DNA of 64,000 nt from Herbidospora galbida. GTDB lineage: Bacteria > Actinomycetota > Actinomycetes > Streptosporangiales > Streptosporangiaceae. The stretch covers positions 1 to 64,000 of the forward strand of contig NZ_SZQA01000029.1 in assembly GCF_005233835.1 (NCBI RefSeq). Reading direction: 5' to 3'. Positions 1 to 64,000 of this stretch are shown here, piece by piece. Positions within the stretch are counted from its first letter, which is position 1, and each line of letters starts with the position of its first letter. Both the position numbers and the translations under genes were made by a program. The notes beneath the pieces were generated by a model. It was given only the letters and a program-made list of their open reading frames with translations. It was not told the DNA's origin and searched no databases.

Positions 1-141
1 CGGGGCGGAGGCGGCCGGGGCGGAGGCGGCCGGGGCGGTGGCGACCGGCGCGGCGGCGGTCGGGGCCTCGGACGAGCCGCAGGAGACGACCGTGGCGGCG
101 GTGGCGAGGGCGAGCAGGGACAGCGCGAGGCGCGAAGACAT
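1..141 (-). CDS. Lipoprotein, N-terminal part only (runs off window start)
   Basis: Seen: an ATG at 141 on the minus strand opens 47 codons that reach the window edge. The product starts with a short hydrophobic signal and a lipobox (V-V-S-C, Cys21), followed by an Ala/Pro/Thr/Ser-rich linker encoded by 15-bp tandem repeats. This is a standard Gram-positive lipoprotein N-terminus, so the mature protein should be anchored outside the membrane. The functional domain lies beyond the window. Beside a small membrane protein and a PepSY protein, a copper or iron handling role (for example PCu(A)C-like) is possible, but that is only inferred from context. Confidence 0.6.
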   Translation of the reverse strand, partial: MSSRLALSLLALATAATVVSCGSSEAPTAAAPVATAPAASAPAASAP

Positions 142-198
142 GATGAGAAGAACCCTTCGGGGAAAACGGCAACGTCAGAGAGCCGCGCTGAACCGAGC

Positions 199-765
199 TC
201 AGGCGGCGAGGAGGCTGACGATGCCGGGAGGCCCCCGGCGGCTGATCTCGTGTCGGAGGAGCGCCGACGCCGGGATGACGACCCGGTCGGCGGGCACGGC
301 CACCTGCGGATGGGCGGGTTCGACCGCCATGCGCAGCAACAGCAGGAGGCGGACTTCGAGCCGGCGCAGCAGCGCCCACAGGACCGCCTCGCCCCGCGCC
401 AGCCACAGGGCCGTGAGCCCGGCCGCCCACGCGTGGGTGAGCAGCATGCTCAGGCTGGGCAGCAGCGTGGTCGCGTGGTGGTGGCCCGCCATCATCGGCT
501 CGACGCTGTGGGCGTAGGAGAACATCAGGTGCAGCACGGCCTGGCAGCCCGCCAGCGCCGGGAAGATCACCCGGGCCGACCGTTCGCGCCCCGCCAGGGC
601 GACCCCGGCGAGGAACGAGAGGGTCAGCGCCACCAGCACCGCCGGCGCGGTGGTCGAGCCACCCGCCCAGGCGTGCGCGCCGACGCTCAGCACGACCGAG
701 ACCGTCGCGAAGACGGCGGCCCGGACGACGCGGAAGGGCGTCGATGCTGAGGTGGCGCTAGTCAT
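199..765 (-). CDS. Small integral membrane protein, function unknown
   Basis: This encodes 188 residues from the ATG at 765. About four hydrophobic helices can be seen, with a His cluster (H-H-H) in the loop around residues 90-100 and a charged C-terminal tail. The track reading that starts further upstream lacks coding character, so the internal Met is preferred. It lies just downstream, on the minus strand, of a divergent region shared with the PepSY gene, and precedes the lipoprotein gene; these two could be cotranscribed. The His cluster beside PepSY and lipoprotein genes fits metal (copper) homeostasis, but no family was recognised. Confidence 0.55.
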   Translation of the reverse strand: MTSATSASTPFRVVRAAVFATVSVVLSVGAHAWAGGSTTAPAVLVALTLSFLAGVALAGRERSARVIFPALAGCQAVLHLMFSYAHSVEPMMAGHHHATTLLPSLSMLLTHAWAAGLTALWLARGEAVLWALLRRLEVRLLLLLRMAVEPAHPQVAVPADRVVIPASALLRHEISRRGPPGIVSLLAA

Positions 766-922
766 GGCGCCGTCATCATTGCACGGCGAACGGCCGGTTC
801 CCAATATGCCCCGAAAACGACGCGCGACCGCCGGGAACCAAACCGGGATCGGGCCCGACTCCTCTACCGGAGCCCTGCGAGGTGGTGACTCGTGTGGCTC
901 GACCGACCTCGAGAGGACTCCC

Positions 923-2404
923 GTGACCGCCGACCCCCTTCCCCCGCAGGCCCCGCCCCGCCGAGGCGTCTGGGCCCAGCTGCGCCCCCTGCTGCTGCGC
1001 ACGCACTTCTACGCGGGTGTGTTCATCGCGCCGTTCATCCTGGTCGCGGCCGTCACCGGCCTGATCTACACGGCCGCGCCGCAGATCGAGCGCATGGTGT
1101 ACGACCACGAGCTCCGCGTCCCCGCCGGGCAGGCCGCCCAGCCGCTCAGCAAGCAGGTGGCCGCGGCGCGGGCCGCCCATCCGTCCGGCGAGATCACCTC
1201 GGTCATGCCGGCCGTCGACGCGACGAGCACCACCCGCGTGGTCTTCTCGGACGAGACCGTGCCCGCCGACTACGAGATGGCGGTCTTCGTCGATCCGTAC
1301 ACGCTGGAGGTGCGCGGCCAGGAACGGACCTTCGGCCAGTGGCTCGGCGTGCGGGCCTGGATCGACGACCTGCACCGCAACCTGCACCTGGGCGCGTTCG
1401 GCCGCAACTACAGCGAGCTGGCCGCGAGCTGGATGTGGATCGTCGTCCTCGGCGGCCTGGCCCTGTGGATCGGGCGGCGCCGGAGCCTGCGGCGGGTCGT
1501 CCTGCCGGACGCCTCGGCCAAGAAGGGCCGGTCCCGCAACCTGTCGTGGCACGCCGCCACCGGCGTGTGGATCACGATCGGCCTGCTGCTGCTCTCGGTC
1601 ACCGGCCTGACCTGGTCCAACCACGCCGGGGCGAAGATCGCCGACGTCCGGACGCTGTTCGACTGGAACTCCCCGCCGCTGGAGACGAGCCTGACCCCCG
1701 GCGGCCAGGCCGCCGAGCACCGGCACGGAGCCGCCGCCCCGGCCGCCGAGGGCGGCGACGCCGTGTTCACCTCGGGCGTCGGCATCGACGGAGTCATGGC
1801 CACCGCCACCGCGCAGGGCCTGCGCACCCCGCTGTTCATCGCGCCGCCCGCCGACGCCCAGTCGGCCTGGAAGGTCGACGAGAGCAAGCGCGACTGGCCG
1901 ACCCGCTTCGACGCGGTCACCGTCGACGGGCGCACGGGCGCGGTCGTCGACCGCGTCGACTTCGACGAGTGGCCGTTCATGGCCAAGATGACCAACTGGA
2001 CCATCGACGCCCACATGGGCATCCTGTTCGGCCTCCCCAACCAGCTCGTGCTGGCCGCCCTCGCGATCGGCCTGATCTTCGTCATCGCGCGCGGCTACGG
2101 GATGTGGTGGCAGCGCCGCCCGACCCGCGACGGCGGGGCCCGGTTCGGCCGGCCCGCGCCGCGCGGCAGCCTGCGCGCGCTGACGCCGGGCGTACTGGTC
2201 TTGGTGGCCGCGACCACCCTGTTCATCGCCTACTTCCTGCCGCTGTTCGCGATCAGCCTGGCCGTCTTCCTGGCGGTCGACGTCCTGCTCGAACGGCGCC
2301 GGACGACCCGGCCACCGGTGCTCGCCGGCACCCTCGACCCGCCGTCGCCGGACACCCAGGAGGAGACCCCGGTCGCGGTCGGCGCGGAGACCGGTGGGCG
2401 TTAG
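923..2404 (+). CDS. PepSY-associated transmembrane protein
   Basis: A 493-residue protein from a GTG at 923, with GAGAGG a few bases upstream; the longer upstream open frame has no coding character. It has an N-terminal membrane helix (about residues 24-50, beginning R-T-H-F-Y-A-G-V-F), an extracytoplasmic PepSY-like stretch, further helices near 170, 220 and 370, and two C-terminal helices. The arrangement R-N-L-H-L-G just before a helix is typical of the PepSY_TM (PiuB-like) family, which is associated with iron/copper uptake or membrane reductase functions. The exact substrate cannot be told. Confidence 0.8.
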   Translation: MTADPLPPQAPPRRGVWAQLRPLLLRTHFYAGVFIAPFILVAAVTGLIYTAAPQIERMVYDHELRVPAGQAAQPLSKQVAAARAAHPSGEITSVMPAVDATSTTRVVFSDETVPADYEMAVFVDPYTLEVRGQERTFGQWLGVRAWIDDLHRNLHLGAFGRNYSELAASWMWIVVLGGLALWIGRRRSLRRVVLPDASAKKGRSRNLSWHAATGVWITIGLLLLSVTGLTWSNHAGAKIADVRTLFDWNSPPLETSLTPGGQAAEHRHGAAAPAAEGGDAVFTSGVGIDGVMATATAQGLRTPLFIAPPADAQSAWKVDESKRDWPTRFDAVTVDGRTGAVVDRVDFDEWPFMAKMTNWTIDAHMGILFGLPNQLVLAALAIGLIFVIARGYGMWWQRRPTRDGGARFGRPAPRGSLRALTPGVLVLVAATTLFIAYFLPLFAISLAVFLAVDVLLERRRTTRPPVLAGTLDPPSPDTQEETPVAVGAETGGR

Positions 2405-3081
2405 CCGTCCCAGCGGGGGCCGTCGGCGGTGTCGCGGACGGACACCCCGGCCGTCGCGAGCGCCCCTCTGAGGCCGTCGGCCGTGTCGTGGTCGCCCTTC
2501 TCGCGGAGTTCCGAGCGGAGGGCGACCACGGCGGCGACGACGCGGTCGGCGCGGCCCGCCGACGCCCCGAGCCGGGCGATCATCAGCCGGAGGGCGTCGC
2601 GGGCCTGGTCGACGCCGCCCTCGTCGGCCTCGGTGTCGGCCGACCACTTGACGGTCTCCGCCTCCAGGTCGAGGACCGCCGAGGCGGCGGCCGGGCCGTC
2701 TCGAAGCGGTGCGCGCAGGCGGCCAGGACCTCCGCGAGCGTCACGCCGGCCACGGCGGGCGCGGGAGCCCGGATGGCGTGGACGGCGCCGTGCGAAAGCC
2801 GGGCAGGCCGGTGACGCTCCCGGCCGGCAGCCGCGTCTCGGCGCCGTGGCGGCGGACGGTCAGGGCGCCGCGGCCGGCCACCGTGACCCGGCCGTCGCCG
2901 AGGTCGATCGTGACTGCGGTGTGTTCGTCGACGCCCAGGATCGCCACGTCGCCGGGAGTTCGGCCTCCAGGCCGACGCTGCGGGCGAAGTACGCGCGGGC
3001 GCGGGCGGTGACGTCGGCGGCGTTCGGGGCGACCCCGGCCGTCGTGCGGGGGCTGCGACGGTTGCCGTCCGAGCTGGTCAT
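2401..3081 (-). pseudogene. Frameshifted remnant of a conserved actinobacterial protein
   Basis: Coding character continues along the minus strand but moves through three frames. It starts at ATG 3081 (M-T-S-S-D-G), moves to another frame near 2960 with the signature G-V-D-E-H-T-A, to a third near 2760 (V-T-L-A-E-V-L-A-A-C), and returns near 2700 to a frame ending at 2401 with V-R-D-T-A-D-G-P-R-W. That ending resembles the C-terminus of cysteinyl-tRNA-synthetase-like proteins. At least three frame changes are needed, so it is a pseudogene unless the sequence has errors. The G-V-D-E-H-T-A motif also occurs in S51-peptidase-like proteins; the family call is tentative. Confidence 0.5.
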
Positions 3082-4235
3082 GGCCGGGCAGTCAGCGTCA
3101 GGGTGACGGCGGCCAGCGCGGCGAGCAGGGCCCAGGCGGGGGAGAAGCCGCCGGTCAGATCCGTGAGCAGGCCGAGGGCGGCCGGCGTCACGACGACGGC
3201 CACCTGGTTGGCGGCCATGGCCAGCCCGAGGACGAACCCGGTGTGGCCCGGCGGCGCCGATTCGGCGGCGTACGCGACCCAGGGGCCGTAGCAGCCGATC
3301 CCGAAGAAGCCGAGCCAGCCGAACAGCAGAGCCGCCACGATCGGGGAGCGGCCGAGCGGGGTCGCCAGCGCGGCCAGGCCGATCGCGACGGCGGCCAGGC
3401 ACACCAGCACGCAGGCGTACCGCCCGGATCGGTGCCGGTCGCTCCACGCCGCCAGGACGACGCGGCCCAGCGCCCCCGCGCACTGCACCCCCACGTAGAC
3501 GAGCGCCGCCGAAGCGGGGTCGACAGCCGCCACCCGGTGCAGGTGGAGCACCGCGAGGACGCCCACCCCGTTGTGCACCGACACCATGGTCACACCGGAC
3601 AGGACGATCTTCTTCAGGTACGGCTCACGGAGCAGCGCCACCCGCACGCCGGACGCGATCCGCGGGGGAACCCGTCCCGGCGGACGCCGGTAGAACACCA
3701 TGAAGGCGACCGCCCCCAGCAGCGCGGCGACCGCGCCGGCCACCAGCGTCCACCGCCAGCCGTGCGCCGCCGCGAGAGAGGGCAGCGCGAGCGCGGCGAG
3801 CACACCCCCGAGCGGGAGCCCCGCCTGCCGGACGCCCATCGCCAGGCCCCGCCGGGAGGAGTCGAACCACGACGCCACCGACATGCTGCCGCCCGGCTGG
3901 ACGGTGCTGTACCCCGCGCCCACGACGAGCAGGACGACGAGCAGCGAGACGTAACCGGGAGCGGCGCTGCCGGCCGCCAGCGCGGCGGCGACCACGAGCA
4001 CGCCGCCGCCCACGACCCAGCGCTCGCCGTGACGGTCGAGCAGCCGCCCCGCCACCACCAGCCCCGCCAGGGGGAGAAACTGGGCCGCCGACAGCAGCAG
4101 CCCCAGCCGGGCCGTGCCGATGCCGAGGTCCCGCTGCAGGTGGACGCCCATCGCCCCGATCCCCTGGACGAAGAACGCGGCCGTGGCCTGGGTGAAGGTC
4201 GCGACGCCCAGGACGACCCAGCGGTATCGCGTCAC
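3078..4235 (-). CDS. MFS transporter
   Basis: A 385-residue protein with about twelve hydrophobic helices. The start is a GTG at 4235 that overlaps the stop of the upstream acetyltransferase gene (GTGA), so translation is probably coupled. The loop after helix 2 (G-R-L-L-D-R-H-G-E-R) is the MFS signature G-x-L-x-D-R-x-G-x-R, and S-D-R-H-R-S-G-R is its second-half counterpart. It resembles oxalate/formate or CynX-type MFS carriers in general shape. The substrate is unknown. Confidence 0.85.
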   Translation of the reverse strand: MTRYRWVVLGVATFTQATAAFFVQGIGAMGVHLQRDLGIGTARLGLLLSAAQFLPLAGLVVAGRLLDRHGERWVVGGGVLVVAAALAAGSAAPGYVSLLVVLLVVGAGYSTVQPGGSMSVASWFDSSRRGLAMGVRQAGLPLGGVLAALALPSLAAAHGWRWTLVAGAVAALLGAVAFMVFYRRPPGRVPPRIASGVRVALLREPYLKKIVLSGVTMVSVHNGVGVLAVLHLHRVAAVDPASAALVYVGVQCAGALGRVVLAAWSDRHRSGRYACVLVCLAAVAIGLAALATPLGRSPIVAALLFGWLGFFGIGCYGPWVAYAAESAPPGHTGFVLGLAMAANQVAVVVTPAALGLLTDLTGGFSPAWALLAALAAVTLTLTARP

Positions 4236-4696
4236 GGCTTCCAGCACAGCATGGGGTCGGGATGGTCGGAGAAGCCGAGCGCACGGTAGAGCGGTTCGGC
4301 CTCCCGCGAGGCCGTCAGGTCGACCCGTACGGCGTCGCGCTCGCGGAACCATCCGAGCAGCCCGAGCATGATCGCCCGGCTGTGCCCGCGCCGCCGGTGG
4401 GCCGGATCGGTGACCATGCCGATGACGTGGCCGATCCGCCCGTTGCGGGAGTGGGGGCCGGGGAACCACTGCTCGACGGTGCCGATGCCGCAGGCGGCCA
4501 GGGTGCTGTCGGCGTCCACGACCAGGATCCGGCAGTCGGGTTCGGTCAGCTTCCGCCGGAAGACCAGGGCGAGGGTCGCGCGCCAGTCGGCGGCGGGGTT
4601 GGCGGGGCTGAAGAAGTCGCCGCCGAGGTCGTCGAAGAGCAGCGCCCTCAGCCGGACGAGTTCGGGGATGTCATGTTCTGTTGCCGCTCGTACCAT
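4232..4696 (-). CDS. GNAT family N-acetyltransferase
   Basis: This encodes 154 residues, the usual size for a stand-alone GNAT. The acetyl-CoA binding motif A is clear around residues 92-110 (V-T-D-P-A-H-R-R-R-G-H-S-R-A-I-M), followed by the C-terminal L-Y-R-A-L-G-F strand-helix. GNATs move an acetyl group from acetyl-CoA to an amine; the acceptor here is unknown. The gene overlaps the downstream MFS gene by 4 bases and its start lies 26 bases from the divergent CGNR gene, so the three may be controlled together. Confidence 0.88.
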   Translation of the reverse strand: MVRAATEHDIPELVRLRALLFDDLGGDFFSPANPAADWRATLALVFRRKLTEPDCRILVVDADSTLAACGIGTVEQWFPGPHSRNGRIGHVIGMVTDPAHRRRGHSRAIMLGLLGWFRERDAVRVDLTASREAEPLYRALGFSDHPDPMLCWKP

Positions 4697-4722
4697 GACG
4701 TCCAGGCTGCTGTAATGAGCTT

Positions 4723-5244
4723 GTGCACCTCAACCCTTACGGCGCGGACGTGGTGAACTTCGCCGCCGACCTGGCCAACCACCCGCCCGCCACCGCGGCG
4801 GAACTCGCCGACCGCTGCCGCGCGGCCGGGCTGGTGCTGGAACTCCCCGTCGACGCCGCCGACCTCGACCGCACCCGCGCCCTCGTCGACGAATGGACGA
4901 ACGTCGTCGACGCCCCCGGCGAACGGGAGAAGGCCGCCCTGCTCAACGACATGCTGGCCCGCTCGGCCGCCTACCCGCGCCTCACCGACCACGCCCACGG
5001 ATGGCACCTGCACTACCGCGACGACCGGCAGCCGCTCGGCGCGGTGCTGTTCGCGCTGATCGCCGTGGGCACGGCGATGCACCTGGTCAACCGGGGCATG
5101 GACCGCCTCGGCCGGTGCGCCGTGGAGGGCTGCGACCGGATCTTCGCCGACACCTCGCGCACCGCGCGGCAGCGCTACTGCTCCCAGCCGTGCGCCAACC
5201 GCGACGCGGTCCGGCGTCACCGCGCCCGTCAGCCCGCCTCCTGA
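4723..5244 (+). CDS. CGNR zinc-finger transcriptional regulator
   Basis: A 173-residue protein starting at GTG 4723. The N-terminal half is the all-alpha ABATE-type ligand domain. The C-terminal 45 residues contain the zinc finger C-x4-C-x15-C-x3-C-A-N-R (variant of C-G-N-R) followed by a basic R-R-H-R-A-R tail. Proteins of this family bind DNA through the finger and usually act on adjacent genes. It is divergent from the GNAT/MFS pair, which are the likely targets. Confidence 0.85.
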   Translation: MHLNPYGADVVNFAADLANHPPATAAELADRCRAAGLVLELPVDAADLDRTRALVDEWTNVVDAPGEREKAALLNDMLARSAAYPRLTDHAHGWHLHYRDDRQPLGAVLFALIAVGTAMHLVNRGMDRLGRCAVEGCDRIFADTSRTARQRYCSQPCANRDAVRRHRARQPAS

Positions 5245-5299
5245 ATTCCGGTCTAGGCGGCTCGCCGCTTTTGTCCCTACAATCGGCGCCGAATACACA

Positions 5300-5314
5300 T
5301 GGTTATCATCACCA
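5300..5314 (+). promoter_or_regulatory. Candidate Zur-type operator before the permease pair
   Basis: The 15-mer TGGTTATCATCACCA is an imperfect inverted repeat. It matches 13 of 15 positions of a generic actinobacterial Zur pattern (TGRNAATNATTNYCA, from memory). It lies about 28 bases upstream of the ATG at 5343, just after a possible -35/-10 pair (TTGTCC at 5271, TACACA at 5294). Repression by a zinc sensor is inferred from the match and from the zinc-handling character of the genes downstream. Confidence 0.4.
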
Positions 5315-5342
5315 CTTTCACGAAGTGCGGGAGCGCCGGCGC

Positions 5343-6356
5343 ATGTCTGAACGGGTCGAGGTCGAGGTCGCCGAGGAGGTGCCGCCGCCCGAGTGGGGCC
5401 GCCGGCAGCCGTTAGGCGCCGTCAGTCCGTGGATCTTCGTCGTGGTGGTCGGGCTGCTGCTGCTCGGACGGCTGGTGTTCGCGCCCTACCTGACCGCCCC
5501 GGCGCTGCAGGCCTGGGCGACGATCTTCGTGGCCATCTGCGTCCAGGCGCTGCCCTTCCTGGCCTTCGGGGTGCTGCTGTCGGCCGCGATCACCGCGTTC
5601 GTGCCCGCCTCGTTCTGGACCCGGGCGCTGCCGAAGCGGCCGTTCCTGGCGGTGCCGGTGGCGGGGGCGGCCGGGGCGGTGCTGCCCGGGTGCGAGTGCG
5701 CGTCGGTGCCGGTCGCGTCCGGGCTGATGTCGCGCGGCGTGACGCCCGCCGCCGCGCTGGCGTTCCTGCTGGCCTCACCGGCGATCAACCCGGTGGTCGT
5801 CGTCGCCACCGTGGTGGCCTTCCCCGGAGAGCCGATGATGGCGGTCGCCCGCTTCGGGGCCTCGCTCGTGGTCGCGGTCGTGGCGGGATGGGTGTGGCTG
5901 CGGTTCGGCCGCACCGACTGGCTGCGGATCCCCTCGCGCCCGGTCGGGCACGGGCCGAAGTGGCGGTCGTTCGTCGAGGCGATGCGCCACGACTTCCTGC
6001 ACGCCGGCGGATTCCTCGTCGTCGGCGGGGCGACCGCGGCGACGATGAACGTGGTGGTGCCTCGCGCGTGGCTGGAGTCGGTCGCCGGGATCCCGGTGCT
6101 GTCGGTGCTGGTCCTGGCGCTGCTCGCGGTGATCCTGTCGATCTGCTCGGAGGCCGACGCGTTCGTGGCGGCCTCGCTGACGGCCTTCTCGCCGACGGCC
6201 AAGCTCGCGTTCCTGGTGGTCGGGCCGATGGTGGACCTGAAGCTGATCGCCCTCCAGACCGGGACCTTCGGGCGGCGGTTCGCCGCCCGCTTCATCCCGC
6301 TGACCTTCGTACTCGCGGTGGTCGTCAGCATGGCGGCCGGAGAGGTCCTGCTGTGA
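5343..6356 (+). CDS. COG0701-type permease
   Basis: A 337-residue membrane protein with about eight helices. It contains the family signature L-P-G-C-E-C-A-S-V-P near residue 115, followed by the strongly conserved A-F-L-L-A-S-P-A-I-N-P stretch. Families of this type (YcgR/YraQ-like) are membrane permeases often linked with metal-limited regulons. The gene overlaps by 4 bases (GTGA) with the downstream His-rich TIGR03943 gene, its usual partner. The start at 5343 is the only Met before the hydrophobic region. The Cys pair could be a metal or redox site; the transported species is not known. Confidence 0.85.
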   Translation: MSERVEVEVAEEVPPPEWGRRQPLGAVSPWIFVVVVGLLLLGRLVFAPYLTAPALQAWATIFVAICVQALPFLAFGVLLSAAITAFVPASFWTRALPKRPFLAVPVAGAAGAVLPGCECASVPVASGLMSRGVTPAAALAFLLASPAINPVVVVATVVAFPGEPMMAVARFGASLVVAVVAGWVWLRFGRTDWLRIPSRPVGHGPKWRSFVEAMRHDFLHAGGFLVVGGATAATMNVVVPRAWLESVAGIPVLSVLVLALLAVILSICSEADAFVAASLTAFSPTAKLAFLVVGPMVDLKLIALQTGTFGRRFAARFIPLTFVLAVVVSMAAGEVLL

Positions 6357-7081
6357 ACCGGCTGACCCAGAGCATGATCCTCATCCTTCTCGGCGGCGCG
6401 GTGCTGCGGATCACCACCGTGTCCACCACCTATCTGAACTACGTCAAGCCCGGGTTCCGGCCCTTCCTCATCGCGGCGGGCGTGGTGGTCCTCGCGCTCG
6501 GCGTCATCGGGCTCGTCCAGGAGTGGCGCGGCGCCCATGCCGACGAACACGACGGGCACGACGGGCATGACGGTCACGCGCACGCGCCCGGCGTGGCCTG
6601 GCTGCTGACGCTTCCGGTGTTCGCCATCTTCCTGATCGCCCCGCCCGCGCTCGGCGCGTTCTCGGCGAAGTCGGAGGAGGCCCAGGCGCGGCCGGTGGCC
6701 GCGGCCGAGCCGTACGACGCCCTCGCGGCCGGGCAGGTCAACGAGATGACCATCGGGGAGTTCGTCGGCCGGGCCTGGGGCGAGGGAGCCGACTCGCTGG
6801 CCGGGCGGCAGGTCAGACTGACCGGGTTCGCCGTGCCGTCGCAGAAGAAGAAGGACCGCTGGTATCTGGCCCGGATCCAGATCGCCTGCTGCGCGGCCGA
6901 CGGCGTCGCCCTGAAGGTGGCCGTGCTGGACGCCGACATGCCGCCGGAGAACACCTGGGTGGAGGTGGTCGGCACCTGGAAGCGCCCGCCGTCGGGAAGG
7001 CTCGAACCCGGGACCATCGCCCCCGAACTGACCGTCACCTCGCTCACCTCGATCCCGCAGCCGGTCGAACCCTACGAGTAG
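6353..7081 (+). CDS. TIGR03943 family permease-associated protein, His-rich
   Basis: A 242-residue protein beginning with GTG 6353 inside the permease stop codon. It has two N-terminal helices, a His/Asp-rich loop at about residues 62-77 (six His with H-D-G-H-D-G-H spacing), one more helix, then a soluble extracytoplasmic domain with an I-A-C-C-A-A-D motif. TIGR03943 proteins are the second subunit of the COG0701 permease pair. The His/Asp loop is a plausible low-affinity zinc (or other divalent metal) binding site, consistent with the Zur-like box ahead of the operon. Its 3' end overlaps the convergent MFS gene by 38 bases. Confidence 0.85.
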   Translation: MNRLTQSMILILLGGAVLRITTVSTTYLNYVKPGFRPFLIAAGVVVLALGVIGLVQEWRGAHADEHDGHDGHDGHAHAPGVAWLLTLPVFAIFLIAPPALGAFSAKSEEAQARPVAAAEPYDALAAGQVNEMTIGEFVGRAWGEGADSLAGRQVRLTGFAVPSQKKKDRWYLARIQIACCAADGVALKVAVLDADMPPENTWVEVVGTWKRPPSGRLEPGTIAPELTVTSLTSIPQPVEPYE

Positions 7082-8321
7082 CCCCCAGAAGGCCCGCCCG
7101 CAGCGCGACCAGCCAGGCCGCGCCGGGCAGGGCCATGCACGCACCGAGGACCGGCAGCAGCGCCGCCGGTCCCAGCGCGTCGAGGAGGGCCCCCGACACG
7201 ACGGCCGAGACGCCCAGCGAGGCCGTCGCCGTCGCGCTCCACAGCGACACCACCCGCCCGCGCAGTTCGTTGGGGGAGTGGCCGAGCAGGACGGCCATCG
7301 ACACGGGCCCGTAGACGACGTCCGCGCAGGCGGCGGCCCCCCAGATCGCCAGCGCTCCCAGGGCGCTCGACGGCAGCCCCAGCGCGGCGGTGAACAGGCC
7401 TTCCCCGAGGCACGACAGCCCGAGGACGACCAGCCGCCGCTCCTCCGGAAGCCGCTTCAGCCGGGGCGCGGCGACCAGCAGCACGACCGCGCCGGCCAGC
7501 CCCTGCACCGCGTAGAACCAGCCCGTGCCTCCGTCGCCCAGGTCGTGGACCTGGACGGCGAGCGCCGTCATGGCCGTGATCGAGCCGCCCAGGCCGAGGC
7601 AGAACACCGCCTCCAGGAGGAGCAGGGCCGAGACGAGCCGGCTGCGCCGGACCGCGCGCAGGCCCTCGCGGAAGGCCCGCAGGCCGCGCGCCGCCTGCGG
7701 CCGGGTGTCGCCGCGCCGGTCCCCGCGCCGGACCTTGGCCGTGAAGTGGAACGACACCAGGAACGACACCGCGTTGACCACGAAGGCCCACCGCCAGCCG
7801 ACCAGCGTGACGGCGGCGGCGCCGGCCAGGCCGCCGACCGCCTGGAACAGCAGGCCGTTGACCTGGACCGCCGCGGCGTAGAGCACGCTCTCCTCCGGCC
7901 GCACCAGCGAGGGCATCCAGGCGTTGCGCGCGGCCTGGAAGACGAAGCCGACGGCGGCCGAGGCGAAGGTGAGCGGGTAGGCGAGCCAGATCGTGCCGGG
8001 ACTGTCGGCCAGCAGGAACGCCAGCGCCAGCACGGCGAGCACGCCGTCGCCGACCAGCATGATCGTGCGGCGGTCGAGCCGGTCGGCCAGCACCCCGCCC
8101 CAGGTGCCGAACAGGATGCCCGGCAGGTAGCGCATGGCCAGTGAGGCGCCCGCCGCGACGGCCGCGCCGGTGTGCTCGTACAGCATGGCGAACACCGCGA
8201 CGGCGGTGAACCAGCCTCCGCAGACGCTGACCAGGTTGCCCAGCCACAGCAGCCGGAAGTCCCGGTTGCCGGCCAGCAGCGAGCCCAGACCGGTGGCGCC
8301 CCGCTCCTCGATGTCGGTCAC
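7044..8321 (-). CDS. EntS-like MFS exporter (probable metallophore efflux)
   Basis: A 425-residue, roughly twelve-helix protein of the MFS_3/EntS type, with G-V-L-A-D-R-L-D-R-R after helix 2 and a central R-G-x-V-x-S-L-W-type motif in the second half. The start chosen is GTG 8321 (V-T-D-I-E-E-R); no good ribosome site precedes it, so a leaderless transcript is possible. It is transcribed divergently from the ABC exporter/RiPP operon, across the intergenic region with two Zur-like boxes. EntS-type carriers export siderophores; export of the RiPP product is the inferred role. Confidence 0.78.
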   Translation of the reverse strand: MTDIEERGATGLGSLLAGNRDFRLLWLGNLVSVCGGWFTAVAVFAMLYEHTGAAVAAGASLAMRYLPGILFGTWGGVLADRLDRRTIMLVGDGVLAVLALAFLLADSPGTIWLAYPLTFASAAVGFVFQAARNAWMPSLVRPEESVLYAAAVQVNGLLFQAVGGLAGAAAVTLVGWRWAFVVNAVSFLVSFHFTAKVRRGDRRGDTRPQAARGLRAFREGLRAVRRSRLVSALLLLEAVFCLGLGGSITAMTALAVQVHDLGDGGTGWFYAVQGLAGAVVLLVAAPRLKRLPEERRLVVLGLSCLGEGLFTAALGLPSSALGALAIWGAAACADVVYGPVSMAVLLGHSPNELRGRVVSLWSATATASLGVSAVVSGALLDALGPAALLPVLGACMALPGAAWLVALRAGLLGATRRVRPAAGSR

Positions 8322-8347
8322 GCGAGGAACGTACCGGCTAAAGAAAA

Positions 8348-8362
8348 TGAAAACCATCCCCA
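8348..8362 (-). promoter_or_regulatory. Candidate Zur-type operator, MFS side
   Basis: TGAAAACCATCCCCA matches 12 of 15 to 13 of 15 positions of the same Zur-like pattern, depending on how the centre is scored. It lies 27 bases upstream of the MFS start and about 30 bp, centre to centre, from the box at 8378-8392. That is close to three helical turns, so both sites would lie on the same face of the DNA. Confidence 0.4.
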
Positions 8363-8370
8363 AAATCTCG

Positions 8371-8400
8371 TTGACAATGAAAATCGTTCTCGCCTAGCGT
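8371..8400 (+). promoter_or_regulatory. Promoter of the RiPP operon with embedded Zur-type operator
   Basis: A consensus -35 (TTGACA, 8371-8376) is followed after 18 bp by TAGCGT (8395-8400) as -10. The spacer contains TGAAAATCGTTCTCG (8378-8392), a close match to the actinobacterial Zur box whose left half TGAAAAT is perfect. A protein bound there would block RNA polymerase. The first gene starts 35 bases downstream at GTG 8435, behind GGAAGGAGG. Fur-family boxes look alike, so iron control cannot be excluded. Confidence 0.55.
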
Positions 8401-8434
8401 CTCCCTCGGCTCACCCGTCGGAAGGAGGCGAAAC

Positions 8435-10189
8435 GTGCTGGTGCGGCGGCGCATGCTGAAGTTGGCGCGGGGCGCCTCCGGTCCCGTGGCGGCGACCGCC
8501 CTGCTCTCGCTCTGTGCCACGGCGGCGGGGGCGGGGCAGGCGGTCGCGCTCGCCGAGACGATCCGGCGCGCCCTCATCTCCGGCGCGCCGGATCCGGCCG
8601 GCGTGGGTGGGCCGCTGGCCGTGACGGGCCTGCTCGTCGTGCTGCGCTGCCTGCTGTTATGGGGCCGCGACCAGGCGGCGAACCGGACGGCGTCGCTCGT
8701 GCGGGCCCGGCTGCGGCTGCGCCTGGCCGATCGGCTGCTCGATCTCGGGCCCGGTCACACCGTCACCAGGCCGGCCGGGACGCTGCGGACCACGATCGCC
8801 GACGGCGTGGAGGCGATCCGGGCCTACGTGGGCTTCTACCTGCCGCAGGTCGTCGTGAGCCTGGGCGGTCCGCTGATCGTCGTGGCCGTGCTGACCTGGC
8901 AGGATCCGGTGGCGGGCGCGATCACCGGTGCCTGCGTGGTGCTGGTGCCCGCGTCCCGGCCGTTCTGGCGGCGGATCATGGGCGCGCGTTCCCAGCGGCA
9001 CTGGGCGGCGTACGAGGACTTCGCCGCCCGGGTCCTGGACGCCCTGCAGGGCATGACGACCCTGAAGGCGCTGGGCGCGACCGGCGTCTACGGGCACCGG
9101 TTACGCCGCGACGCCCTCGCGCTCTACCGCGCGACCATGGGCGACCTGGCCGCCTCCAGCGCCGTCTACGTGATCAGCGCGTTCCTCCTGACGGCGGGCA
9201 CCGCCCTGTCGGTGGTGGTGGCCGCGATCCGCCACTCCACCGGGCAGCTCGACGCGGCCGGCCTGCTGCTGGTCGCCTGGCTGACCGCCGAGGCCTTCCG
9301 GCCGGTGCTGGAACTGCAGAACTACTGGCACGAGGGCTTCCACGGCCTGGCCGCCGGCAAGGGCGTCTTCGCGCTGCTGGACGCCGACGCGCCCGCGCCC
9401 GCGCCGGTCGCGCCCGTCACGAGGGGGCCGTCGAACCGGCCGCCCCGACTGGTCCTGCGCGAGGTCACCTTCGCCTACCCGGGCGCCCACCCGGGCACGG
9501 GCCGGCCCGCGCTGCGCGGGGTCACCCTGGAGATCGAACCGGGCACCACCCTGGCCGTCACCGGGCGGTCGGGATCGGGCAAGTCCACGCTGGTCAACCT
9601 GCTCCAGCGCTACTTCGACCCGCAGAGCGGCCGGATCCTGGCCGACGGCGTCGACCTGCGCGACCTCGACCGCGACGAGGTCCGCGCGATGACCGCCGTG
9701 GTCGCCCAGGACACCTACCTCTTCCACGGCACCGTCGCCGACAACCTCCGCCTGGCCCGGCCCGATGCCGATCTCGCCACGCTCAGGGAGGCCGCCCGCC
9801 GCGCCAGGATCCTCGACGTCGTCGACGGCCTGCCCGACGGCTTCGACACGGTGGTCGGCGAACGCGGCGCCCGGCTGTCGGGCGGCGAGCGCCAGCGGAT
9901 CGCCGTCGCGCGGGCCCTGCTGAAGGACGCGCCGGTGCTCATCCTCGACGAGGCCACCTCGGCCGTCGACGGCGAGACCGAGGCGGCGCTGCGCGAGGCG
10001 CTCGGCGAACTGCGGGCCGGCCGCACCACGATCATGATCGCCCACCGCCTGTCCAGCCTGATCGACGCCGACCTGGTCGCGGTCCTGGACGACGGCCGCC
10101 TGGTGGAGCACGGCGCCCCGGCCGACCTCGCCGGCCGCTCCGGGTCGTGGTCGGACCTGGTGGCGGCGCAGAGCGGGGTGACGCGATGA
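8435..10189 (+). CDS. ABC exporter half-transporter (membrane domain + ATPase) 1
   Basis: A 584-residue fused transporter from GTG 8435, preceded by GGAGG. Six helices fill residues 15-310. The ATPase follows with Walker A G-R-S-G-S-G-K-S-T near 378, signature L-S-G-G-E-R-Q-R near 481, Walker B L-I-L-D-E-A-T-S near 505 and switch His in I-A-H-R-L-S. There is no N-terminal C39 peptidase, so it does not cleave a double-Gly leader. The next gene overlaps by 4 bases and encodes a second half, so the two form a heterodimer, as in exporters of siderophore and RiPP clusters. It is the first gene of the predicted metallophore operon. Confidence 0.88.
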   Translation: MLVRRRMLKLARGASGPVAATALLSLCATAAGAGQAVALAETIRRALISGAPDPAGVGGPLAVTGLLVVLRCLLLWGRDQAANRTASLVRARLRLRLADRLLDLGPGHTVTRPAGTLRTTIADGVEAIRAYVGFYLPQVVVSLGGPLIVVAVLTWQDPVAGAITGACVVLVPASRPFWRRIMGARSQRHWAAYEDFAARVLDALQGMTTLKALGATGVYGHRLRRDALALYRATMGDLAASSAVYVISAFLLTAGTALSVVVAAIRHSTGQLDAAGLLLVAWLTAEAFRPVLELQNYWHEGFHGLAAGKGVFALLDADAPAPAPVAPVTRGPSNRPPRLVLREVTFAYPGAHPGTGRPALRGVTLEIEPGTTLAVTGRSGSGKSTLVNLLQRYFDPQSGRILADGVDLRDLDRDEVRAMTAVVAQDTYLFHGTVADNLRLARPDADLATLREAARRARILDVVDGLPDGFDTVVGERGARLSGGERQRIAVARALLKDAPVLILDEATSAVDGETEAALREALGELRAGRTTIMIAHRLSSLIDADLVAVLDDGRLVEHGAPADLAGRSGSWSDLVAAQSGVTR

Positions 10190-11976
10190 CGTCCGCGTCG
10201 CCGGCCGTCAAGGGCCGGGGTGTCGCCGGGCTGCTCCGCGTGCTGTCCGGGCACCTGCGTCCGTTCGGCCTCTCGGTGCTGTTCGCCGTCGTCAACCAGG
10301 CGGCCGGGATGAGCGCGGTCGTGCTCGCCGCCGCCGCTGCGGGCCGGGCCCTGTCCGGGGCGGGCACGGCGGAGCTGTGGCCGATGTTCTGGTGGACCCT
10401 CGGCCTGACGGCGCTGCGCGCGGCGGCCAACTGGGTCGAGTCGTGGATCTCCCACGAGCTGTCCTTCCGCGTCCTGGCCCAGATCCGTCAGTGGCTCTAC
10501 GGGGCCTTCGCCCGGATCGCCCCCGGCGGGCTGGTCCGCAGGCGCGGGGGCGATCTGGTCGTCCGGGCGCTGCGCGACAGCGAGAGCCTGGAGATCTTCT
10601 ACGCGCACACCTCGATCTACATCGCGGCGGCCCTGGTCGTCACCCCCTCGGCCGTTGTGGCGATGGGGTCGATCGGCGGCCTCCGGGCGGCCGTCGCGCT
10701 GGCCCCCTGGCTGATCGCCGCGCTGGCGCTGCCTCTCGCGCTGCGCCGGGCCGGGACGCGCCACGGCGCCGACCTCAACCGAGCCCTCACCGCGATGAAC
10801 GTCGAGGTCACCGACCTGGTGCACGGTCTGCGCGAGACCCTCTCCTTCGGCGGCGGTCCCGACCTGCTGGCCCGGCTGCGGGCGGCCGATCGCCGCCTGG
10901 CCTCGGCGGAGCGCCGGCAGAGCCTCCGCGCCGGGCTGGAGACCGTCGCCGGCGGGATCGCGATCGGCGGCGCGAGCCTGAGCGTCCTGGTGACCGGGCT
11001 GGACGGCGGGCTTCCCGCGCCCGCGCTGCTGGCCTCGGTCGCCCTGGCGGGCGCCGCGTTCACCCCGATCACGATGCTGCTCAACGTCACCCGGGTGTGG
11101 GGGATCACCTCCGACTCCGCCGACCGCGTCTTCGACCTCCTGGAGGAGCCGGCCGCCGTCGCCGACACCGGCGCCGCCGCGCTCCCCGTCCTGACCGGAC
11201 CTCCGGCGGTCGAGTTCGACCAGGTGGTGTTCGGTTACGACGAGACCCGCCCGGTGCTGCGCGGTGTCTCGCTGACCGTTCCGGCCGGGACGACGCTCGC
11301 CCTGGCGGGCGCGACGGGCGCGGGCAAGTCGACCCTGGCCCACCTGCTGCTGCGGCACTTCGACCCGGCCGCCGGCGCCGTCCGCGTCGGGGGCGTCGAC
11401 CTGCGGGACCTGCCCCTGGACGACCTGCCCGAACTCGTCTGCCACGTGCCGCAGGAGGCGTTCCTCTTCCACGACACCCTGCGCGCCAACCTGGAACTGG
11501 CCCGGCCCGGGGCGTCCGCCGACGACCTCGCCCACGCCTGCGCCGACGCCCGCGTCACCCCCTTCCTGGAGAGGCTGTCCGACGGCCTCGACACCGTCGT
11601 CGGGGAACGGGGGGCCGCGCTGTCGGGCGGCGAGCGGCAGCGGGTCGCCATCGCCCGCGCGCTGCTGCGCGACCGCCCGGTGCTGGTTCTGGACGAGTCG
11701 TCCAGCCAGCTCGACGCCCTCTCGGAACGCGAGCTGCAGGCCGCGCTCGACCGGGTCGGGAACGGGCGCACCACCCTGGTCATCGCCCACCGGCTCACCA
11801 CGCTCCGGCACGCCGACCTGGTCGCCGTGCTGGACCACGGCCGCATCGCCGACGTCGGCGGACACGCCGAACTCCTGGCGCGGTGCGAGCCCTACCGACG
11901 TCTCGTCCAGGCGCAGGCGGACGCCGCCGCGCTCCTGGACGGGCGGCCCCGTCCCGACGACGACGCGAGGAGGTGA
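10186..11976 (+). CDS. ABC exporter half-transporter 2
   Basis: A 596-residue partner of the preceding gene (ATGA overlap). It has a six-helix domain, then Walker A G-A-T-G-A-G-K-S-T near 374, signature L-S-G-G-E-R-Q-R near 478 and Walker B V-L-V-L-D-E-S-S-S near 500. The D-E-S-S-S variant replaces the usual D-E-A-T-S while keeping the catalytic Glu. It lacks a peptidase domain. Its stop is only 6 bases from the start of the precursor-like peptide, whose ribosome site GAGGAGG is embedded in its last codons. Likely role: export of the modified peptide as a heterodimer with the 8435 gene. Confidence 0.88.
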   Translation: MTSASPAVKGRGVAGLLRVLSGHLRPFGLSVLFAVVNQAAGMSAVVLAAAAAGRALSGAGTAELWPMFWWTLGLTALRAAANWVESWISHELSFRVLAQIRQWLYGAFARIAPGGLVRRRGGDLVVRALRDSESLEIFYAHTSIYIAAALVVTPSAVVAMGSIGGLRAAVALAPWLIAALALPLALRRAGTRHGADLNRALTAMNVEVTDLVHGLRETLSFGGGPDLLARLRAADRRLASAERRQSLRAGLETVAGGIAIGGASLSVLVTGLDGGLPAPALLASVALAGAAFTPITMLLNVTRVWGITSDSADRVFDLLEEPAAVADTGAAALPVLTGPPAVEFDQVVFGYDETRPVLRGVSLTVPAGTTLALAGATGAGKSTLAHLLLRHFDPAAGAVRVGGVDLRDLPLDDLPELVCHVPQEAFLFHDTLRANLELARPGASADDLAHACADARVTPFLERLSDGLDTVVGERGAALSGGERQRVAIARALLRDRPVLVLDESSSQLDALSERELQAALDRVGNGRTTLVIAHRLTTLRHADLVAVLDHGRIADVGGHAELLARCEPYRRLVQAQADAAALLDGRPRPDDDARR

Positions 11977-11982
11977 TTCGTG

Positions 11983-12078
11983 ATGAAGGTGACGAAGCTG
12001 AAGGTCGCCCAGGTCCGGGCGAGCGTGCACTCGAACAACCACTCGACCGTGACCCGGTCCAGCGTGGCCTGGCGCTAG
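11983..12078 (+). CDS. Putative RiPP precursor peptide (31 aa)
   Basis: A short open frame from ATG 11983 (or GTG 11980), with a strong ribosome site AGGAGG 9 bases before the ATG. The N-terminal dozen residues (M-K-V-T-K-L-K-V-A-Q-V-R) are basic/hydrophobic and leader-like. The remainder is rich in Ser, Thr, Asn, Val and His (Ser14, 17, 21, 26, 27; Thr22, 24; His16, His20) and ends in Trp-Arg. It has no Cys, Asp or Glu. Two His-Ser pairs are four residues apart (H16-S17, H20-S21). Position between exporter and YcaO genes, size and composition make it the substrate of the YcaO/TfuA enzymes. Leader/core border and modified residues are not known. Confidence 0.75.
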   Translation: MKVTKLKVAQVRASVHSNNHSTVTRSSVAWR

Positions 12079-12087
12079 CCGGCCCAC

Positions 12088-12128
12088 CCACGGGCGGGGA
12101 CGCGCGCGTATCGCGTCCCCGCCCGTGG
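12088..12128 (+). terminator. Perfect 17-bp hairpin after the precursor gene
   Basis: Left arm 12088-12104 and right arm 12112-12128 are perfect reverse complements (CCACGGGCGGGGACGCG and its complement), with a 7-base loop. No T-tract follows. Placed between precursor and biosynthetic genes, it probably acts as a partial terminator or an RNA 3'-end stabiliser, so that precursor mRNA exceeds enzyme mRNA, a common arrangement in RiPP operons. The next gene starts 32 bases later. Confidence 0.75.
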
Positions 12129-12159
12129 TCCTCGCAGCGTAGAGCAGGAAGGAAAGCCC

Positions 12160-12897
12160 ATGGAGCCCACCGGCCGGTACGCCGGCGGGGTGTCGTTCGT
12201 CCCGACTCAGGACGGCTGGCTGGTGCACACCCCAGGAGAGGACTTCCTCGCCGTGTCCGCGCCCGAGGGCGACCGCCCCGATCGTCCGCCGCTCGACGAC
12301 CCCGACCTGACGGAGGTCTTCGCCGAAGAGGGCGTGCTGGAGCCGGTCCCGGCGCGCCGGCCGGGCGCGGTCGCCCTGACCGGTGACGGGCCGCTGTTCG
12401 AGGCGGTCGGCCTCCTGCTCGACCGGGCCGGCCTGACCGCCGAGGACGAGGAGGTCGCGGTGCGGGTCGCCGTCGCCCCCTGGCTTCGCGACCGGCTGTT
12501 CCGGCGGCTCGACGCCGAGGCCCGGGACACCGGCACCGCGTTGCACGTCGGGTTCGCCGAAGGGCGGCGCTGGTATGCCGGTCCCTTCTGGACGGGCCCC
12601 GCGACCGCCTCCTACGAGGATCTGCGGCTGCGCCGCCTGGCCGCCTCGCCGTGGCCGGAGGAGCTGGGCGCCCACTGGGCGTGGCTCGACGCCGGCGGCG
12701 CTCCGGAGCCCGGCCCGGCGCACCCGCCCGGGGCGCACGTCGCCGCCGCGCTGATCGTCGCGGACGTGTGGGCGTACCTCCACGGCCGGGACGCCCCGGG
12801 AACGGGGGTCCAGGCGGGCTTCGACCCGGCGACCGGGCGGCTCACCCGGCATCCCGTGCTGCCGGTGCCCGGCGGGCTCATGACGGAGCAGCCGTGA
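12160..12897 (+). CDS. Degenerate E1/ThiF-like TOMM partner (probable leader-peptide binder)
   Basis: A 245-residue protein from ATG 12160 behind GGAAGGAAAG. Residues 7-60 could be a winged-helix RiPP recognition element. Residues 71-91 (V-A-L-T-G-D-G-P-L-F) look like a worn Rossmann G-x-G-x-L strand. Residues 139-160 (Y-A-G-P-F-W-T-G-P-A-T-A-S-Y-E-D-L-R-L-R-R-L) resemble the ocin-ThiF 'P-G-x-x-x-C-x-x-C-L-x-x-R' segment, but both zinc Cys are replaced. Ocin-ThiF proteins hand the precursor to YcaO cyclodehydratases. The family call rests on these weak motifs and on context; the shortness and lost Cys suggest a binding-only role. Confidence 0.55.
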   Translation: MEPTGRYAGGVSFVPTQDGWLVHTPGEDFLAVSAPEGDRPDRPPLDDPDLTEVFAEEGVLEPVPARRPGAVALTGDGPLFEAVGLLLDRAGLTAEDEEVAVRVAVAPWLRDRLFRRLDAEARDTGTALHVGFAEGRRWYAGPFWTGPATASYEDLRLRRLAASPWPEELGAHWAWLDAGGAPEPGPAHPPGAHVAAALIVADVWAYLHGRDAPGTGVQAGFDPATGRLTRHPVLPVPGGLMTEQP

Positions 12898-14213
12898 TCA
12901 TGATCGATGTCCCGGTCGACGGGCTCGTGGCCGACGTCTTCCTGCCCGGCCGCCTGCCCGCGCCGGCCGTCGTGGTCCGCACCCCCTACGGCACGGCCGG
13001 CCTGTGGCCGGAGGCCGACGCGCTGACCGGCGCGGGGCTGGCCGTGGTCCTCCAGGACCTGCGCGGACGCCACCGCTCGACCGGCGAGTTCCAGGCCGGC
13101 GCCGACGAGGAGGCCGACGGTCACACCCTCCTCGACTGGACGACCGCGCAGCCGTGGTCCGACGGCACCACCTTGCTGTACGGCACCTCCTACGAGGCCT
13201 ACGCCGCCTGGTGCGCCGTGGCCCACCCGTCGGTGCGGGGCGTGGCCAGCCGCCAGCCCTGGCCGCCCGTCACCGTGGCGGTCGACGAGGAACTGTGGTG
13301 GCGCACCGAGATCGGCGGCGGCCGCCAGCTCCGCCCCGGCCTCTACGACCTGGCGCTGTCCCGGCCGGTCTGGCCGGTGCCGCTGGGCGCCTGGCCGCCC
13401 ACGCCGAGCAGCTGGCGGACCCAGGCCCGCAGGACGGCGTCCCGGATCCGCGCCGCGAACGTGCCGAGCCTGCACCTGGGGAGCTGGTACTGCGGTTCCG
13501 CCGCCACGACGCTGCGCCAGGCGAGCCTGGCCCGGCGGGCGACGGTGGTGATGGGCGGGTGGGCGTCCCCGCTGACGCACCGGCTCCAGCCGGAGTGCGC
13601 CATCGACGTCCCCGTCGACCCCGACCCCGCCGAGCTGGCGCTGTCGTGGCTCGCGGCGGTCGCCACCGGAGCCGACCCGCGGCCCGGCCATCGGTGCCTG
13701 GTGCTGGGAAGCAACCGCTGGGAGCCGAGGGATCCCCGGCCGTCCGCGCGGCCGCCGCTGCGCGCGCTGCCGCTGACCGGCCGGGCGTCCTCGTCCATCG
13801 ACCACGATCCGGCCGACCCCTATCCGTCGCTGCCGCACTCGGCCGACCTGTCGGCCGTCGGGCCGCGGGCCGACGTCGTGCGGCTCGGCGCGACCGGACG
13901 GGTCGCCTGGCACGGGACGGCGAGGGCGCGCTGCCGCGTCGAGACCGACCGGCCCGCCGAACTGGTGGCCACGCTCGTCCACGAGACCCCGGCGGGCGTC
14001 CGCACCCGGTTGAGCGACGGCACCGCGCCGATCACCCCCGGAAGCGGGATGGCGGAGATCCGCTGCGCGCCCGTCGCCGTCGACCTCCCGGCGGGCCACG
14101 CCCTGCACCTGGAGCTCACCGTCGGACGGCACCCCCGGCACACCGCGCCGGAGACGCCGGTCAGCGTGACGGTCTCCGGCGTCGACCTGCTCGTCCCGGG
14201 AGGCCGTCGATGA
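12894..14213 (+). CDS. CocE/NonD (X-Pro dipeptidyl-peptidase S15)-like hydrolase
   Basis: A 439-residue protein whose GTG start (12894) overlaps the preceding stop. It shows the family hallmark Q-D-L-R-G-R-H-R-S-T-G-E-F at residues 54-66 and the nucleophile motif G-T-S-Y-E-A at 97-102 (Ser99). A C-terminal beta-rich domain is typical of the S15 fold. These alpha/beta hydrolases cleave dipeptides or esters. Within an operon with no other protease, it is the best candidate for trimming the precursor, or for a hydrolytic tailoring step; that role is inferred. Overlap by 4 bases with the following YcaO gene supports coupled translation. Confidence 0.7.
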   Translation: MIMIDVPVDGLVADVFLPGRLPAPAVVVRTPYGTAGLWPEADALTGAGLAVVLQDLRGRHRSTGEFQAGADEEADGHTLLDWTTAQPWSDGTTLLYGTSYEAYAAWCAVAHPSVRGVASRQPWPPVTVAVDEELWWRTEIGGGRQLRPGLYDLALSRPVWPVPLGAWPPTPSSWRTQARRTASRIRAANVPSLHLGSWYCGSAATTLRQASLARRATVVMGGWASPLTHRLQPECAIDVPVDPDPAELALSWLAAVATGADPRPGHRCLVLGSNRWEPRDPRPSARPPLRALPLTGRASSSIDHDPADPYPSLPHSADLSAVGPRADVVRLGATGRVAWHGTARARCRVETDRPAELVATLVHETPAGVRTRLSDGTAPITPGSGMAEIRCAPVAVDLPAGHALHLELTVGRHPRHTAPETPVSVTVSGVDLLVPGGRR

Positions 14214-15598
14214 GCCATCCGCTGCTCGACCCCCGTACCGGGCCGATCACCCGTCTCGACCAGGTGCCCCCCGAGCCCTGGTGGCCGGCCGGGCTGAACG
14301 TGTGCACGGCCTCGGTCGCGGCGATCTCGGACCTCCTGCCCTGGCCGGCCGACCGGGTGGCGACCGGCACCGCCTTCCACGACCCCGGCCGGGCCCTGGC
14401 GAGCGCCGCCGGTGAGGCGATCGAACGCTACTGCGGCAACTTCGTCCCGGCGGACCTGCGCCGGGCGACCCACGCGGAACTGACCGCCGCCGGGGAGAAC
14501 GCCCTCGACCCGGCGACGCTCGCGCTCTACTCCGCGAGCCAGTACGCCGAACCGGGCTGCCCCTTCGTCCCCTTCACCGCCGACCTGCCGGTGCTCTGGA
14601 TCAGGGGATCCACCCTGGACGGGCCGCCGGTGTGGGTGCCCGCCTCCCTGGTCTTCGTCAACTACCTCGTGCCGCCGCGCGCGGCCGAGCCCCCCACCAA
14701 CTACGCCATGCTGGCCGGTCTGGCGGCCGGGCCCGACCTGCGCTCCGCGCTGACCTCGGGGCTGGAGGAGGTCATCGAGCGGGACGCCACCGTCATCTGG
14801 TGGGCCAACCGCCTCCCGGCCGATCCGGTGGAGGTGGCCGACGCCCGGCTGGCGCATCTGCTGCGCCCCGACCCGTCGCTCGGGCCGGGCTGGGGCCGGG
14901 CCCCCGGAGCCGACGGGGATCTCCGCTACCGGGTGGTGCGCATCCCCACGACGTTCGACGTCGCGGTGATCGGCGTCCTGCTCCACGACCCGGCCCTCGG
15001 CATCCACACCTTCGGCGTCGCCGCCCGGCCCGATCCGGCGCACGCGGTGGCCAAGGCGATGGCCGAGGCGGTCACCCTGCGGATCTACTCCCTCGGCCTG
15101 CTGACGCCCGACGGCGCGATCCACCGGGCCGTCGAGGACGGCGTGCTCAGCCCGGACATGCTCAAGCCGCACCGATCCGACCGCGCCTACGCCCGGTCGT
15201 ACCGGAGCGACTTCCGGGACGTGGTGGACCTCGCCTGCCACAGCCAGATCTGGCTCGACCCCGCGATGGCGAAGGAGCTGGCACCCATCACCGGTGCGGG
15301 CGAGCCGGTCGGGCTGGACGCGCTGCCGACGATCACCGGCGACGTCCGCCGCGCCTACGCCGACCGGGTCCGGGCGCTGGGCCTGCGCGTCCACGCCGTC
15401 GACCTCACCACCCCCGACGTGGCCGCGACCGGGGCCCGGGTGGTCCGCGTGGTCGTCCCCGGCGCCTACTCCAACCCGCCCGCGGCCTTCCCCTTCCTCG
15501 GCGGCGACCGCCTCTACACCGATCCGGTGCGCCTCGGGCTGCGCGCCGCCCCGATCACGGAGGCCGACGTCAACCTCGTCCCGCTCCCGCACACCTGA
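14210..15598 (+). CDS. YcaO cyclodehydratase (TOMM type)
   Basis: A 462-residue YcaO protein. All three ATP-binding motifs are visible: S65-x3-E69-x2-E72-R73, then S183-x3-E187-x2-E190-R191, then E286-x4-R291. The C-terminus ends V-P-L-P-H-T, the P-x-P tail characteristic of azoline-forming YcaO enzymes. It should phosphorylate the amide carbonyl during cyclisation of Ser/Thr in the precursor to (methyl)oxazolines, with the E1-like protein presenting the leader. Because the precursor has no Cys, thiazolines are not expected. A G/C-rich 8-base gap separates it from the next YcaO gene, a paralogue. Confidence 0.88.
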   Translation: MSHPLLDPRTGPITRLDQVPPEPWWPAGLNVCTASVAAISDLLPWPADRVATGTAFHDPGRALASAAGEAIERYCGNFVPADLRRATHAELTAAGENALDPATLALYSASQYAEPGCPFVPFTADLPVLWIRGSTLDGPPVWVPASLVFVNYLVPPRAAEPPTNYAMLAGLAAGPDLRSALTSGLEEVIERDATVIWWANRLPADPVEVADARLAHLLRPDPSLGPGWGRAPGADGDLRYRVVRIPTTFDVAVIGVLLHDPALGIHTFGVAARPDPAHAVAKAMAEAVTLRIYSLGLLTPDGAIHRAVEDGVLSPDMLKPHRSDRAYARSYRSDFRDVVDLACHSQIWLDPAMAKELAPITGAGEPVGLDALPTITGDVRRAYADRVRALGLRVHAVDLTTPDVAATGARVVRVVVPGAYSNPPAAFPFLGGDRLYTDPVRLGLRAAPITEADVNLVPLPHT

Positions 15599-15606
15599 GA
15601 GATCCG

Positions 15607-16785
15607 ATGGACGTCCTGCTCGACCCCCGCACCGGGCTGGTCACCCGGATGGAGACCCGGCGCAGCCACGCCGTGCTCCACACCGCGACCGCCGAACTGG
15701 CCGCCACCGGCCGGTTCGGCCACCCGCTCGGCAACCCCGTCGTCGGAGGCGCGTCCTTCGGCGACCCCGGACGCGCCCGGCTCAGGGCGCTGGGCGAGGC
15801 CGCCGAACGCTACGCCGGCCACCTGGTCCCGGAGGCCGGGCTCAGACGCGCGACCTGGCACGACCTCGACGCCGCCGTGGACCCCGACCGGCTGGCCCTC
15901 TACTCCCCGGACCAGCACGACCGCCCCGATTTCCCGTTCGCGGGCCTGCGCCGCGACGACGTGCTCTCGTGGGTGCCCGGACGGGCCGGCGACGGCAGCC
16001 CGGTGTGGGTGCCCGCCTCGCTGGTCTGGCTGTCGTCCGGCGAACACGCGCTGGTACGGGGCCGTCCGGCGCACCTGCCGATCGCGGCGGGCATCGCCGC
16101 CGGGCCGACCCCGGAGGCGGCCCGCGCCTCGGCGCTCGCGGAGGTCCTGGAACGGCACGCCCTGGCCACGGCCTGGCACGGGGGAGCGGCCTTCCCCCTG
16201 GTGGAGGGGCCGCCGCTGCCCGCGCCGATCGGGGCGGAGCTGACGTGGCGGTCGGTGCCCAACGCGCTGGGCGCGCCGGTGGTGCTGTGCGCGGCGTCCA
16301 CGCCGGACGGCCTGCTCGGCGTGGGCTGCGCGACGGGGTCGTCCCGGTCGGCCGCCGCCGAGGCGCTGCGGTCACTGGACGCCCTCGCCGAGGTCGCCGA
16401 GGGGGTGCCGGAGTGGGAGCGCCCGGCCGGACCGCTGGCCACCCACCGGAGCGACCGCCGCTACCTCGACTCCTATGCCCCCGACCTGAGCGACGCCACC
16501 GACGTGCTCTGCACCCTGCAGCTCCTCGCCGACCAGCGCGTCTCCTCGGCCGTCCGCGACCGCCTGGCCGCCGACGGCGTCGCGGGCGCGCCGTCCACCG
16601 CCCCCCGACTCGACGTGATCACGGTCGATCTCACCACCCCCGACCTGGCCGCCCTCGGGCTGCACGTGGCCCGGGTGGTGGTGCCGGGGCTGCGCTCCAC
16701 CGGACCGGCCGCCTACCCCTTCCTCGGCGCGGGCGCCGACCCGCTCCCCGCTCACGTCGAGAGGCTGCCGGTGCCCCATGTCTGA
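15607..16785 (+). CDS. Second, divergent YcaO protein (possibly non-catalytic)
   Basis: A 392-residue paralogue of the preceding YcaO; both share V-W-V-P-A-S-L-V and similar N-termini (L-L-D-P-R-T-G) and a P-x-P type tail (L-P-V-P-H-V). The first motif keeps E64 and E67-R68 but has Arg60 where Ser is usual. The second (S175, E179, E182-R183) is intact. In the third, E252 is kept but the Arg five residues later is Leu257. Loss of two ATP-site positions suggests reduced or no ATPase activity, so it may be a scaffold or heteromeric partner of the 14210 enzyme. It overlaps the next gene by 8 bases. Confidence 0.82.
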   Translation: MDVLLDPRTGLVTRMETRRSHAVLHTATAELAATGRFGHPLGNPVVGGASFGDPGRARLRALGEAAERYAGHLVPEAGLRRATWHDLDAAVDPDRLALYSPDQHDRPDFPFAGLRRDDVLSWVPGRAGDGSPVWVPASLVWLSSGEHALVRGRPAHLPIAAGIAAGPTPEAARASALAEVLERHALATAWHGGAAFPLVEGPPLPAPIGAELTWRSVPNALGAPVVLCAASTPDGLLGVGCATGSSRSAAAEALRSLDALAEVAEGVPEWERPAGPLATHRSDRRYLDSYAPDLSDATDVLCTLQLLADQRVSSAVRDRLAADGVAGAPSTAPRLDVITVDLTTPDLAALGLHVARVVVPGLRSTGPAAYPFLGAGADPLPAHVERLPVPHV

Positions 16786-18028
16786 TCCCTGGAACCTCGA
16801 CCGGCCCGGCCGGAAACTGATCACGACCGGCACCCACCGCGCCGCCACCCTCGACGACACCTGGCGGCGGCTCGGCCCGGCCCTGACCGCCTGCGGGGTG
16901 ACGCGGGTCGCCGACGTCACCGGCCTCGACCTCATCGGCATCCCGGTCGCCACCGCCTACCGGCCCAACGCCCGCAGCCTCTCGGTCAGCCAGGGCAAGG
17001 GCGTCAGCCGCGCGGCGAGCCGCGTGTCGGCGGCCATGGAGGCGGTCGAGCACGCGCACGCGGAGGTGATCGACCGCCCGCTGCGGCTGGCGCGGCCCGT
17101 CGAACTGGGCCCGGCCGCGCTCGACCCGCGCCGGCTGCCGCGGACCGCCGACGGGGTGCTCGACGACGTCACGCCCCTGCTGTGGATCGACGGCGCCGAC
17201 GTCCGCACGGGCGAACCGCGGGCGGTGCCGTACGAGGCGGTGAGCCTCGACTTCACCCTGCCGCCCGCCCTGACCGGGCACGGGCTGTCCCGCGACAGCA
17301 ACGGCCTGGCCGGGGGCAACAGCGCGCTGGAGGCGCTGGTCCACGCGCTGTGCGAACTGATCGAACGCGACGCGGCGGCCCTGTGGGACCTGCGCGACGG
17401 CCCGGCCCAGGCCGGGGCCCGGATCGACGCCGCCACGCTGACCGACCCGGAGACGGCGCTGCTGCTGGACCGCTACGACCGGGCGGGCGTCGAGGTGGCG
17501 CTGTTCGACCTCACCTCCGACCTCGGCGTCCCGGTGGTGCTGTGCCACATCGTGGCGGCCGAACCCGACCCGTTCCGCCCGCTGCCCGCCGCGACGGGGC
17601 TGGGCTGTCACCCGTGCCCGCCCGTCGCGGTCCGGCGGGCGCTGACCGAGGCGGCCCAGTCGCGGCTGATCACCATCTCGGGCGCGCGCGACGACGTCAC
17701 CCGGGAGCGCTACGCGCAGACCACCCACACCGGCGGCGTCGAGGAACTGCGCGACGCGCTCCGCGCGACCCTGCCGTACGCCCGGCCGTTCACCGTGAAG
17801 GGCGCCGACCACGACCTGCTCGGCGACGACCTCGACTGGCTGCTCGACCGGCTGACGGCGGCGGGCCTCGACCAGGTGACCGCGGTCGACCTGACCCGGC
17901 CGTCTCTGGGCGTCCCGGTGGTCAAGGTGCTGGTCCCCGGCCTGGAGGGAGCCGGCGCGCTGACCGGCGAACCGACCCTGCCCGGCCCCCGGGCGCTCGC
18001 CTTCGGATCGGAGCCCGCCGATGCCTGA
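16778..18028 (+). CDS. YcaO protein of the TfuA-partnered (thioamidation) type
   Basis: A 416-residue protein. The start I-P-V-x-x-A-x-R-P-N-A-R-S-L-S-V-S-Q-G-K-G (about 55-75) is the typical opening of YcaO proteins that pair with TfuA. ATP motifs are complete: S84-x3-E88-x2-E91, E193-x2-E196-R197 and E291-x4-R296 (E-A-A-Q-S-R). It lacks the P-x-P tail of azoline-forming relatives. With TfuA, such enzymes replace a backbone amide oxygen by sulfur, as in thioviridamide-type RiPPs and McrA thioglycine. It overlaps TfuA by 8 bases, so one complex is likely. Confidence 0.87.
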   Translation: MSDPWNLDRPGRKLITTGTHRAATLDDTWRRLGPALTACGVTRVADVTGLDLIGIPVATAYRPNARSLSVSQGKGVSRAASRVSAAMEAVEHAHAEVIDRPLRLARPVELGPAALDPRRLPRTADGVLDDVTPLLWIDGADVRTGEPRAVPYEAVSLDFTLPPALTGHGLSRDSNGLAGGNSALEALVHALCELIERDAAALWDLRDGPAQAGARIDAATLTDPETALLLDRYDRAGVEVALFDLTSDLGVPVVLCHIVAAEPDPFRPLPAATGLGCHPCPPVAVRRALTEAAQSRLITISGARDDVTRERYAQTTHTGGVEELRDALRATLPYARPFTVKGADHDLLGDDLDWLLDRLTAAGLDQVTAVDLTRPSLGVPVVKVLVPGLEGAGALTGEPTLPGPRALAFGSEPADA

Positions 18029-19073
18029 GATCGCCGTCTTCGCCGGTCCCACGATCCCGGCCGGCCGGGTCCGCGACGCCCTCCCCGGCCGCGACGTCGC
18101 CGTGCTGCCGCCGGCCGGCCAGGGCGACGTGGCCGCGCTGGTCGCCGCCGAACGCCCCCGCGTCGTCGCCCTCGTCGACGGGGTGTACGAACGCGTCCCC
18201 GCCGTCTGGCACAAGGAGCTCCTCTGGGCGATGTCCGAGGGCGTCGCCGTCGCGGGGGCGGCCAGCATGGGCGCCCTGCGGGCCGCCGAACTCGCCCCGT
18301 ACGGGATGACCGGCGTCGGCGCGGTCTACCGGGCGTTCGTCACCGGCGAACTGACCGACGACGACGAGGTCGCGGTCGCCCACCTGGACGCCGAGCAGGG
18401 CTACCGCCCGGTCAACGAGGCGATGGTCACCATCAGGGCCACGCTGCGCGAGGCCGTGCGCGAAGGAGTGGTCTCCGCCGCCGAGGCGGCGGAGCTGGTC
18501 GCGACGGCGAAGGGGCTGCACTATCCCGACCGGCGCTGGCCCGGCCTGCTGGCGGGCCGGGACACCCCGCTGCGGGAATGGCTGCCCACCGGCCGGCAGG
18601 ACGTGAAGCTCGCCGACGCCCTCGCGCTGCTCGACCTGCTGGCCCGCGACGAGGTCCGGCCCGCCGACCGCGCCTGGCACTTCGAGCAGACCTCCGCGTG
18701 GCGTGCCGTGCGCCCGGCCGGCCGCACCGCCCTGCCCGCCTCCGCCGTCGAGGCCGTCCTGGACGGCCTGCGCGCCGAGGGCCGCTACGACGAACTCGAA
18801 CGCGCCGCCACGCTGCGCCTGGTCGCCGCCGCCACGGGCGCCCGCCCGCACGGCGCCGCCCTCGACGAGTGGATCGCCCTGGTCTCCGGCCGCGTCCCGG
18901 CGGCCGACCTGGCCGACCTCACCCCGGCCGGCCTCGCGGCCTTCGCCGCCGACCAGGCCTGCCTGGTGGCCGCCGCCACCGAAGTCGCGGGCGACGTGCC
19001 CGCCGCGATCCTCGACACCCTGCGCGTCCGCGGCGAGTACGCCGCGCGCGTCGCCCCCAAGGAGAAACGATGA
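18021..19073 (+). CDS. tfuA: TfuA family protein (YcaO partner in thioamide formation)
   Basis: A 350-residue protein with all TfuA landmarks: F-A-G-P-T near residues 7-11, P-P-A-x-x-G-D-V at 30-37, L-V-D-G-V-Y-E near 51, W-H-K-E-L-L-W-A at 63-70 and G-A-A-S-M-G-A-L-R-A-A-E-L at 79-91. TfuA stimulates YcaO-dependent thioamidation, probably by delivering sulfide. The family is best known from trifolitoxin-like and archaeal thioglycine systems. The ATGA overlap with the binding-lipoprotein gene makes the biosynthetic and uptake genes part of the same operon. Confidence 0.9.
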   Translation: MPEIAVFAGPTIPAGRVRDALPGRDVAVLPPAGQGDVAALVAAERPRVVALVDGVYERVPAVWHKELLWAMSEGVAVAGAASMGALRAAELAPYGMTGVGAVYRAFVTGELTDDDEVAVAHLDAEQGYRPVNEAMVTIRATLREAVREGVVSAAEAAELVATAKGLHYPDRRWPGLLAGRDTPLREWLPTGRQDVKLADALALLDLLARDEVRPADRAWHFEQTSAWRAVRPAGRTALPASAVEAVLDGLRAEGRYDELERAATLRLVAAATGARPHGAALDEWIALVSGRVPAADLADLTPAGLAAFAADQACLVAAATEVAGDVPAAILDTLRVRGEYAARVAPKEKR

Positions 19074-20011
19074 AGAAACCCCTTTCGGCCCTGGCCGCCC
19101 TCGCCCTGCTGACCGGATGCGCGGCGCCCGCCCCGTCCGCCCCGGCGGCGGCGGTTCCCGCGCCCGTCCAGGTGACCAACTGCGGCGACGTCTACACCTA
19201 CGCCGAGCCGCCGCGGCGGATCGTCACCTCCAGCACCGTCGCCACCGAGGTCGTGCTGGCCCTGGGCCTGAAGGACCGGATGGCCGGCACCGTCGCGGCC
19301 ACCGACATCATGCGCGAGTACGCCGCCGACCTGACCGGCGTGAAGGTGATCTCCGAATCGGCCTTCCCGCCGCCGTCCAAGGAGGTCGTCTACTCGGCCG
19401 CCCCCGACCTGGTGGTCAGCGGCTACCCCGACGACTACGGCCCCAAGGCCCTCGGCGACCGCGCCGTCCTGCGCAAGGAGGGCGTCAACAGCCACCTGCT
19501 GTCGGCGAGCTGCCCCGGCGCCACCGCCGGAGTCGAGCAGACCTACGAGGACCTGCGCGCCCTGGGCCGCGTCTTCGGCGTGGAGGACAGGGCCGAACGG
19601 CTCGTCGCCGCGCTCAAGGCGGAGGTGGACGCCGTCACCCCGGTCACGCCCGCCCTGCGGGTCTTCGACTACGCCGGAGGCAAGGACAAGCCGCTGACCA
19701 GCGGGGCCAACACCCTCGCGTTCGACCTGTTCCGCCGGGCCGGCGGGGAGAACGTCTTCCCCGAGACCACCGCGTTCGGGCAGGTCTCCTGGGAGGAACT
19801 GGTCGAGCGCGACCCCCAGGTGATCGTCGTCGAGGACCAGGCCTTCGAACCGGCCGACGAGGCGATCGCCTGGATGCGCTCCTACGCCCCGATCAAGGAC
19901 GTCACGGCGGTGAAGGAGAACCGGTTCGTCGTCATCCCCGTCAACGACCTGCAGCCCGGTCTGCGCAGCGGGCGCGCGCTCAAGGCGCTGGCCGAGGGCT
20001 TCGCCCGTTGA
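19070..20011 (+). CDS. Siderophore-type ABC substrate-binding lipoprotein
   Basis: A 313-residue protein with a signal peptide and lipobox L-L-T-G-C (Cys17), an Ala/Pro linker and a FecB/BtuF-type two-lobe binding domain (P-R-R-I-V-T-S-S-T-V-A-T-E near the start, P-D-L-V-V-S-G-Y in the middle). Family members bind ferric siderophores, haem, cobalamin or other metal chelates outside the cell. Being translationally coupled to tfuA and followed by its permease and ATPase, it probably captures the metal-loaded RiPP. A zinc or other metal chelate is as possible as iron. Confidence 0.88.
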   Translation: MKKPLSALAALALLTGCAAPAPSAPAAAVPAPVQVTNCGDVYTYAEPPRRIVTSSTVATEVVLALGLKDRMAGTVAATDIMREYAADLTGVKVISESAFPPPSKEVVYSAAPDLVVSGYPDDYGPKALGDRAVLRKEGVNSHLLSASCPGATAGVEQTYEDLRALGRVFGVEDRAERLVAALKAEVDAVTPVTPALRVFDYAGGKDKPLTSGANTLAFDLFRRAGGENVFPETTAFGQVSWEELVERDPQVIVVEDQAFEPADEAIAWMRSYAPIKDVTAVKENRFVVIPVNDLQPGLRSGRALKALAEGFAR

Positions 20012-21000
20012 GGGTCCGCGGCTCGGTGGCGCTGCTCGCGGCGCTCCTCGGGCTGTCGATGGTCGCCGCCGTCGGGCTGGGACCGGTCGACATCCCGTTC
20101 GCCGACGTGTGGCGGATCGTTTTCGGCGCACCGGACGCGCCCGCCGGGCCGCTCGCCGTGATCGTGCGGGACATCCGGCTGCCCCGGGTCCTGCTCGGCG
20201 CGATCGTCGGCGCGGGCCTGGCCGTCACCGGCGCGGTGCTCCAAGGGGTGCTGCGCAACCCGCTGGCCGACCCCTATCTGATCGGGGCCAGTTCGGGGGC
20301 GTCGCTGGGCGCCGTCCTGGCGCTGATGTCCGGCCTGTCGTGGCTGCTTCCGCTGGCCGCCTTCGCCGGCGCCATGGCCACCTTCACGGTGGTGCTGCTG
20401 CTGGCGCGCAACGGCGGCCGGCTGGGGGTCACCCGGCTGATCCTGTCCGGCGTGGCGGTGGCGGCGCTGGCGGAGGCGGCGACGAACTTCATCGTCCTCA
20501 ACGCGCCCGACTCGCAGCTGCGGTCGGCGCTGTTCTGGACTCTGGGCGGGCTGTCGGGGACCCAGTGGAGCGACCTGCCCGTCCCGGCGCTCGTGGTCGT
20601 CTTCTTCGTCGTCTGGTTCCGGCTGCGCTCGGCCGGGCTGAACGCCCTCGTGCTCGGAGAGGAGGGGGCCACGAGCCTCGGCGTCGAGGTGAACCGGCTG
20701 CGGACGCGGCTGGTCGTCGGCTCGGCGATCACGGTCGGCGCGGTCGTGTCGGTCAGCGGCGGCATCGGGTTCGTGGCGCTGATGGTGCCGCACGCCGTCC
20801 GGATGGTGGCCGGCGGCGACAACCGGTGGGTGGTGCCGCTGAGCGCCCTGGCCGGAGGGCTGCTGATGGTGTGGGTGGACGTCGGGGCCCGCCTGCTCAA
20901 CCAGCCCGACGAGATCCCCATCGGGGTCATCACCGCATTGCTCGGCGCGCCGTTCTTCCTGGTGCTGCTGGCCCGCGCCAACCGGAGGGCGCTGTCGTGA
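20008..21000 (+). CDS. FecCD-type ABC permease
   Basis: A 330-residue membrane protein. A TTG at 20008 overlaps the upstream stop (TTGA) and is the most economical start; GTG 20026 is an alternative. It has about ten helices and the FecCD landmarks R-L-P-R-V-L-L-G-A-I-V-G-A-G-L near residue 55, L-R-N-P-L-A-D-P-Y-L-I-G-A-S-S-G near 85, and the G-x-I-x-F-V-A-L-M-V-P-H segment near 255. It forms a homodimeric channel with the ATPase downstream (4-base overlap). Confidence 0.92.
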   Translation: MRVRGSVALLAALLGLSMVAAVGLGPVDIPFADVWRIVFGAPDAPAGPLAVIVRDIRLPRVLLGAIVGAGLAVTGAVLQGVLRNPLADPYLIGASSGASLGAVLALMSGLSWLLPLAAFAGAMATFTVVLLLARNGGRLGVTRLILSGVAVAALAEAATNFIVLNAPDSQLRSALFWTLGGLSGTQWSDLPVPALVVVFFVVWFRLRSAGLNALVLGEEGATSLGVEVNRLRTRLVVGSAITVGAVVSVSGGIGFVALMVPHAVRMVAGGDNRWVVPLSALAGGLLMVWVDVGARLLNQPDEIPIGVITALLGAPFFLVLLARANRRALS

Positions 21001-21755
21001 GCCTGTCTCTGGAGATCGAGGACGTCGCCTGGGCGCCCGTGCTCCACGACATCACCCTGTCGGTGGCGCCGGGGGAGATCCTCGGCCTGATCGGCCCCAA
21101 CGGCAGCGGCAAGTCGAGCCTGCTGCGCTGCGTCTACCGGCGGCGGCGCCCCGACCGGGGCCGGATCCTGGTCGACGGGCTGAACGTGTGGACCGCCGGT
21201 GCGGGCGAGGTGGCCCGCCGGGTGGCCGTCGTCACCCAGGACTCGCCCGCCGACCTGGAGAACAGCGTCGAGCAGATCGTCGCCCTCGGCCGGGTGCCCT
21301 ACCTGGGCGGCCTCGGACGCCTCACCCGCGCCGACCACGACCTCGTCGACGACGCGATGGACCGGTGCGAGGTGCGCGCGCTGGCCCGCCGCCCTTACGC
21401 GCTGCTGTCCGGCGGCGAACGGCAGCGCGTGCACCTGGCCAGGGCGCTGGTTCAGCAGCCCGGCCTGCTCCTGCTCGACGAGCCCACCAACCATCTCGAC
21501 CTGCGTCACCAGGTGGAGCTCCTGCGGCTGGTCCGCTCCCTGCGGGTCACCGTCGTCGCCGCGCTGCACGACCTCCAGCTCGCCGGGGCCGCCTGCGACC
21601 GGCTGGCGGTGCTGGACGGGGGCCGCCTGGTCGCCGACGGCCCGCCCGCGAAGGTCGTCACGACCGGCCTGCTCGCCGAGGTGTACGGCGTGGCCGCGGA
21701 GGTGACCCACGGCCCCGACGGACTGCCCAGGATCAACCTGCCCCTGACCCGCTAG
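20997..21755 (+). CDS. FecE-type ABC ATPase
   Basis: A 252-residue ATPase with Walker A G-P-N-G-S-G-K-S-S near residue 37, Q-loop V-V-T-Q-D-S, signature L-S-G-G-E-R-Q-R near 138, Walker B L-L-L-L-D-E-P-T-N-H-L-D near 158 and switch H in A-A-L-H-D-L. The GTG start lies within the permease stop. It powers the importer formed with the two preceding genes. It is the last gene of the operon and meets the convergent 22429 gene with a 4-base overlap. Confidence 0.92.
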   Translation: MSLSLEIEDVAWAPVLHDITLSVAPGEILGLIGPNGSGKSSLLRCVYRRRRPDRGRILVDGLNVWTAGAGEVARRVAVVTQDSPADLENSVEQIVALGRVPYLGGLGRLTRADHDLVDDAMDRCEVRALARRPYALLSGGERQRVHLARALVQQPGLLLLDEPTNHLDLRHQVELLRLVRSLRVTVVAALHDLQLAGAACDRLAVLDGGRLVADGPPAKVVTTGLLAEVYGVAAEVTHGPDGLPRINLPLTR

Positions 21756-22429
21756 TTCGCGCCCTCGGGCAGGCTGTCGGCCGTCATGGCCCCTTCGCCC
21801 GGCGTGCTCGTCAGGTAGACGTGCTGGTGACCGTGGCCGGCGTCGACGTTGATCTGGTCGAGCTGGGTGGCCGCCACCGACCAGGCCATCACCCCGGCCG
21901 TCCGCTGCCGCCGGGCGACGTCCAGGCAGCCGGCCCGCACGTCGTCGGGCAGCTTGCGGCAGTACGCGTAGGTGTCGACCGCGATCGCCATGCCGTCGAC
22001 GGCGCTGCGGAACCCGGCGCGCGCGACGTTGGTCGCGGTCGTCCCCGACGGCGTGACGGAGTGCTTGTCGACCGCCTGCTTCATCACCCTCTGCCACTCG
22101 CCGACCTCCGCGTCGGTGGGCGTCCGGGCCGCGAGCGCGCCGCCGGGCGGCAGCGCCTCGCCCAGTCCCGTCATGACCACGGCCAGCTCGGCGACCGTGG
22201 CGCGGGCGGCGGACGTCAGCTCGGTGACCTGCGTCGCGTCGCGCTTCATCTCGGCCGCCCGCATCTCGGCGACGGAGTTCTCGGTGGCGTCGGGGGCGCC
22301 GAACAGATAGCCCAGCGAGCCCGCCACCAGGATGGCGGCCACCAGCCCGATCGCGTAACGCGACCGGCTCGGGCGCGGCGTCTCCCGCGGGGGGAGGAGG
22401 CGGGCCGATCTGGCCGTCTTGGAGGGCAT
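21752..22429 (-). CDS. Membrane-anchored protein, function unknown
   Basis: A 225-residue protein from ATG 22429, seven bases after GGGAG. A basic cytoplasmic tail precedes one membrane helix (about residues 28-45), then a helical extracytoplasmic domain with two Cys (near 155 and 165) that could form a disulfide, and a late G-H-G-H-Q-H-V His cluster near 205. The gene is convergent with the importer operon and upstream is the metE leader. I do not recognise the family. The His cluster beside a metallophore operon could mean metal binding, but this is speculation. Confidence 0.6.
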   Translation of the reverse strand: MPSKTARSARLLPPRETPRPSRSRYAIGLVAAILVAGSLGYLFGAPDATENSVAEMRAAEMKRDATQVTELTSAARATVAELAVVMTGLGEALPPGGALAARTPTDAEVGEWQRVMKQAVDKHSVTPSGTTATNVARAGFRSAVDGMAIAVDTYAYCRKLPDDVRAGCLDVARRQRTAGVMAWSVAATQLDQINVDAGHGHQHVYLTSTPGEGAMTADSLPEGAN

Positions 22430-22539
22430 GCGGCAGGCTCCCATCGCCCGGTGGCACGGCATGGTCGACTTTCTGGCGCAGACCGTACCGTCTCGGACGA
22501 TCGACGTCCACGGTGCTTCCGCCGCGGACCCGGCGGCGG

Positions 22540-22738
22540 CTAGGCTCACCGACGTGGATGGTTCGCCCGCCTCCGCCAGAGACGGGCGTCGTAAGAGGGA
22601 ACCCGGTGCGAATCCGGGACTGCCCCGCAGCGGTATGTGGGAACGACCGCCGTCACCAGCACTGAGCCCCCCGGGCTTGGGAAGCGACGGCCACTAGGAA
22701 CGAGCACCAGCGCCCACGAGTCCGAAGACCTGCCTCCG
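22540..22738 (+). promoter_or_regulatory. Cobalamin riboswitch upstream of metE
   Basis: The leader contains the conserved B12-aptamer core (22591-22633: AAGAGGGAACCCGGTGCGAA, then ATCCGGGACTGCCCCGCAGC), further on GCCACTAG and GTCCGAAGACCTGCC (22720-22734) closing the aptamer. Adenosyl- or methylcobalamin binding should lower metE expression, since the B12-independent enzyme is not needed when B12 is available. The aptamer ends about 110 bases before the metE start. Confidence 0.93.
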
Positions 22739-22740
22739 CC

Positions 22741-22762
22741 CGCGCGCCGATCCCGGCGCGCG
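22741..22762 (+). promoter_or_regulatory. Hairpin in the riboswitch expression platform
   Basis: CGCGCGCCG (22741-22749) pairs perfectly with CGGCGCGCG (22754-22762) around a 4-base loop, directly after the aptamer. No T-tract follows, so if it participates in the switch it more likely guides alternative folding or Rho/ribosome access than intrinsic termination. Confidence 0.45.
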
Positions 22763-22848
22763 GTGGTACGCGGCCTCGTGGGAGGGCCTGCGCCGTCGCG
22801 CGCTGTCTTCCTGCCCGGCCGCACGTCGGCGAGACGAGGGAAGCAGCC

Positions 22849-25062
22849 GTGAAGACCACGATTCTGGGTTACCCGCGCATCGGTGCGCGCCGGGAACTCA
22901 AGTTCGCCACCGAGGACTACTGGGCCGGCGCGATCGACGCCGCCCGACTGGAGACGACCGCGGCGCAGCTGCGCCGCTCGGTCTGGACCGAGCTCCGTGA
23001 CGCCGGGCTCGACGCCGTCCCGTCGAACACCTTCTCCCTGTACGACCAGGTGCTCGACACCACCGTCATGATCGACGCCGTCCCGGCGCGCTACCGGGCC
23101 CTGACCGGCCTCGACCGCTACTTCGCCATGGCGCGCGGCACCGCCGAGCTGCCGCCGCTGGAGATGACGAAGTGGTTCGACACCAACTACCACTACATCG
23201 TGCCGGAGATCGCCTCCGGCACCCGGTTCCGGCTGGCCGACGGCTCGGCCGCCAAGCCGGTCGCCGAATACCTCGAAGCCCGCAGGCTCGGCGTCGAGAC
23301 CCGGCCGGTGCTCGTCGGCCCGCTCACCTACCTGCTGCTGGCCAAGGCCGCGCCCGGCTCGCCCGCCGGGTTCGCCCCGCTCGACCTGCTCGACTCCCTG
23401 GTCGAGACCTACGCCGAGCTGCTCGAACGGCTCGCGGGCGCGGGCGCCCAGTGGGTGCAGCTCGACGAGCCGGTGCTCGCCCGCGACCTCGGCGTCCGTG
23501 AGACCGAGGCGCTCGGCCGGGTCTACCGGCGGCTCGGCGGCCTGGCCAGCCGCCCGAAGATCCTGCTCGCGACCTACTTCGGCGCGGTCGCGCCGGAGGC
23601 GCTGCGGGAGATCGCCGCCACCGACGTGGAGGCGGTCGCCCTCGACCTCGTCGCCGGGCCCGGCACCCTGGAGGCGCTGGCCTCCGTCGGCGGCCTGCCC
23701 AGGAAGAAGGTGGTGGCCGGTGTCGTCGACGGCCGCAACGTCTGGCGCGCCGACCCCGCGCGGGTCAGGTCCGCGTACGCGGTCCTCCTCGGCCTCGCCG
23801 ACACGGTCGAGCTGAGCAGCTCGTGCTCGCTGCTGCACGTGCCCGTCGACCTCGACACCGAGACGGCGCTCGACCCGGCGGTCCGGGCCCGGCTCGCGTT
23901 CGCCCGCCAGAAGGTCGCCGAACTGGTCGCCCTGGCCGCCGACCTGGAATCCCCGAACCCCCCGATCACCCCGCCGAAGGCCGAGCCCCGCGAGCCGGTG
24001 AGGTTCGACGCCCGGCGGTCCGGCCGGGAGGTCCGCGTCGCCGCCCAGCGGGCCAGACTCGGCCTGCCCGACCTGGCCACCACGACGATCGGCTCGTTCC
24101 CGCAGACCGCCGAGATCCGCACCGCCCGTGCCGACCTGCGGGCCGGCCGCATCGACGAGGCCGCCTACGTCGAGGCCATGCAAGCCGAGATCGCCCGCGT
24201 GATCAGGCTCCAGGAGGACCTGGGCCTCGACGTCCTCGTCCACGGCGAACCCGAGCGCAACGACATGGTCCAGTACTTCGCCGAACAGCTCGACGGCTAC
24301 GCCGCCACCGAAGCGGGCTGGGTCCAGTCCTACGGCACGAGGTGCGTCCGCCCGCCGATCCTGTACGGGGACATCACCCGCCCCCGCCCGATGACCGTGG
24401 CCTGGACGACCTACGCCCAGTCGCTGACGTCCAAGCCTGTGAAGGGCATGCTCACCGGCCCGGTCACGATGCTGGCCTGGTCGTTCGTCCGCGACGACCA
24501 GCCGCTCGCCGAGACCGCCAGGCAGGTCGCCCTCGCCCTCCGCGACGAGATCACCGACCTGGAGGCGGCCGGGATCGGCATCATCCAGGTCGACGAACCG
24601 GCCCTGCGCGAACTCCTCCCGCTCCGCGCCGCCGACCGGGAGCCCTACCTGGCCTGGGCGGTCGGCGCGTTCCGCCTCGCCACCTCCGGCGCCGCCGACG
24701 CCACCCAGATCCACACCCACATGTGCTACTCGGAGTTCGGCGAGATCCTCAGCCCCATCGCCGACCTCGACGCCGACGTGACCAGCATCGAAGCCGCCCG
24801 CTCCAACATGGAACTCCTGCCCTACCTGCAAGCGGCCGGCTACGCCAACGGCATCGGCCCCGGCGTGTACGACATCCACTCACCCCGCGTCCCCACGAGC
24901 GAGGAGATGGCCGCCAACCTCCGCACCGCCCTCCAGGCGGTCCCGGCCGACCGGCTGTGGGTCAACCCCGACTGCGGCCTGAAGACCCGCGCCTACCCGG
25001 AGACGGAGGCGGCCCTGACCAACATGGTCACCGCCGCCCGAACCGTCCGGACGGGCCGGTAA
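22849..25062 (+). CDS. metE: Cobalamin-independent methionine synthase
   Basis: A 737-residue protein from GTG 22849 preceded by GAGGGAAG. The N-terminal repeat begins [10 protein letters not shown]. The C-terminal catalytic half has [24 protein letters not shown] near residue 465, and the zinc ligands within T-H-M-C-Y and P-D-C-G-L-K-T-R. It transfers methyl from 5-methyltetrahydrofolate triglutamate to homocysteine. Control by the B12 riboswitch is expected. MetE is a zinc enzyme, yet no Zur-like box was seen here. Confidence 0.97.
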
Positions 25063-25069
25063 CAGCGAA

Positions 25070-25106
25070 CCCGAGGGGGCACGGCGGCTGCCGTGACCCC
25101 CTCGGG
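25070..25106 (+). terminator. Bidirectional terminator hairpin after metE
   Basis: CCCGAGGGGG-CACGGC (from 25070) pairs with GCCGTG-ACCCCCTCGGG (to 25106) with one bulged base and a short loop. It starts eight bases after the metE stop and probably ends that transcript. It may also insulate the convergent 25252 gene. No T-run follows, which is usual for actinomycetes. Confidence 0.75.
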
Positions 25107-25251
25107 CCACTGTGGTAATCGAACCCACCCGGAACGGCGTATGAAACCGTCGAGCACACCAGCGCCCTCACCCGCCGAAAAACCGCCCGAACCCGACGCG
25201 TGACGAGTGTGTGAGACGCGAGGGATCGAACGCCCGCGCGACGGGGCCCGG

Positions 25252-26649
25252 TCAGAGCGGCAGCCGCAGGACGCGTTCGCCTTCGTGGTCGACCCCGGTG
25301 TCCTGGAAGCCGAGCCGCAGGTAGAACCCCATCGGGGAGCCGACCTCTCCGGGGTGGACGCTGGTGAGCAGCTCCGTGGCGCCGGGCCGGGTGGCCAGAT
25401 AGTCGCCCAGCGCGGCCAGGGCGGCCCGGCCGTAGCCGCGCCGCTGGTGCCGGGCGTCGACGAGCAGGCGCCACAGGAAGTAGGGCCCGAGCAGCGTCGG
25501 GTCGCCCGGCGGGACGTCGTCGCTGATCATGATGAAGCCGACCGGCGTCTCGTCGGCGTAGATCGCCCAGTAGCGCGGCATCGCCTCCGGGTAGCGCTCG
25601 GCGTCGGCGAAGGAGTCGGCGACGCTCGCCACGTACTCCTCCTGCTCGGGGGAGACCCGCAGGGCCGTCACCTCGTCGCGATTGTCGTCGGTGACGGGAC
25701 GAAGCGTGACATCGGCCATGGGCCGGATTGTGCCACGGCGGGGACCGCGCGTCAGGGTGGTGAGATAGGCGTCCAGCCGCCGCTCCACGACCCGCGTCGT
25801 CAACTCGGCCCTGCCCGCCTCCCGCCACGGCCGCGACACCAGCGCGACCTCTTCCGAGCAGGCCAGCGCGTCGCGCACCAGCCAGTACAGCCGCTCGTCC
25901 GCGCTGGGGGCCGGCACGCCGCCGGCCTCCTCATAGGCCTCCGCGAACCGCGCACCCCACGCCGGCCCGTGCAGGAGCGCGAGATTGGTGGCGCAGTGCG
26001 CCACGTCGAGATCGGCCGGCCCCCAGGAGGCGGCCGCCCAGTCGACGACGCCGGTGATCCGGCCACCCGTGAACAGGACGTTGCCGGGCTGGAAGTCCCG
26101 GTGCACGACCCGCCCTTCGTAGGGCGGCGCGGGCCCGCGGATCACGTCGATCGCCGCCGCCCATGCCGCTGCGTCGGCGCCATCGGGAATGACGACGGTG
26201 TCGGCGGTCGTCAGCGCCACATACGTGCGCGGCCGCTCGGCGGGCCGCAACGCGTGGATCGCCACCAGCTGACGGGCCAGCAGCGGGACGCGCGCCGCCG
26301 CCCCCTCGTCGTCGAGGACCGTCCGGCCCGCCAGGTGCGTCATCAGGAGCGAGGGATACTCGCAGTGCGCGGCGGTCGCGTCGACCGCGACCAGTTCGGG
26401 AGCCGGGATGCCGGTCCCCGCGCAGAGGGCCAGGGCGTGGGCCTCCCGGTTCAGCCACTCCTCGGCGCGCTCGACACCGACGAAGGTCCGCAGCACCAGG
26501 TGACGAGTGCCTCCGCGCGGCGTGGCGACGGTCAGCCTCCGCATGTCGGCGGTGATGCCCCCGTGCAGCGACGCGGTCGCGACGATCCGTTCGCCGACCT
26601 CCAGGTGCCGGGTCACCCAGGCCAGCGTCGACGGTCGGAGGGCGGTCAC
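25252..26649 (-). CDS. Fusion of an APH-type phosphotransferase and a GNAT acetyltransferase
   Basis: One 465-residue frame. Residues 1 to about 300 form an aminoglycoside phosphotransferase-like kinase with the catalytic loop V-V-H-R-D-F-Q-P-G-N and the metal-binding V-V-D-W-A-A-A-S-W-G-P. From about 312 (M-A-D-V-T-L-R-P-V-T) a complete GNAT follows, with Q-R-R-G-Y-G-R-A-A-L as acetyl-CoA motif and a late Y-L-R-L-G-F-Q. The order is the reverse of the AAC(6')-APH(2'') resistance fusion. The internal Met and a P-R-R-G linker suggest recent joining of two genes. Substrates are unknown; resistance is only one possibility. Confidence 0.8.
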   Translation of the reverse strand: MTALRPSTLAWVTRHLEVGERIVATASLHGGITADMRRLTVATPRGGTRHLVLRTFVGVERAEEWLNREAHALALCAGTGIPAPELVAVDATAAHCEYPSLLMTHLAGRTVLDDEGAAARVPLLARQLVAIHALRPAERPRTYVALTTADTVVIPDGADAAAWAAAIDVIRGPAPPYEGRVVHRDFQPGNVLFTGGRITGVVDWAAASWGPADLDVAHCATNLALLHGPAWGARFAEAYEEAGGVPAPSADERLYWLVRDALACSEEVALVSRPWREAGRAELTTRVVERRLDAYLTTLTRGPRRGTIRPMADVTLRPVTDDNRDEVTALRVSPEQEEYVASVADSFADAERYPEAMPRYWAIYADETPVGFIMISDDVPPGDPTLLGPYFLWRLLVDARHQRRGYGRAALAALGDYLATRPGATELLTSVHPGEVGSPMGFYLRLGFQDTGVDHEGERVLRLPL

Positions 26650-26711
26650 CCGGCCACCCCATCACCCCGATGCCGGGCCGCGCGAGCGTGGTGGACCACT
26701 AACGTGATCAC

Positions 26712-26933
26712 ATGGGACGTGTCCTCGTAGCGTTAGGCCTGCTGTGCGGCTTCGTCGTCGTGGTGGTCGCGCAGCCGGCCGGGCTGGTCCTGGGGCTGCG
26801 CGGGCTGCCGCCGGTCGCGTCCTCGCCGGATTACGCCCTGATCATCCTGCTCCTCCTCGGCTTCACGGCTCCCTGGTCGCCGCTGTGGTCGTCGGCTGGA
26901 GATCGTGGCACGCGGAGTTCGGTAGCCGTGTGA
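26712..26933 (+). CDS. Small membrane protein, perhaps frameshifted
   Basis: A 73-residue frame with two hydrophobic stretches (residues 4-27 and 41-52). After about residue 52 the +1-shifted frame reads more like a membrane protein (G-S-L-V-A-A-V-V-V-G-W) and ends near 26933. A one-base change may therefore have altered the C-terminus. It lies between two larger genes with no family match. It might be a real two-helix protein of about 70 residues or a decayed one. Confidence 0.35.
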   Translation: MGRVLVALGLLCGFVVVVVAQPAGLVLGLRGLPPVASSPDYALIILLLLGFTAPWSPLWSSAGDRGTRSSVAV

Positions 26934-26949
26934 ATCGAGGTTTGTCGAC

Positions 26950-28470
26950 ATGACCGATGTGATCATCGTGGGTGCGGGACCGACCGGTCTGATGCTGGCC
27001 GCCGAACTGCGGCTGGCCGGGGTGCGGCCGGTGGTGCTGGAGCGGCGGCCGGAGCGGCGGGACGTGCCCAAGGCCAGTGGTCTCGGCGGGCAGATCCTGG
27101 AACTGCTGCGCTACCGAGGGCTGCTGGAGCGCTTCCGGGCGGCCTGCACCGGCCCCATGCCCGCGCCGATCTTCCCCTTCGGCGGCGTGCACCTCGACTT
27201 CACCCGGCTGGCGGACCCGCCGCTGCACGCCCTGCCGCTCGCCCAGTCACGTTTGGAGCGGCTGCTCGACGAACGCGCCCGCGAACTCGGCGTCGACCTC
27301 CGCCTCGGTCACGAGGTCACCGGCGTCAGCCAGGACGACGACGCCGTGACCCTGGGCGTGCGCGGCCCGGACGGGCCGTATCGGCTGACCGCCCGCTACC
27401 TCGTGGGGTGCGACGGCGCCCGCAGCCGGGTCAGAGAGCAGGCCGGCATCCCGTTCCCGGGCGTGACCTATCCGGAGGTCAACCGGCTCGGCCAGGTCAC
27501 CCTCGCCCCGCCGGTGAGCGTGCTCGACGGCGGCGATCTCGACGTGCCGGGCTTCGGCGTGATCAAGGCGGGTTTCACCCGGACGGACCGGGGCCTCTTC
27601 GGCTTGGGGGTCTCTCCCGGCTCCGACCTCGTCTCGCTCTACACGATCGAGGACGAGAGCACCGAATACGACGACGACGTGCCGATGACCCCCGACGAGC
27701 TGCAGGGCAGCGTCCACCGCGTGCTGGGCGTACGGCTGCCCGTGGCCGAGGCCGGACGGCTGTCTCGGTTCACCTTCAAGAGCAGGCAGGCCGAGCGTTA
27801 CCGGCACGGACGGATCCTGCTGGCCGGGGACGCGGCGCACCTGTTCCCCGCCACCGGGGTGGCGCTCAACGCGGGCATGCTCGACGCGGTCAACCTGGCC
27901 TGGAAGCTGGCCGCCGACGTCCGGGGCCACGCCCCGGACGGCCTGCTGGACACCTACCATCGCGAACGCCACCTCGCCGGCGCCCGCACCCTGCTGCACA
28001 CCCGCGCCCAGGTGGCGCTGCGGCGCGGGCACGACCCCGCAGCCGACGCGCTCCGGGAGGTCTTCCAGGAGCTGCTCGCCGACGAGCAGCCGCTGCGGCG
28101 CATGGGCGCCCTCGTCGCCGGCGCCGACCTCCGCCATCCGACGCCCGGCTGCGACCATCCGCTGGCCGGGACCTTCGCCCCCGACCTCACCCTGCACACC
28201 GATCACGGCGTCACCGGCGTCGCCGAACTCATGCGCGCCGCCCGGCCCGTGTTCCTCGACCTGGCCGACCGGGCCGACCTCCGTGAGGCCGTTCGGGGGT
28301 GGCGCGACCGCGTCGACGTCCACACCGCCAAGACCGACGGCCGCCCGGCCGACGCCCTGCTCGTCCGCCCGGACGGCCACATCGCCTGGGCCGCCTCCAT
28401 CGGCGAACCCGCCGGCACCGCCCTGCGGGACGCGCTCACCCGCTGGTTCGGAGCGGGATCTTTGTCCTGA
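26950..28470 (+). CDS. FAD-dependent aromatic monooxygenase (PheA/TfdB class)
   Basis: A 506-residue flavin hydroxylase. The N-terminal G-A-G-P-T-G-L-M-L-A (residues 8-17) binds the FAD ADP moiety, D-G-A-R-S-R-V-R near 157 is the D-G motif, and L-L-A-G-D-A-A-H-L-F-P-A-T-G near 294 binds the FAD ribityl/phosphate. A C-terminal thioredoxin-like part follows. Such class A enzymes hydroxylate phenolic or polyketide rings, or inactivate antibiotics such as tetracycline or rifampicin. No cluster surrounds it, so the substrate is unknown. Confidence 0.88.
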   Translation: MTDVIIVGAGPTGLMLAAELRLAGVRPVVLERRPERRDVPKASGLGGQILELLRYRGLLERFRAACTGPMPAPIFPFGGVHLDFTRLADPPLHALPLAQSRLERLLDERARELGVDLRLGHEVTGVSQDDDAVTLGVRGPDGPYRLTARYLVGCDGARSRVREQAGIPFPGVTYPEVNRLGQVTLAPPVSVLDGGDLDVPGFGVIKAGFTRTDRGLFGLGVSPGSDLVSLYTIEDESTEYDDDVPMTPDELQGSVHRVLGVRLPVAEAGRLSRFTFKSRQAERYRHGRILLAGDAAHLFPATGVALNAGMLDAVNLAWKLAADVRGHAPDGLLDTYHRERHLAGARTLLHTRAQVALRRGHDPAADALREVFQELLADEQPLRRMGALVAGADLRHPTPGCDHPLAGTFAPDLTLHTDHGVTGVAELMRAARPVFLDLADRADLREAVRGWRDRVDVHTAKTDGRPADALLVRPDGHIAWAASIGEPAGTALRDALTRWFGAGSLS

Positions 28471-28612
28471 TGGCGTCGCTATGGGGTGGCCGGGAAAACA
28501 CGGCGCGTTCCGGGATGCGTACCCGACGCGATTGGGATCGGCGACTGACTTCGGGCTGGGTAGCCTCGAAGACGGGGTTCAGGCTCCCGTCAATGCGGAG
28601 GGTTCTTTTGCC

Positions 28613-29065
28613 ATGTCCGATCCTTGGGACATCAGACGCCAATTGAGTGACGCGATCAACGAGCACGACATGCACCGGCTGCTCGGGATCTACAGCCCCG
28701 ACGCCGTTCTCGTCGCTCCGGCGGGCATCGCGGAAGGGCGTGAGGAGATCTCCTGGTTCTACGAGCAGGCCTTCACCGCCTTTCCCGACTATCGCCAGAC
28801 GGCGTGGCTGGACATGCCCGGCGATGACCCGATGGTGCGGGAATGGGTGTTCACGGGCACCCATCTCGGGCGCATGCTGCTGCCCGACGGGCGTGAGGTG
28901 GAGCCGACCGGCCGGCACGTCACCGTCCGGGCCGCGTGCATGACCTATGTGGTCGACGACCTGGTCGTCACGCACCGGGACTATTACGACCAGCTGGAGC
29001 TGTACAGCCAGCTCGGCTTCGGCCTGGCCGAGCTGCCGCACGCCGCCGGCCGCGCCCGCTACTAG
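28613..29065 (+). CDS. SnoaL/NTF2-like ester-cyclase-family protein
   Basis: A 150-residue protein with the cone-shaped NTF2-like fold signature: an N-terminal helix pair, Y-S-P-D-A-V-L-V-A-P then E-I-S-W-F-Y-E, and the closing sheet with F-T-G-T-H-L-G. This is the SnoaL-like polyketide cyclase family, many of whose members are not cyclases. The ATG at 28613 is chosen over upstream readings because the preceding 140 bases lack coding bias. It follows the monooxygenase by about 140 bases and may be independently expressed. Confidence 0.75.
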   Translation: MSDPWDIRRQLSDAINEHDMHRLLGIYSPDAVLVAPAGIAEGREEISWFYEQAFTAFPDYRQTAWLDMPGDDPMVREWVFTGTHLGRMLLPDGREVEPTGRHVTVRAACMTYVVDDLVVTHRDYYDQLELYSQLGFGLAELPHAAGRARY

Positions 29066-30081
29066 CTCCGGACGGGCCGGCTGGGCGGTTCGGCCGGCAC
29101 GGGATCGCGGCGGTTGGCGATGACGCTGGTGACCGTGACGAGGGCCAGGATCGCCACGATGACCCCCAGCGAGAGCACGGTGGGGATCTCCGGCACCCAC
29201 GCCCAGACCTCGTGGGCCCAGTGCAGGATGAGCTTGATCCCGATGAACGCCAGGATCGCGCCGAGGCCGTGGTTGAGGTGGCGCAGTTTCGTCAGGACGT
29301 CCATGAGCACGAAGTAGAGCGCCCGCAGGCCCAGCAGGGCGAAGGCGTTGGTGGCGAAGACCAGGAACGGGTCCTGGGTCACGCCGTAGACGGCGGGCAC
29401 CGAGTCGACGGCGAAGACGATGTCGGTGGCGAAGACCGCCACCACCGCCAGCGCCAGCGGCGTCAGGGCGCGGCGGCCGCCCTCGCGGACCACCAGGTGG
29501 GAGCCTCGGTAGTCGTCGGTGACGGGCATGAGGCGCCGCAGCAGCCGGACGGTGCGCATGGAGGAGATGTCGACCTGCTGGGCGTGCCCGCTCATGGCGT
29601 CCTTGACGATCTTCCCGGCGGCGGCGATCAGGATCGCGCCGAACAGCAGGAACGCCCACGTGCCCTGCTGCAGGACGGCCGCGCCGAGCGCGATGAAGAC
29701 CGCCCGCAGCGCGAGCGCCCCGATGATGCCCAGCAGCAGCACCCGCTGGGCCAGCGCGTCGGGCACCGCGAAGGACGACAGCAGCAGCATGAACACGAAC
29801 AGGTTGTCGACCGAGAGCGACTTCTCCACCATGTAGCCGGTGTAGAACTCCACCGCCACGCCCGATCCGTGGGACCACCACACGTACAGGCCGAAGATCA
29901 GCGGCAGGGCCAGGTAGAAGACCGACCAGCCCACGGCCTCGCGCATCCGCACGTGGTGCGGGCGCCGGGTCAGGAAGAAGTCGACGGTCAGCAGCAGAGC
30001 CAGTGCGGCCAGGGTGATCGCCCACAGGCCCGGTGTGCCGATCGTCTCGAGATCGGCCGCCGACGGGGTGGTCTGGGGCAT
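29062..30081 (-). CDS. TerC family membrane protein (probable manganese/metal exporter)
   Basis: A 339-residue protein with about nine helices. Signatures are G-Y-M-V-E-K-S-L-S-V-D-N-L-F-V-F near residue 73 and A-T-D-I-V-F-A-V-D-S-V-P-A-V-Y-G near 208, each carrying the acidic and Asn residues thought to bind metal. The ATG at 30081 follows AGGAGGG by six bases. TerC/Alx relatives export Mn2+ and are linked with tellurite resistance. An upstream GTG or in-frame leader codons (from 30120) could extend it. Confidence 0.9.
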   Translation of the reverse strand: MPQTTPSAADLETIGTPGLWAITLAALALLLTVDFFLTRRPHHVRMREAVGWSVFYLALPLIFGLYVWWSHGSGVAVEFYTGYMVEKSLSVDNLFVFMLLLSSFAVPDALAQRVLLLGIIGALALRAVFIALGAAVLQQGTWAFLLFGAILIAAAGKIVKDAMSGHAQQVDISSMRTVRLLRRLMPVTDDYRGSHLVVREGGRRALTPLALAVVAVFATDIVFAVDSVPAVYGVTQDPFLVFATNAFALLGLRALYFVLMDVLTKLRHLNHGLGAILAFIGIKLILHWAHEVWAWVPEIPTVLSLGVIVAILALVTVTSVIANRRDPVPAEPPSRPVRS

Positions 30082-30225
30082 GGAACCCTCCTCGAACGCG
30101 CTGTTCGAGGTCTCCTTCACCCGCCGTCGTCATCGCGCGGGCGGCCATCCGGGAACGTTCGGTCCACGTCCGTACTGACCGGATCGGCGCTTGGGAAGTA
30201 CTCCCCCCGTCGTCTCAGGCTAGGG
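30082..30225 (-). promoter_or_regulatory. Candidate structured 5' leader of terC (possible Mn-sensing RNA)
   Basis: On the minus strand, GGGGGAGTACTTCCC (around 30193-30207) and a later CCGGTCAGTACGG resemble yybP-ykoY manganese riboswitch elements (GGGGAGTA and GTCA boxes). Nearer the gene, CCTCGAAC (30103-30110 on the minus strand) pairs perfectly with GTTCGAGG (30090-30097), and this hairpin covers part of the terC ribosome site AGGAGGG. Translation control is likely; the riboswitch identity is a hypothesis. Confidence 0.4.
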
Positions 30226-30300
30226 GGCCCGTGGGGGTGATTCCAGGCATTTGACCAGGTCTGTGCCCTGGATGAATAGTGAAATGAAGGAGGGATCCTC

Positions 30301-30660
30301 ATGTCGGACACCCTGATCCTCGAGGTCCTGCTGGGCCTCCTGGTGGTGATCTGCGCGGTCATCACCAACGCCGCCCTGTGGCCGACCCCGCCGCGATCAC
30401 ACGCCGCTCTTCACCACCGGGCCGTCCGCACCGAGCCGCCGTCCGGAGGACGAGTTCAGGTAGAGGACGTCGGCGATCACGGCCCACACCGCGGTCGCGA
30501 TCAGCAGGGTGAGCCAGGCGGGCAGCGTCACCGCCAGGCCCCACACGCATCCGGCGAATCCGATCAGGCCCGCCGCGCCGAGGATCGCGCGCTTGGCGTC
30601 CTGTGCGCGCCGCTCCCTGGCCTCGATCCGCGTCAGCGTGGCCGCCAGCACGGCCGGTAA
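30301..30660 (+). CDS. Doubtful small membrane protein frame
   Basis: GGAGGG just before ATG 30301 and a hydrophobic N-terminus (about residues 5-27) look like a genuine small membrane protein. After about residue 35 the frame runs antisense through the better supported 30849-30397 gene and loses coding character. Either a short protein with a lost stop codon or no gene at all. Confidence 0.25.
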   Translation: MSDTLILEVLLGLLVVICAVITNAALWPTPPRSHAALHHRAVRTEPPSGGRVQVEDVGDHGPHRGRDQQGEPGGQRHRQAPHASGESDQARRAEDRALGVLCAPLPGLDPRQRGRQHGR

Positions 30661-30849
30661 GGCCAGGGAGAGCCCGCCCAGCACGGGACCCCACCGGTTG
30701 CCGACCAGGCCCGCGACCACGAAGATCGCCGCGCCGACGGCGAAGCGGCCCGCGAGGCCCCGCACCGACGGACGCAGGCGCATGCCCTCCTGACGGCGGA
30801 GGCGGCCACGGTCCAGCCTGAGGCGGCGAATCGCCCGGACCTCGTCCAC
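30397..30849 (-). CDS. Small integral membrane protein
   Basis: A 150-residue protein from GTG 30849, six bases after GGAGG. A basic N-terminal segment (rich in Arg) is followed by four probable helices with G-W-G-like turns (near residues 35, 60, 100 and 118). No family is recognised. It is divergent from the phosphate transporter gene at 31001 and could be expressed independently. Confidence 0.6.
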   Translation of the reverse strand: MDEVRAIRRLRLDRGRLRRQEGMRLRPSVRGLAGRFAVGAAIFVVAGLVGNRWGPVLGGLSLALPAVLAATLTRIEARERRAQDAKRAILGAAGLIGFAGCVWGLAVTLPAWLTLLIATAVWAVIADVLYLNSSSGRRLGADGPVVKSGV

Positions 30850-31000
30850 AGGCGTCCTCCTGTCAGCGTGCGTCCGGCGCCACGGTGGGCCGGAAGGGGT
30901 CACTGCCCTTCTGGGGCCGGAATATCCGGCCTTCCCGCGACATTCCCCTGTGTGGCCGGGACGCGGGATTGGCGGCGCCGTCCCGGGTCAGGGGGCCGCC

Positions 31001-32137
31001 ATGGACGCGGACACCCTGCTGCTCGCGGTGGTCGTCGCCACCGCGCTGACCTTCGACTTCACCAACGGCTTCCACGACACGGCCAACGCCATGGCGACCT
31101 CCATCGCCACCGGGGCACTGAAGCCGAAAGCGGCCGTGGCGCTGTCGGCCATCCTGAACTTCGCGGGCGCCTTCCTGTCGCTGGAGGTGGCGGCCACGAT
31201 CGCGACCGGCATCGTCGAGACCGGCGCCATCACCCTCACCGTGGTGTTCGCGGGGCTCGTCGGCGGGCTCGCCTGGAACCTGGTGACCTGGTACTTCGGC
31301 ATCCCGTCGAGCTCGTCGCACGCGCTGATCGGGGGCGTGGTCGGGGCGACGCTGATCGCGGCGGGGATGTCGGCGGTCAAGGTCGGTGAGATCGTGGGCA
31401 AGGTGCTGCTGCCCGCCGTACTGGCCCCGCTGACCGCGATCGTGGTGGCGGCGCTGGGCACCTGGCTGGTCTACCGGGTCACCCGGTCGGCGCCGGAGCG
31501 CCTGCGCGAGCGCGGGTTCCGGTTCGGGCAGATCGGGTCGGCCTCGCTGGTGTCGCTGGCCCACGGGACGAACGACGCCCAGAAGACCATGGGCGTCATC
31601 ACCCTGGCCATGATCGCCTCCGGCGCGCTCACCGAGGACGCCGGGACCCCGCTGTGGGTGATCGTGTCGAGTGCTCTCGCGATCGCGCTCGGCACGTACA
31701 CGGGCGGCTGGCGGGTGATCCGGACCCTGGGCAAGGGCCTGACCGACATCGAGACGCCGCAGGGCTTCGCCGCCGAGAGCTCGTCGGCGGCGGTCATCTT
31801 CGCCTCGTCGCAGTTCGGCATCCCGCTGTCGACCACGCACGTGTGCACCGGCTCGGTCGTCGGCGCGGGCGTCGGCAAGCGGACGGCCCGGGTGCGCTGG
31901 GGCCTGGCGGGCCGGATGGCCCTGGCCTGGCTGGTGACCCTGCCCGCCGCCGGCGCCGTGGGCGCGCTGGCCTGGGCCGCCGCCGACCTCATCGGCGGCG
32001 CCGCGGGCGTCGGCGTGGTCTTCGCCGTGATGCTGCTGCTGTCGGGCCTGCTCTTGCTGGCCGCGCGGCGGCGTCCGGTGCACGCCGGCAACGTCAACGA
32101 CGAGTGGACGGGCGGCCTCGTGCCCGCCCGTCCCTGA
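31001..32137 (+). CDS. pit: PiT family inorganic phosphate transporter
   Basis: A 378-residue protein with about eight helices and the two PHO-4 repeats: F-D-F-T-N-G-F-H-D-T-A-N-A-M-A near residue 18 and L-A-H-G-T-N-D-A-Q-K-T-M-G near 188, each with the conserved Asp/Asn. PiT carriers take up phosphate with protons, often as neutral metal-phosphate complexes (Mg, Zn, Mn). The ATG at 31001 replaces a longer upstream frame without coding character. Confidence 0.92.
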   Translation: MDADTLLLAVVVATALTFDFTNGFHDTANAMATSIATGALKPKAAVALSAILNFAGAFLSLEVAATIATGIVETGAITLTVVFAGLVGGLAWNLVTWYFGIPSSSSHALIGGVVGATLIAAGMSAVKVGEIVGKVLLPAVLAPLTAIVVAALGTWLVYRVTRSAPERLRERGFRFGQIGSASLVSLAHGTNDAQKTMGVITLAMIASGALTEDAGTPLWVIVSSALAIALGTYTGGWRVIRTLGKGLTDIETPQGFAAESSSAAVIFASSQFGIPLSTTHVCTGSVVGAGVGKRTARVRWGLAGRMALAWLVTLPAAGAVGALAWAAADLIGGAAGVGVVFAVMLLLSGLLLLAARRRPVHAGNVNDEWTGGLVPARP

Positions 32138-32160
32138 CGTGGACGAGGCGCCCGGTCTGG

Positions 32161-33852
32161 TCAGGCCAGGACGCCGTCGTGCAGTTCGGCGAACAGGTCG
32201 GCGTTGTGGCTGTAGTCGACGGTCACGTCGATGATCGTCACGCCGGGCATGGTGAGCGTCTCGCGGCTCAGGGCGTGCCGGAGCTCGGTCTCGAACTCCT
32301 CCATCGTCGTGACCCTGATCCCGCGGGCGCCGAAGGCGCCGGCGTACTGGGCGACGTCGTAGTCGCCGAGCCGGATTCCGGAGGTCCGGCCGTACTTCAG
32401 CTTCTCCTGGAAGGCGACCATGTCGTAGGTGTTGTCGCGCAGGATCACGTGGGTCAGGCGCAGGCCCAGCCGGGTGGCCGTCTCGAGTTCCTGCGCGGTG
32501 AACAGGAACCCTCCGTCGCCGGAGATCGAGACGACCTGCGTGGCCGGGCGGAGCATGGCGGCGGCCATGGCCCAGGGCAGGGCCACCCCCAGCGTCTGCT
32601 GGCCGTTGGAGAACAGCAGGTGCCCCGGCTCGTAGCTGCGGAAGTGCCGGGCGGTGTAGATGTAGTTCGAGCCGACGTCGGCCACGACGGTCGCGTCGTC
32701 GTCCACCAGATCCCGGATCTTGAGGATGACGGCCGCCGGGTTCAGGCCGAGCTCGGTGGCCGGGGCGGCCTTCGCCTCCTCGTCGATCCGGGCCAGTTCC
32801 CCGCGCTGTTCGGCGATCGCGGCGTTGGCCTTCTCGCTCAGCCGCAGCCCGGCCAGCGGCCTGCCCATCTCGGTGAGGGTGGCGGCGATGTCGCCGCGCA
32901 GCTCGATCGCGGGCTGGTAGGCGTTGTCGATGTCGGCGTTCACCGAGTCGATGTGGACGATCGGACGGGACGGGTCGAGGTTCCACAGCCCCGGGTCGTA
33001 CTCGACCGCGTCGTAGCCGACCGTGACGAGCAGGTCGGCGTGCGCCATCAGGACGTCGCCCGGCTGGTTGCGGAACAGCCCGACCCGGCCGACGAAATGG
33101 TCTTCCAGCTTGCGCGAGACCACCCCGGCCGCCTGGAAGGTCTCCACCACCGGCAGGTCGGTGCCGGCGAGGAGCTCGCGCAGGGCGGCGCAGGCGTCGG
33201 GGGCGGCCGAGCGCAGACCGGCGAGGACGACCGGGCGCTCGGCGTCGCGGATCAACTCCACCGCGCGCCTGATCCGCTCACTGGGAGCCGGGCCGAGCGC
33301 GGGCACCGGGAGCGGCCCGCGGATCCGCTCGCCGGTCGGCGCGGCGGCGACGTCCATCGGCAGGATCACCGCGGCCGCGCCGCGCGGCTCGGTCATCGCG
33401 GCGCGCAGGGCGTTGGCGATCGCCTCGGTGACGTCGTCGGGGTCGTCGACCTCGCCGACGTACTTGGTGAAGGGCTTGAGGGCGGCGGAGGCGTCCATCG
33501 ACTGGTGGGTGCGCTTGAGGCGGTCGCGCCGGGCGACGGCGCCACAGAGCGCCAGCATCGGGAACTGCTCGGTGTTCGCGGTGATCAGGCCGGTCACCAG
33601 GTTGGTCGTCCCGGGCCCCGAGGTGACCAGGGCGCAGCCCGGCACCCCGGTCAGCCGGCCCACGGCCGCCGCCATGAAGGCGGCGTTCTGCTCGTGGCGG
33701 CAGACCACGAGCTGCGGGCCGCCGTCGACGAGGGCGTCGTACAGCTCGTCGATCTTCGCTCCCGGGACACCGAAGACGTAGCGCACGCCGAACGCCGCCA
33801 GCGTCTCCACCGCGCGCTGGGCCGAACGCGCCGATCCGTGGTCGTGGCTCAT
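32161..33852 (-). CDS. alsS: Acetolactate synthase, catabolic type
   Basis: A 563-residue ThDP enzyme: F-G-V-P-G near residue 27, catalytic Glu in C-R-H-E-Q-N near 52, and the ThDP/Mg motif [15 protein letters not shown] near 446. It condenses two pyruvates to 2-acetolactate. The 1-base gap to the upstream acetolactate decarboxylase gene and the absence of a regulatory subunit gene show the catabolic acetoin type rather than the branched-chain amino-acid enzyme. Confidence 0.9.
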
Positions 33853-33853
33853 G

Positions 33854-34651
33854 TCAGCCGCCTTCCGTCTGGCGGATCTGGGCGGCGAGGTCGCCGCTGG
33901 TCAGGTTCGCGTCGAGGAACTGCCGGGTCCGGGGAAGGCTGAGATGGATCTCCGACCGGGCGCTGAGCTCGATCGTGCCCCGCTCCAGCCGGAAATCGAG
34001 CGCGTGCCCGCCGCGCCGCCCGCTCTCGTCGAGGAAGTGCAGGTGGTAGCCGGCCACCGAGATGCCCTGCTCGAAGTCGGGCGTGCGATAACCGGCCAGG
34101 GTTCCCGTGACGTCGGTGAACGTGGTCTCCCGCTGCCCCTTCGTCGCCTCGGTCAGCGGCGGGAACGGCGGCGACTGCTCCATGACCGTCCGCGTGCGCA
34201 CCTCGCCGAAGGTCCCGGTGACGCGGATGGCGTAGATCATGTTGGCGCTGCCGGCCGAGGCGTCGATGAGGCTCGTCACGGCGGCGTGATCGCCGGCCGA
34301 CGTGACCGGGATGGTCGTGTCGGCCCTGAAGCGGGTGACCACCGCGAACGGGGTCTTCTCGTCGTCGCCCGCGACGTGGGCGCTGCCGTCGGCGCGCAGG
34401 TGGTGGCAGACCCCGTCCAGGATCAGCATCTCCCCGTCGAGCCGGTTGAAGGTCCCGAGGCCGAAGTCCCCGTGTCTCAGCAGCTCACCGATGGTCACGT
34501 CGCCCTCGTAGACCCCTTCGAGGAGCGCGCTCATGGTCGAGGTCTGGTAGATCTCCCGTGATCGCCGGGCGTCGCCCGACCCGCCGGCGTGCGCGAGCAG
34601 GTTCCGTACCCACCCGTGGAACCCCTGGTGTGTGGCTTTGGACGCGCCCAT
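33854..34651 (-). CDS. alsD: Acetolactate decarboxylase
   Basis: A 265-residue protein with [17 protein letters not shown] near residue 38, G-D-F-G-L-G-T-F-N-x-L-D-G-E near 62, and the zinc-site region G-Y-H-L-H-F-L near 203 with a later G-G-H. It turns 2-acetolactate into acetoin, and with the synthase 1 base downstream forms the acetoin pathway from pyruvate (pH and overflow control). The first ~25 residues are unusual and the true start may be slightly internal. Confidence 0.92.
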
Positions 34652-34721
34652 GCCGAGCCCCCGCTCTCCGGCCGTGATCCAGTTACCACCACCAAAGATA
34701 ACAAAACGGTCTCGAAACGAT

Positions 34722-35942
34722 CTAGAGGCGGGGCGAGTAGGTGGTGTGCAGGACGAGCGTCGCCGCCCCCACCACGGCGGCGTCGGCGCCCAGGGGAGAG
34801 GCGGCCACCTCGACGATCCGGATGTGCCGCGACAGCGGCCGGGTGGACAGCGCGGCGGCGACGGCCGCGACGAACCGGTCTTCGACGTGCTCGATGCCGT
34901 GACCGCCCAGGACGATGAGGTCGACGTCGACGAAGTTGGCGACGCTGACGGCGACCGAGGCGACGTGCCGGGCGGCCTCGTCGATCACCTCGACGGCGAG
35001 CGGATCTCCGTCGGCCGCCGCGCGCAGGATCGCGGCGAGGTCGACGCGGGCCGGGTCGAGGGCGAAAGTCTCGGAGAGCACGCCGGGGCGTCCGGCGGCG
35101 AGCCGCTCGTGGACCTGTTCCACCAGCGCCGACGGGTTGACGAGCCGTTCGAGGCAGCCGTGGTTGCCGCAGTAGCACTCGGGGCCGTCGGCGAGCACGG
35201 TGGAGTGGCCGAACTCGCCGGCGTTCAGCGAACCGCCCCGGTAGACCTGGTGGTTGAGGATGAGCCCGCCGCCGATGCCGGTGCCGAAGTAGAGGTAGGC
35301 GAAGTGGGCCACCCCCTTGCCCGCGCCCGACCAGCGTTCGGCGACGGCGGCGGCGGTGGCGTCGTTGTCGAGCGTCACGGGCAGCCCGGTGGCGTCGGCG
35401 AGCATGCGCTGCACCGGCACCCGCGTCCAGTTCGCGAGCTGGGGCGGGGCCACGATCAGGCCGCGGTTCTGGTCGAGCGGGCCGGGCGCGGCCAGGCCGA
35501 CGCCCAGCACCCGGCTCGGCGGGACCTGCGACTCGGCCAGCACCTCGTCGACGAGCGCGGCCATCGCGGCGACGACGTCGGCCGGATCGGTGCCCGGGGT
35601 CACCGGCCGCCGCCGGACGGCCAGCGGACGGCCGAGGAGGTCGACCACCGTGCACGTCAGCTTCACGGGATCGAAGTGGACGCCGACCGCCGCCCGCGCG
35701 TCGGGGTTGAGCCGGAGCGTGGTGCGCGGCTTGCCGCCGTTGAGCACCCGGCTGGCGCCGTCCTCCCGCACCATGCCCTCGTCGATGAGCCGGCGGACGA
35801 TGCCGGAGACGGTCTGCGGGGTGAGCCCGGTGCGCTCGGCGATCTCGACCCGGCTGATGCCGTCGGTGAGCTGGATTTGGTCCAGCACCACAGCCTGGTT
35901 GTATCGTCCCACTTTGGGAAGGTTTGTGCCTACCTGCCGCAC
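34722..35942 (-). CDS. ROK family transcriptional regulator
   Basis: A 406-residue protein. A winged-helix domain (residues 15-75) is followed by the ROK sugar-kinase-like domain with D-N-D-A-T-A-A-A near 190, G-T-G-I-G-G-G near 215 and the zinc motif C-Y-C-G-N-H-G-C-L-E near 255. The GTG at 35942 follows AGGAAGGA by six bases. The upstream ATG at 36008 lies in the centre of the palindrome 36000-36016 and is therefore less likely. It is divergent from the sugar ABC operon and probably represses it until the sugar binds. Confidence 0.88.
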   Translation of the reverse strand: MRQVGTNLPKVGRYNQAVVLDQIQLTDGISRVEIAERTGLTPQTVSGIVRRLIDEGMVREDGASRVLNGGKPRTTLRLNPDARAAVGVHFDPVKLTCTVVDLLGRPLAVRRRPVTPGTDPADVVAAMAALVDEVLAESQVPPSRVLGVGLAAPGPLDQNRGLIVAPPQLANWTRVPVQRMLADATGLPVTLDNDATAAAVAERWSGAGKGVAHFAYLYFGTGIGGGLILNHQVYRGGSLNAGEFGHSTVLADGPECYCGNHGCLERLVNPSALVEQVHERLAAGRPGVLSETFALDPARVDLAAILRAAADGDPLAVEVIDEAARHVASVAVSVANFVDVDLIVLGGHGIEHVEDRFVAAVAAALSTRPLSRHIRIVEVAASPLGADAAVVGAATLVLHTTYSPRL

Positions 35943-35999
35943 CCAGGGTCCTTCCTGCTCGTCTGTCGGGTCACAGTCTGCACCAGAGCGTTGACTTAG

Positions 36000-36016
36000 T
36001 AAATCCATTGGATTTA
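36000..36016 (+). promoter_or_regulatory. Palindromic operator between ROK gene and sugar ABC operon
   Basis: TAAATCCA-T-TGGATTTA is a perfect 17-bp inverted repeat, unusually A/T-rich for this genome. It lies 58 bases upstream of the ROK start (GTG 35942) and 73 upstream of the transporter gene. It is the likely ROK binding site controlling both directions. Confidence 0.7.
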
Positions 36017-36088
36017 TGGTCCTTCGGATACTTCTAACAACTAAGTCATGAAGCAAGTGAGGCAAGTTGTGACCACGGAGACTCGGGC

Positions 36089-37632
<1,544 letters not shown>

Positions 37633-37636
<4 letters not shown>

Positions 37637-38931
37637 GCCGAATCAAAGACCTCCAGAAGAACCTGTTCGGGGGCACCACCTCCAACGCCCGCCAGTTCGG
37701 CATGATCTTCACGCTCGTGGCCATCGTGCTGCTGTTCCAGATCTGGACCGACGGCCTGACACTGACCTCGGGGAACCTGATCGCCGTCGTCAGCCAGTAC
37801 TCCTACATCCTCATCCTGGCCATCGGCATGCTGATGGTGATCGTGGCCGGGCACATCGACCTGTCGGTCGGCTCGGTCGCCGCCTTCACCGGCATCGTGG
37901 TGGCCAAGGCCATGCAGGAGTTCTCCCTGCCCTGGCCGGTGGGCATCCTGCTCGGCCTGGCCGTCGGCGCCCTGATCGGCGCCTGGCAGGGCTTCTGGGT
38001 CGCCTACGTCGGGGTGCCGGCGTTCATCGTGACGCTGGCCGGCATGCTGCTGTTCCGCGGCGGCAACCAATACATCGGCAACGCCGACACCGTCCCGGTG
38101 TCGGAGGGCTTCCGCACGATCGGCGCCGGGTTCCTGCCCGAGGTGGGCCCGAACACCGGCTACAACAACCTGACGCTGCTGCTCGGACTGGCCGCGTGCG
38201 CGGGCGTGATCTGGCGGGAGCTGAAGTCGCGCCAGACCCGGCGCGAGATGAACGCCGACGTCGCGCCGATGTGGATCTCGGTGCTGCGGATGGCGGTCAT
38301 GGTCGGCGTCATCGTGTTCGCCACCCTGCGCTTCGCCGGGGGCCGGGTCGGCACCAGCCTGCCGATCTCCGGCATCATCCTGATCGTCCTGGTGCTGGCG
38401 TACTCCCACTACACCCGCAACACCATCGGCGGCCGCCACATCTATGCGGTCGGCGGCAACTCCCGCGCCGCCGAGCTGTCCGGCGTGAAGCTCAAGCGGG
38501 TCAACTTCCTCGTCATGATGAACATGTCCGTCCTGGCCGCGCTGGCCGGGATGATCTTCGTGGCGCGGTCGTCGGCCTCCGGTCCGCAAGACGGCCTGAG
38601 CTGGGAGCTCGACGCCATCGCGGCCGTCTTCATCGGCGGCGCGGCCGTCTCCGGCGGCCTGGGCACCATCAGCGGGTCGATCGTCGGCGGCCTGGTCATG
38701 GCCCTGCTCAACAACGGCCTGCAGCTCGAGGGCGTCGGCTCGGACATGGTCCAGATCATCAAGGGCCTGGTCCTGCTCCTCGCGGTCGCCTTCGACGTCT
38801 ACAACAAGAGCCAGGGGCGGTTCTCGATCATCGGGTCGCTGATGCGCCCCTTCCGCCGGGACGATCCGCCCCCGCCCACCGATCGGCCATCGCCGTCGTC
38901 GGACGCCGACAAGGCTCCCGTCGCCGGCTGA
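37633..38931 (+). CDS. mmsB: Multiple-monosaccharide ABC transporter permease
   Basis: A 432-residue membrane protein of the MmsB/GguB/XylH class, with about ten to twelve helices. It has the loop [10 protein letters not shown] near residue 75 and the coupling motif A-A-E-L-S-G-V near 275. A Pro/Asp-rich C-terminal tail is less common. Its start lies within the mmsA stop; the binding protein gene follows after 66 bases. Confidence 0.93.
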
Positions 38932-38997
38932 CCACCTCCCCGGGCGCGTTCCCCACGCCGCTCGTGACATCACATTCGAAGAAGGGCTCGTTTCACC

Positions 38998-40122
38998 ATG
39001 CGGAAATATCTGACCCGGAGCATCGCGATGATCGGCGCCGCGGCGCTGCTCACGCTGAGCGCCTGCGGCACCGAGCGGGAGGGCGCCGCCCCCGCGGACA
39101 CCGGCGGCAGCGCGGCCGCCCCGGCCAAGGGCTTCGCCGCCGACGCCCTCATCGGCGTGGCCCTGCCGTCCAAGACCTCCGAGAACTGGGTGCTCGCCGG
39201 TGACCTGTTCACCAACGGGCTCAAGGAGGCAGGCTTCACCTCCGACGTCCAGTACGCGGGCGCCTCCACCACCGTCGCCGACCAGCAGGCCCAGATCTCC
39301 GCCATGGTCACCAAGGGCGCCAAGGTCATCGTGATCGGCGCCACCGACGCCGCGCAGCTGACCACCCAGGTCAAGCAGGCCAAGGAGGCCGGCGCGGTCG
39401 TCATCGCCTACGACCGGCTGATCACCAACACCCCCGACGTCGACTACTACATCGCCTTCGACAACTTCAAGGTCGGCCAGCTCCAGGGCCAGGCGCTCCT
39501 GGACGGCATGAAGGCCAAGAAGCCCGAGGCCCCCTGGACGGTCGAGCTGTTCTCCGGCTCGCCCGACGACAACAACTCGGGCGTGTTCTTCAACGGCGCG
39601 ATGGACGTCCTCAAGCCGCTGATCGACAAGGGCGACGTCGTCGTCGGCTCCGGCCAGACCGACATCAAGCAGACCGCGATCCAGGGCTGGAAGGCCGAGA
39701 ACGCCCAGCAGCGCATGGACTCGCTGCTGACCTCCACCTACAACGGCGACAAGAAGCTCGACGGCGTGCTCTCGCCGAACGACACGCTCGCCCGCGCGAT
39801 CATCACCTCGGTCAAGGGCGCCGGCAAGGACATCCCCGTCGTGACCGGCCAGGACTCCGAGGTCGAGTCGGTCAAGTCGATCATGGCCGGCGAGCAGTAC
39901 TCGACGATCAACAAGGACACCCGCAAGCTGGTCGCCGAGACCATCGGCATGGTCAAGTCCCTGCAGGCCGGCACCGAGCCGACCATCAACGACAAGGACT
40001 CCTACGACAACGGCCAGAAGGTCGTCCCGGCCTACCTCCTCCCGCCGGTCATCGTGACCAAGGACAACGCCGCCGAGTCGTACGCCAACGACCCGAAGCT
40101 GGCCCCGCTCACCCAGGGCTAG
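38998..40122 (+). CDS. chvE: Sugar-binding lipoprotein of the ChvE type
   Basis: A 374-residue periplasmic-type binding protein with signal peptide and lipobox L-S-A-C (Cys22). The Peripla_BP_4 fold follows, with I-G-V-A-L-P-S-K-T near residue 52, A-Y-D-R-L near 138 and the hinge-side V-T-G-Q-D-S-E near 281. It delivers one or several aldoses to the MmsAB transporter. Its stop lies 4 bases from the convergent FAD-dehydrogenase gene. Confidence 0.92.
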   Translation: MRKYLTRSIAMIGAAALLTLSACGTEREGAAPADTGGSAAAPAKGFAADALIGVALPSKTSENWVLAGDLFTNGLKEAGFTSDVQYAGASTTVADQQAQISAMVTKGAKVIVIGATDAAQLTTQVKQAKEAGAVVIAYDRLITNTPDVDYYIAFDNFKVGQLQGQALLDGMKAKKPEAPWTVELFSGSPDDNNSGVFFNGAMDVLKPLIDKGDVVVGSGQTDIKQTAIQGWKAENAQQRMDSLLTSTYNGDKKLDGVLSPNDTLARAIITSVKGAGKDIPVVTGQDSEVESVKSIMAGEQYSTINKDTRKLVAETIGMVKSLQAGTEPTINDKDSYDNGQKVVPAYLLPPVIVTKDNAAESYANDPKLAPLTQG

Positions 40123-40126
40123 GCGC

Positions 40127-41800
40127 TCACCCGATCGCCTCGGCGGCGGCCCGGCCGGCCTGACGGCCGGAGAACAGGCAGCCGCCGAGGAAGGTGCCCT
40201 CCAGCGCGTTGTAGCCGTGCAGCCCGCCGCCGCCGAACCCGGCCGCCTCGCCCGCCGCGTAGAGGCCGGCGACGGGCCGGCCGTCCGCGCCGAGGGCGCG
40301 GGAGTCGAGGTCGGTCTGGATGCCGCCGAGGCTCTTGCGGGTCAGGATGTGCAGCTTGACGCCGATCAGGGGGCCCGCCTGCGGGTCGAGGATGCGGTGC
40401 GGGACGGCGGTCCGGCTGAGCCGGTCGCCGAGGAAGCGCCGCGAGTTGTGGATGCCCTGCACCTGGGCGTCCTTGCTGTAGGGGTTGCCTACCTGCAGGT
40501 CGCGGGCTGCGATCTGGCGGCGCAGCGTGTCGGCGTCGAGCAGGGGCTCGTCGGTCAGGCCGTTCATCTTCGCCACCAGCTCGTCCAGGGTGTCGGCGAC
40601 GACGAAGTCCGCGCCGCGCCGCTTGAAGGCGTCCACCGGAGCGGGCGCGCCCTTGCCGAAGATCCGGTTGCGCAGCACCGCCTTGCGGTCGCCGCTGGTG
40701 ATGTCGGGGTTCTGCTCCGAGCCCGACAGCGCGAACTCCTTCTCCAGGATCTTCTGCGTGAGCACGAACCACGAGTGGTCGTATCGGGCGATGTCCGGAT
40801 CGGTCCGCAGGTGCTTGAGGGTGCCCAGGGTGTCGTAACCGGGGAGGCAGGGCGCCGGCAGGCGGCGGCCCAGCGCGTCGAACCACATCGACGACGGGCC
40901 CGGCAGGATGCGGATCGCGTGACCCGGCCAGACCGGGTCCCAGTTCTGGACGCCCTCGGTGTAGTGCCACATCCGGTCGGGGTTGACGATCCGGGCCCCC
41001 GCCTTGGCGCTGATGGCCAGCATGCGGCCGTCCACATGGGCGGGCACGCCGGTGATCAGGTGCTGCGGCGCGGTGCCCAGCCGGTCGGGCCAGTAGTGGC
41101 GGACCAGCTCGTGGTCGCCGCCGATGCCGCCGCTGGTGACGATGACCGCCTGCGCGGACAGCTCGAACGAGCCCGTCACCGCGCGGCTGGAGCTCACCCC
41201 GCGCGGTGAGTCGTCGTCGGCCAGCACGCTCCCGCGCACCCCGGTCACGACGCCGTCGTGGACGACCAGCTCGTCGACCCGGCGGCGGTGGTGGAAGGTC
41301 AGCAGCCCCGCCTCGGCCGCCCGCTGGGCGGCGCGCACGAACGGGCCCACCACGCCGGTGCCCGTGCCCCAGGCCACGTGGAAGCGGGGCACCGAGTTGC
41401 CGTGACCCTCGGCCTGGAGGCTGCCGCGCTCGGCCCATCCGACGACCGGCGTCAGCTTGATGCCCTGGGCGTCGATCCACGACCGCTTCTCACCCGCCGC
41501 GAACTCGACGTAGGCGCGGGCCCAGCGCACCGCCCAGCCGTCCTCGTCGTCGAGCCGGTCGAACCCGGCGCTCGCCTGCCAGTCGCGCCACGCCAGCTCG
41601 AAGGAGTCGCGCACCCGCAGGCGGCGCTGCTCGGGGGAGTTCACCAGGAACAGCCCGCCGAACGACCAGTAGGCCTGCCCGCCCAGGTTGGCGGCGTTCT
41701 CCTGCTCGACCACCGCGACCTTCCTGCCCCGCCCGGTCAGCTCCTGGGCCGCGACCAGCCCGGCCAGCCCCGCGCCCACGATGATGACGTCCGCGTCCAT
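40127..41800 (-). CDS. FAD-binding dehydrogenase (KSTD/fumarate-reductase-like family)
   Basis: A 557-residue flavoprotein with G-A-G-L-A-G-L-V-A-A near residue 9 for FAD, and the C-terminal G-L-Y-A-A-G-E-A-A-G-F-G-G-G-G-L-H-G-Y-N-A-L-E-G segments (near 510-530) typical of the fumarate-reductase/ketosteroid-dehydrogenase family. It is the last gene of the GntR-ttuC operon (12-base gap). Oxidation of a hydroxy acid-derived intermediate is plausible, but the substrate is not clear. Confidence 0.82.
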   Translation of the reverse strand: MDADVIIVGAGLAGLVAAQELTGRGRKVAVVEQENAANLGGQAYWSFGGLFLVNSPEQRRLRVRDSFELAWRDWQASAGFDRLDDEDGWAVRWARAYVEFAAGEKRSWIDAQGIKLTPVVGWAERGSLQAEGHGNSVPRFHVAWGTGTGVVGPFVRAAQRAAEAGLLTFHHRRRVDELVVHDGVVTGVRGSVLADDDSPRGVSSSRAVTGSFELSAQAVIVTSGGIGGDHELVRHYWPDRLGTAPQHLITGVPAHVDGRMLAISAKAGARIVNPDRMWHYTEGVQNWDPVWPGHAIRILPGPSSMWFDALGRRLPAPCLPGYDTLGTLKHLRTDPDIARYDHSWFVLTQKILEKEFALSGSEQNPDITSGDRKAVLRNRIFGKGAPAPVDAFKRRGADFVVADTLDELVAKMNGLTDEPLLDADTLRRQIAARDLQVGNPYSKDAQVQGIHNSRRFLGDRLSRTAVPHRILDPQAGPLIGVKLHILTRKSLGGIQTDLDSRALGADGRPVAGLYAAGEAAGFGGGGLHGYNALEGTFLGGCLFSGRQAGRAAAEAIG

Positions 41801-41812
41801 GGTCGTACTCCT

Positions 41813-42895
41813 CTAGCGCTGCCCGGCGCGGGCGGCGACCGCCCGGCCCAGATCCGTGGTGGTGCCCCGTCCGTGCAGGTCGGGGGTGAGCGGGGCCTCG
41901 TCGGGGCCCGCCGCGAGGACGTCTTCGATCGCGCCCAGCAGGTGGGCGCCGGCGTCGGGGTGGCCCAGGTGGTCGAGCATCATCGAGGCGCACCAGATCT
42001 GCCCGATCGGGTTGGCGACGCCGCGGCCGGCGATGTCGGGCGCGGAGCCGTGCACCGGCTCGAAGAGGCTCGGGTAGCCGCGGTCGGGGTTGATGTTCGC
42101 GCTCGGGGCGATGCCGATCGTGCCGGTGCAGGCGGGGCCCAGGTCGGACAGGATGTCGCCGAACAGGTTGCTGGCCACCACGACGTCGTACCGGTCGGGG
42201 TGCAGGACGAAGTCGGCCGCCAGCGCGTCGATGTGCCGCTTGTCCCAGGCGACCCCGGGGAAGCCCTTCGCCATCTCCTCGACCCGTTCGTCCCAGTACG
42301 GCATCGAGATCGAGATGCCGTTGCTCTTGGTCGCCGAGGTGAGGTGCCGGGCCGGTCGCCGTTCGGCCAGCTCGAAGGCGTAGCGGAGCACGCGGTCGAC
42401 GCCCACGCGGGTCATCACCGTCTCCTGCAGCACGGTCTCGCGCTCGGTGCCCTCGAAGATCCGGCCGCCGACGCTGGAGTATTCGCCTTCGGTGTTCTCC
42501 CGGACGACGACGAAGTCGACGTCACCCGGTTCGCGGCCGGCCAGGGGGCTGCGCACGCCCGGCATCAGGCGGCAGGGGCGCAGGTTGACGTACTGGTCGA
42601 AGGTGCGCCGGAACTGCAGCAGGCTGCCCCACAACGACACGTGGTCGGGCACCACCTCGGGCCACCCGACGGCGCCGAAGAAGATCGCGTCATAGGAGCC
42701 GAGGGTCTCCTGCCAGCCGGGCGGCAGCATCGTGCCGTGCCGCTGCCAGTAGGCGGCGCTGGCGAAGCCGAAGTGGTCGAAGCGCAGGTCGAGGCCGAAC
42801 ACCCCGGCGGTCGCCTCCAGGGCTCGCAGCCCTTCGGGCACCACCTCCGTGCCGATCCCGTCGCCGGGGATCACGGCGATCTTGTACGCCGTCAT
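41813..42895 (-). CDS. Tartrate dehydrogenase-type decarboxylating dehydrogenase
   Basis: A 360-residue member of the isocitrate/isopropylmalate dehydrogenase family: P-G-D-G-I-G near residue 10, V-V-R-E-N-T-E-G-E-Y near 135, D-I-L-S-D-L near 250 and G-S-A-P-D-I-A-G near 286. The pattern (Y-D-A-I-F-F-G-A-V-G-W, N-L-R-P-C-R) is that of TtuC-like D-malate/tartrate dehydrogenases. It oxidises and may decarboxylate a 2-hydroxy diacid with NAD+. Overlap by 4 bases with gntR and the adjacent genes suggest a pathway for such acids. Confidence 0.87.
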   Translation of the reverse strand: MTAYKIAVIPGDGIGTEVVPEGLRALEATAGVFGLDLRFDHFGFASAAYWQRHGTMLPPGWQETLGSYDAIFFGAVGWPEVVPDHVSLWGSLLQFRRTFDQYVNLRPCRLMPGVRSPLAGREPGDVDFVVVRENTEGEYSSVGGRIFEGTERETVLQETVMTRVGVDRVLRYAFELAERRPARHLTSATKSNGISISMPYWDERVEEMAKGFPGVAWDKRHIDALAADFVLHPDRYDVVVASNLFGDILSDLGPACTGTIGIAPSANINPDRGYPSLFEPVHGSAPDIAGRGVANPIGQIWCASMMLDHLGHPDAGAHLLGAIEDVLAAGPDEAPLTPDLHGRGTTTDLGRAVAARAGQR

Positions 42896-43575
42896 CGCCC
42901 GCCCCCGCGCAGCGCGTCGAGCCCGCCCTGGGCGTCGTCGATGACCAGCCGTTCGGCGGTCGCCGGGTCGCGCTGCCGCAGGGCGCGCACCAGCGCGCGG
43001 TGCCCGGCGTAGCGGTCGAGCCCGAAGCGCTCGTCCTCGGCGATCTTCTCCAGGCGCAGCGCCCGGCGTTCGGGCTGGGAGAAGACCCGGGACTGTTCGA
43101 GGAGCCGGATCAGCACCGGGTTGGCCGCGCAGGCGTTCACCGCGTCGTTGAACTCCTCCATGCGGTCGAGCAGCGCGGTGAGGTGGCGCTCGACGTTCTC
43201 GCCGTTGCGGTGCCGGTTGACGATGACGATCAGCAGGTCGTCGGCGGCGTCGAGGATCGCGTCGAGCGCGTCGAGCTGTTCGGGGGTGGCGTTGCGGGCC
43301 GCGAACCTGGCCACCAGGCCCCGCAGCCCTATCTCGACCTCGGCCAGGTCGTCGACGGCGCGCTCGGCGATGTCGGCCACCACGACCGTGCGGGGGCCGG
43401 TGCGCTCGATGAGCCCCTCGTGTTCGAGCCGCACCAGCGCCTCGCGCACCGGGGTCGGGCTGACCGTGAGCCGCTCGGCCAGGCCGCGCTCGGTCACCTT
43501 CTGGCCCGGCCGGAGCGAGCGGGAGCCGATCTCCTCGCGGAGGGCCTGGTAGACGGCGTCGGCACGCGTGACCAT
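42892..43575 (-). CDS. GntR/FadR-type regulator
   Basis: A 227-residue protein: an N-terminal winged helix (V-S-P-T-P-V-R-E-A-L-V-R-L-E, residues 38-52) and a FCD-type helical ligand domain. ATG 43575 is used; ATGs at 43578 and 43587 are also possible and none has a good ribosome site. FadR-type GntR proteins sense small acids. It lies in the middle of a divergon and the palindrome at 43632-43645 is its likely operator. Confidence 0.88.
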   Translation of the reverse strand: MVTRADAVYQALREEIGSRSLRPGQKVTERGLAERLTVSPTPVREALVRLEHEGLIERTGPRTVVVADIAERAVDDLAEVEIGLRGLVARFAARNATPEQLDALDAILDAADDLLIVIVNRHRNGENVERHLTALLDRMEEFNDAVNACAANPVLIRLLEQSRVFSQPERRALRLEKIAEDERFGLDRYAGHRALVRALRQRDPATAERLVIDDAQGGLDALRGGGR

Positions 43576-43623
43576 CATGCCGATCATGATAACAGCGGCA
43601 ATGGCATCTTCGGATGCTATCCG

Positions 43624-43651
43624 TTGACATTTTTGCCATGGCAAATATGGT
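43624..43651 (+). promoter_or_regulatory. Promoter and palindromic operator of the MFS/AtuA operon
   Basis: TTGACA (43624-43629) and TATGGT (43646-43651) with 16-bp spacing flank TTTGCCATGGCAAA (43632-43645), a perfect 14-bp palindrome. The GntR protein bound there would occlude the promoter. A second dyad, GCATC-TTCG-GATGC, lies near 43602-43616. Together they form the divergent control region of this cluster. Confidence 0.7.
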
Positions 43652-43678
43652 GACTCCTGTCACAGCGAGGAGGACGCC

Positions 43679-44920
43679 ATGGCGAGCACGACCCAGGGCA
43701 CCGGGAGGATCACGTTCTACGTGGCCCTGGCGGTGTTCGCCCAGGAGTCGACCTGGAACTTCTACGACAACCGCGTGCCCGAACTGCTGCGCGACCACAT
43801 CGCCAGCGCGGCCGTGATCGGCCTGCTCATGGGCATGGACAACCTGCTGGGCATCTTCATCCAGCCGTATATGGGCAACCGGTCGGACAACACCCGCACC
43901 GCCTGGGGCCGCCGGATCCCGTACCTCGCGGTCATGATGCCGCTGGGCGCCGCGCTGTTCCTGCTCATCCCGCTGGCCGGATCGCTGGGCCCGCTGATCG
44001 TGGTCATCTTCCTGTACGCGCTGGTGATGAACAGCTTCAAACCGGTCAGCGAATCGCTCATGCCCGACTTCATCGGCCCCGCGCGCCGCAGCCGGGCCAA
44101 CGCCGTCGTGAAGATCGCCTCGGCGCTCACCACCGTCGTCGCCGCGCTGGTCAGCCTGCTGCTGGTCGACGACCACCCGGAACTCGCCTTCGCCGTGCCC
44201 GCCGGGCTCATGCTGGTGGCCGCCGCCGTCCTGGTCAGGGGGGTGCGCGACAACCGCTCCCCGGCCTACCAGGCCGCCCTCGCGGAGGACGCGGCCGGAC
44301 CGCGCCCCGAAGACGCCAAGGTCAGGACGCGGACCGTCGTCGCCGACCTGGTGCTCGCCACCGACCGGAGCCGGCTGCTGCTGATCGTTGCCGTGTTCGT
44401 CTTCGGGGGAGCGTGGTTCGCCTCACGGTCGCTGATGACCCCCTACGGCGTGGAGGTGCTCCGCCTGTCCGACGGCGAGGCGGGCGGGCTGACGCTGCCG
44501 AGCGGCGTCGTCTTCATCCTGGCCGCCTTCCCCGCCGCGCTGCTGGCCGAGCGGTTCGGCCGGCTGCGGGTGATGGCCGCCGGGATCGCGCTCTTCTGCC
44601 TGGGCCTGCTGCTCGGAGCCGCCGTCCCGACCCCGGCGGTCACCGTCGTGGCGCTGTGCCTGGGCACGGCCGGCGCCGCCGCGTTCATCGTCAACGCGGT
44701 CGTCGTGCTGTGGAACCTGGCGCCGTCGAGCCGGGTGCTGGGGACGTACACGGGCCTGTACACGGTCGGCTGGGCCGGCGGCGGATTCGCCGGGCCGGCG
44801 GTGGTCGGCCTGGCGGTCGACCTGACCGGATGGCGGCTGATGCTCCTGCACATCGCGGTCCTGGCCGCCGTCGCCGTCGTGCTGGTTCTCCGCGTCGACC
44901 GGCTGCGGGCCGCCCGATGA
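43679..44920 (+). CDS. MFS transporter
   Basis: A 413-residue, twelve-helix carrier. Segments such as N-L-L-G-I-F-I-Q-P-Y-M-G-N-R-S-D and G-R-R-I-P-Y recall the glycoside/SLC45-like MFS subgroup. It is the first gene of an operon with a hydroxyacid dehydrogenase, AtuA-like protein and DUF4387, all with 4-base overlaps. It probably imports the acid or sugar-acid processed by these enzymes. Confidence 0.85.
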   Translation: MASTTQGTGRITFYVALAVFAQESTWNFYDNRVPELLRDHIASAAVIGLLMGMDNLLGIFIQPYMGNRSDNTRTAWGRRIPYLAVMMPLGAALFLLIPLAGSLGPLIVVIFLYALVMNSFKPVSESLMPDFIGPARRSRANAVVKIASALTTVVAALVSLLLVDDHPELAFAVPAGLMLVAAAVLVRGVRDNRSPAYQAALAEDAAGPRPEDAKVRTRTVVADLVLATDRSRLLLIVAVFVFGGAWFASRSLMTPYGVEVLRLSDGEAGGLTLPSGVVFILAAFPAALLAERFGRLRVMAAGIALFCLGLLLGAAVPTPAVTVVALCLGTAGAAAFIVNAVVVLWNLAPSSRVLGTYTGLYTVGWAGGGFAGPAVVGLAVDLTGWRLMLLHIAVLAAVAVVLVLRVDRLRAAR

Positions 44921-45894
44921 GCGCCATCGTCCTCGTCACGACCGACTACCTGGCGCCCGGCGACGAGGTCGACGACCTCTTGCGAGCGGCCGGTCTCATC
45001 ACCCGGCACCACCCGCTGCGCGGCGCCCGCGAGCCGGGGGAACTGGTCGCCATCCTGGCGGGCTGCGCGGGCGCGCTGATCGCCAACGAGCCGATGACGG
45101 CCGAGGTGTTCGCCCAGGTTCCGGAGCTCCGCGCGGTGGTGCGCACGGGTGTGGGCTACGACTCCGTGGACGTCGCGGCGGCGACCCGCGCCGGCGTCTC
45201 GGTGAGCAACCTGCCCGGCGTGAACGCCAACGCGGTGGCGGAGTACACGATGGCCCTGATCCTGGCCCAGGCCCGCCGGCTGGTGCCGGTCGCGGCCGGC
45301 GTCCAGGCCGGCGGATGGCCGCGTGACGACGGTTCCGAACTGCGCGGGAAGACCCTCGGCCTGCTCGGATACGGCGCGGCGGCGCGGGCCGTGGCGCCAC
45401 TGGCCCGTGCCTTCGGGCTGTCGGTGCTCTGTACGACCGGCGTGCCCGCCGACCTGCGCGGCGACGCCCTCGTGCGGTTCGTGGACCTGCCGGAGCTGCT
45501 GGCCGCTTCGGACTTCCTCTCGTTGCACACCGCGCTCACCCCGGAGACCCGGCACCTGATCGACGCCGCCGCGCTGGCCCTGATGAAGCCGACGGCGCAC
45601 CTGATCAACACCGCCCGGGGCGCGATCGTGGACGAGACGGCCCTGGCCGCCGCCGTGCGCGCGGGACGGCTCGCCGGGGCGGCCCTCGACGTGACCGGCG
45701 TCGAGCCGCTTCCGGCCGGCAGCCCCCTGCGGGACGTCCCCGGCATCACCGTCTACTCCCACCTGGCGGGCCAGACTGCGGAGGCCCGCCGGGCCGCCGG
45801 TCTCGACGGCGCCCGCGAACTGATCGCCGCGCTGCGGGGACGTCCACGATCCTCGCTCAACGCCCACCTGCCAGACGAGATGAGGATGACGTGA
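44917..45894 (+). CDS. D-isomer-specific 2-hydroxyacid dehydrogenase
   Basis: A 325-residue protein: NAD site G-L-L-G-Y-G-A-A-A-R near residue 147 (a slightly altered G-x-G-x2-G, with Ala in place of the last Gly), catalytic Arg in N-T-A-R-G near 228, Glu near 257 and His in S-H-L-A-G-Q-T near 285. Enzymes of this family reduce or oxidise a 2-keto/2-hydroxy acid pair. It sits between the MFS gene and AtuA gene with overlaps on both sides, so a dedicated pathway step is likely. Confidence 0.88.
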   Translation: MSAIVLVTTDYLAPGDEVDDLLRAAGLITRHHPLRGAREPGELVAILAGCAGALIANEPMTAEVFAQVPELRAVVRTGVGYDSVDVAAATRAGVSVSNLPGVNANAVAEYTMALILAQARRLVPVAAGVQAGGWPRDDGSELRGKTLGLLGYGAAARAVAPLARAFGLSVLCTTGVPADLRGDALVRFVDLPELLAASDFLSLHTALTPETRHLIDAAALALMKPTAHLINTARGAIVDETALAAAVRAGRLAGAALDVTGVEPLPAGSPLRDVPGITVYSHLAGQTAEARRAAGLDGARELIAALRGRPRSSLNAHLPDEMRMT

Positions 45895-47249
45895 TCAGGA
45901 TCCTGGTGCCCAGCGGAATGCTCGGCGCGGGCTTCCCGCCGGAGACCGTCGACCGGGGCCTCGCCCTCGGGGCCGACGTGATCGCCGTCGACGGAGGGTC
46001 GACCGACTCCGGGCCGTACTACCTGGGCTCGGGCACGGCGAAGACGAGCGCCGCGGCCGTCGCCCGCGACCTGCGCCTCCTGCTGCGCGCCGCGGCCGGG
46101 GCGGGCATTCCGCTGATCGTGGGCTCGTGCGGGACGAGCGGCACCGACTCCGGCGTCGACTGGGTGTCCGGGATCGTCGAGACGATCCTGCGGGAGGAGA
46201 ACCTCACCCTGCGCGTCGCCCGCATCTACAGCGAGCAGACCGCCGCGGTCCTGAAGGAGCGGCTCGGCGAGGGACGCGTCCACCCGCTTCCTCCGATGGG
46301 CGACCTGGACGCCGCCACGCTCGACGAGTGCACCCACATCGTCGGCATGATGGGCCACGAGCCCATCGCGGCGGCCCTCGCCGCCGGGGCCGACGTCGTG
46401 CTCGCCGGCCGGGCCACCGACACCGCCGTCGCCGCCGCCTACCCGCTGATGAAGGGCATGCCGCCGGGGCCGACGTGGCATGCGTCCAAGATCATCGAAT
46501 GCGGCGGGCAGTGCACGACCAACCCGCGCGCGGGCGGCGTGCTCGCCACCATCGACGACGACGGCTTCGTCATCGAGCCGCTCGACCCCGCCGCCGCGTG
46601 CACGACGACGTCGGTGGCGGCGCACATGCTCTACGAGACGGTCAACCCGTTCGAGATGCGCGAACCGGCGGGGACACTGGTCGTGACCGACGCCGTCTAC
46701 ACGGCGCTCGACGACCGGCGGGTGCGCGTCGAAGGCTCCCGCTTCGAGGTCGCCGACCAGTACACGGTGAAGCTCGAGGGCGCCCGCGTGACCGGCTACG
46801 AGACGATGTCCTTCACCGCCATCCGCGACCCGCACATCCTCGCCAGGATCGAGGAGTGGGTCGCGCTGATGCACGAGGTCCTCGCCGGCCGGGTGTCGCA
46901 GACCCTGGGCCTCGACCCCTCCGGCTACGCCGTGGACATCCGGCCGTACGGATACAACGCCGTGCTGGGGAGCATCGATCCGGCGTCCGGACCGCCTCGG
47001 GAGGTCGGCGTGATGATGCTGGTCAACGCGCCCGACCAGGCCACCGCCACGGCCATCGCCAAGATCGCCAATCCGTTGATGCTGCACCTCCCGACCTCGG
47101 ACATGGACTACCTGCCGAGCCTGGCCTTCGCCACCTCCCCGGCCGAGACCGAGCGCGGGGCCGCCTACGAGTTCACGCTCAACCACGTCGTGGACGTGGA
47201 CGAGCCCACCGCCCTGTTCCGCATCGAGATCGAGGGAGCCCCCCGTTGA
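45891..47249 (+). CDS. AtuA/DUF1446 family protein
   Basis: A 452-residue protein from GTG 45891. It has the AtuA hallmarks G-A-D-V-I-A-V-D-G-G-S-T-D-S-G-P-Y-Y near residue 26, G-S-C-G-T-S-G near 80 and G-R-A-T-D-T-A near 170. The first described AtuA takes part in acyclic-terpene utilisation, but most relatives accompany DUF4387 proteins in carboxylic acid catabolic operons and their reaction is unproven. Its stop overlaps the DUF4387 gene start by 4 bases. Confidence 0.85.
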   Translation: MIRILVPSGMLGAGFPPETVDRGLALGADVIAVDGGSTDSGPYYLGSGTAKTSAAAVARDLRLLLRAAAGAGIPLIVGSCGTSGTDSGVDWVSGIVETILREENLTLRVARIYSEQTAAVLKERLGEGRVHPLPPMGDLDAATLDECTHIVGMMGHEPIAAALAAGADVVLAGRATDTAVAAAYPLMKGMPPGPTWHASKIIECGGQCTTNPRAGGVLATIDDDGFVIEPLDPAAACTTTSVAAHMLYETVNPFEMREPAGTLVVTDAVYTALDDRRVRVEGSRFEVADQYTVKLEGARVTGYETMSFTAIRDPHILARIEEWVALMHEVLAGRVSQTLGLDPSGYAVDIRPYGYNAVLGSIDPASGPPREVGVMMLVNAPDQATATAIAKIANPLMLHLPTSDMDYLPSLAFATSPAETERGAAYEFTLNHVVDVDEPTALFRIEIEGAPR

Positions 47250-47563
47250 GCAGCAGGCCCACGCTGGGCGAACTGGCCCTGGAGGTGCGGTCGAAGAACG
47301 CCGGGCCGTTCTGGGTGACGATGGAACTGTTCATGCGGACGGGGGAGGACTACACGACCGTCGCGGACGAGGACTTCATCAACGAGCAGGTCGTCGCCGG
47401 CCTGTACGGGGTCGACCCGGCGACCGTCCAGATCTTCCGCATCCCGGCCCTCAACGTGGTGAAGATCTCCTTCCCCCGGCCGGTGGCCCAGGGGAGCGTG
47501 CGCGACCGGGACATCCACGCGGGGCAGCACCACGTGCCGCTGGCGGCGCTGGTCCCCCCGTGA
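47246..47563 (+). CDS. DUF4387 family protein
   Basis: A 105-residue protein whose TTG start (47246) lies in the AtuA stop. The pattern L-x-S-K-N-A-G-P-F near residue 15 and F-P-R-P near 78 matches DUF4387, nearly always found after AtuA genes; the two may form a complex. The biochemical role is unknown. It ends the operon. Confidence 0.82.
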   Translation: MSSRPTLGELALEVRSKNAGPFWVTMELFMRTGEDYTTVADEDFINEQVVAGLYGVDPATVQIFRIPALNVVKISFPRPVAQGSVRDRDIHAGQHHVPLAALVPP

Positions 47564-47569
47564 AGTAAC

Positions 47570-48069
47570 ATCGTGGCCCGCCGGCGGACCACGAAGGGCG
47601 AAAGGCCCTGCGGACGCGAAGTACGCCGAGCTCATGGACGCCGGCCTCCCGGACCAGCTCTGCCTCACCTGGGTCCAGGAGCCCGACGGCTACCAGGGAT
47701 CCAGGAGCGAGGTCCTGGAGTCCCTGTCGGCCCGGGGGCGGGCCTTCAACGTCTTCTGGAACCTGGCCATGGACAGCGCCGTCGGCGTGGTCCAGACCGA
47801 GTTCGACCTCGCCGAGGTGGACGAGCGGACGGGCGCCGACCCCTCGGCGCTCGACCCGCTCCTGGCGGAGCTGGGCGTGCGCGACGAGCTGAGCCTGCCC
47901 CCCGCTGCCCGACGCGATCGTCCCGCCCGCCTACCTCAACCCCCGGGCGCCCTTCCTGGACGAGCCGGGGTTCGCCCGCATCCTCGCCGATCCCTCACCC
48001 GCGATGGCGCCGGCCGTCAACCGCACAATCGCGACCACCGTCGTCGCGATCGCCGGAATCGACGACTAG
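47570..48069 (+). pseudogene. Broken DUF6461-like gene
   Basis: Residues from about 47630 read Q-E-P-D-G-Y-Q-G-S-R-S-E-V-L-E-S-L-S, a DUF6461-like pattern. Near 47905 the coding signal shifts frame to L-P-D-A-I-V-P-P-A-Y-L-N-P and continues to TAG at 48067-48069. The 5' end also lacks a start. I read this as a truncated, frameshifted relic; the family call is moderate. Confidence 0.45.
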
Positions 48070-48255
48070 GCGGCGTAGGTGGCGACGTGTGCAGGTCCGC
48101 TTGTAGATCAGGTGACCCCCGTTGACGTCCGTCACCAGGCGATTGGGGAGGATCCGGGCGTCCAGCGCGAGCTTGAAGCGCAGGCTCGCCGTATCCGGGA
48201 ACGCACGAGGACCACCGACGGCCAGCCGGAACCACGGCGAGACGTCGTAGGTTGA

Positions 48256-48926
48256 TCAATCCGCTGTCCACGCGACCCGACCGCCTGGCGTGGCGAGCAG
48301 CATGTTGAGCGTCGCCGGTTCACCAGGATTGACGAGCTGGCCGAAAATCGTGGCGCTCCCGCTGGGCTGGCCTTTCTTCTCGACGAACCACGTCTTCCCG
48401 ATCATGATGGTCCGGCCGGGCGACAGGACCTTCGGATAGCGGTCGGGCACCTGCCCGAAGAACTCCGCGCTGATGTCGGAGGCGGCGACACGAACTTCTC
48501 GGTGGTCTCGCCGACGATCGAGGTGGTGTCGACGAACCAGAGAGCGCGGATGCCTCGAAACGGAAGAATGACGGGGATGGCGGCAGCCCGGTTTTTACCC
48601 GGGAGGTCTCCATTGTGAAATCAGAACCGCAGGCGGGTGAAGAACGAGAGGCCCGCCCTATGTGCCGGCTTCAGGATGAGACTCGTCTCCAGTTCGACCA
48701 TCCGGTGCAGGCGATTGTTGCAGAGTAGCTGGAATGAAGCGCTTCGTCGTCCCCTGAGGGCCGCCGACGGCGGGAGGCCGAAGTCGCTTAGGAGATCTGC
48801 CGCGACCGCGTCCGTTGTTTCGACCGCATAGCTGGCGCCTGGCGGAAGCTTCGTCCGGCTGTAAATTACATGCTCCGCCACGAAGAAACAGCATGATGAG
48901 CCGGATTCCGGTGACCGAGTGGTCAA
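48256..48926 (-). pseudogene. Broken gene with in-frame stop and frameshift
   Basis: On the minus strand an open frame from 48926 stops at 48621-48623, but the same frame immediately continues (F-H-N-G-D-L-P-G-K-N-R) into a coherent stretch with R-A-L-W-F-V-D-T-T-S-I-V-G-E-T. A shift near 48480 then leads to F-F-G-Q-V-P-D-R-Y-P-K-V and on to the end at 48256 (V-A-W-T-A-D). One stop and one frameshift separate three well-formed pieces of a single former protein. A further coding-like fragment lies downstream on the same strand at 48066-48245. Family not recognised. Confidence 0.4.
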
Positions 48927-48998
48927 TACCGTCTTCGCTTCGGTCCGTTTGCAAATTTATCCTCAGGCGATCGAATGACCCGTCCCTGTAGGAGAAGC

Positions 48999-49304
48999 AT
49001 GCAAAAAATCACTTGGCTCCGCCGGCTCGGCCTCGTCTCAGCTGTTGTGGCGGCCGGCCTGGCGACCACGCCCGTGGCCGCACACGCTGACGGCTATGAC
49101 ACTCCCCGCAGCGCCACTGCCGTCGGGGCGGGCAGCACCTACGCGGCCGGGTTCGCGGCGGCCGAACAGCGGGCCCGGGCGGCCGTCCTCGCGGTCGGCC
49201 ATGACTGCGCCCCTGGCACCTATCACACCCTCTTGACCTATGCCTCCCCGGGCGGCGGCACATGGGTCTTCCAGTCCACTCACCACGCGATGTGCGCCGA
49301 CTGA
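48999..49304 (+). CDS. Small secreted protein
   Basis: A 101-residue protein from ATG 48999, behind AGGAGAAG. A signal peptide (residues 1-30, ending A-A-H-A-D) precedes a mature part of about 70 residues with two Cys (near 73 and 99) that could form a disulfide. Family unknown. G+C is closer to the genome norm than in the surrounding broken genes. Confidence 0.55.
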   Translation: MQKITWLRRLGLVSAVVAAGLATTPVAAHADGYDTPRSATAVGAGSTYAAGFAAAEQRARAAVLAVGHDCAPGTYHTLLTYASPGGGTWVFQSTHHAMCAD

Positions 49305-49728
49305 TCAAGCTCGGCCTCTGCCGGGCAGTGGGCCCGCACTGCCCGCAGGGGAGGCCGATCCGAAGCCGTGCTCGCCTGTCTTGAACCTCCGGTGCGAGCA
49401 AGGCCGACCTCCCTCGTCTCAGGTCACGGTGGACATGCACGCTCGCCACGCGGTTCTTGGTGCGGGATGGGCGGCTTCACCCGACCTCGTGCAGGCGAGG
49501 GAACGACGCATGTGCGGGCATCGCGCCCGATTTACACGCCTTCCCGTTCATGGTGGAGTTCGCCGCTGACCGTGACACGACGAGCGTCCGAAGGCTTTTG
49601 ACTGAAGTAGGGCACCGCCGAGGTTCGAGCCCAAGTAGTTATCGGCCGACAGACGCGTCCTGTCCCCGGCCACCTCACGGGTAGGCGTGCTGGACCCGGC
49701 TCCCGGTTCTGGCATCTGCCTGAGTTTG
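49305..49728. other. Intergenic stretch without recognised gene
   Basis: Only short antiparallel open frames without ribosome sites or coding bias were seen. The last bases contain the left side of the TetR operator. Confidence 0.5.
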
Positions 49729-49755
49729 AACTGTACGAAACCGTTTCGTACAGTT
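49729..49755 (+). promoter_or_regulatory. Palindromic operator of the TetR gene
   Basis: Arms AACTGTACGAAA and TTTCGTACAGTT form a perfect 12-bp inverted repeat with a 3-bp centre (CCG). It ends five bases before the regulator's ATG, so self-repression by steric block is very likely. The element is A/T-rich against its surroundings. Confidence 0.8.
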
Positions 49756-49760
49756 TGAAC

Positions 49761-50363
49761 ATGTCGATGGACCCCCCGCCCCGTTCCCGCATGAAGCCCG
49801 AGCGTCTCGCCGAACTGTTCGAGGCCGTCCGCGCGTTGCTGCTGGACGTCGGCTACGAACGGCTCACCTTCGATGCCGTGGCGGTCCGGGCCCGAACGAG
49901 CAAGGCGACGCTGTACCGCCATTGGAAGGGAAACAAGGCCGACCTGGTCATGGCCGCCCTCACCCAGCACCGTCCGGCGCTGCCCGACCACGCCGGGGCG
50001 GCTTCACTCGACGAGGTGTTCGCCCAGATGGCCGGCGCCGACGGCATGCCGACCGGCGACCTGCGCATGGGACTCATGCTGCTGCACGCGGCAGCAGCCG
50101 ACCCCGACTTCGGCGCCGCCCTGCGCAAGGAGATCATCGCGCCGCTGGTGAACGCGCTGGCCGCGGTATTCGAAACCGCAGCCGACCGTGGCGAGATCGT
50201 GCGCGACTCGCCGCTGTTCCGGCGGCTGGCCCACGTGATCCTCACCGACCTCGCCTTCTCTCCCCTGATCAGCGGCGGGGAGGAGAACGCGGCGTCTCGA
50301 CAGGAACTGTTCCGGACGATCATCCGGCCGGCGCTCACCTTCACCGATCGCCGCGACGAATAG
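49761..50363 (+). CDS. TetR family regulator
   Basis: A 200-residue protein. The N-terminal helix-turn-helix is clear: L-T-F-D-A-V-A-V-R-A-R-T-S-K-A-T-L-Y-R-H-W (residues 37-57). The ligand-binding half carries a TetR_C-type helical domain. ATG 49761 is used; the ATG at 49767 is an alternative. The perfect palindrome just upstream is the operator. The downstream ketopantoate-reductase-like gene follows after 34 bases and is probably cotranscribed and coregulated. Confidence 0.9.
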   Translation: MSMDPPPRSRMKPERLAELFEAVRALLLDVGYERLTFDAVAVRARTSKATLYRHWKGNKADLVMAALTQHRPALPDHAGAASLDEVFAQMAGADGMPTGDLRMGLMLLHAAAADPDFGAALRKEIIAPLVNALAAVFETAADRGEIVRDSPLFRRLAHVILTDLAFSPLISGGEENAASRQELFRTIIRPALTFTDRRDE

Positions 50364-50397
50364 AGCTATCCGAGCCACCCCGAGACAGAAGGTTGCC

Positions 50398-51270
50398 ATG
50401 AAGATTCTTGTGTACGGTGCCGGGATCGTCGGCAGCCTGTTCGCCGTCCGCCTGCACGAGGCCGGGCACGACGTCTCGCTCCTGGCCCGGGGCGAGCGCC
50501 TGGCCTCCCTGCGCCGCCACGGCGTGCAACTCGCCGAAGCCGGCAGCCCGGCCGTCAGGCGGATACCGGTGCCGGCGATCGACCGCCCGGCCGGCGGATA
50601 CGACCTGGTCACCGTCCTCGTACGCACCCATCAGGTCGACTCGGTGCTGGCCTCACTCGCCGGCCTCGACGGTGACGTGCTGTTCCTGCACAACTGGGCG
50701 GCCGGGGCGCAACCGCTGGGCGCCGTGATCGGCCACGAGCGGGTCCTCCTGGGCTTCCCCAACGCCGCCGGCACCATGGACCGCGACGTGGTCCGCTACC
50801 GCGCGGCCAATGCCGTGACCCGCCGGGTCGCCATGCCGATCGGCGAACCCGACGGCCGTACCACCCCCCGCCTGAAACGGATCGTGAAGGCCTTCCGCGC
50901 CGCCGGAATCAACGCCAAGGCCACACCGCAGATGGACGCCTGGCTCAGAACGCACGCCGCGTTCACGGTGCCCCTCGGGCAGACAGTGCAGGCGGCGGGC
51001 GGCCCGGCCGCGCTGGCCGACGACAAGGACGCGGTCCGTGGCATGCTCCACCTCATGCGGCAGAACCTGGCAGCCCTGCCGACCCCACCGGTCCCACGCG
51101 GCTTCGACGCGTTGCGCACGCTGCCGGAAGGGCTGCTCGTGGCGGTGTTGCGGCGTTTCCTGCGGAGCCCGACGGCCGTCTACAGCGGACTCAGCAACAC
51201 CTCGCCCGCCGAGAGGGCCGAACTCGAGCGGCTGGCCGAACAGCTGCGGGCCTACGCGAGGGGCCGGTAG
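50398..51270 (+). CDS. Ketopantoate reductase (PanE/ApbA) family oxidoreductase
   Basis: A 290-residue protein: N-terminal NADP-binding G-A-G-I-V-G-S-L-F (residues 8-16), G-E-R-L then the substrate Lys/Asn region near 97 (F-L-H-N-W-A-A-G) and the C-terminal helical domain. In E. coli PanE reduces ketopantoate; many actinobacterial relatives beside TetR genes have other or unknown substrates. A role in pantothenate synthesis is not supported by neighbours. Confidence 0.8.
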   Translation: MKILVYGAGIVGSLFAVRLHEAGHDVSLLARGERLASLRRHGVQLAEAGSPAVRRIPVPAIDRPAGGYDLVTVLVRTHQVDSVLASLAGLDGDVLFLHNWAAGAQPLGAVIGHERVLLGFPNAAGTMDRDVVRYRAANAVTRRVAMPIGEPDGRTTPRLKRIVKAFRAAGINAKATPQMDAWLRTHAAFTVPLGQTVQAAGGPAALADDKDAVRGMLHLMRQNLAALPTPPVPRGFDALRTLPEGLLVAVLRRFLRSPTAVYSGLSNTSPAERAELERLAEQLRAYARGR

Positions 51271-51718
51271 GCGACAGGCAGCCGCCGGTACTGTGGATCG
51301 GCGCCGAATGAACCGCCGTGAAACGCCGCAAGGCCAAGCGCGGCGTTCAGATTGCGGCACGGCCGGTGAGCGGCGAAGACGCCGCGGTCTCTTGGCGGCC
51401 GAGATGGCGACGGAAGTAGTCGGCGCATCCGAATGCTTACCCGTTGTGAATGTTGACAAGGGGGAGCGACATTTGCGACGGATGAAGTCAGTGCGCAAAT
51501 GATCTTGCGGTGCGTTGATCTGTGACGTAATGTCCGCTTTGAAGATCACTCGATCGCGACATTTAGGACAGCAGGCCGGGAACCTCCCTGCCCTCTTCTG
51601 CTTCGGAGACCGCTCTTCATGCCTTCACGGCACCTGACGGTTCCGAGCATCGACGAGGTCTGAACCAATTCGACTGGATGTCCGCACAGGCAAACAGAGA
51701 GCTCATAAGCGGTCACAT
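51271..51718. other. Intergenic stretch without recognised gene
   Basis: No frame with coding bias or a ribosome site was seen in these 450 bases. Local G+C is lower than in neighbouring genes, in keeping with an accessory region. Confidence 0.5.
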
Positions 51719-51841
51719 ATGAAACGTGAGCGTCAGCGGTGGTTCCACTTCCGTCACAACTGGCAGGACACCGAGCGCATCGGCAACGTGGTAGTGCAGC
51801 ACTGCCTGACCTGTCTCAAAAGCCGGGTCCGCATCCGGTGA
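51719..51841 (+). CDS. 40-residue protein with a possible zinc-knuckle fragment
   Basis: ATG 51719 opens a 40-codon frame rich in Arg, Trp and His with a late H-C-L-T-C-L-K-S-R, which recalls a C-x2-C metal knuckle. Small actinobacterial proteins with a similar W-F-H-F-R-H-N-W opening exist to my memory, so it may be conserved. No good ribosome site. Confidence 0.3.
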   Translation: MKRERQRWFHFRHNWQDTERIGNVVVQHCLTCLKSRVRIR

Positions 51842-52214
51842 TCAGCGCACGATTCGCCCCAGCCTGTTCAACGGGACCCGGCGCGGTCACCCGCAGGGCC
51901 GTGCACGATCAGTGCGAGCAACGCCCGGCTCCACGCCCGCTGATCACGCGACGGTTGCCGTGACTTCAGTGGTTCGTCTCCGTCTTCGTATCAGCGCCTG
52001 TGCCGTGGACACCCGCGAGTTGATCGCAAAGCGTCACTGGCGGGAGGCGGTCGGTCTCCAAAGGTCCCGGCGCAAACGGTGAAGCCCCAGACGGTATAGA
52101 GGGGGTGCTCCGGACGTGAGCGGCCGTGGTGCGGTGCCCTCGCAGACTGCGAACACGTCCTGGGGCTCTCGGTGTTGGGATTGAGGTCGAGATGAATGCC
52201 CGCATGGTGCGTCG

Positions 52215-52292
52215 TCATGCCGGGCGGACGCGGATCGAGCCCTTACTGCCGGATCCGGTGATCAGGGCGGTCTTGCCGGTGAGATCAGTCAT
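52215..52292 (-). pseudogene. N-terminal fragment of a short-chain dehydrogenase
   Basis: From ATG 52292 the frame reads M-T-D-L-T-G-K-T-A-L-I-T-G-S-G-S, the SDR opening with its nucleotide-binding T-G-x-x-x-G beginning, then meets a stop after 25 codons. It is a truncated relic facing the same way as the SDR fragment at 52337-52777. Confidence 0.5.
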
Positions 52293-52336
52293 TTCGTCTG
52301 TCACTTCTCTGTGTGGTTGCTGGTCGCCGCGGATGG

Positions 52337-52777
52337 TCAGGCGGTGAACCCGCCGGTGACGATGAACCCGCCGTCGCCGCGCTCGATCATTTCCGGTACG
52401 ACGGTGTGGGCGATCTCGACCGGGGTGAGCAGGAACAGGTTGACCAGCGGCGCCAGTCTCGCGGAGTCCAGCTCTCGGGCGGGGATGAAGGAGGTGCCTC
52501 CCGGCAGCGGCTGGTAGGAGACGACGTCGATGCGGCCGAAGCGGTCGCGGATGGCCTCAACGGTCGGGCGGGCGATGGCCGGGTCGGACAGGTCGGCCGG
52601 GAACGCCGCGGCCTCGATGCCTTCCGCGGCGAGTTCGTCCACCGTTGCTTGAAGGCGTTCGGCTCGGCGGGCGACCAGCGCGACGCGGAATCCCTCCTTG
52701 CCGAAGCGGCGGGCGAGTGCGGTCCCGAGACCGGATCCGGCACCGAAGATGGCGAGAACCTGGGACTTGGTGTTACC
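52337..52777 (-). pseudogene. Truncated short-chain dehydrogenase
   Basis: An open minus-strand stretch with the Rossmann G-A-G-S-G-L-G-T-A near its start, A-A-F-P-A-D-L-S-D-P for the adenine pocket and I-V-T-G-G-F near the end, where a stop cuts it after about 145 residues (SDRs are about 240). A stop precedes it at 52778-52780 and no start codon suits the N-terminus. Both ends are lost, so it is a pseudogene. Confidence 0.55.
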
Positions 52778-52870
52778 TCACTGAAAAACGGGGTCATCGA
52801 CGGGAAAGGGCCGATGGGGCGAACTCCGGGCGCCCGGTGGAAGCCACGTGGACCGATCACCCGGGAGGGC

Positions 52871-53455
52871 ATGAGGTGGTGGCCAGGTTCTCCCCGGTTC
52901 GTGCTCGCGGTGCTGGGTGTGGTTCTGACCGCAGGGCTGGCCTGGGTGCTGGAACACTTCGACGAGGCGGGCACCCTGGCCGGCAAGGATCGGGCGGCGG
53001 CGCTGGATGCCGTGCGGGGCGGGCGCCGGCGATCGCCACCGGGCTTCTCGTGCTGGTGGCGGTGTACTACACCGCGCGCAACGCCGACACCACGCGCCGG
53101 ACCTTCCGGCTGGGTGAGCAGGGTCATGTCACCGACCGCTACACCAAGGCGATCGAGCAACTCGGCTCCGACAAGCTCGACATCCGCCTGGGCGGCATCT
53201 ACGCACTGGAACGCATCGCCCGCGACTCGGCCCGCGATCATCCCACGGTCATGGAGGTCTGGCGGCCTTCGTCCGGGAGCACTCCCGAGACGTCGAAACC
53301 AACGACGAAGGGAAGGCGAAACCCCGCAGGCCCGGACTGAGGACCGACCTGCAGGCCGCACTCACCGTGATCGGCCGGCGGGCCGTCGCCCATGACACGG
53401 CGAGCATTGACCTCGCTGGCGCGGACCTCCTCGGCGCGAACCTCACCAGCGCCCC
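52871..53455 (+). pseudogene. Frameshifted pentapeptide-repeat/membrane protein relic
   Basis: An N-terminal helix (V-L-A-V-L-G-V-V-L-T-A-G-L near 52900) starts in one frame. The signal then moves to a second frame with a helix and Y-T-K-A-I-E-Q-L-G-S-D-K-L-D-I-R-L-G-G-I-Y-A-L-E-R-I, and to a third with D-L-A-G-A-D-L-L-G-A-N-L, the A-D/N-L-x-x pentapeptide repeat. This order is that of actinomycete pentapeptide-repeat membrane proteins. Two frameshifts and a truncated repeat domain mark a pseudogene. Confidence 0.55.
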
Positions 53456-53613
53456 TCAGCGGCCTGGGCGACCACCTCGGCCAGCGCCCGGTCATGCTCG
53501 CGCGGTACATACGCCGGAAGCGCTGCCAGAGCAGCCGGCGCGACCGGACCCGCCGTGCCGGTGCGGCGGGCGGGGGCAGCGACAAGGCGGGCCTGGTCTC
53601 CGCTGTGCCACGG

Positions 53614-54075
53614 TCACCTGGTGATGAGCGTGGCTGACGCAACGAGAGCCGCAGTTGGGCCAGGTGCAGTCGTTGCGTCGGCAGCGTTGTACGGCGCCCA
53701 GGCGGGCTCACGGAGGGCAGGGCAGTGTTCGGGAGTCGGATGGTTCGCGATGTCGATCATGCGGTCGAGAGCGTCGCGTGCGGCAGCAAGGTCGGCCATG
53801 GCGGCGGTGATGCGGTTGCGCTCCGATGCCAGCAGCTCGAAGGCCTTGGGGGAGGCGTGCCCGGTATCGACGCAGGGCAGCAGCTGCAGGATGGTCCGGC
53901 TGGGCAGGCCGGCGGTGAAGAACTGCTGGATCAGCCGGACACGTTCGACGGCTGACTCGGGGTAGGTTCGCTGGCCGCTGGGGGTGCGTTCCGAGGTGAG
54001 CAGACCCTGCTCTTCGTAGTACCGGAGAGCTCTGGTGCTGACCCCCGCCTGGTGTGCGAGCTCGCCTATCCGCAT
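53614..54075 (-). CDS. MerR family regulator
   Basis: A 153-residue protein from ATG 54075: M-R-I-G-E-L-A-H-Q-A-G-V-S-T-R-A-L-R-Y-Y-E-E-Q-G-L-L (residues 1-26) is the MerR DNA-binding opening, followed by R-T-Y then the dimerisation helix. A single Cys in the linker and one near the C-terminus leave the effector open. It is divergent from the SDR at 54210 and probably controls it through the long-spacer promoter at 54114-54145. Confidence 0.88.
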   Translation of the reverse strand: MRIGELAHQAGVSTRALRYYEEQGLLTSERTPSGQRTYPESAVERVRLIQQFFTAGLPSRTILQLLPCVDTGHASPKAFELLASERNRITAAMADLAAARDALDRMIDIANHPTPEHCPALREPAWAPYNAADATTAPGPTAALVASATLITR

Positions 54076-54113
54076 CTGTGTCCTCTTCTGCTTCCGGCTT
54101 CGCGGTTCTCGAC

Positions 54114-54145
54114 TTGCCTTTGACGTCAATGTGAGGTTTTAGGGT
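54114..54145 (+). promoter_or_regulatory. MerR-type promoter of the SDR gene
   Basis: TTGCCT (54114-54119) and TAGGGT (54140-54145) are 20 bp apart, an overlong spacer typical of MerR-activated promoters. The spacer contains the dyad TGACGTCA. It faces the SDR gene, 64 bases before its ATG. Confidence 0.55.
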
Positions 54146-54209
54146 AGCCGATGCCGGGCCGGATGCGGCTCGCCGAACCCGAGAGACCTACGCAGGAAGC
54201 AAGGAACCC

Positions 54210-54935
54210 ATGAACGTCACCGACCAGATCGCCCTCGTCACCGGAGCCAACCGCGGTATCGGCCGTCAGTTCGTGCTCGAACTGCTCGAGCGCGGGGCGA
54301 GCAAGGTCTACGCGACGGCTCGCCGCCCCGAGAGCCTCGACTTCGACGACACCCGGGTGGTGCCGCTACGACTCGACATTGTCGACCACGAGTCCGTCAT
54401 CGCGGCAGCGGCGACCGCGCGGGATGTGACCCTCCTCGTCAACAACGCCGGCATCGCGACCGGTGCCGTCCTCGTCACGGGTGACCTGAAAGAGGTCCAC
54501 CGCGAGATGGACACGCACTTCTGGGGCACGCTCGACGTGATCCGCGAGTTCAGCCCCGTCCTCGCAGCCAACGGCGGAGGTGCAATCGTGAACGTCCTGT
54601 CGGCGCTGTCGTGGTTCGCCGGCCCGGGCACCGGCGCGTACTCCGCTGCCAAGGCCGCGGAGTGGAACATGACGAACGGCGTTCGTCTCGAGCTCGCGGC
54701 TCAGGGCACGCTCGTCCAAGGCGTCCTCCTCGGCGCCGCCGACACGGACATCATGGCCGGATACGACGGACCCAAGATCGATCCCCGGGACGTGCCGCGC
54801 CGCTCGCTCGACGGCCTGGCCGCCGGCTCGATCGAGGTGATCGTCGATGACTGGACCGCAATGGTGAAGGCATCGCTCGTCGGTGACCCCGCCGCGTTCT
54901 ACGCAAAGATCACCGAGTTGCTTGGTGCGAGCTGA
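54210..54935 (+). CDS. Short-chain dehydrogenase/reductase
   Basis: A 241-residue classical SDR: T-G-A-N-R-G-I-G (residues 11-18), N-N-A-G near 83, catalytic Ser near 131 and Y-S-A-A-K near 145. NAD(P)-dependent oxidation or reduction of an unknown substrate. Divergent from the MerR gene, a common pairing in actinomycetes. Confidence 0.9.
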   Translation: MNVTDQIALVTGANRGIGRQFVLELLERGASKVYATARRPESLDFDDTRVVPLRLDIVDHESVIAAAATARDVTLLVNNAGIATGAVLVTGDLKEVHREMDTHFWGTLDVIREFSPVLAANGGGAIVNVLSALSWFAGPGTGAYSAAKAAEWNMTNGVRLELAAQGTLVQGVLLGAADTDIMAGYDGPKIDPRDVPRRSLDGLAAGSIEVIVDDWTAMVKASLVGDPAAFYAKITELLGAS

Positions 54936-54959
54936 GCAGCTGGGAGCGGAGGGCCGACA

Positions 54960-55182
54960 CGACCTCCTGATGGCCAACCCGGTGGACAAGATCGACACCG
55001 TCAAGGTGCCCAAGACCCTCCCCGGGCCGCCGACGCCGCCCACCATCGTTGGGAGAGCTACTGCGCCGCCGCCGGGGTCGACATCGACATCCACCAACTG
55101 CGCCACGCCCACGCCACCGAATTCATCAACACCGGGGTGTCCCGTCGAGGCCGTCCGCCGCCGCGACCGGGCGGCACGGTAA
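54960..55182 (+). pseudogene. Fragment of a tyrosine recombinase (integrase)
   Basis: A frame from about 54970 (A-N-P-V-D-K-I-D-T-V-K-V-P-K-T-L) and, after a gap, D-I-H-Q-L-R-H-A-H-A-T-E-F-I-N-T-G-V-S near 55090-55140, carry the catalytic H-x2-L-R-H-x-x-A-T pattern of phage-type integrases. A shift follows and no Tyr box is left. This is the strongest sign that the region was once mobile. Confidence 0.55.
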
Positions 55183-55290
55183 CTCACACATCTCACCGCA
55201 ACTCATTGATCAACCATTGGCGGCTGATGACACGTGGGTTGACGGCACCCCTACTTCTGCCGCACCCCGAACAGCCACGAGCCCGACCAC

Positions 55291-56148
55291 ATGCCCGCGG
55301 CCTACCGGCGCACCCTCCAGCACACTGACGGGGAGACGAAGGCCAAGGAGGACGCCAAGCAGCGCAGCCGGGCCCAGAAGCTGCGCAACGAGGCGGTGAT
55401 CCGGCTGGCCATGCACGTGGCCTGCTCGCCCGGCCTGACCCCGGCGCAAGCCGCGCCCCTGATGGCCGTCACGGTGGTCAACCGCACCTGCGACGCCTCC
55501 ACCATGAAGACCGCCGTCCGGTGGCTGCGCGAAAACGGCCCGCACAACGACGACCCGTTCATCGGCGACACGAAAGACGACCAGGACGCTTACACCTACG
55601 CCCGCAAGGTCAACCAGTCGGAAGATGAGAAACTCGCCCTGCGGCTCGCGCTGACCATGACCGTCGCCGCCCAGGAGCAGCACCTCCGCTTCAGCAACAA
55701 CGGCTGGGACTACAAGGTGGTCGCCTACTACGAACGCCTGATGACCGAGGTCGGCTACGAGCCCACCCTGTGGGAGCAGGAGACGCTGGACTACACGCGC
55801 CAGCAACTGGACGCCAAGGAGAGGCTGGCCTGCCTCACGTGCGGATGCTCCCACCAGCGGCGCCCATCCAGTCACTGGAACTGCGGCGTCGTGCAGACGG
55901 ATCCGGCCAACCGCGAATGGACCTACAGGTGCAACACCGACTGCTCAGCGGATAAGGCCCGCGACATGGCGGACGACGTCGACGAGGACCTCGATGAGGA
56001 CGCGGAAGCCGACCTCGCGCAGTTCGGCACCGGAGAAATCTTTACCCGTGAATCGGTTGCGGGTCCGCAGGAGCCGGTCGTCGAGGGCTGTAGTGGCGGG
56101 CTCTCGCCAGGTCGACAGGGGTGGGATGGTGACCAGCACGCTCTATAA
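55291..56148 (+). CDS. Unknown protein with C-terminal zinc-ribbon-like Cys cluster
   Basis: A 285-residue frame. The N-terminal half is helical and charged. Near residues 180-215 a Cys-rich part (C-L-T-C-G-C-S-H, then W-N-C and Y-R-C-N-T-D-C) could bind zinc, followed by an acidic stretch (D-D-V-D-E-D-L-D-E-D) and a terminal part that may be read beyond a decayed stop. Next to an integrase fragment it is probably cargo of a former integrative element. The start at 55291 has no clear ribosome site. Family not recognised. Confidence 0.45.
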   Translation: MPAAYRRTLQHTDGETKAKEDAKQRSRAQKLRNEAVIRLAMHVACSPGLTPAQAAPLMAVTVVNRTCDASTMKTAVRWLRENGPHNDDPFIGDTKDDQDAYTYARKVNQSEDEKLALRLALTMTVAAQEQHLRFSNNGWDYKVVAYYERLMTEVGYEPTLWEQETLDYTRQQLDAKERLACLTCGCSHQRRPSSHWNCGVVQTDPANREWTYRCNTDCSADKARDMADDVDEDLDEDAEADLAQFGTGEIFTRESVAGPQEPVVEGCSGGLSPGRQGWDGDQHAL

Positions 56149-56473
56149 GGTGGAGATCCGCATGCGCATCCTGACCGTGCCTGAGATGAATTCCTCTTGT
56201 GCTGCCCGCACATGAGCGAAGTGACCAATCAATCGAGCGAAGCGAGATCAGTCCGAGCGAAGCGAGGCCTGTTCAGGGTGCGCGAGGGGCGGAGCCCTTC
56301 GCCAGGAGCGCGGCGACCCGGAGCGACAGCGACGCCGGGACCGCGAAGCGGGCCAGGGGGAGCGTGAGGGGGCGAAGCCCTCTGACATCGGGGGGTTCGG
56401 GGGGTCGTCCCCCCGGATAAACGAAGGAGACCCGCGAAAGGCGCCAAAGGCGCCGCCCACGGGTCTCCGAAGG
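56149..56473. repeat. Intergenic block of G/C-rich short repeats and hairpins before the tRNAs
   Basis: No gene. Variants of GAGCGAAGCGAG recur (56218-56270), then GGGGCGGAGCCC- and GGGGCGAAGCCC-type hairpins (56287, 56370), a G-run/C-run hairpin near 56393-56420 and a GGAGACCCGC ... GGGTCTCC stem (56427-56467) that probably terminates the tRNA transcript coming from the other side. Confidence 0.55.
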
Positions 56474-56545
56474 TGGACGATACAGGGATTGAACCTGTGA
56501 CCTCTTCCGTGTCAGGGAAGCGCTCTCCCGCTGAGCTAATCGTCC
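56474..56545 (-). tRNA. tRNA-Val (GAC anticodon)
   Basis: A 72-base cloverleaf on the minus strand: acceptor GGACGAT/ATCGTCC, D-arm with AGCTCAGCGGGAGAGC, anticodon arm with loop CTGACAC (GAC), T-arm with GGTTCAATCC. No CCA is encoded. The integrase fragment upstream makes this tRNA a candidate integration site, although its far end shows no duplicated copy in the window. Confidence 0.95.
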
Positions 56546-56558
56546 AAGCGATGTTCCG

Positions 56559-56630
56559 AGCGGAAGACGGGATTCGAACCCGCGACCCTCACCTTGGCAA
56601 GGTGATGCTCTACCCCTGAGCCACTTCCGC
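56559..56630 (-). tRNA. tRNA-Gly (GCC anticodon)
   Basis: A 72-base cloverleaf: acceptor GCGGAAG/CTTCCGC, D-arm with GGCTCAGGGGTAGAGC, anticodon loop TTGCCAA (GCC), T-arm GGGTTCGAATCCC. No CCA is encoded. Lies 13 bases from tRNA-Val on the same strand, so the two are cotranscribed, Gly first. Confidence 0.95.
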
Positions 56631-56753
56631 GTGTGCTCCCCGGTTCCCCGGGCTCACGCAGAGAACACTAGCGAATCTTCGCCCGACCCCCAAATCGATA
56701 GACGGGGTAAGGAGCTAACATGCTCCACGATAGTTACATCCTGAGGGAGCACC

Positions 56754-58289
56754 ATGAGTGAAGCCGTGCGGATCGGAGACCTGACCTTCGAGGACGTCGT
56801 CCACGTAGCCCGCCGAGGCGGCCAGGTCACCCTGACAGAAGACGCGATAGCCGAGATGTCAGCCTCACGAGGCCGCATCGAGGAACTGGCAGAGGGAGAC
56901 ACCCCGGCCTACGGCGTCTCGACAGGCTTCGGCGCCCTGGCGACGAGGCACATCGACCCCGAACTCCGCGCCCAGCTCCAGCGCAGCCTGATCCGCTCGC
57001 ACGCCGCCGGCAACGGCCCCGAGGTCGAGACCGAGGTGGTCAGAGCCCTCATGCTGCTCAGGCTCCGCACCCTCGCCACCGGCCACACCGGAGTCCGCCC
57101 CGAGACGGCCAAAGTCCTCAGAGACCTCCTCAACGCCAAGATCACCCCGGTCGTCCTCGAATACGGCTCGCTGGGCTGCTCCGGCGATCTCGCCCCGCTC
57201 TCCCACGTCGCCCTCACGATCATGGGCGAAGGCCAGGTCAGAGACGGAAACGGCGTCCTGCGGCCGACAGGGGAAGCCCTCAAGGAAGCAGGCATCGAGC
57301 CGATCGAGCTCGCCGCCAAAGAGGGCCTCGCGCTCATCAACGGCACCGACGGCATGCTCGGCATGCTCATCCTCGCCCTCGCCGACCTCCGCAACCTGCT
57401 CAAGACCGCAGACATCTCCGCCGCGATGTCCGTCGAGGCGCTGCTGGGCACCGACGCCGTCTTCGCCGACGACCTGCAGAAGCTCCGACCCCACCCGGGC
57501 CAGCGGGCCTCCGCCGCCAACCTCCGGGCACTGCTCAAGGATTCGGGCATCATGGCGTCGCACCGCGACGGCTCCTGCACCCGCGTCCAGGACGCCTACT
57601 CGCTCCGCTGCGCCCCCCAGGTCGCCGGCGCCGCGCGGGACACCGCCGACCATGCCGCGCTCGTCGCCGGCAGGGAGCTCCAGTCGGCCATCGACAACCC
57701 GGTCGTCCTGCACGACGGCCGGGTCGAGTCGAACGGGAACTTCCACGGCGCGCCCGTCGGCTACGTCCTCGACTTCCTCGCCATCGCGGTGGCCGACGTC
57801 GCGTCGATGGCCGAGCGGCGGACCGACCGGATGCTCGACGTCGCGCGCAGCCACGGCCTGCCCGCGTTCCTCGCGCACGACCCGGGGGTCGACTCGGGGC
57901 ACATGATCGCCCAGTACACCCAGGCGGCCATCGTCTCCGAGCTCAAGCGGCTGGCCGTGCCGGCGAGCGTCGACTCGATCCCGTCGTCGGCGATGCAGGA
58001 GGACCACGTCTCCATGGGCTGGTCGGCCGCGCGGAAGCTGCGCACGGCGATCGACGGGCTCACCCGGGTGCTCGCCATCGAGACGCTCACGGCCGCCCGC
58101 GCGCTCGACCTGCGGGCGCCGCACCGGCCCGCGCCGGGGACCGGCGCGGCGCTGGCGCTGCTGCGGGAGTCGGTGGCCGGGCCCGGTCCCGACCGGTTCC
58201 TCGCGCCCGAGATCGAGTCGGTCGTGCGCCTGGTCGCCTCGGGCGCGCTGGTCGAGGCGGTGGAGAAGGTCACAGGCGAACTCGCCTAG
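56754..58289 (+). CDS. hutH: Histidine ammonia-lyase
   Basis: A 511-residue protein with Y-G-V-S-T-G-F-G (residues 53-60), and the MIO-forming triad in G-C-S-G-D-L-A-P-L-S-H (C142-S143-G144; Cys replaces the usual Ala, as I recall also for streptomycete enzymes). A later S-S-A-M-Q-E-D-H-V-S-M-G helps the active site. It releases ammonia from His to give urocanate, the first step of histidine use. No other hut genes are in the window. Confidence 0.93.
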   Translation: MSEAVRIGDLTFEDVVHVARRGGQVTLTEDAIAEMSASRGRIEELAEGDTPAYGVSTGFGALATRHIDPELRAQLQRSLIRSHAAGNGPEVETEVVRALMLLRLRTLATGHTGVRPETAKVLRDLLNAKITPVVLEYGSLGCSGDLAPLSHVALTIMGEGQVRDGNGVLRPTGEALKEAGIEPIELAAKEGLALINGTDGMLGMLILALADLRNLLKTADISAAMSVEALLGTDAVFADDLQKLRPHPGQRASAANLRALLKDSGIMASHRDGSCTRVQDAYSLRCAPQVAGAARDTADHAALVAGRELQSAIDNPVVLHDGRVESNGNFHGAPVGYVLDFLAIAVADVASMAERRTDRMLDVARSHGLPAFLAHDPGVDSGHMIAQYTQAAIVSELKRLAVPASVDSIPSSAMQEDHVSMGWSAARKLRTAIDGLTRVLAIETLTAARALDLRAPHRPAPGTGAALALLRESVAGPGPDRFLAPEIESVVRLVASGALVEAVEKVTGELA

Positions 58290-58321
58290 TCACGGCCCCG
58301 CCGCTCACGGCGAAAAGGCGC

Positions 58322-58711
58322 TCACCGGCCGCTTCCGGCCAGGTCGGCGACGAGTTCCACCTCGACCACGAGGCCCGGCATGAACAGCCGCGACACCTCG
58401 ACGGTCGTGCTGGCGGGCGGGGGAGACGGCATGTACCGCTGCCGCACCGCCGCGTGGTCGAGCAAGCCGTCCATGTCGGTGAGGAAGGTCCGGATGTGGA
58501 CGACGTCCTCGAAGGTGCCCCCTTGATCTTCGAGGATGAGCCGGAGGTGTTCGTACACGACCTCGGACTGCCGGGTCATGTCGCCGGGCCCGACGACCTC
58601 GCCGGAGGCGTCGACGGCGACCTGGCCCGAGACGAACAGCAGGTCGCCGGTCCGGGCCGCGTGGGAGTAGCGCCCGTTCGTGGCCGGGACGGTGGCCGGG
58701 TTCAGTTTCAC
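58322..58711 (-). CDS. RidA family protein
   Basis: A 129-residue protein from GTG 58711, in a 4-base overlap with the stop of the dehydrogenase gene upstream. The RidA pattern is present: Y-S-H-A-A-R-T-G-D-L-L-F-V-S-G-Q-V-A near residues 15-32 and the Arg of I-R-T-F near 78. RidA enzymes hydrolyse reactive enamines/imines from amino acid metabolism. Substrate probably linked with its operon partner. Confidence 0.88.
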   Translation of the reverse strand: MKLNPATVPATNGRYSHAARTGDLLFVSGQVAVDASGEVVGPGDMTRQSEVVYEHLRLILEDQGGTFEDVVHIRTFLTDMDGLLDHAAVRQRYMPSPPPASTTVEVSRLFMPGLVVEVELVADLAGSGR

Positions 58712-59529
58712 GGCAGTTCCAGCAGGGCGGGCACGATGCCCGTGACGTCGGCCTCGCCGTGTCCGGCGGCGGCGGCCTGGGCGAAGCGGTCGCGGGCGGC
58801 GGCGGTCAGGGTCTGCACCTCGCCGGGGCCCTCGGTCGCGAGGGTCAGGTCTTTGGCCGCGAGGGCCAGCTTGAACCGGGTCTCGGGCACGCCGTTCTCC
58901 ACCACCGGGCGCAGCCGTTCGCCGGCCGTGCCGAGCAGGGTCGCGTCGAGCAGGTCGAAGTAGTCGTCGGCCGACAGGCCGAGCCGCCGCACGTAGGCGA
59001 GGTTCTCGGCCAGCAGCACCTGCACCGACAACTGTCCCGCCATCACGGCCAGCTTCATCTTCGCGCCGGAGCCCGGTCCGCCGTAGTGGTGGACGGTTCC
59101 GAACACCCCGAGCACGTCTCTGACCTGGTCGACGTCGGCGGCGTCCCCACCCGCGATCACGCGCAGCTTGCCCTCGGTGGCGGGGCCGACCGTGCCGAGC
59201 ACGGGCGCGTCGACCAGCCGGACGTCGTCGGGCAACTGGGCGCGCACCTCGGCCACGGCGTCGGGTCCGATGGTGGACATCTCCACCCAGATCGTCCCGG
59301 CCGACAGGCCCGGCTTGGCCGCCTCGACGACCTCCGCCACGGCGGCGGGGTTCGACAGCATCGAGATGACGATCGGCGCCCCCGACACCGCCTCGGCGGG
59401 CGAGCCGGCCACGGCGGCGCCGTCGAGCTCCTTGCGCGTGCGGTTCCACACGGTCACCTTCTGGCCCGCGGCGACGAGGCGGCGGGCCATGGGGGAACCC
59501 ATGTTCCCCAATCCCAGAAAAGCGATCAC
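58708..59529 (-). CDS. 3-hydroxyisobutyrate-dehydrogenase-family oxidoreductase
   Basis: A 273-residue protein: G-L-G-N-M-G-S-P-M-A-R (residues 6-16) binds NAD(P), D-A-P-V-L-G near 120 is the substrate loop, and the catalytic Lys lies in G-S-G-A-K-M-K-L near 158. Beta-hydroxyacid dehydrogenase family. Cotranscribed with ridA and divergent from a LysR regulator that probably controls both. Confidence 0.9.
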   Translation of the reverse strand: MIAFLGLGNMGSPMARRLVAAGQKVTVWNRTRKELDGAAVAGSPAEAVSGAPIVISMLSNPAAVAEVVEAAKPGLSAGTIWVEMSTIGPDAVAEVRAQLPDDVRLVDAPVLGTVGPATEGKLRVIAGGDAADVDQVRDVLGVFGTVHHYGGPGSGAKMKLAVMAGQLSVQVLLAENLAYVRRLGLSADDYFDLLDATLLGTAGERLRPVVENGVPETRFKLALAAKDLTLATEGPGEVQTLTAAARDRFAQAAAAGHGEADVTGIVPALLELP

Positions 59530-59552
59530 ATTTCGACCCTAGCCCTGCTCAA

Positions 59553-59604
59553 GGCATTCCACCAGCGCGTACATTTCATGGAAGGCATGCGGTCACGGAA
59601 TGCC
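59553..59604 (+). promoter_or_regulatory. Inverted repeat in the LysR divergent region
   Basis: GGCATTCC (59553-59560) and GGAATGCC (59597-59604) are perfect complements 36 bp apart, between the dehydrogenase start (59529) and the LysR GTG (59619). This spaced dyad suits two LysR dimer contacts on a divergent promoter. Confidence 0.5.
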
Positions 59605-59618
59605 AAAAAGGAGTTCTG

Positions 59619-60560
59619 GTGTTCGACACCGACGCCCTGCGCCTGATCGACGCGGTGGCCCGGCTGGGGTCCTTCACGGCGGCGGCCGTGGAGCTGCAGT
59701 ACACGCAGTCGGCCGTGTCCCGGCGCGTCGCGGCGCTGGAGTCGCGCGCGGGCGGGCCGCTCTTCGAGCGGCTGCCCCGGGGGGTCCGCCTCACTCCCGC
59801 CGGCGCGACCCTCCACCGGCACACCCGTGAGGTGCTCGAACGCCTTCAGCGGGCCGAGGAGGAACTGGCCGCCGTCCACCTGGGGACCGGCGGGCGGCTG
59901 CGCGTGGGCGCCTTCGCGACGGCGAACGCCGCGCTGGTCCCGGCGGCGCTGAAGGACTACCGCGCCGCCTTCCCCGACGTCGACACCACCCTCATCGAGG
60001 GGATGACCGGCCACCTGGTCGAGCGGCTCGACCAGGGCGCCATCGACGTGGCCGTGGTCAGCGACTACCCGGCCGGGCTCGACGCGCCGCCCTCGATCGC
60101 CCTTCAGCCGCTGCTGGAGGAGGAGTTCCTCGTCGGCCTGCCCGCGGGCCACCGGCTCACCGGCCGGGCCGAGATCGACCTGCGCGACCTGCGCGACGAC
60201 AACTGGATCGAGGGCGCCCGCCCGGGTCAGGGCCTCATGCTGGCCGCCGTGTGCGCCGCCGCCGGGTTCACCCCGAGGGTCGGCATGCGGGTGGGGGAGT
60301 GGACGGCCAAGCTCGGCTTCGTCGCGGCCGGGCTGGGCGTGACGCTCGTCCCGGCCCTCGCCACCCAGGGCATGCGGCCCGACCTGGTGCTGCGCCCGAT
60401 CGCCGCGAACGCCCCGCGCCGGACCGTGTTCGCGGCGCTGCCGCGCGTGGCGCTGCCCGCAGCGCGGGAGCTGACGCGAGTGCTCGCGGAGGCCGCTGGG
60501 AGAATGGCCGGATGCACGACGCCTTCGCCCACGTCGCGGGCCGTCTGGCCACCGGCCTGA
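59619..60560 (+). CDS. LysR family regulator
   Basis: A 313-residue protein from GTG 59619 preceded by AAGGAG. N-terminal winged helix: L-G-S-F-T-A-A-A-V-E-L-Q-Y-T-Q-S-A-V-S-R-R-V (residues 16-37) and L-F-E-R; the rest is the two-lobed effector domain. It probably regulates the divergent dehydrogenase-ridA pair. Its last codons overlap the pabB-like gene by 49 bases. Confidence 0.9.
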   Translation: MFDTDALRLIDAVARLGSFTAAAVELQYTQSAVSRRVAALESRAGGPLFERLPRGVRLTPAGATLHRHTREVLERLQRAEEELAAVHLGTGGRLRVGAFATANAALVPAALKDYRAAFPDVDTTLIEGMTGHLVERLDQGAIDVAVVSDYPAGLDAPPSIALQPLLEEEFLVGLPAGHRLTGRAEIDLRDLRDDNWIEGARPGQGLMLAAVCAAAGFTPRVGMRVGEWTAKLGFVAAGLGVTLVPALATQGMRPDLVLRPIAANAPRRTVFAALPRVALPAARELTRVLAEAAGRMAGCTTPSPTSRAVWPPA

Positions 60561-61510
60561 GCGACGTCGCCACCGACTTGGCCGCCCTCGACGAGGGCGG
60601 CTGGTGGGCGGTCGTGGTGGAGTTCGAGGGCAAGGTCACCCTGGCCCGTTTCGACGACGTCCGCCCCGCCCCGCTGCCCGCTCCCAGCGGCCCCTGGATC
60701 GGCCCGCGCCGCTCCGAGTGGCGCTCCTCGCTCGACCGGGCCGGCTACGAGGCGGGGGTCCGGGCCATCCGCGACCACATCGAGCGGGGCGAGGTCTACC
60801 AGGCCAACCTGTGCCGGGTGCTGTCTGCGCCGCTCACCCACCGGAGCGATCCGCTGGCGCTGGCCGCGCTGCTGGCCGAGGGGAACCCGGCGCCCCACTC
60901 GGCGGTCATCCACGTGCCGGGGCTGACCGTGGTGTCGGCCTCGCCGGAGCTCTACCTGGGGCGCAGCGGCCCGGTGATCACCTCGCGGCCGATCAAGGGG
61001 ACCGGGGAGACGTACGACGACCTGCTGGAGAAGGACTACGCCGAGAACGTGATGATCGTCGATCTGGTCCGCAACGACCTCGGGATCGTCGCCGACGTCG
61101 GCTCCGTGACGGTTCCCGAGCTGCTGGCCGTGGAGGAGCATCCGGGGCTGGTGCACCTCGTGTCGACCGTCCAGGCGACCACCCGGAGGTCGTGGCCGGA
61201 AATCTTTGCCGCGACGTTCCCGCCCGGTTCCGTCACGGGTGCGCCGAAATCGTCCGCGCTGAGCATCATCAATGCGCTCGAACCAGCGCCGCGGGGGCCA
61301 TACTGTGGGGCGGTGGGCTGGGTCGACGCCGATCGGCGCGAGGCCGCCCTGGCGGTGGGCATCCGCACCTTCTGGATCACCGGTGAGGAGATCCGCTTCG
61401 GCACCGGTGCCGGCATCACATGGGGCTCCGACCCCGGGCACGAATGGCGCGAGACGGAGCTGAAGGCGTCCCGGCTCATCGCGCTCGCATCCCGCTCAGA
61501 CGAAGGGTAG
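60512..61510 (+). CDS. pabB: Aminodeoxychorismate synthase component I-like protein
   Basis: A 332-residue chorismate-binding enzyme, shorter than usual PabB (about 450), because the N-terminal Trp-binding part is reduced. The catalytic core is present: I-x-x-G-E-V-Y-Q-A-N-L (near residue 90), S-R-P-I-K-G-T near 160, P-G-S-V-T-G-A-P-K near 238 and G-T-G-A-G-I-T near 302. With the class IV aminotransferase ten bases downstream it would give p-aminobenzoate for folate. A missing glutaminase subunit is presumably encoded elsewhere. Confidence 0.88.
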   Translation: MHDAFAHVAGRLATGLSDVATDLAALDEGGWWAVVVEFEGKVTLARFDDVRPAPLPAPSGPWIGPRRSEWRSSLDRAGYEAGVRAIRDHIERGEVYQANLCRVLSAPLTHRSDPLALAALLAEGNPAPHSAVIHVPGLTVVSASPELYLGRSGPVITSRPIKGTGETYDDLLEKDYAENVMIVDLVRNDLGIVADVGSVTVPELLAVEEHPGLVHLVSTVQATTRRSWPEIFAATFPPGSVTGAPKSSALSIINALEPAPRGPYCGAVGWVDADRREAALAVGIRTFWITGEEIRFGTGAGITWGSDPGHEWRETELKASRLIALASRSDEG

Positions 61511-61519
61511 AAGGCTCAC

Positions 61520-62353
61520 ATGGCGGTTCCCATCTGGGTCAACGGCGACCTGATCGCTCCCGAGAAGGCGGTCGTGTCCGTCTTCGACCACGGGCTCATG
61601 GTCGGCGACGGCGTCTTCGAGACGATCAAGGTGACGAACGGTGAGGTCTTCGCCCTCACCCGCCACCTCGACCGCCTGGCCCTGTCGGCCAAGCGCATGG
61701 ACCTCCCCGAACCCGACACCGCCGCCATCGCCGACGGCGTCCGCGCGACGGTCGCCGCCGCGCCGAAGTGGCCGCTGGGCCGCATCCGCGTCACCTACAC
61801 GAGCGGTCCGGGCCCGCTGGGCAGCGACCGGGGTTCCGAGGGCACCAACACGATCATCATCGTCGGCGAGCAGAAGCCGTTCCCGGTCACCGCCGACGTG
61901 GTCGTCGTCCCGTGGCCCCGCAACGAGCGGGGCGCGCTGACCGGCGTGAAGTCGACCTCCTACGGCGACAACGCCAAGGCCCTGGCCTACGCGAAGGAGC
62001 GCGGCGGCGGCGAGGCGATCTTCGAGAACCTGGCCGGCAACCTCTGCGAGGGCACCGGCAGCAACATCTTCATCGTCACCGGGGGCCGCCTGGTCACCCC
62101 GACCCTCTCGTCGGGCTGCCTGGCCGGCGTCACCCGCGCCCTGGCCCTGGAGTGGTACCCCGACGCCGTCGAGGAAGACGTCCCGCTGGCGGCCCTCTAC
62201 GACGCCGAAGAGGCCTTCCTGACCTCGACGACCCGCGACATCCAGCCGATCGGCCTCGTCGACGGCAAGGCCCTGCCGGTCGGCCCCGGCCCGGTCACCC
62301 GCGCGGCGATGGAGGCCTTCGCGGCCCGCTCGGCCGACGACCTCGACCCGTGA
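61520..62353 (+). CDS. pabC: Class IV aminotransferase (aminodeoxychorismate lyase-like)
   Basis: A 277-residue PLP enzyme: F-D-H-G-L-M-V-G-D-G-V-F-E-T-I (residues 17-31), catalytic Lys in the V-K-S-T-S-Y region near 145, E-N-L-A-G-N-L-C-E-G-T-G-S-N near 175. Close neighbours of pabB, especially on the same operon, are aminodeoxychorismate lyases that release p-aminobenzoate; a D-amino-acid or branched-chain aminotransferase is the alternative. Confidence 0.82.
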   Translation: MAVPIWVNGDLIAPEKAVVSVFDHGLMVGDGVFETIKVTNGEVFALTRHLDRLALSAKRMDLPEPDTAAIADGVRATVAAAPKWPLGRIRVTYTSGPGPLGSDRGSEGTNTIIIVGEQKPFPVTADVVVVPWPRNERGALTGVKSTSYGDNAKALAYAKERGGGEAIFENLAGNLCEGTGSNIFIVTGGRLVTPTLSSGCLAGVTRALALEWYPDAVEEDVPLAALYDAEEAFLTSTTRDIQPIGLVDGKALPVGPGPVTRAAMEAFAARSADDLDP

Positions 62354-62976
62354 GACGTGCCGTCTTAGCGGCCATCGCCCTGACGGCGGTGGCCGCCTGC
62401 ACCCCCGGCGCGGACGACCCGCGCCCGGTGGTGGCGGGTTCGGGCCCGCCGGTGGTCCTGCCCGGCGCCCCCGGCGAGAGCGGCACCGTCGCGACCCCCG
62501 GCCAGACCCTCGGCACCTACGCGCCCGACGTGTCCGCGGCCGACGTGCGCTTCGCCGAAGGCATGATCGGCCACCACCGGCAGGCCCTGGAGATGACCGG
62601 CCTGGTCGCCGACCGCGCCGCGAACGAGCAGGTGAAGGCCCTGGCCGGCCGCATCACGGCGGCCCAGCAGCCCGAGATCGGCGTCCTGGGTGGCTGGCTG
62701 AACCGCCTGGGCCGCGAGATCCCCGCTGGTCACGCCCACACCACCGGCTACGGCATGGCCTCGCCGGCGGAGATGAACGACCTGCGGGCGGCGCGCGGGG
62801 AGGCCTTCGACCGGCTGTTCCTGACGCTGATGATCCGCCACCACGAAGGGGCGGTGACGATGGCGGGGGAGCAGCTGAAGGGCGGCCGCGACCAGCTGAT
62901 GCGGACGCTGGCGCTCGACATCGTGACGGGCCAGCAGATCGAGATCGGCCGCATGCGCTCGATGCTGGCGGGCTAG
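62350..62976 (+). CDS. DUF305 lipoprotein
   Basis: A 208-residue protein with GTG start in the pabC stop. Lipobox A-V-A-A-C (Cys17) and a Pro/Gly linker precede two copies of the DUF305 helix motif, M-I-G-H-H-R-Q-A-L-E-M near residue 73 and M-I-R-H-H-E-G-A-V-T-M near 162. The four His suggest metal (copper) binding outside the cell. The 4-base overlap with pabC need not reflect function. Confidence 0.9.
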   Translation: MRRAVLAAIALTAVAACTPGADDPRPVVAGSGPPVVLPGAPGESGTVATPGQTLGTYAPDVSAADVRFAEGMIGHHRQALEMTGLVADRAANEQVKALAGRITAAQQPEIGVLGGWLNRLGREIPAGHAHTTGYGMASPAEMNDLRAARGEAFDRLFLTLMIRHHEGAVTMAGEQLKGGRDQLMRTLALDIVTGQQIEIGRMRSMLAG

Positions 62977-63680
62977 GGCTCGTCGGTGGTCGTCCGCAGC
63001 AATGGCGGGATCAGCAGAGTCGCCGGCCCCCGCGTGTAGAGGGCTGCCGGACGTCCCACGTCGGGGAATCGCCGCTCACCCGTCGGCACGATGAATCCCG
63101 CGGTGTTCGTCACCTTGCGGCGGAAGTTGCTCGGGTCGAGTCTCTGACCCCACACGGCCTCATAGACATGCCGAAGGTCGGCGACGGTGAAGGGTTCCTT
63201 GCAGAAGGTGGCCGCCGCGGTCGTGTGCTCCAGGCGCGCCCGCGCCGATTCGAGACAGTCACGCAGGATCTCCTCGTGGTCGAAGGCCAGCTCTGTGGCC
63301 AATGCCTGCTCGACCGGTATCCATCGCGCGGCCGCCGCGTCGGTCCCCGCGACCGGGAGCGGCAGCTCCGGGCCGAGCGCGAGGTAGGCGATCGTGATGA
63401 CCCGTCCACGAGGGTCCCGCCCGGGCTCGCTGTAGGCCCGAAGCTGCTCGAGGGTGATGTCACCGGCCAGCAGACCGGTCTCCTCGGCGAGTTCCCGGTA
63501 CGCCGCGCCCTCGAGGGTCTCGCCGTCGCGAACGAATCCACCCGGGAGCGCGGGGCGGCCCAGGTATGGCGGGTTGCCCCGGTCTATCAGCAGGACGTGC
63601 AGCTCGCCTGAGCGAACGGTAAGGATCACCAGATCGGCGGTCACCCGGATGGACGGCCGGGGCAGGCGGGTCACGGTCAT
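62973..63680 (-). CDS. Nudix-winged-helix regulator (NrtR-like)
   Basis: A 235-residue protein. The Nudix box G-x5-E-x7-R-E-L-x-E-E-x-G-L is complete (about residues 50-75), then a C-terminal winged helix with D-P-S-N-F-R-R-K-V near 188. NrtR proteins sense ADP-ribose and repress NAD synthesis or sugar genes. An intact Nudix box may mean that the protein retains hydrolase activity. ATG 63680 is used. It is divergent from the gene at 63762, with tandem operators between. Confidence 0.85.
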   Translation of the reverse strand: MTVTRLPRPSIRVTADLVILTVRSGELHVLLIDRGNPPYLGRPALPGGFVRDGETLEGAAYRELAEETGLLAGDITLEQLRAYSEPGRDPRGRVITIAYLALGPELPLPVAGTDAAAARWIPVEQALATELAFDHEEILRDCLESARARLEHTTAAATFCKEPFTVADLRHVYEAVWGQRLDPSNFRRKVTNTAGFIVPTGERRFPDVGRPAALYTRGPATLLIPPLLRTTTDEP

Positions 63681-63700
63681 CGCCACACAGTACAGGTAAT

Positions 63701-63747
63701 GGTCAACTTGACCCAAAGTAGGCCCTTCCTTTATGGTCGACTTGACC
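63701..63747 (+). promoter_or_regulatory. Tandem operator sites between the Nudix regulator and the 63762 gene
   Basis: GGTCAACTTGACC (63701-63713) is a perfect palindrome and GGTCGACTTGACC (63735-63747) a one-mismatch copy, 34 bp apart. Flanks also repeat (TAATGG.../TTATGG...). They probably bind the NrtR-like protein and control both directions. Confidence 0.7.
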
Positions 63748-63761
63748 TAAAGGAGGTCGGA

Positions 63762-64000
63762 ATGCGCACCCTCCGCTTGGACGCCGCGACCCGCCACCTT
63801 TGCGCGGGGGTCTACCTCGACCGGATATTCCGCATCAAAGTCCTGCACAAGGTGCACAACGACACCCGGCACATGATCGCGCCCTCCTACGGGTTCGACC
63901 TCGTGCCTGTCATCCGGCATGCCTGGCGTGCCTGGATCCTGGAACACGCGCAGCATGTCGCTGTCGTGCTGGTGCTCTCGGTGGGCTTCGCGGCCAATCC
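63762..64000 (+). CDS. Membrane protein, N-terminal part (cut by window end)
   Basis: ATG 63762, seven bases after AGGAGG, opens a frame that runs to the window end (79 codons). The visible part is basic and His-rich (V-L-H-K-V-H-N-D-T-R-H) and enters a hydrophobic segment (V-A-V-V-L-V-L-S-V-G-F) at residue 67. It is the likely target of the Nudix regulator. Family not recognised. Confidence 0.6.
   Translation, partial: MRTLRLDAATRHLCAGVYLDRIFRIKVLHKVHNDTRHMIAPSYGFDLVPVIRHAWRAWILEHAQHVAVVLVLSVGFAAN

Follow-up and report, generated by a model that had tools for sequence, protein, structure and literature searches.

A streptamidine-related operon with Zur-type boxes in Herbidospora galbida, probably for a ribosomally made zinc-scavenging peptide

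What is made, and in response to what, by an operon in which peptide-modifying enzymes stand between exporter genes and a siderophore-type importer? The question is raised by a region of Herbidospora galbida DNA within a window of 64,000 nucleotides (64 kb), which a sequence-only reading had proposed to be a metal-responsive system for a RiPP metallophore. All 13 genes of the region were open and lay where that reading had placed them, and family matches were obtained from Pfam and NCBIfam. Among the corrections, 8321 is the probable start of the MFS gene, and the operon has one permease gene. The features are as follows.

5300..5314, no strand: Zur-like site, 15.0 bits, just 5' of the neighbouring pair
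5328-7081: neighbouring pair of permease and TIGR03943 genes
7044..8321, minus: MFS exporter, EntS-like, divergent (PF07690; EntS model E 8.8e-21, under cut-off)
8342..8356, no strand: Zur-type box 2, AGAAAATGAAAACCA, 16.2 bits, also in close relatives
8372..8386, no strand: Zur-type box 1, TGACAATGAAAATCG, 16.3 bits, overlapping a TTGACA hexamer at 8371-8376
8435..10189, plus: ABC exporter half 1 (best model CydD-like, under cut-off)
10186..11976, plus: ABC exporter half 2 (best model CydC-like, under cut-off)
11983..12078, plus: RiPP precursor, 31 aa, MKVTKLKVAQVRASVHSNNHSTVTRSSVAWR
12088..12128, plus: perfect 17-bp hairpin without a T run, 3' of the precursor
12160..12897, plus: E1-like leader-binding partner, AmiB-like
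12894..14213, plus: CocE/S15-fold protein, AmiC-like
14210..15598, plus: YcaO1, azoline/amidine-type cyclodehydratase (above the SagD-family cut-off)
15607..16785, plus: YcaO2 (YcaO, below the SagD-family cut-off)
16778..18028, plus: YcaO3 (strong Pfam match; in the clade of TfuA-linked YcaOs)
18021..19073, plus: TfuA, partner of YcaO3 (PF07812, 5.9e-46)
19070..20011, plus: lipoprotein substrate-binding protein (Peripla_BP_2)
20008..21000, plus: FecCD-type permease (FecCD)
20997..21755, plus: importer ATPase (ABC ATPase)

Short overlaps do link most of the genes, as had been claimed. Of the 11 junctions between rightward genes, eight are overlaps of 4 or 8 bp, the one between the binding protein and FecCD depending on a correct TTG start; the remaining three are +6, +81 and +8. 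The importer is joined to the operon by 4-bp overlaps. Searches of the operon proteins against Pfam and NCBIfam found neither a regulator nor an MNIO (DUF692) enzyme, and the window operon has no gene for a flavin dehydrogenase (AmiE type). Hairpins followed the precursor in all seven other loci folded, with different sequences. The neighbouring permease and TIGR03943 pair, though a separate operon, perhaps belongs to the same regulon.

The 31-residue peptide, previously described as precursor-like, is the product of a real gene, since three Herbidospora species encode the identical 31 residues, their genes differing by 0-3 synonymous changes, and since a homologue lies before the E1-like gene in 14/14 further loci of the same branch (type A, described below). 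This conservation rules out a chance open reading frame. In 15 distinct sequences K5, L6, H16, S17, N19, H20, T22, W30 and R31 are invariant, and the type A pattern is HSxNH[AS]T...WR. The pN/pS of 0.30 in six close loci, and values of 0.247 versus 0.327 (ratio ~0.76) over all 20 rows, come from 31 codons, too few to carry weight. A plasmid origin was considered and rejected: the precursor had no match among plasmids, and plasmid YcaO searches led to an ami cluster of Rhodococcus and to two YcaO loci of Streptomyces, the latter without an annotated importer nearby.

The proposed RiPP identity is supported. The earlier reading recognised no described system with this gene set, but relatives do exist: the streptamidine (ami) family has homologues of the leader-binding and CocE-like proteins, of YcaO, of the FecBCDE-type importer and of the ABC exporters (PMC8442711). 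By homology, the window system is a distant relative of the streptamidine clusters, with two YcaOs and a predicted thioamide-adding pair. The family was published in 2021 without a function; such clusters occur in >230 species, the producer is Streptomyces albidoflavus J1074, amiB, amiX and amiE homologues are missing from many family clusters, and 22 family sequences are without motif A or B (PMC8442711). The ami clusters resemble the window in their FecBCDE-type importer, short precursor, E1-like and CocE/S15-type proteins, YcaO and two ABC transporters, and in Zur-type sites before the precursor. In contrast to them, the window has two YcaOs plus the YcaO3-TfuA pair and no dehydrogenase, a CocE-like protein whose triad is lost, one permease gene rather than two, and an MFS exporter facing the operon. 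Its precursor lacks the ALV motif and, like two other type A precursors and the A' precursor, gave no match to NF040714 or NF040715 at E 10.

The window's branch, type A, is divergent and comprises 20 of the 341 family genomes; it has two YcaOs, lacks a dehydrogenase, and its CocE-like protein does not keep the usual triad. The precursor, E1, CocE-like, YcaO1, YcaO2, importer and MFS genes occur together in 12/12 further type A loci with contig coverage, and the MFS gene was found at 14/14 further loci. Of the 20 type A genomes, 7 have the TfuA-YcaO3 pair. The streptamidine-related repeat RiPPs (NF040715; types B and E) share with the window a YcaO2-clade enzyme, CocE, E1, FecCD, ATPase and binding protein, and have an MFS gene in 8 of 12 loci mapped; unlike the window's, their precursors read PQGPGTNALVHxPF, often twice, or QDPTTHALVQxPF, and no TfuA was found in their mapped loci. 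The A1 profile (types A and B) picks up type D loci at 1e-24 to 1e-35. ABC exporter half 1 has homologues among the exporters of types C and D, identities to the mapped loci of these types being 40-47% for half 1 and 37-42% for half 2.

The E1-like protein had no Pfam match and matched TIGR03882 weakly (6.1e-6, under cut-off). The best structural matches of its AlphaFold model (pLDDT 87.8) include LynD/TruD-type heterocyclases and McbB complexes, in keeping with an E1/ThiF-like partner. Membership of the CocE/S15 family was likewise found for the next protein, and it is the designation as a hydrolase that is in doubt. At the positions that we take to be the triad, Asp and His are replaced in 9/9 aligned type A rows; Ser is kept in the window row and replaced in the other eight. 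All three residues are present in 5/5 aligned rows of types B, E and D, including 3/3 of types B and E. The type A protein is therefore probably not a Ser-Asp-His hydrolase, and a role as active leader peptidase is doubted.

The YcaO1/YcaO2 and TfuA-YcaO3 families are consistent with the predicted azoline-type and thioamide-type enzymes. In the tree, YcaO3 fell in the clade of the seven TfuA-linked rows (support 100/100), and YcaO2 shared a clade with the second YcaO enzymes of the A', B and E loci (99/99 for types B and E). The TfuA-YcaO3 pair, adjacent in the window and present in seven type A genomes, is missing at the locus in 11/20, in which the precursor, YcaO1/2 and importer are kept; in the other two the contig ends. 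The pair and the ABC exporter appear to have been lost together, with fragments left behind, so that the thioamide looks accessory in this branch, and azoline plus thioamide is not the defining pair. Adjacent YcaO and TfuA genes are also found in thioamidated RiPPs (thioviridamide-like, thiovarsolin; PMC8120280), compared with which the window's pair is an accessory module in an importer-linked operon with Zur-type boxes. The main text of that survey contains neither 'siderophore' nor 'metal', and mentions clusters with several ycaO genes in section 13 (PMC8120280).

The kin of the binding protein are heme, B12 and Fe-chelate binders, not ZnuA, and its solved relatives include chelate binders. 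Permease and ATPase genes are present in the mapped loci of types A', B, C, D and E. One map lacked a binding-protein match for L140, L141, L149-L152 and L155; a second look shows one in L140 and L149. With the MFS and ABC exporters, the complete set of binding protein, FecCD and ATPase is consistent with the proposed export plus re-import.

Zur-like boxes had been noticed at the divergent promoter, and the sites at 8342 and 8372 proved to be the two best Zur-type matches of the 64 kb. Box 1 has a second register (8378-8392, 15.0 bits). Matches at 13 bits numbered 9 in the window and 1.4 in shuffled DNA, middling matches being commoner in real DNA. The boxes agree with the published Streptomyces Zur motif (PMC5472717). 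Because they are of Zur type, the metal-responsive control suggested earlier is predicted to be control by zinc. A pattern built from the boxes of the window operon and its relatives gave 27 matches in the H. galbida genome and 5 when reversed. The sole exact match precedes a ZnuA gene followed by its ATPase, an ABC-3 permease and a Fur-family gene, named zur solely from its position behind the ZnuA genes. Others lie between the rpmG-rpmB-rpsN-rpmF operon, whose fourth ribosomal protein is L32 (Pfam, NCBIfam), and a COG0523-type gene, and ~170 bp before type B rpmE. A predicted Zur box is thus common to the operon promoter, znuA-znuC-znuB-zur and alternative ribosomal-protein genes of the same genome.

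Among 39 loci of five subtypes, the best site in the promoter (350 bp) scored above at least 95% of control windows of the same locus, mostly coding DNA, in 33. Three type C rows, of which two fail and one passes weakly, were left out (34/42 pass with them), as was L137, which has no recognised precursor. Types B and E have weaker sites, and the criterion fails in 5 of the 11 rows of these types. L049 was counted as a miss, since remnants of exporter genes push its site to 378 bp from the precursor; L051 and L060 are among the loci with a higher-scoring site outside the promoter, and L063-L065 duplicate L004, L003 and L005. Of 25 streptamidine-type loci found, L171 and L188 were dropped for lack of a recognised precursor; all 23 others carry a Zur-type site before the precursor, against 0/1,410 control windows, again mostly coding. 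Zur is unmentioned in the main text of the streptamidine paper (PMC8442711). The counts point to a new link: a Zur-type site before the precursor operon in most members of the superfamily tested. Iron control was rejected: the best IdeR-like match in the window promoter agreed with the consensus at 9/19 positions, and in 37 other loci, scanned over the 1.1 kb that precedes E1, at 9-12.

We consider that the region is probably an operon under repression by Zur, and that its product is a zincophore, a peptide of ribosomal origin that scavenges zinc. When zinc is scarce, Zur would leave the boxes, and the E1-like partner would bind the 31-residue precursor through its leader. YcaO1 and YcaO2 would form an azoline or amidine by cyclodehydration in the conserved VHSxNH[AS]T region of the backbone, and YcaO3-TfuA would exchange a backbone oxygen for sulfur. 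The product, presumably freed of its leader, would be exported by the MFS protein and, in the window lineage, the ABC exporter; the loaded chelate would be captured by the lipoprotein and returned through FecCD and the ATPase. Against a zincophore, streptamidine, the sole isolated product of the superfamily known to us, bound no metal tested, zinc included, and the ΔamiD strain resembled the wild type under metal starvation (PMC8442711). The weaker sites of types B and E, the failing type C rows and the lack of a match between the precursor and the streptamidine models also speak against it.

Those streptamidine results would suit a Zur-controlled RiPP that carries no zinc, acting as a signal or as a competitor during zinc shortage, its importer recovering or sensing the peptide. 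The streptamidine authors suspected metal import, found no metal binding and suggest signalling or development; they also report that deletion of the amiF importer genes abolishes production (PMC8442711), which would fit import-dependent feedback. We nevertheless regard this as unlikely, given that the operon has no regulator gene, that its importer is of chelate type and that co-control with znuA and the COG0523-type gene is predicted. An azole/thioamide antibiotic, with export as self-protection and an importer for cobalamin or an F420 precursor there by chance, would agree with the importer's top NCBIfam matches, which are to 'putative F420-0' and B12 families and all under cut-off; antibiotic, antiproliferative or cytotoxic activity is also ascribed to the thioamidated RiPPs known so far (PMC8120280). 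It is made very improbable by the conservation of the importer in type A and of permease and ATPase in the other types, by the continuation of the operon into the importer and by the Zur-type boxes.

Methanobactin and other MNIO-made RiPPs, some of them cited in PMC13174530, are peptide metallophores with export and import logic and sulfur-bearing backbone groups, as proposed for the window, and thioamides are good Cu(I) binders. A chelator of copper or of several metals, its ligands being thioamide and azoline groups, would account for a YcaO3-TfuA pair beside azoline-type YcaOs. The operon, however, encodes YcaO enzymes and no MNIO enzyme, 11 of 20 type A genomes keep the rest of the locus without the pair, and znuA and the ribosomal paralogues share the Zur type of box. 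The methanobactin analogy is therefore weak and fails as the defining idea; a copper chelator is very improbable.

A zincophore would place the operon beside coelibactin and ethylenediamine-disuccinate, actinomycete products with the same Zur-controlled scavenger logic (PMC6103462), which, as far as described, are not made ribosomally; coelibactin is called a 'putative non-ribosomally synthesized peptide' (PMC3430247). If our reading is true, a ribosomal class would be added to the known zincophores. We know of no other zincophore made by YcaO enzymes, and none was among the literature matches listed. It is possible, although we hold it only tentatively, that the whole superfamily (types A, A', B, D and E, in actinobacteria) is a Zur-controlled class of zinc-scavenging RiPPs. 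On that view the HLSATH amidine isolated so far would be a remnant, the so-called follower SNALVENPF (VHSxNHAT in the window branch) would belong to the true chelator, and the Herbidospora/Acrocarpospora branch would strengthen the chelator with a thioamide. The type A branch can serve as a natural experiment, since most relatives have lost the thioamide module together with the ABC exporter and kept the rest. A Zur-type box before the precursor in most members tested is a concrete and cheap reason to re-examine streptamidine-type clusters under zinc depletion.

The operon contains 13 intact genes arranged as one divergent pair, with an MFS exporter as the leftward arm and, rightward, ABC1 and ABC2 (exporter halves), the precursor, an E1-like and a CocE-like gene, YcaO1 and YcaO2 (azoline-type pair), YcaO3 and TfuA (thioamidation pair), then binding protein, permease and ATPase. 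It and its neighbours are placed as follows.

5300-7081: permease (ArsP_1) and TIGR03943 pair with a Zur-like site, adjoining the operon
7044-21755: the operon
19070-21755: importer genes, for which the top NCBIfam models are 'putative F420-0 ABC transporter', below cut-off
21752-22549: unknown protein, its gene convergent with the importer ATPase gene

The operon was syntenic in four Herbidospora species and in Acrocarpospora phusangensis (Streptosporangiaceae), to the limits of the fetched contigs, which marks the host as Herbidospora-like. Overlaps of 4 or 8 bp at 8 of the 11 rightward junctions confirm that most genes are joined in this way, as the sequence-only reading had stated. The 31-residue precursor-like peptide that it proposed also held up: all 31 residues were the same across three Herbidospora species, a homologue lay upstream of the E1-like gene in all 14 further type A loci (L046-L059; type A is the window's subtype), and K5, L6, H16, S17, N19, H20, T22, W30 and R31 were invariant among 15 distinct sequences. 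Judged by this conservation, the ORF is a gene. A strong hairpin follows it (z -4.88), and hairpins of differing sequence trail the precursor in 7/7 other loci folded (z -1.98 to -4.77). Because a T run is absent after the window hairpin, we read it as a putative element for processing or attenuation rather than termination. The protein at 21752-22549, whose gene keeps its place next to the operon in three Herbidospora loci and in Acrocarpospora, had no family match in Pfam or NCBIfam. Solved relatives of the binding protein include heme, B12 and Fe-hydroxamate-type proteins, not ZnuA; hypothetical F420-0 transporter names may include peptide-chelate importers.

A weight matrix, with weights chosen here, was derived from the published Streptomyces Zur motif tGaNNatSatNNtCa (PMC5472717) without the use of these loci. 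The top two sites of the 64 kb (16.3 and 16.2 bits) both lie in the divergent promoter, where the sequence-only reading had noted Zur-like boxes, and five shuffles of the window held no site of at least 15 bits. At 13 bits there were nine sites in the window versus 1.4 per shuffle; middling sites thus occur elsewhere in it. A second pattern, built from the window's boxes and those of its relatives, was run on the window's own genome (8.3 Mb) with up to two mismatches and gave 27 matches versus 5 for the reversed pattern, some palindromic sites being counted twice, once per strand. Only one match was exact; it lies upstream of a ZnuA gene (PF01297, 4.6e-75) and of genes for an ATPase, an ABC-3 permease and a Fur-family protein, the last putatively zur from its context. 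One further site separates a COG0523-type gene from rpmG-rpmB-rpsN-rpmF, and one more is ∼170 bp upstream of a type B rpmE; the rest of the nine matches (out of 27) whose neighbourhood was viewed, except the window's own, had no evident zinc link. Strong Zur-like sites of 18.5 and 17.2 bits were also seen in this genome at L163 (contig C23) and L162 (contig C44), also labelled L068 and L082; one stands next to a P-loop ATPase gene, the other among small genes of unknown function. The ArsP_1 and TIGR03943 pair recurs next to L050 (type A) and L060 (type B).

In a promoter test of 42 rows, 39 of them outside type C, the best site within 350 bp was compared with control windows of the same locus. 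It exceeded at least 95% of these mostly coding windows in 33 of the 39 loci and at least 99% in 25, the rows not being independent, since six (the window and L002-L006) are close kin. The test missed in L049, whose site lies beyond the 350-bp window, and in L061, L136, L144, L145 and L146; L051 and L060 have a higher-scoring site elsewhere in the locus than at the promoter. Among type C rows, L153 and L154 failed and L138 passed with a weak site (11.8 bits). Do type C clusters answer to another metal or signal? Repeat-like proteins by strong Zur-type boxes (L140:7862-9292 and L149:3612-4808), beside a streptamidine-type binding-protein gene, had no Pfam or NCBIfam match; to the eye, they resemble the zinc chaperone AztD.

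In a separate draw of 199 genomes, all from the genus to which G566 belongs (probably Streptomyces), AmiB had 25 matches. All 23 loci with a recognised precursor, two of which (L164 and L187) share their genomes with L150 and L149 of the 42-row test, had a site of 16.2-24.4 bits 75-108 bp upstream of the chosen start; at 13.6 bits, 0/1,410 control windows were positive. The word 'Zur' does not occur in the main text of PMC8442711, which describes streptamidine.

An E1-like match was found in 44 of 341 genomes in the family search, 20 of them strong (E < 1e-40) and mapped as type A. Order- and class-level searches, whose sets overlap, were positive in 40/297 and 20/394 genomes at E 1e-8. Up to 20 kb was fetched and mapped around 40 places (three being duplicate named loci), giving the following subtypes.

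Type A: precursor VHSxNH[AS]T...WR, V replaced by L in some
Type A' (L139): precursor ending LHSGNHAVAAGPFAWE; TfuA and prolyl oligopeptidase present
Types B and E: precursor PQGPGTNALVHxPF or LQGPGTNALVHxPF, often repeated, or QDPTTHALVQxPF; two YcaOs
Type C: E1-YcaO fusion, importer, ABC exporters; precursor SVCVRAHTPAVDxxFAWNEDD
Type D (streptamidine-like): precursor SATHSNALVENPF, SASHSNALVENPF or PTCNHALV; one YcaO, two permeases, ABC1/ABC2

L140, the sole type D locus tested for one, has a SagB/nitroreductase-like protein; type C locus L138 has an F420-type oxidoreductase, with a similar gene in L154. Type C clusters (L153, L154, L138) occur in Herbidospora relatives too. In L156, a streptamidine-type cluster on the 533 kb linear plasmid pNit of Rhodococcus rhodochrous, a prolyl oligopeptidase gene separates the importer from the precursor. 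At a locus found with a type D YcaO, a Rhodococcus plasmid record labels a precursor 'streptamidine family RiPP'.

Published streptamidine (ami) clusters carry FecBCDE-like genes, AmiA, AmiB, the AmiC hydrolase, the AmiD YcaO, the AmiE dehydrogenase and two ABC transporters (PMC8442711). The published HLSATH core is present in the type D precursor of L150, which NF040714 matches above cut-off, and NF040715 likewise matches 3/3 type B/E precursors tried; neither matched three type A precursors or the A', type C and PTCNHALV precursors at E 10. Together with the ami homology, these results place the window in a divergent homologous branch of the ami clusters, outside the named precursor families. 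The sequence-only reading had recognised no described system with this gene set; the ami family is a described relative, though the branch is divergent. Among the matches listed for open-licence literature, a scope outside which most subscription papers lie, no paper linked YcaO RiPPs to Zur or to a RiPP zincophore. As PMC8120280 describes TfuA clusters that hold more than one ycaO gene (several), and lists prolyl endopeptidase among its Figure 5 genes, clusters resembling L139 or the window may already be in its supplement.

Seven of the 20 type A genomes (that of the window, four others that are Herbidospora-like, Acrocarpospora, and G322) have TfuA-YcaO3 and the ABC exporter, and both were missing at the locus in 11; L048 and L058 lack the exporter, and their contigs stop short of the TfuA place. 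Repeated gain of the two modules by transfer is possible but less likely. Fragments fit their joint loss: with E-values that refer to a small set of gaps, the ABC2 end was recovered in L048 (4e-6) and L049 (4e-21), the TfuA end in L049 (4e-15) and, more weakly (0.001-0.09), the ABC1 start in L048, L049 and L055 and YcaO3 in L055. These remnants lie at the places of the intact Herbidospora genes, those of L049 in the MFS-precursor and YcaO2-SBP gaps. The tree is compatible with loss in about three lineages, both modules going together where visible. Whole-genome search found no TfuA elsewhere in 10 of the 11 locus-negative genomes; G292 has one on a different contig from the locus. The thioamide module looks accessory, and since it and the exporter are missing in many type A genomes, the core is the precursor, E1, CocE-like protein, YcaO1/2, MFS exporter and importer.

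The CocE-like protein called a hydrolase from sequence is present, but in type A the usual triad is not kept whole. In a 14-row alignment, the type B, E and D rows, five in all, have Ser, Asp and His at what we take to be the usual triad places. The type A rows, all nine of them, carry SW[YFL]C and GWAS/GWAG in place of the Asp and His motifs, and only the window row has the Ser; Ser-Asp-His peptidase activity is therefore unlikely in type A.

In a midpoint-rooted tree of 60 YcaO rows, from which a length filter removed some second copies, YcaO3 groups with other TfuA-linked YcaOs (100/100) and AmiD-type proteins form a separate clade (99/98). The second YcaOs of A, A', B and E group together (99/99), pointing to an ancient duplication; first copies split into two groups of unsettled branching order, and long branches make the position of the L139 rows unsure. 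The E1-like protein has no Pfam match and a sole, weak NCBIfam match (TOMM leader-binding). The top Foldseek matches of its AlphaFold model, built on a 14-row alignment, are structures we take to be LynD/TruD-type heterocyclases and McbB complexes, in line with its reading as an E1/ThiF-like partner. AmiB is likewise reported to have a TruD-like fold by Phyre2 (PMC8442711).

Results reported for streptamidine count against a zinc-scavenging product: it bound 0/7 metals by LC-MS, was CAS negative, and delta-amiD had no starvation phenotype (PMC8442711). A possible way round the negative metal tests is that HLSATH, the peptide tested, leaves out most of what the subtypes have in common in this segment. 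AmiE is needed though streptamidine is unoxidised, a point its authors find compatible with removal of an oxidised part (PMC8442711). Redundancy with znuABC could mask a delta-amiD phenotype. In the zinc-scavenging reading, the most likely one, zinc-loaded Zur on boxes overlapping a TTGACA hexamer would repress the operon; upon zinc loss the precursor would be modified, exported, loaded and re-imported. The HSxNH segment would supply the ligands, through its His side chains and its azoline, amidine or thioamide groups.
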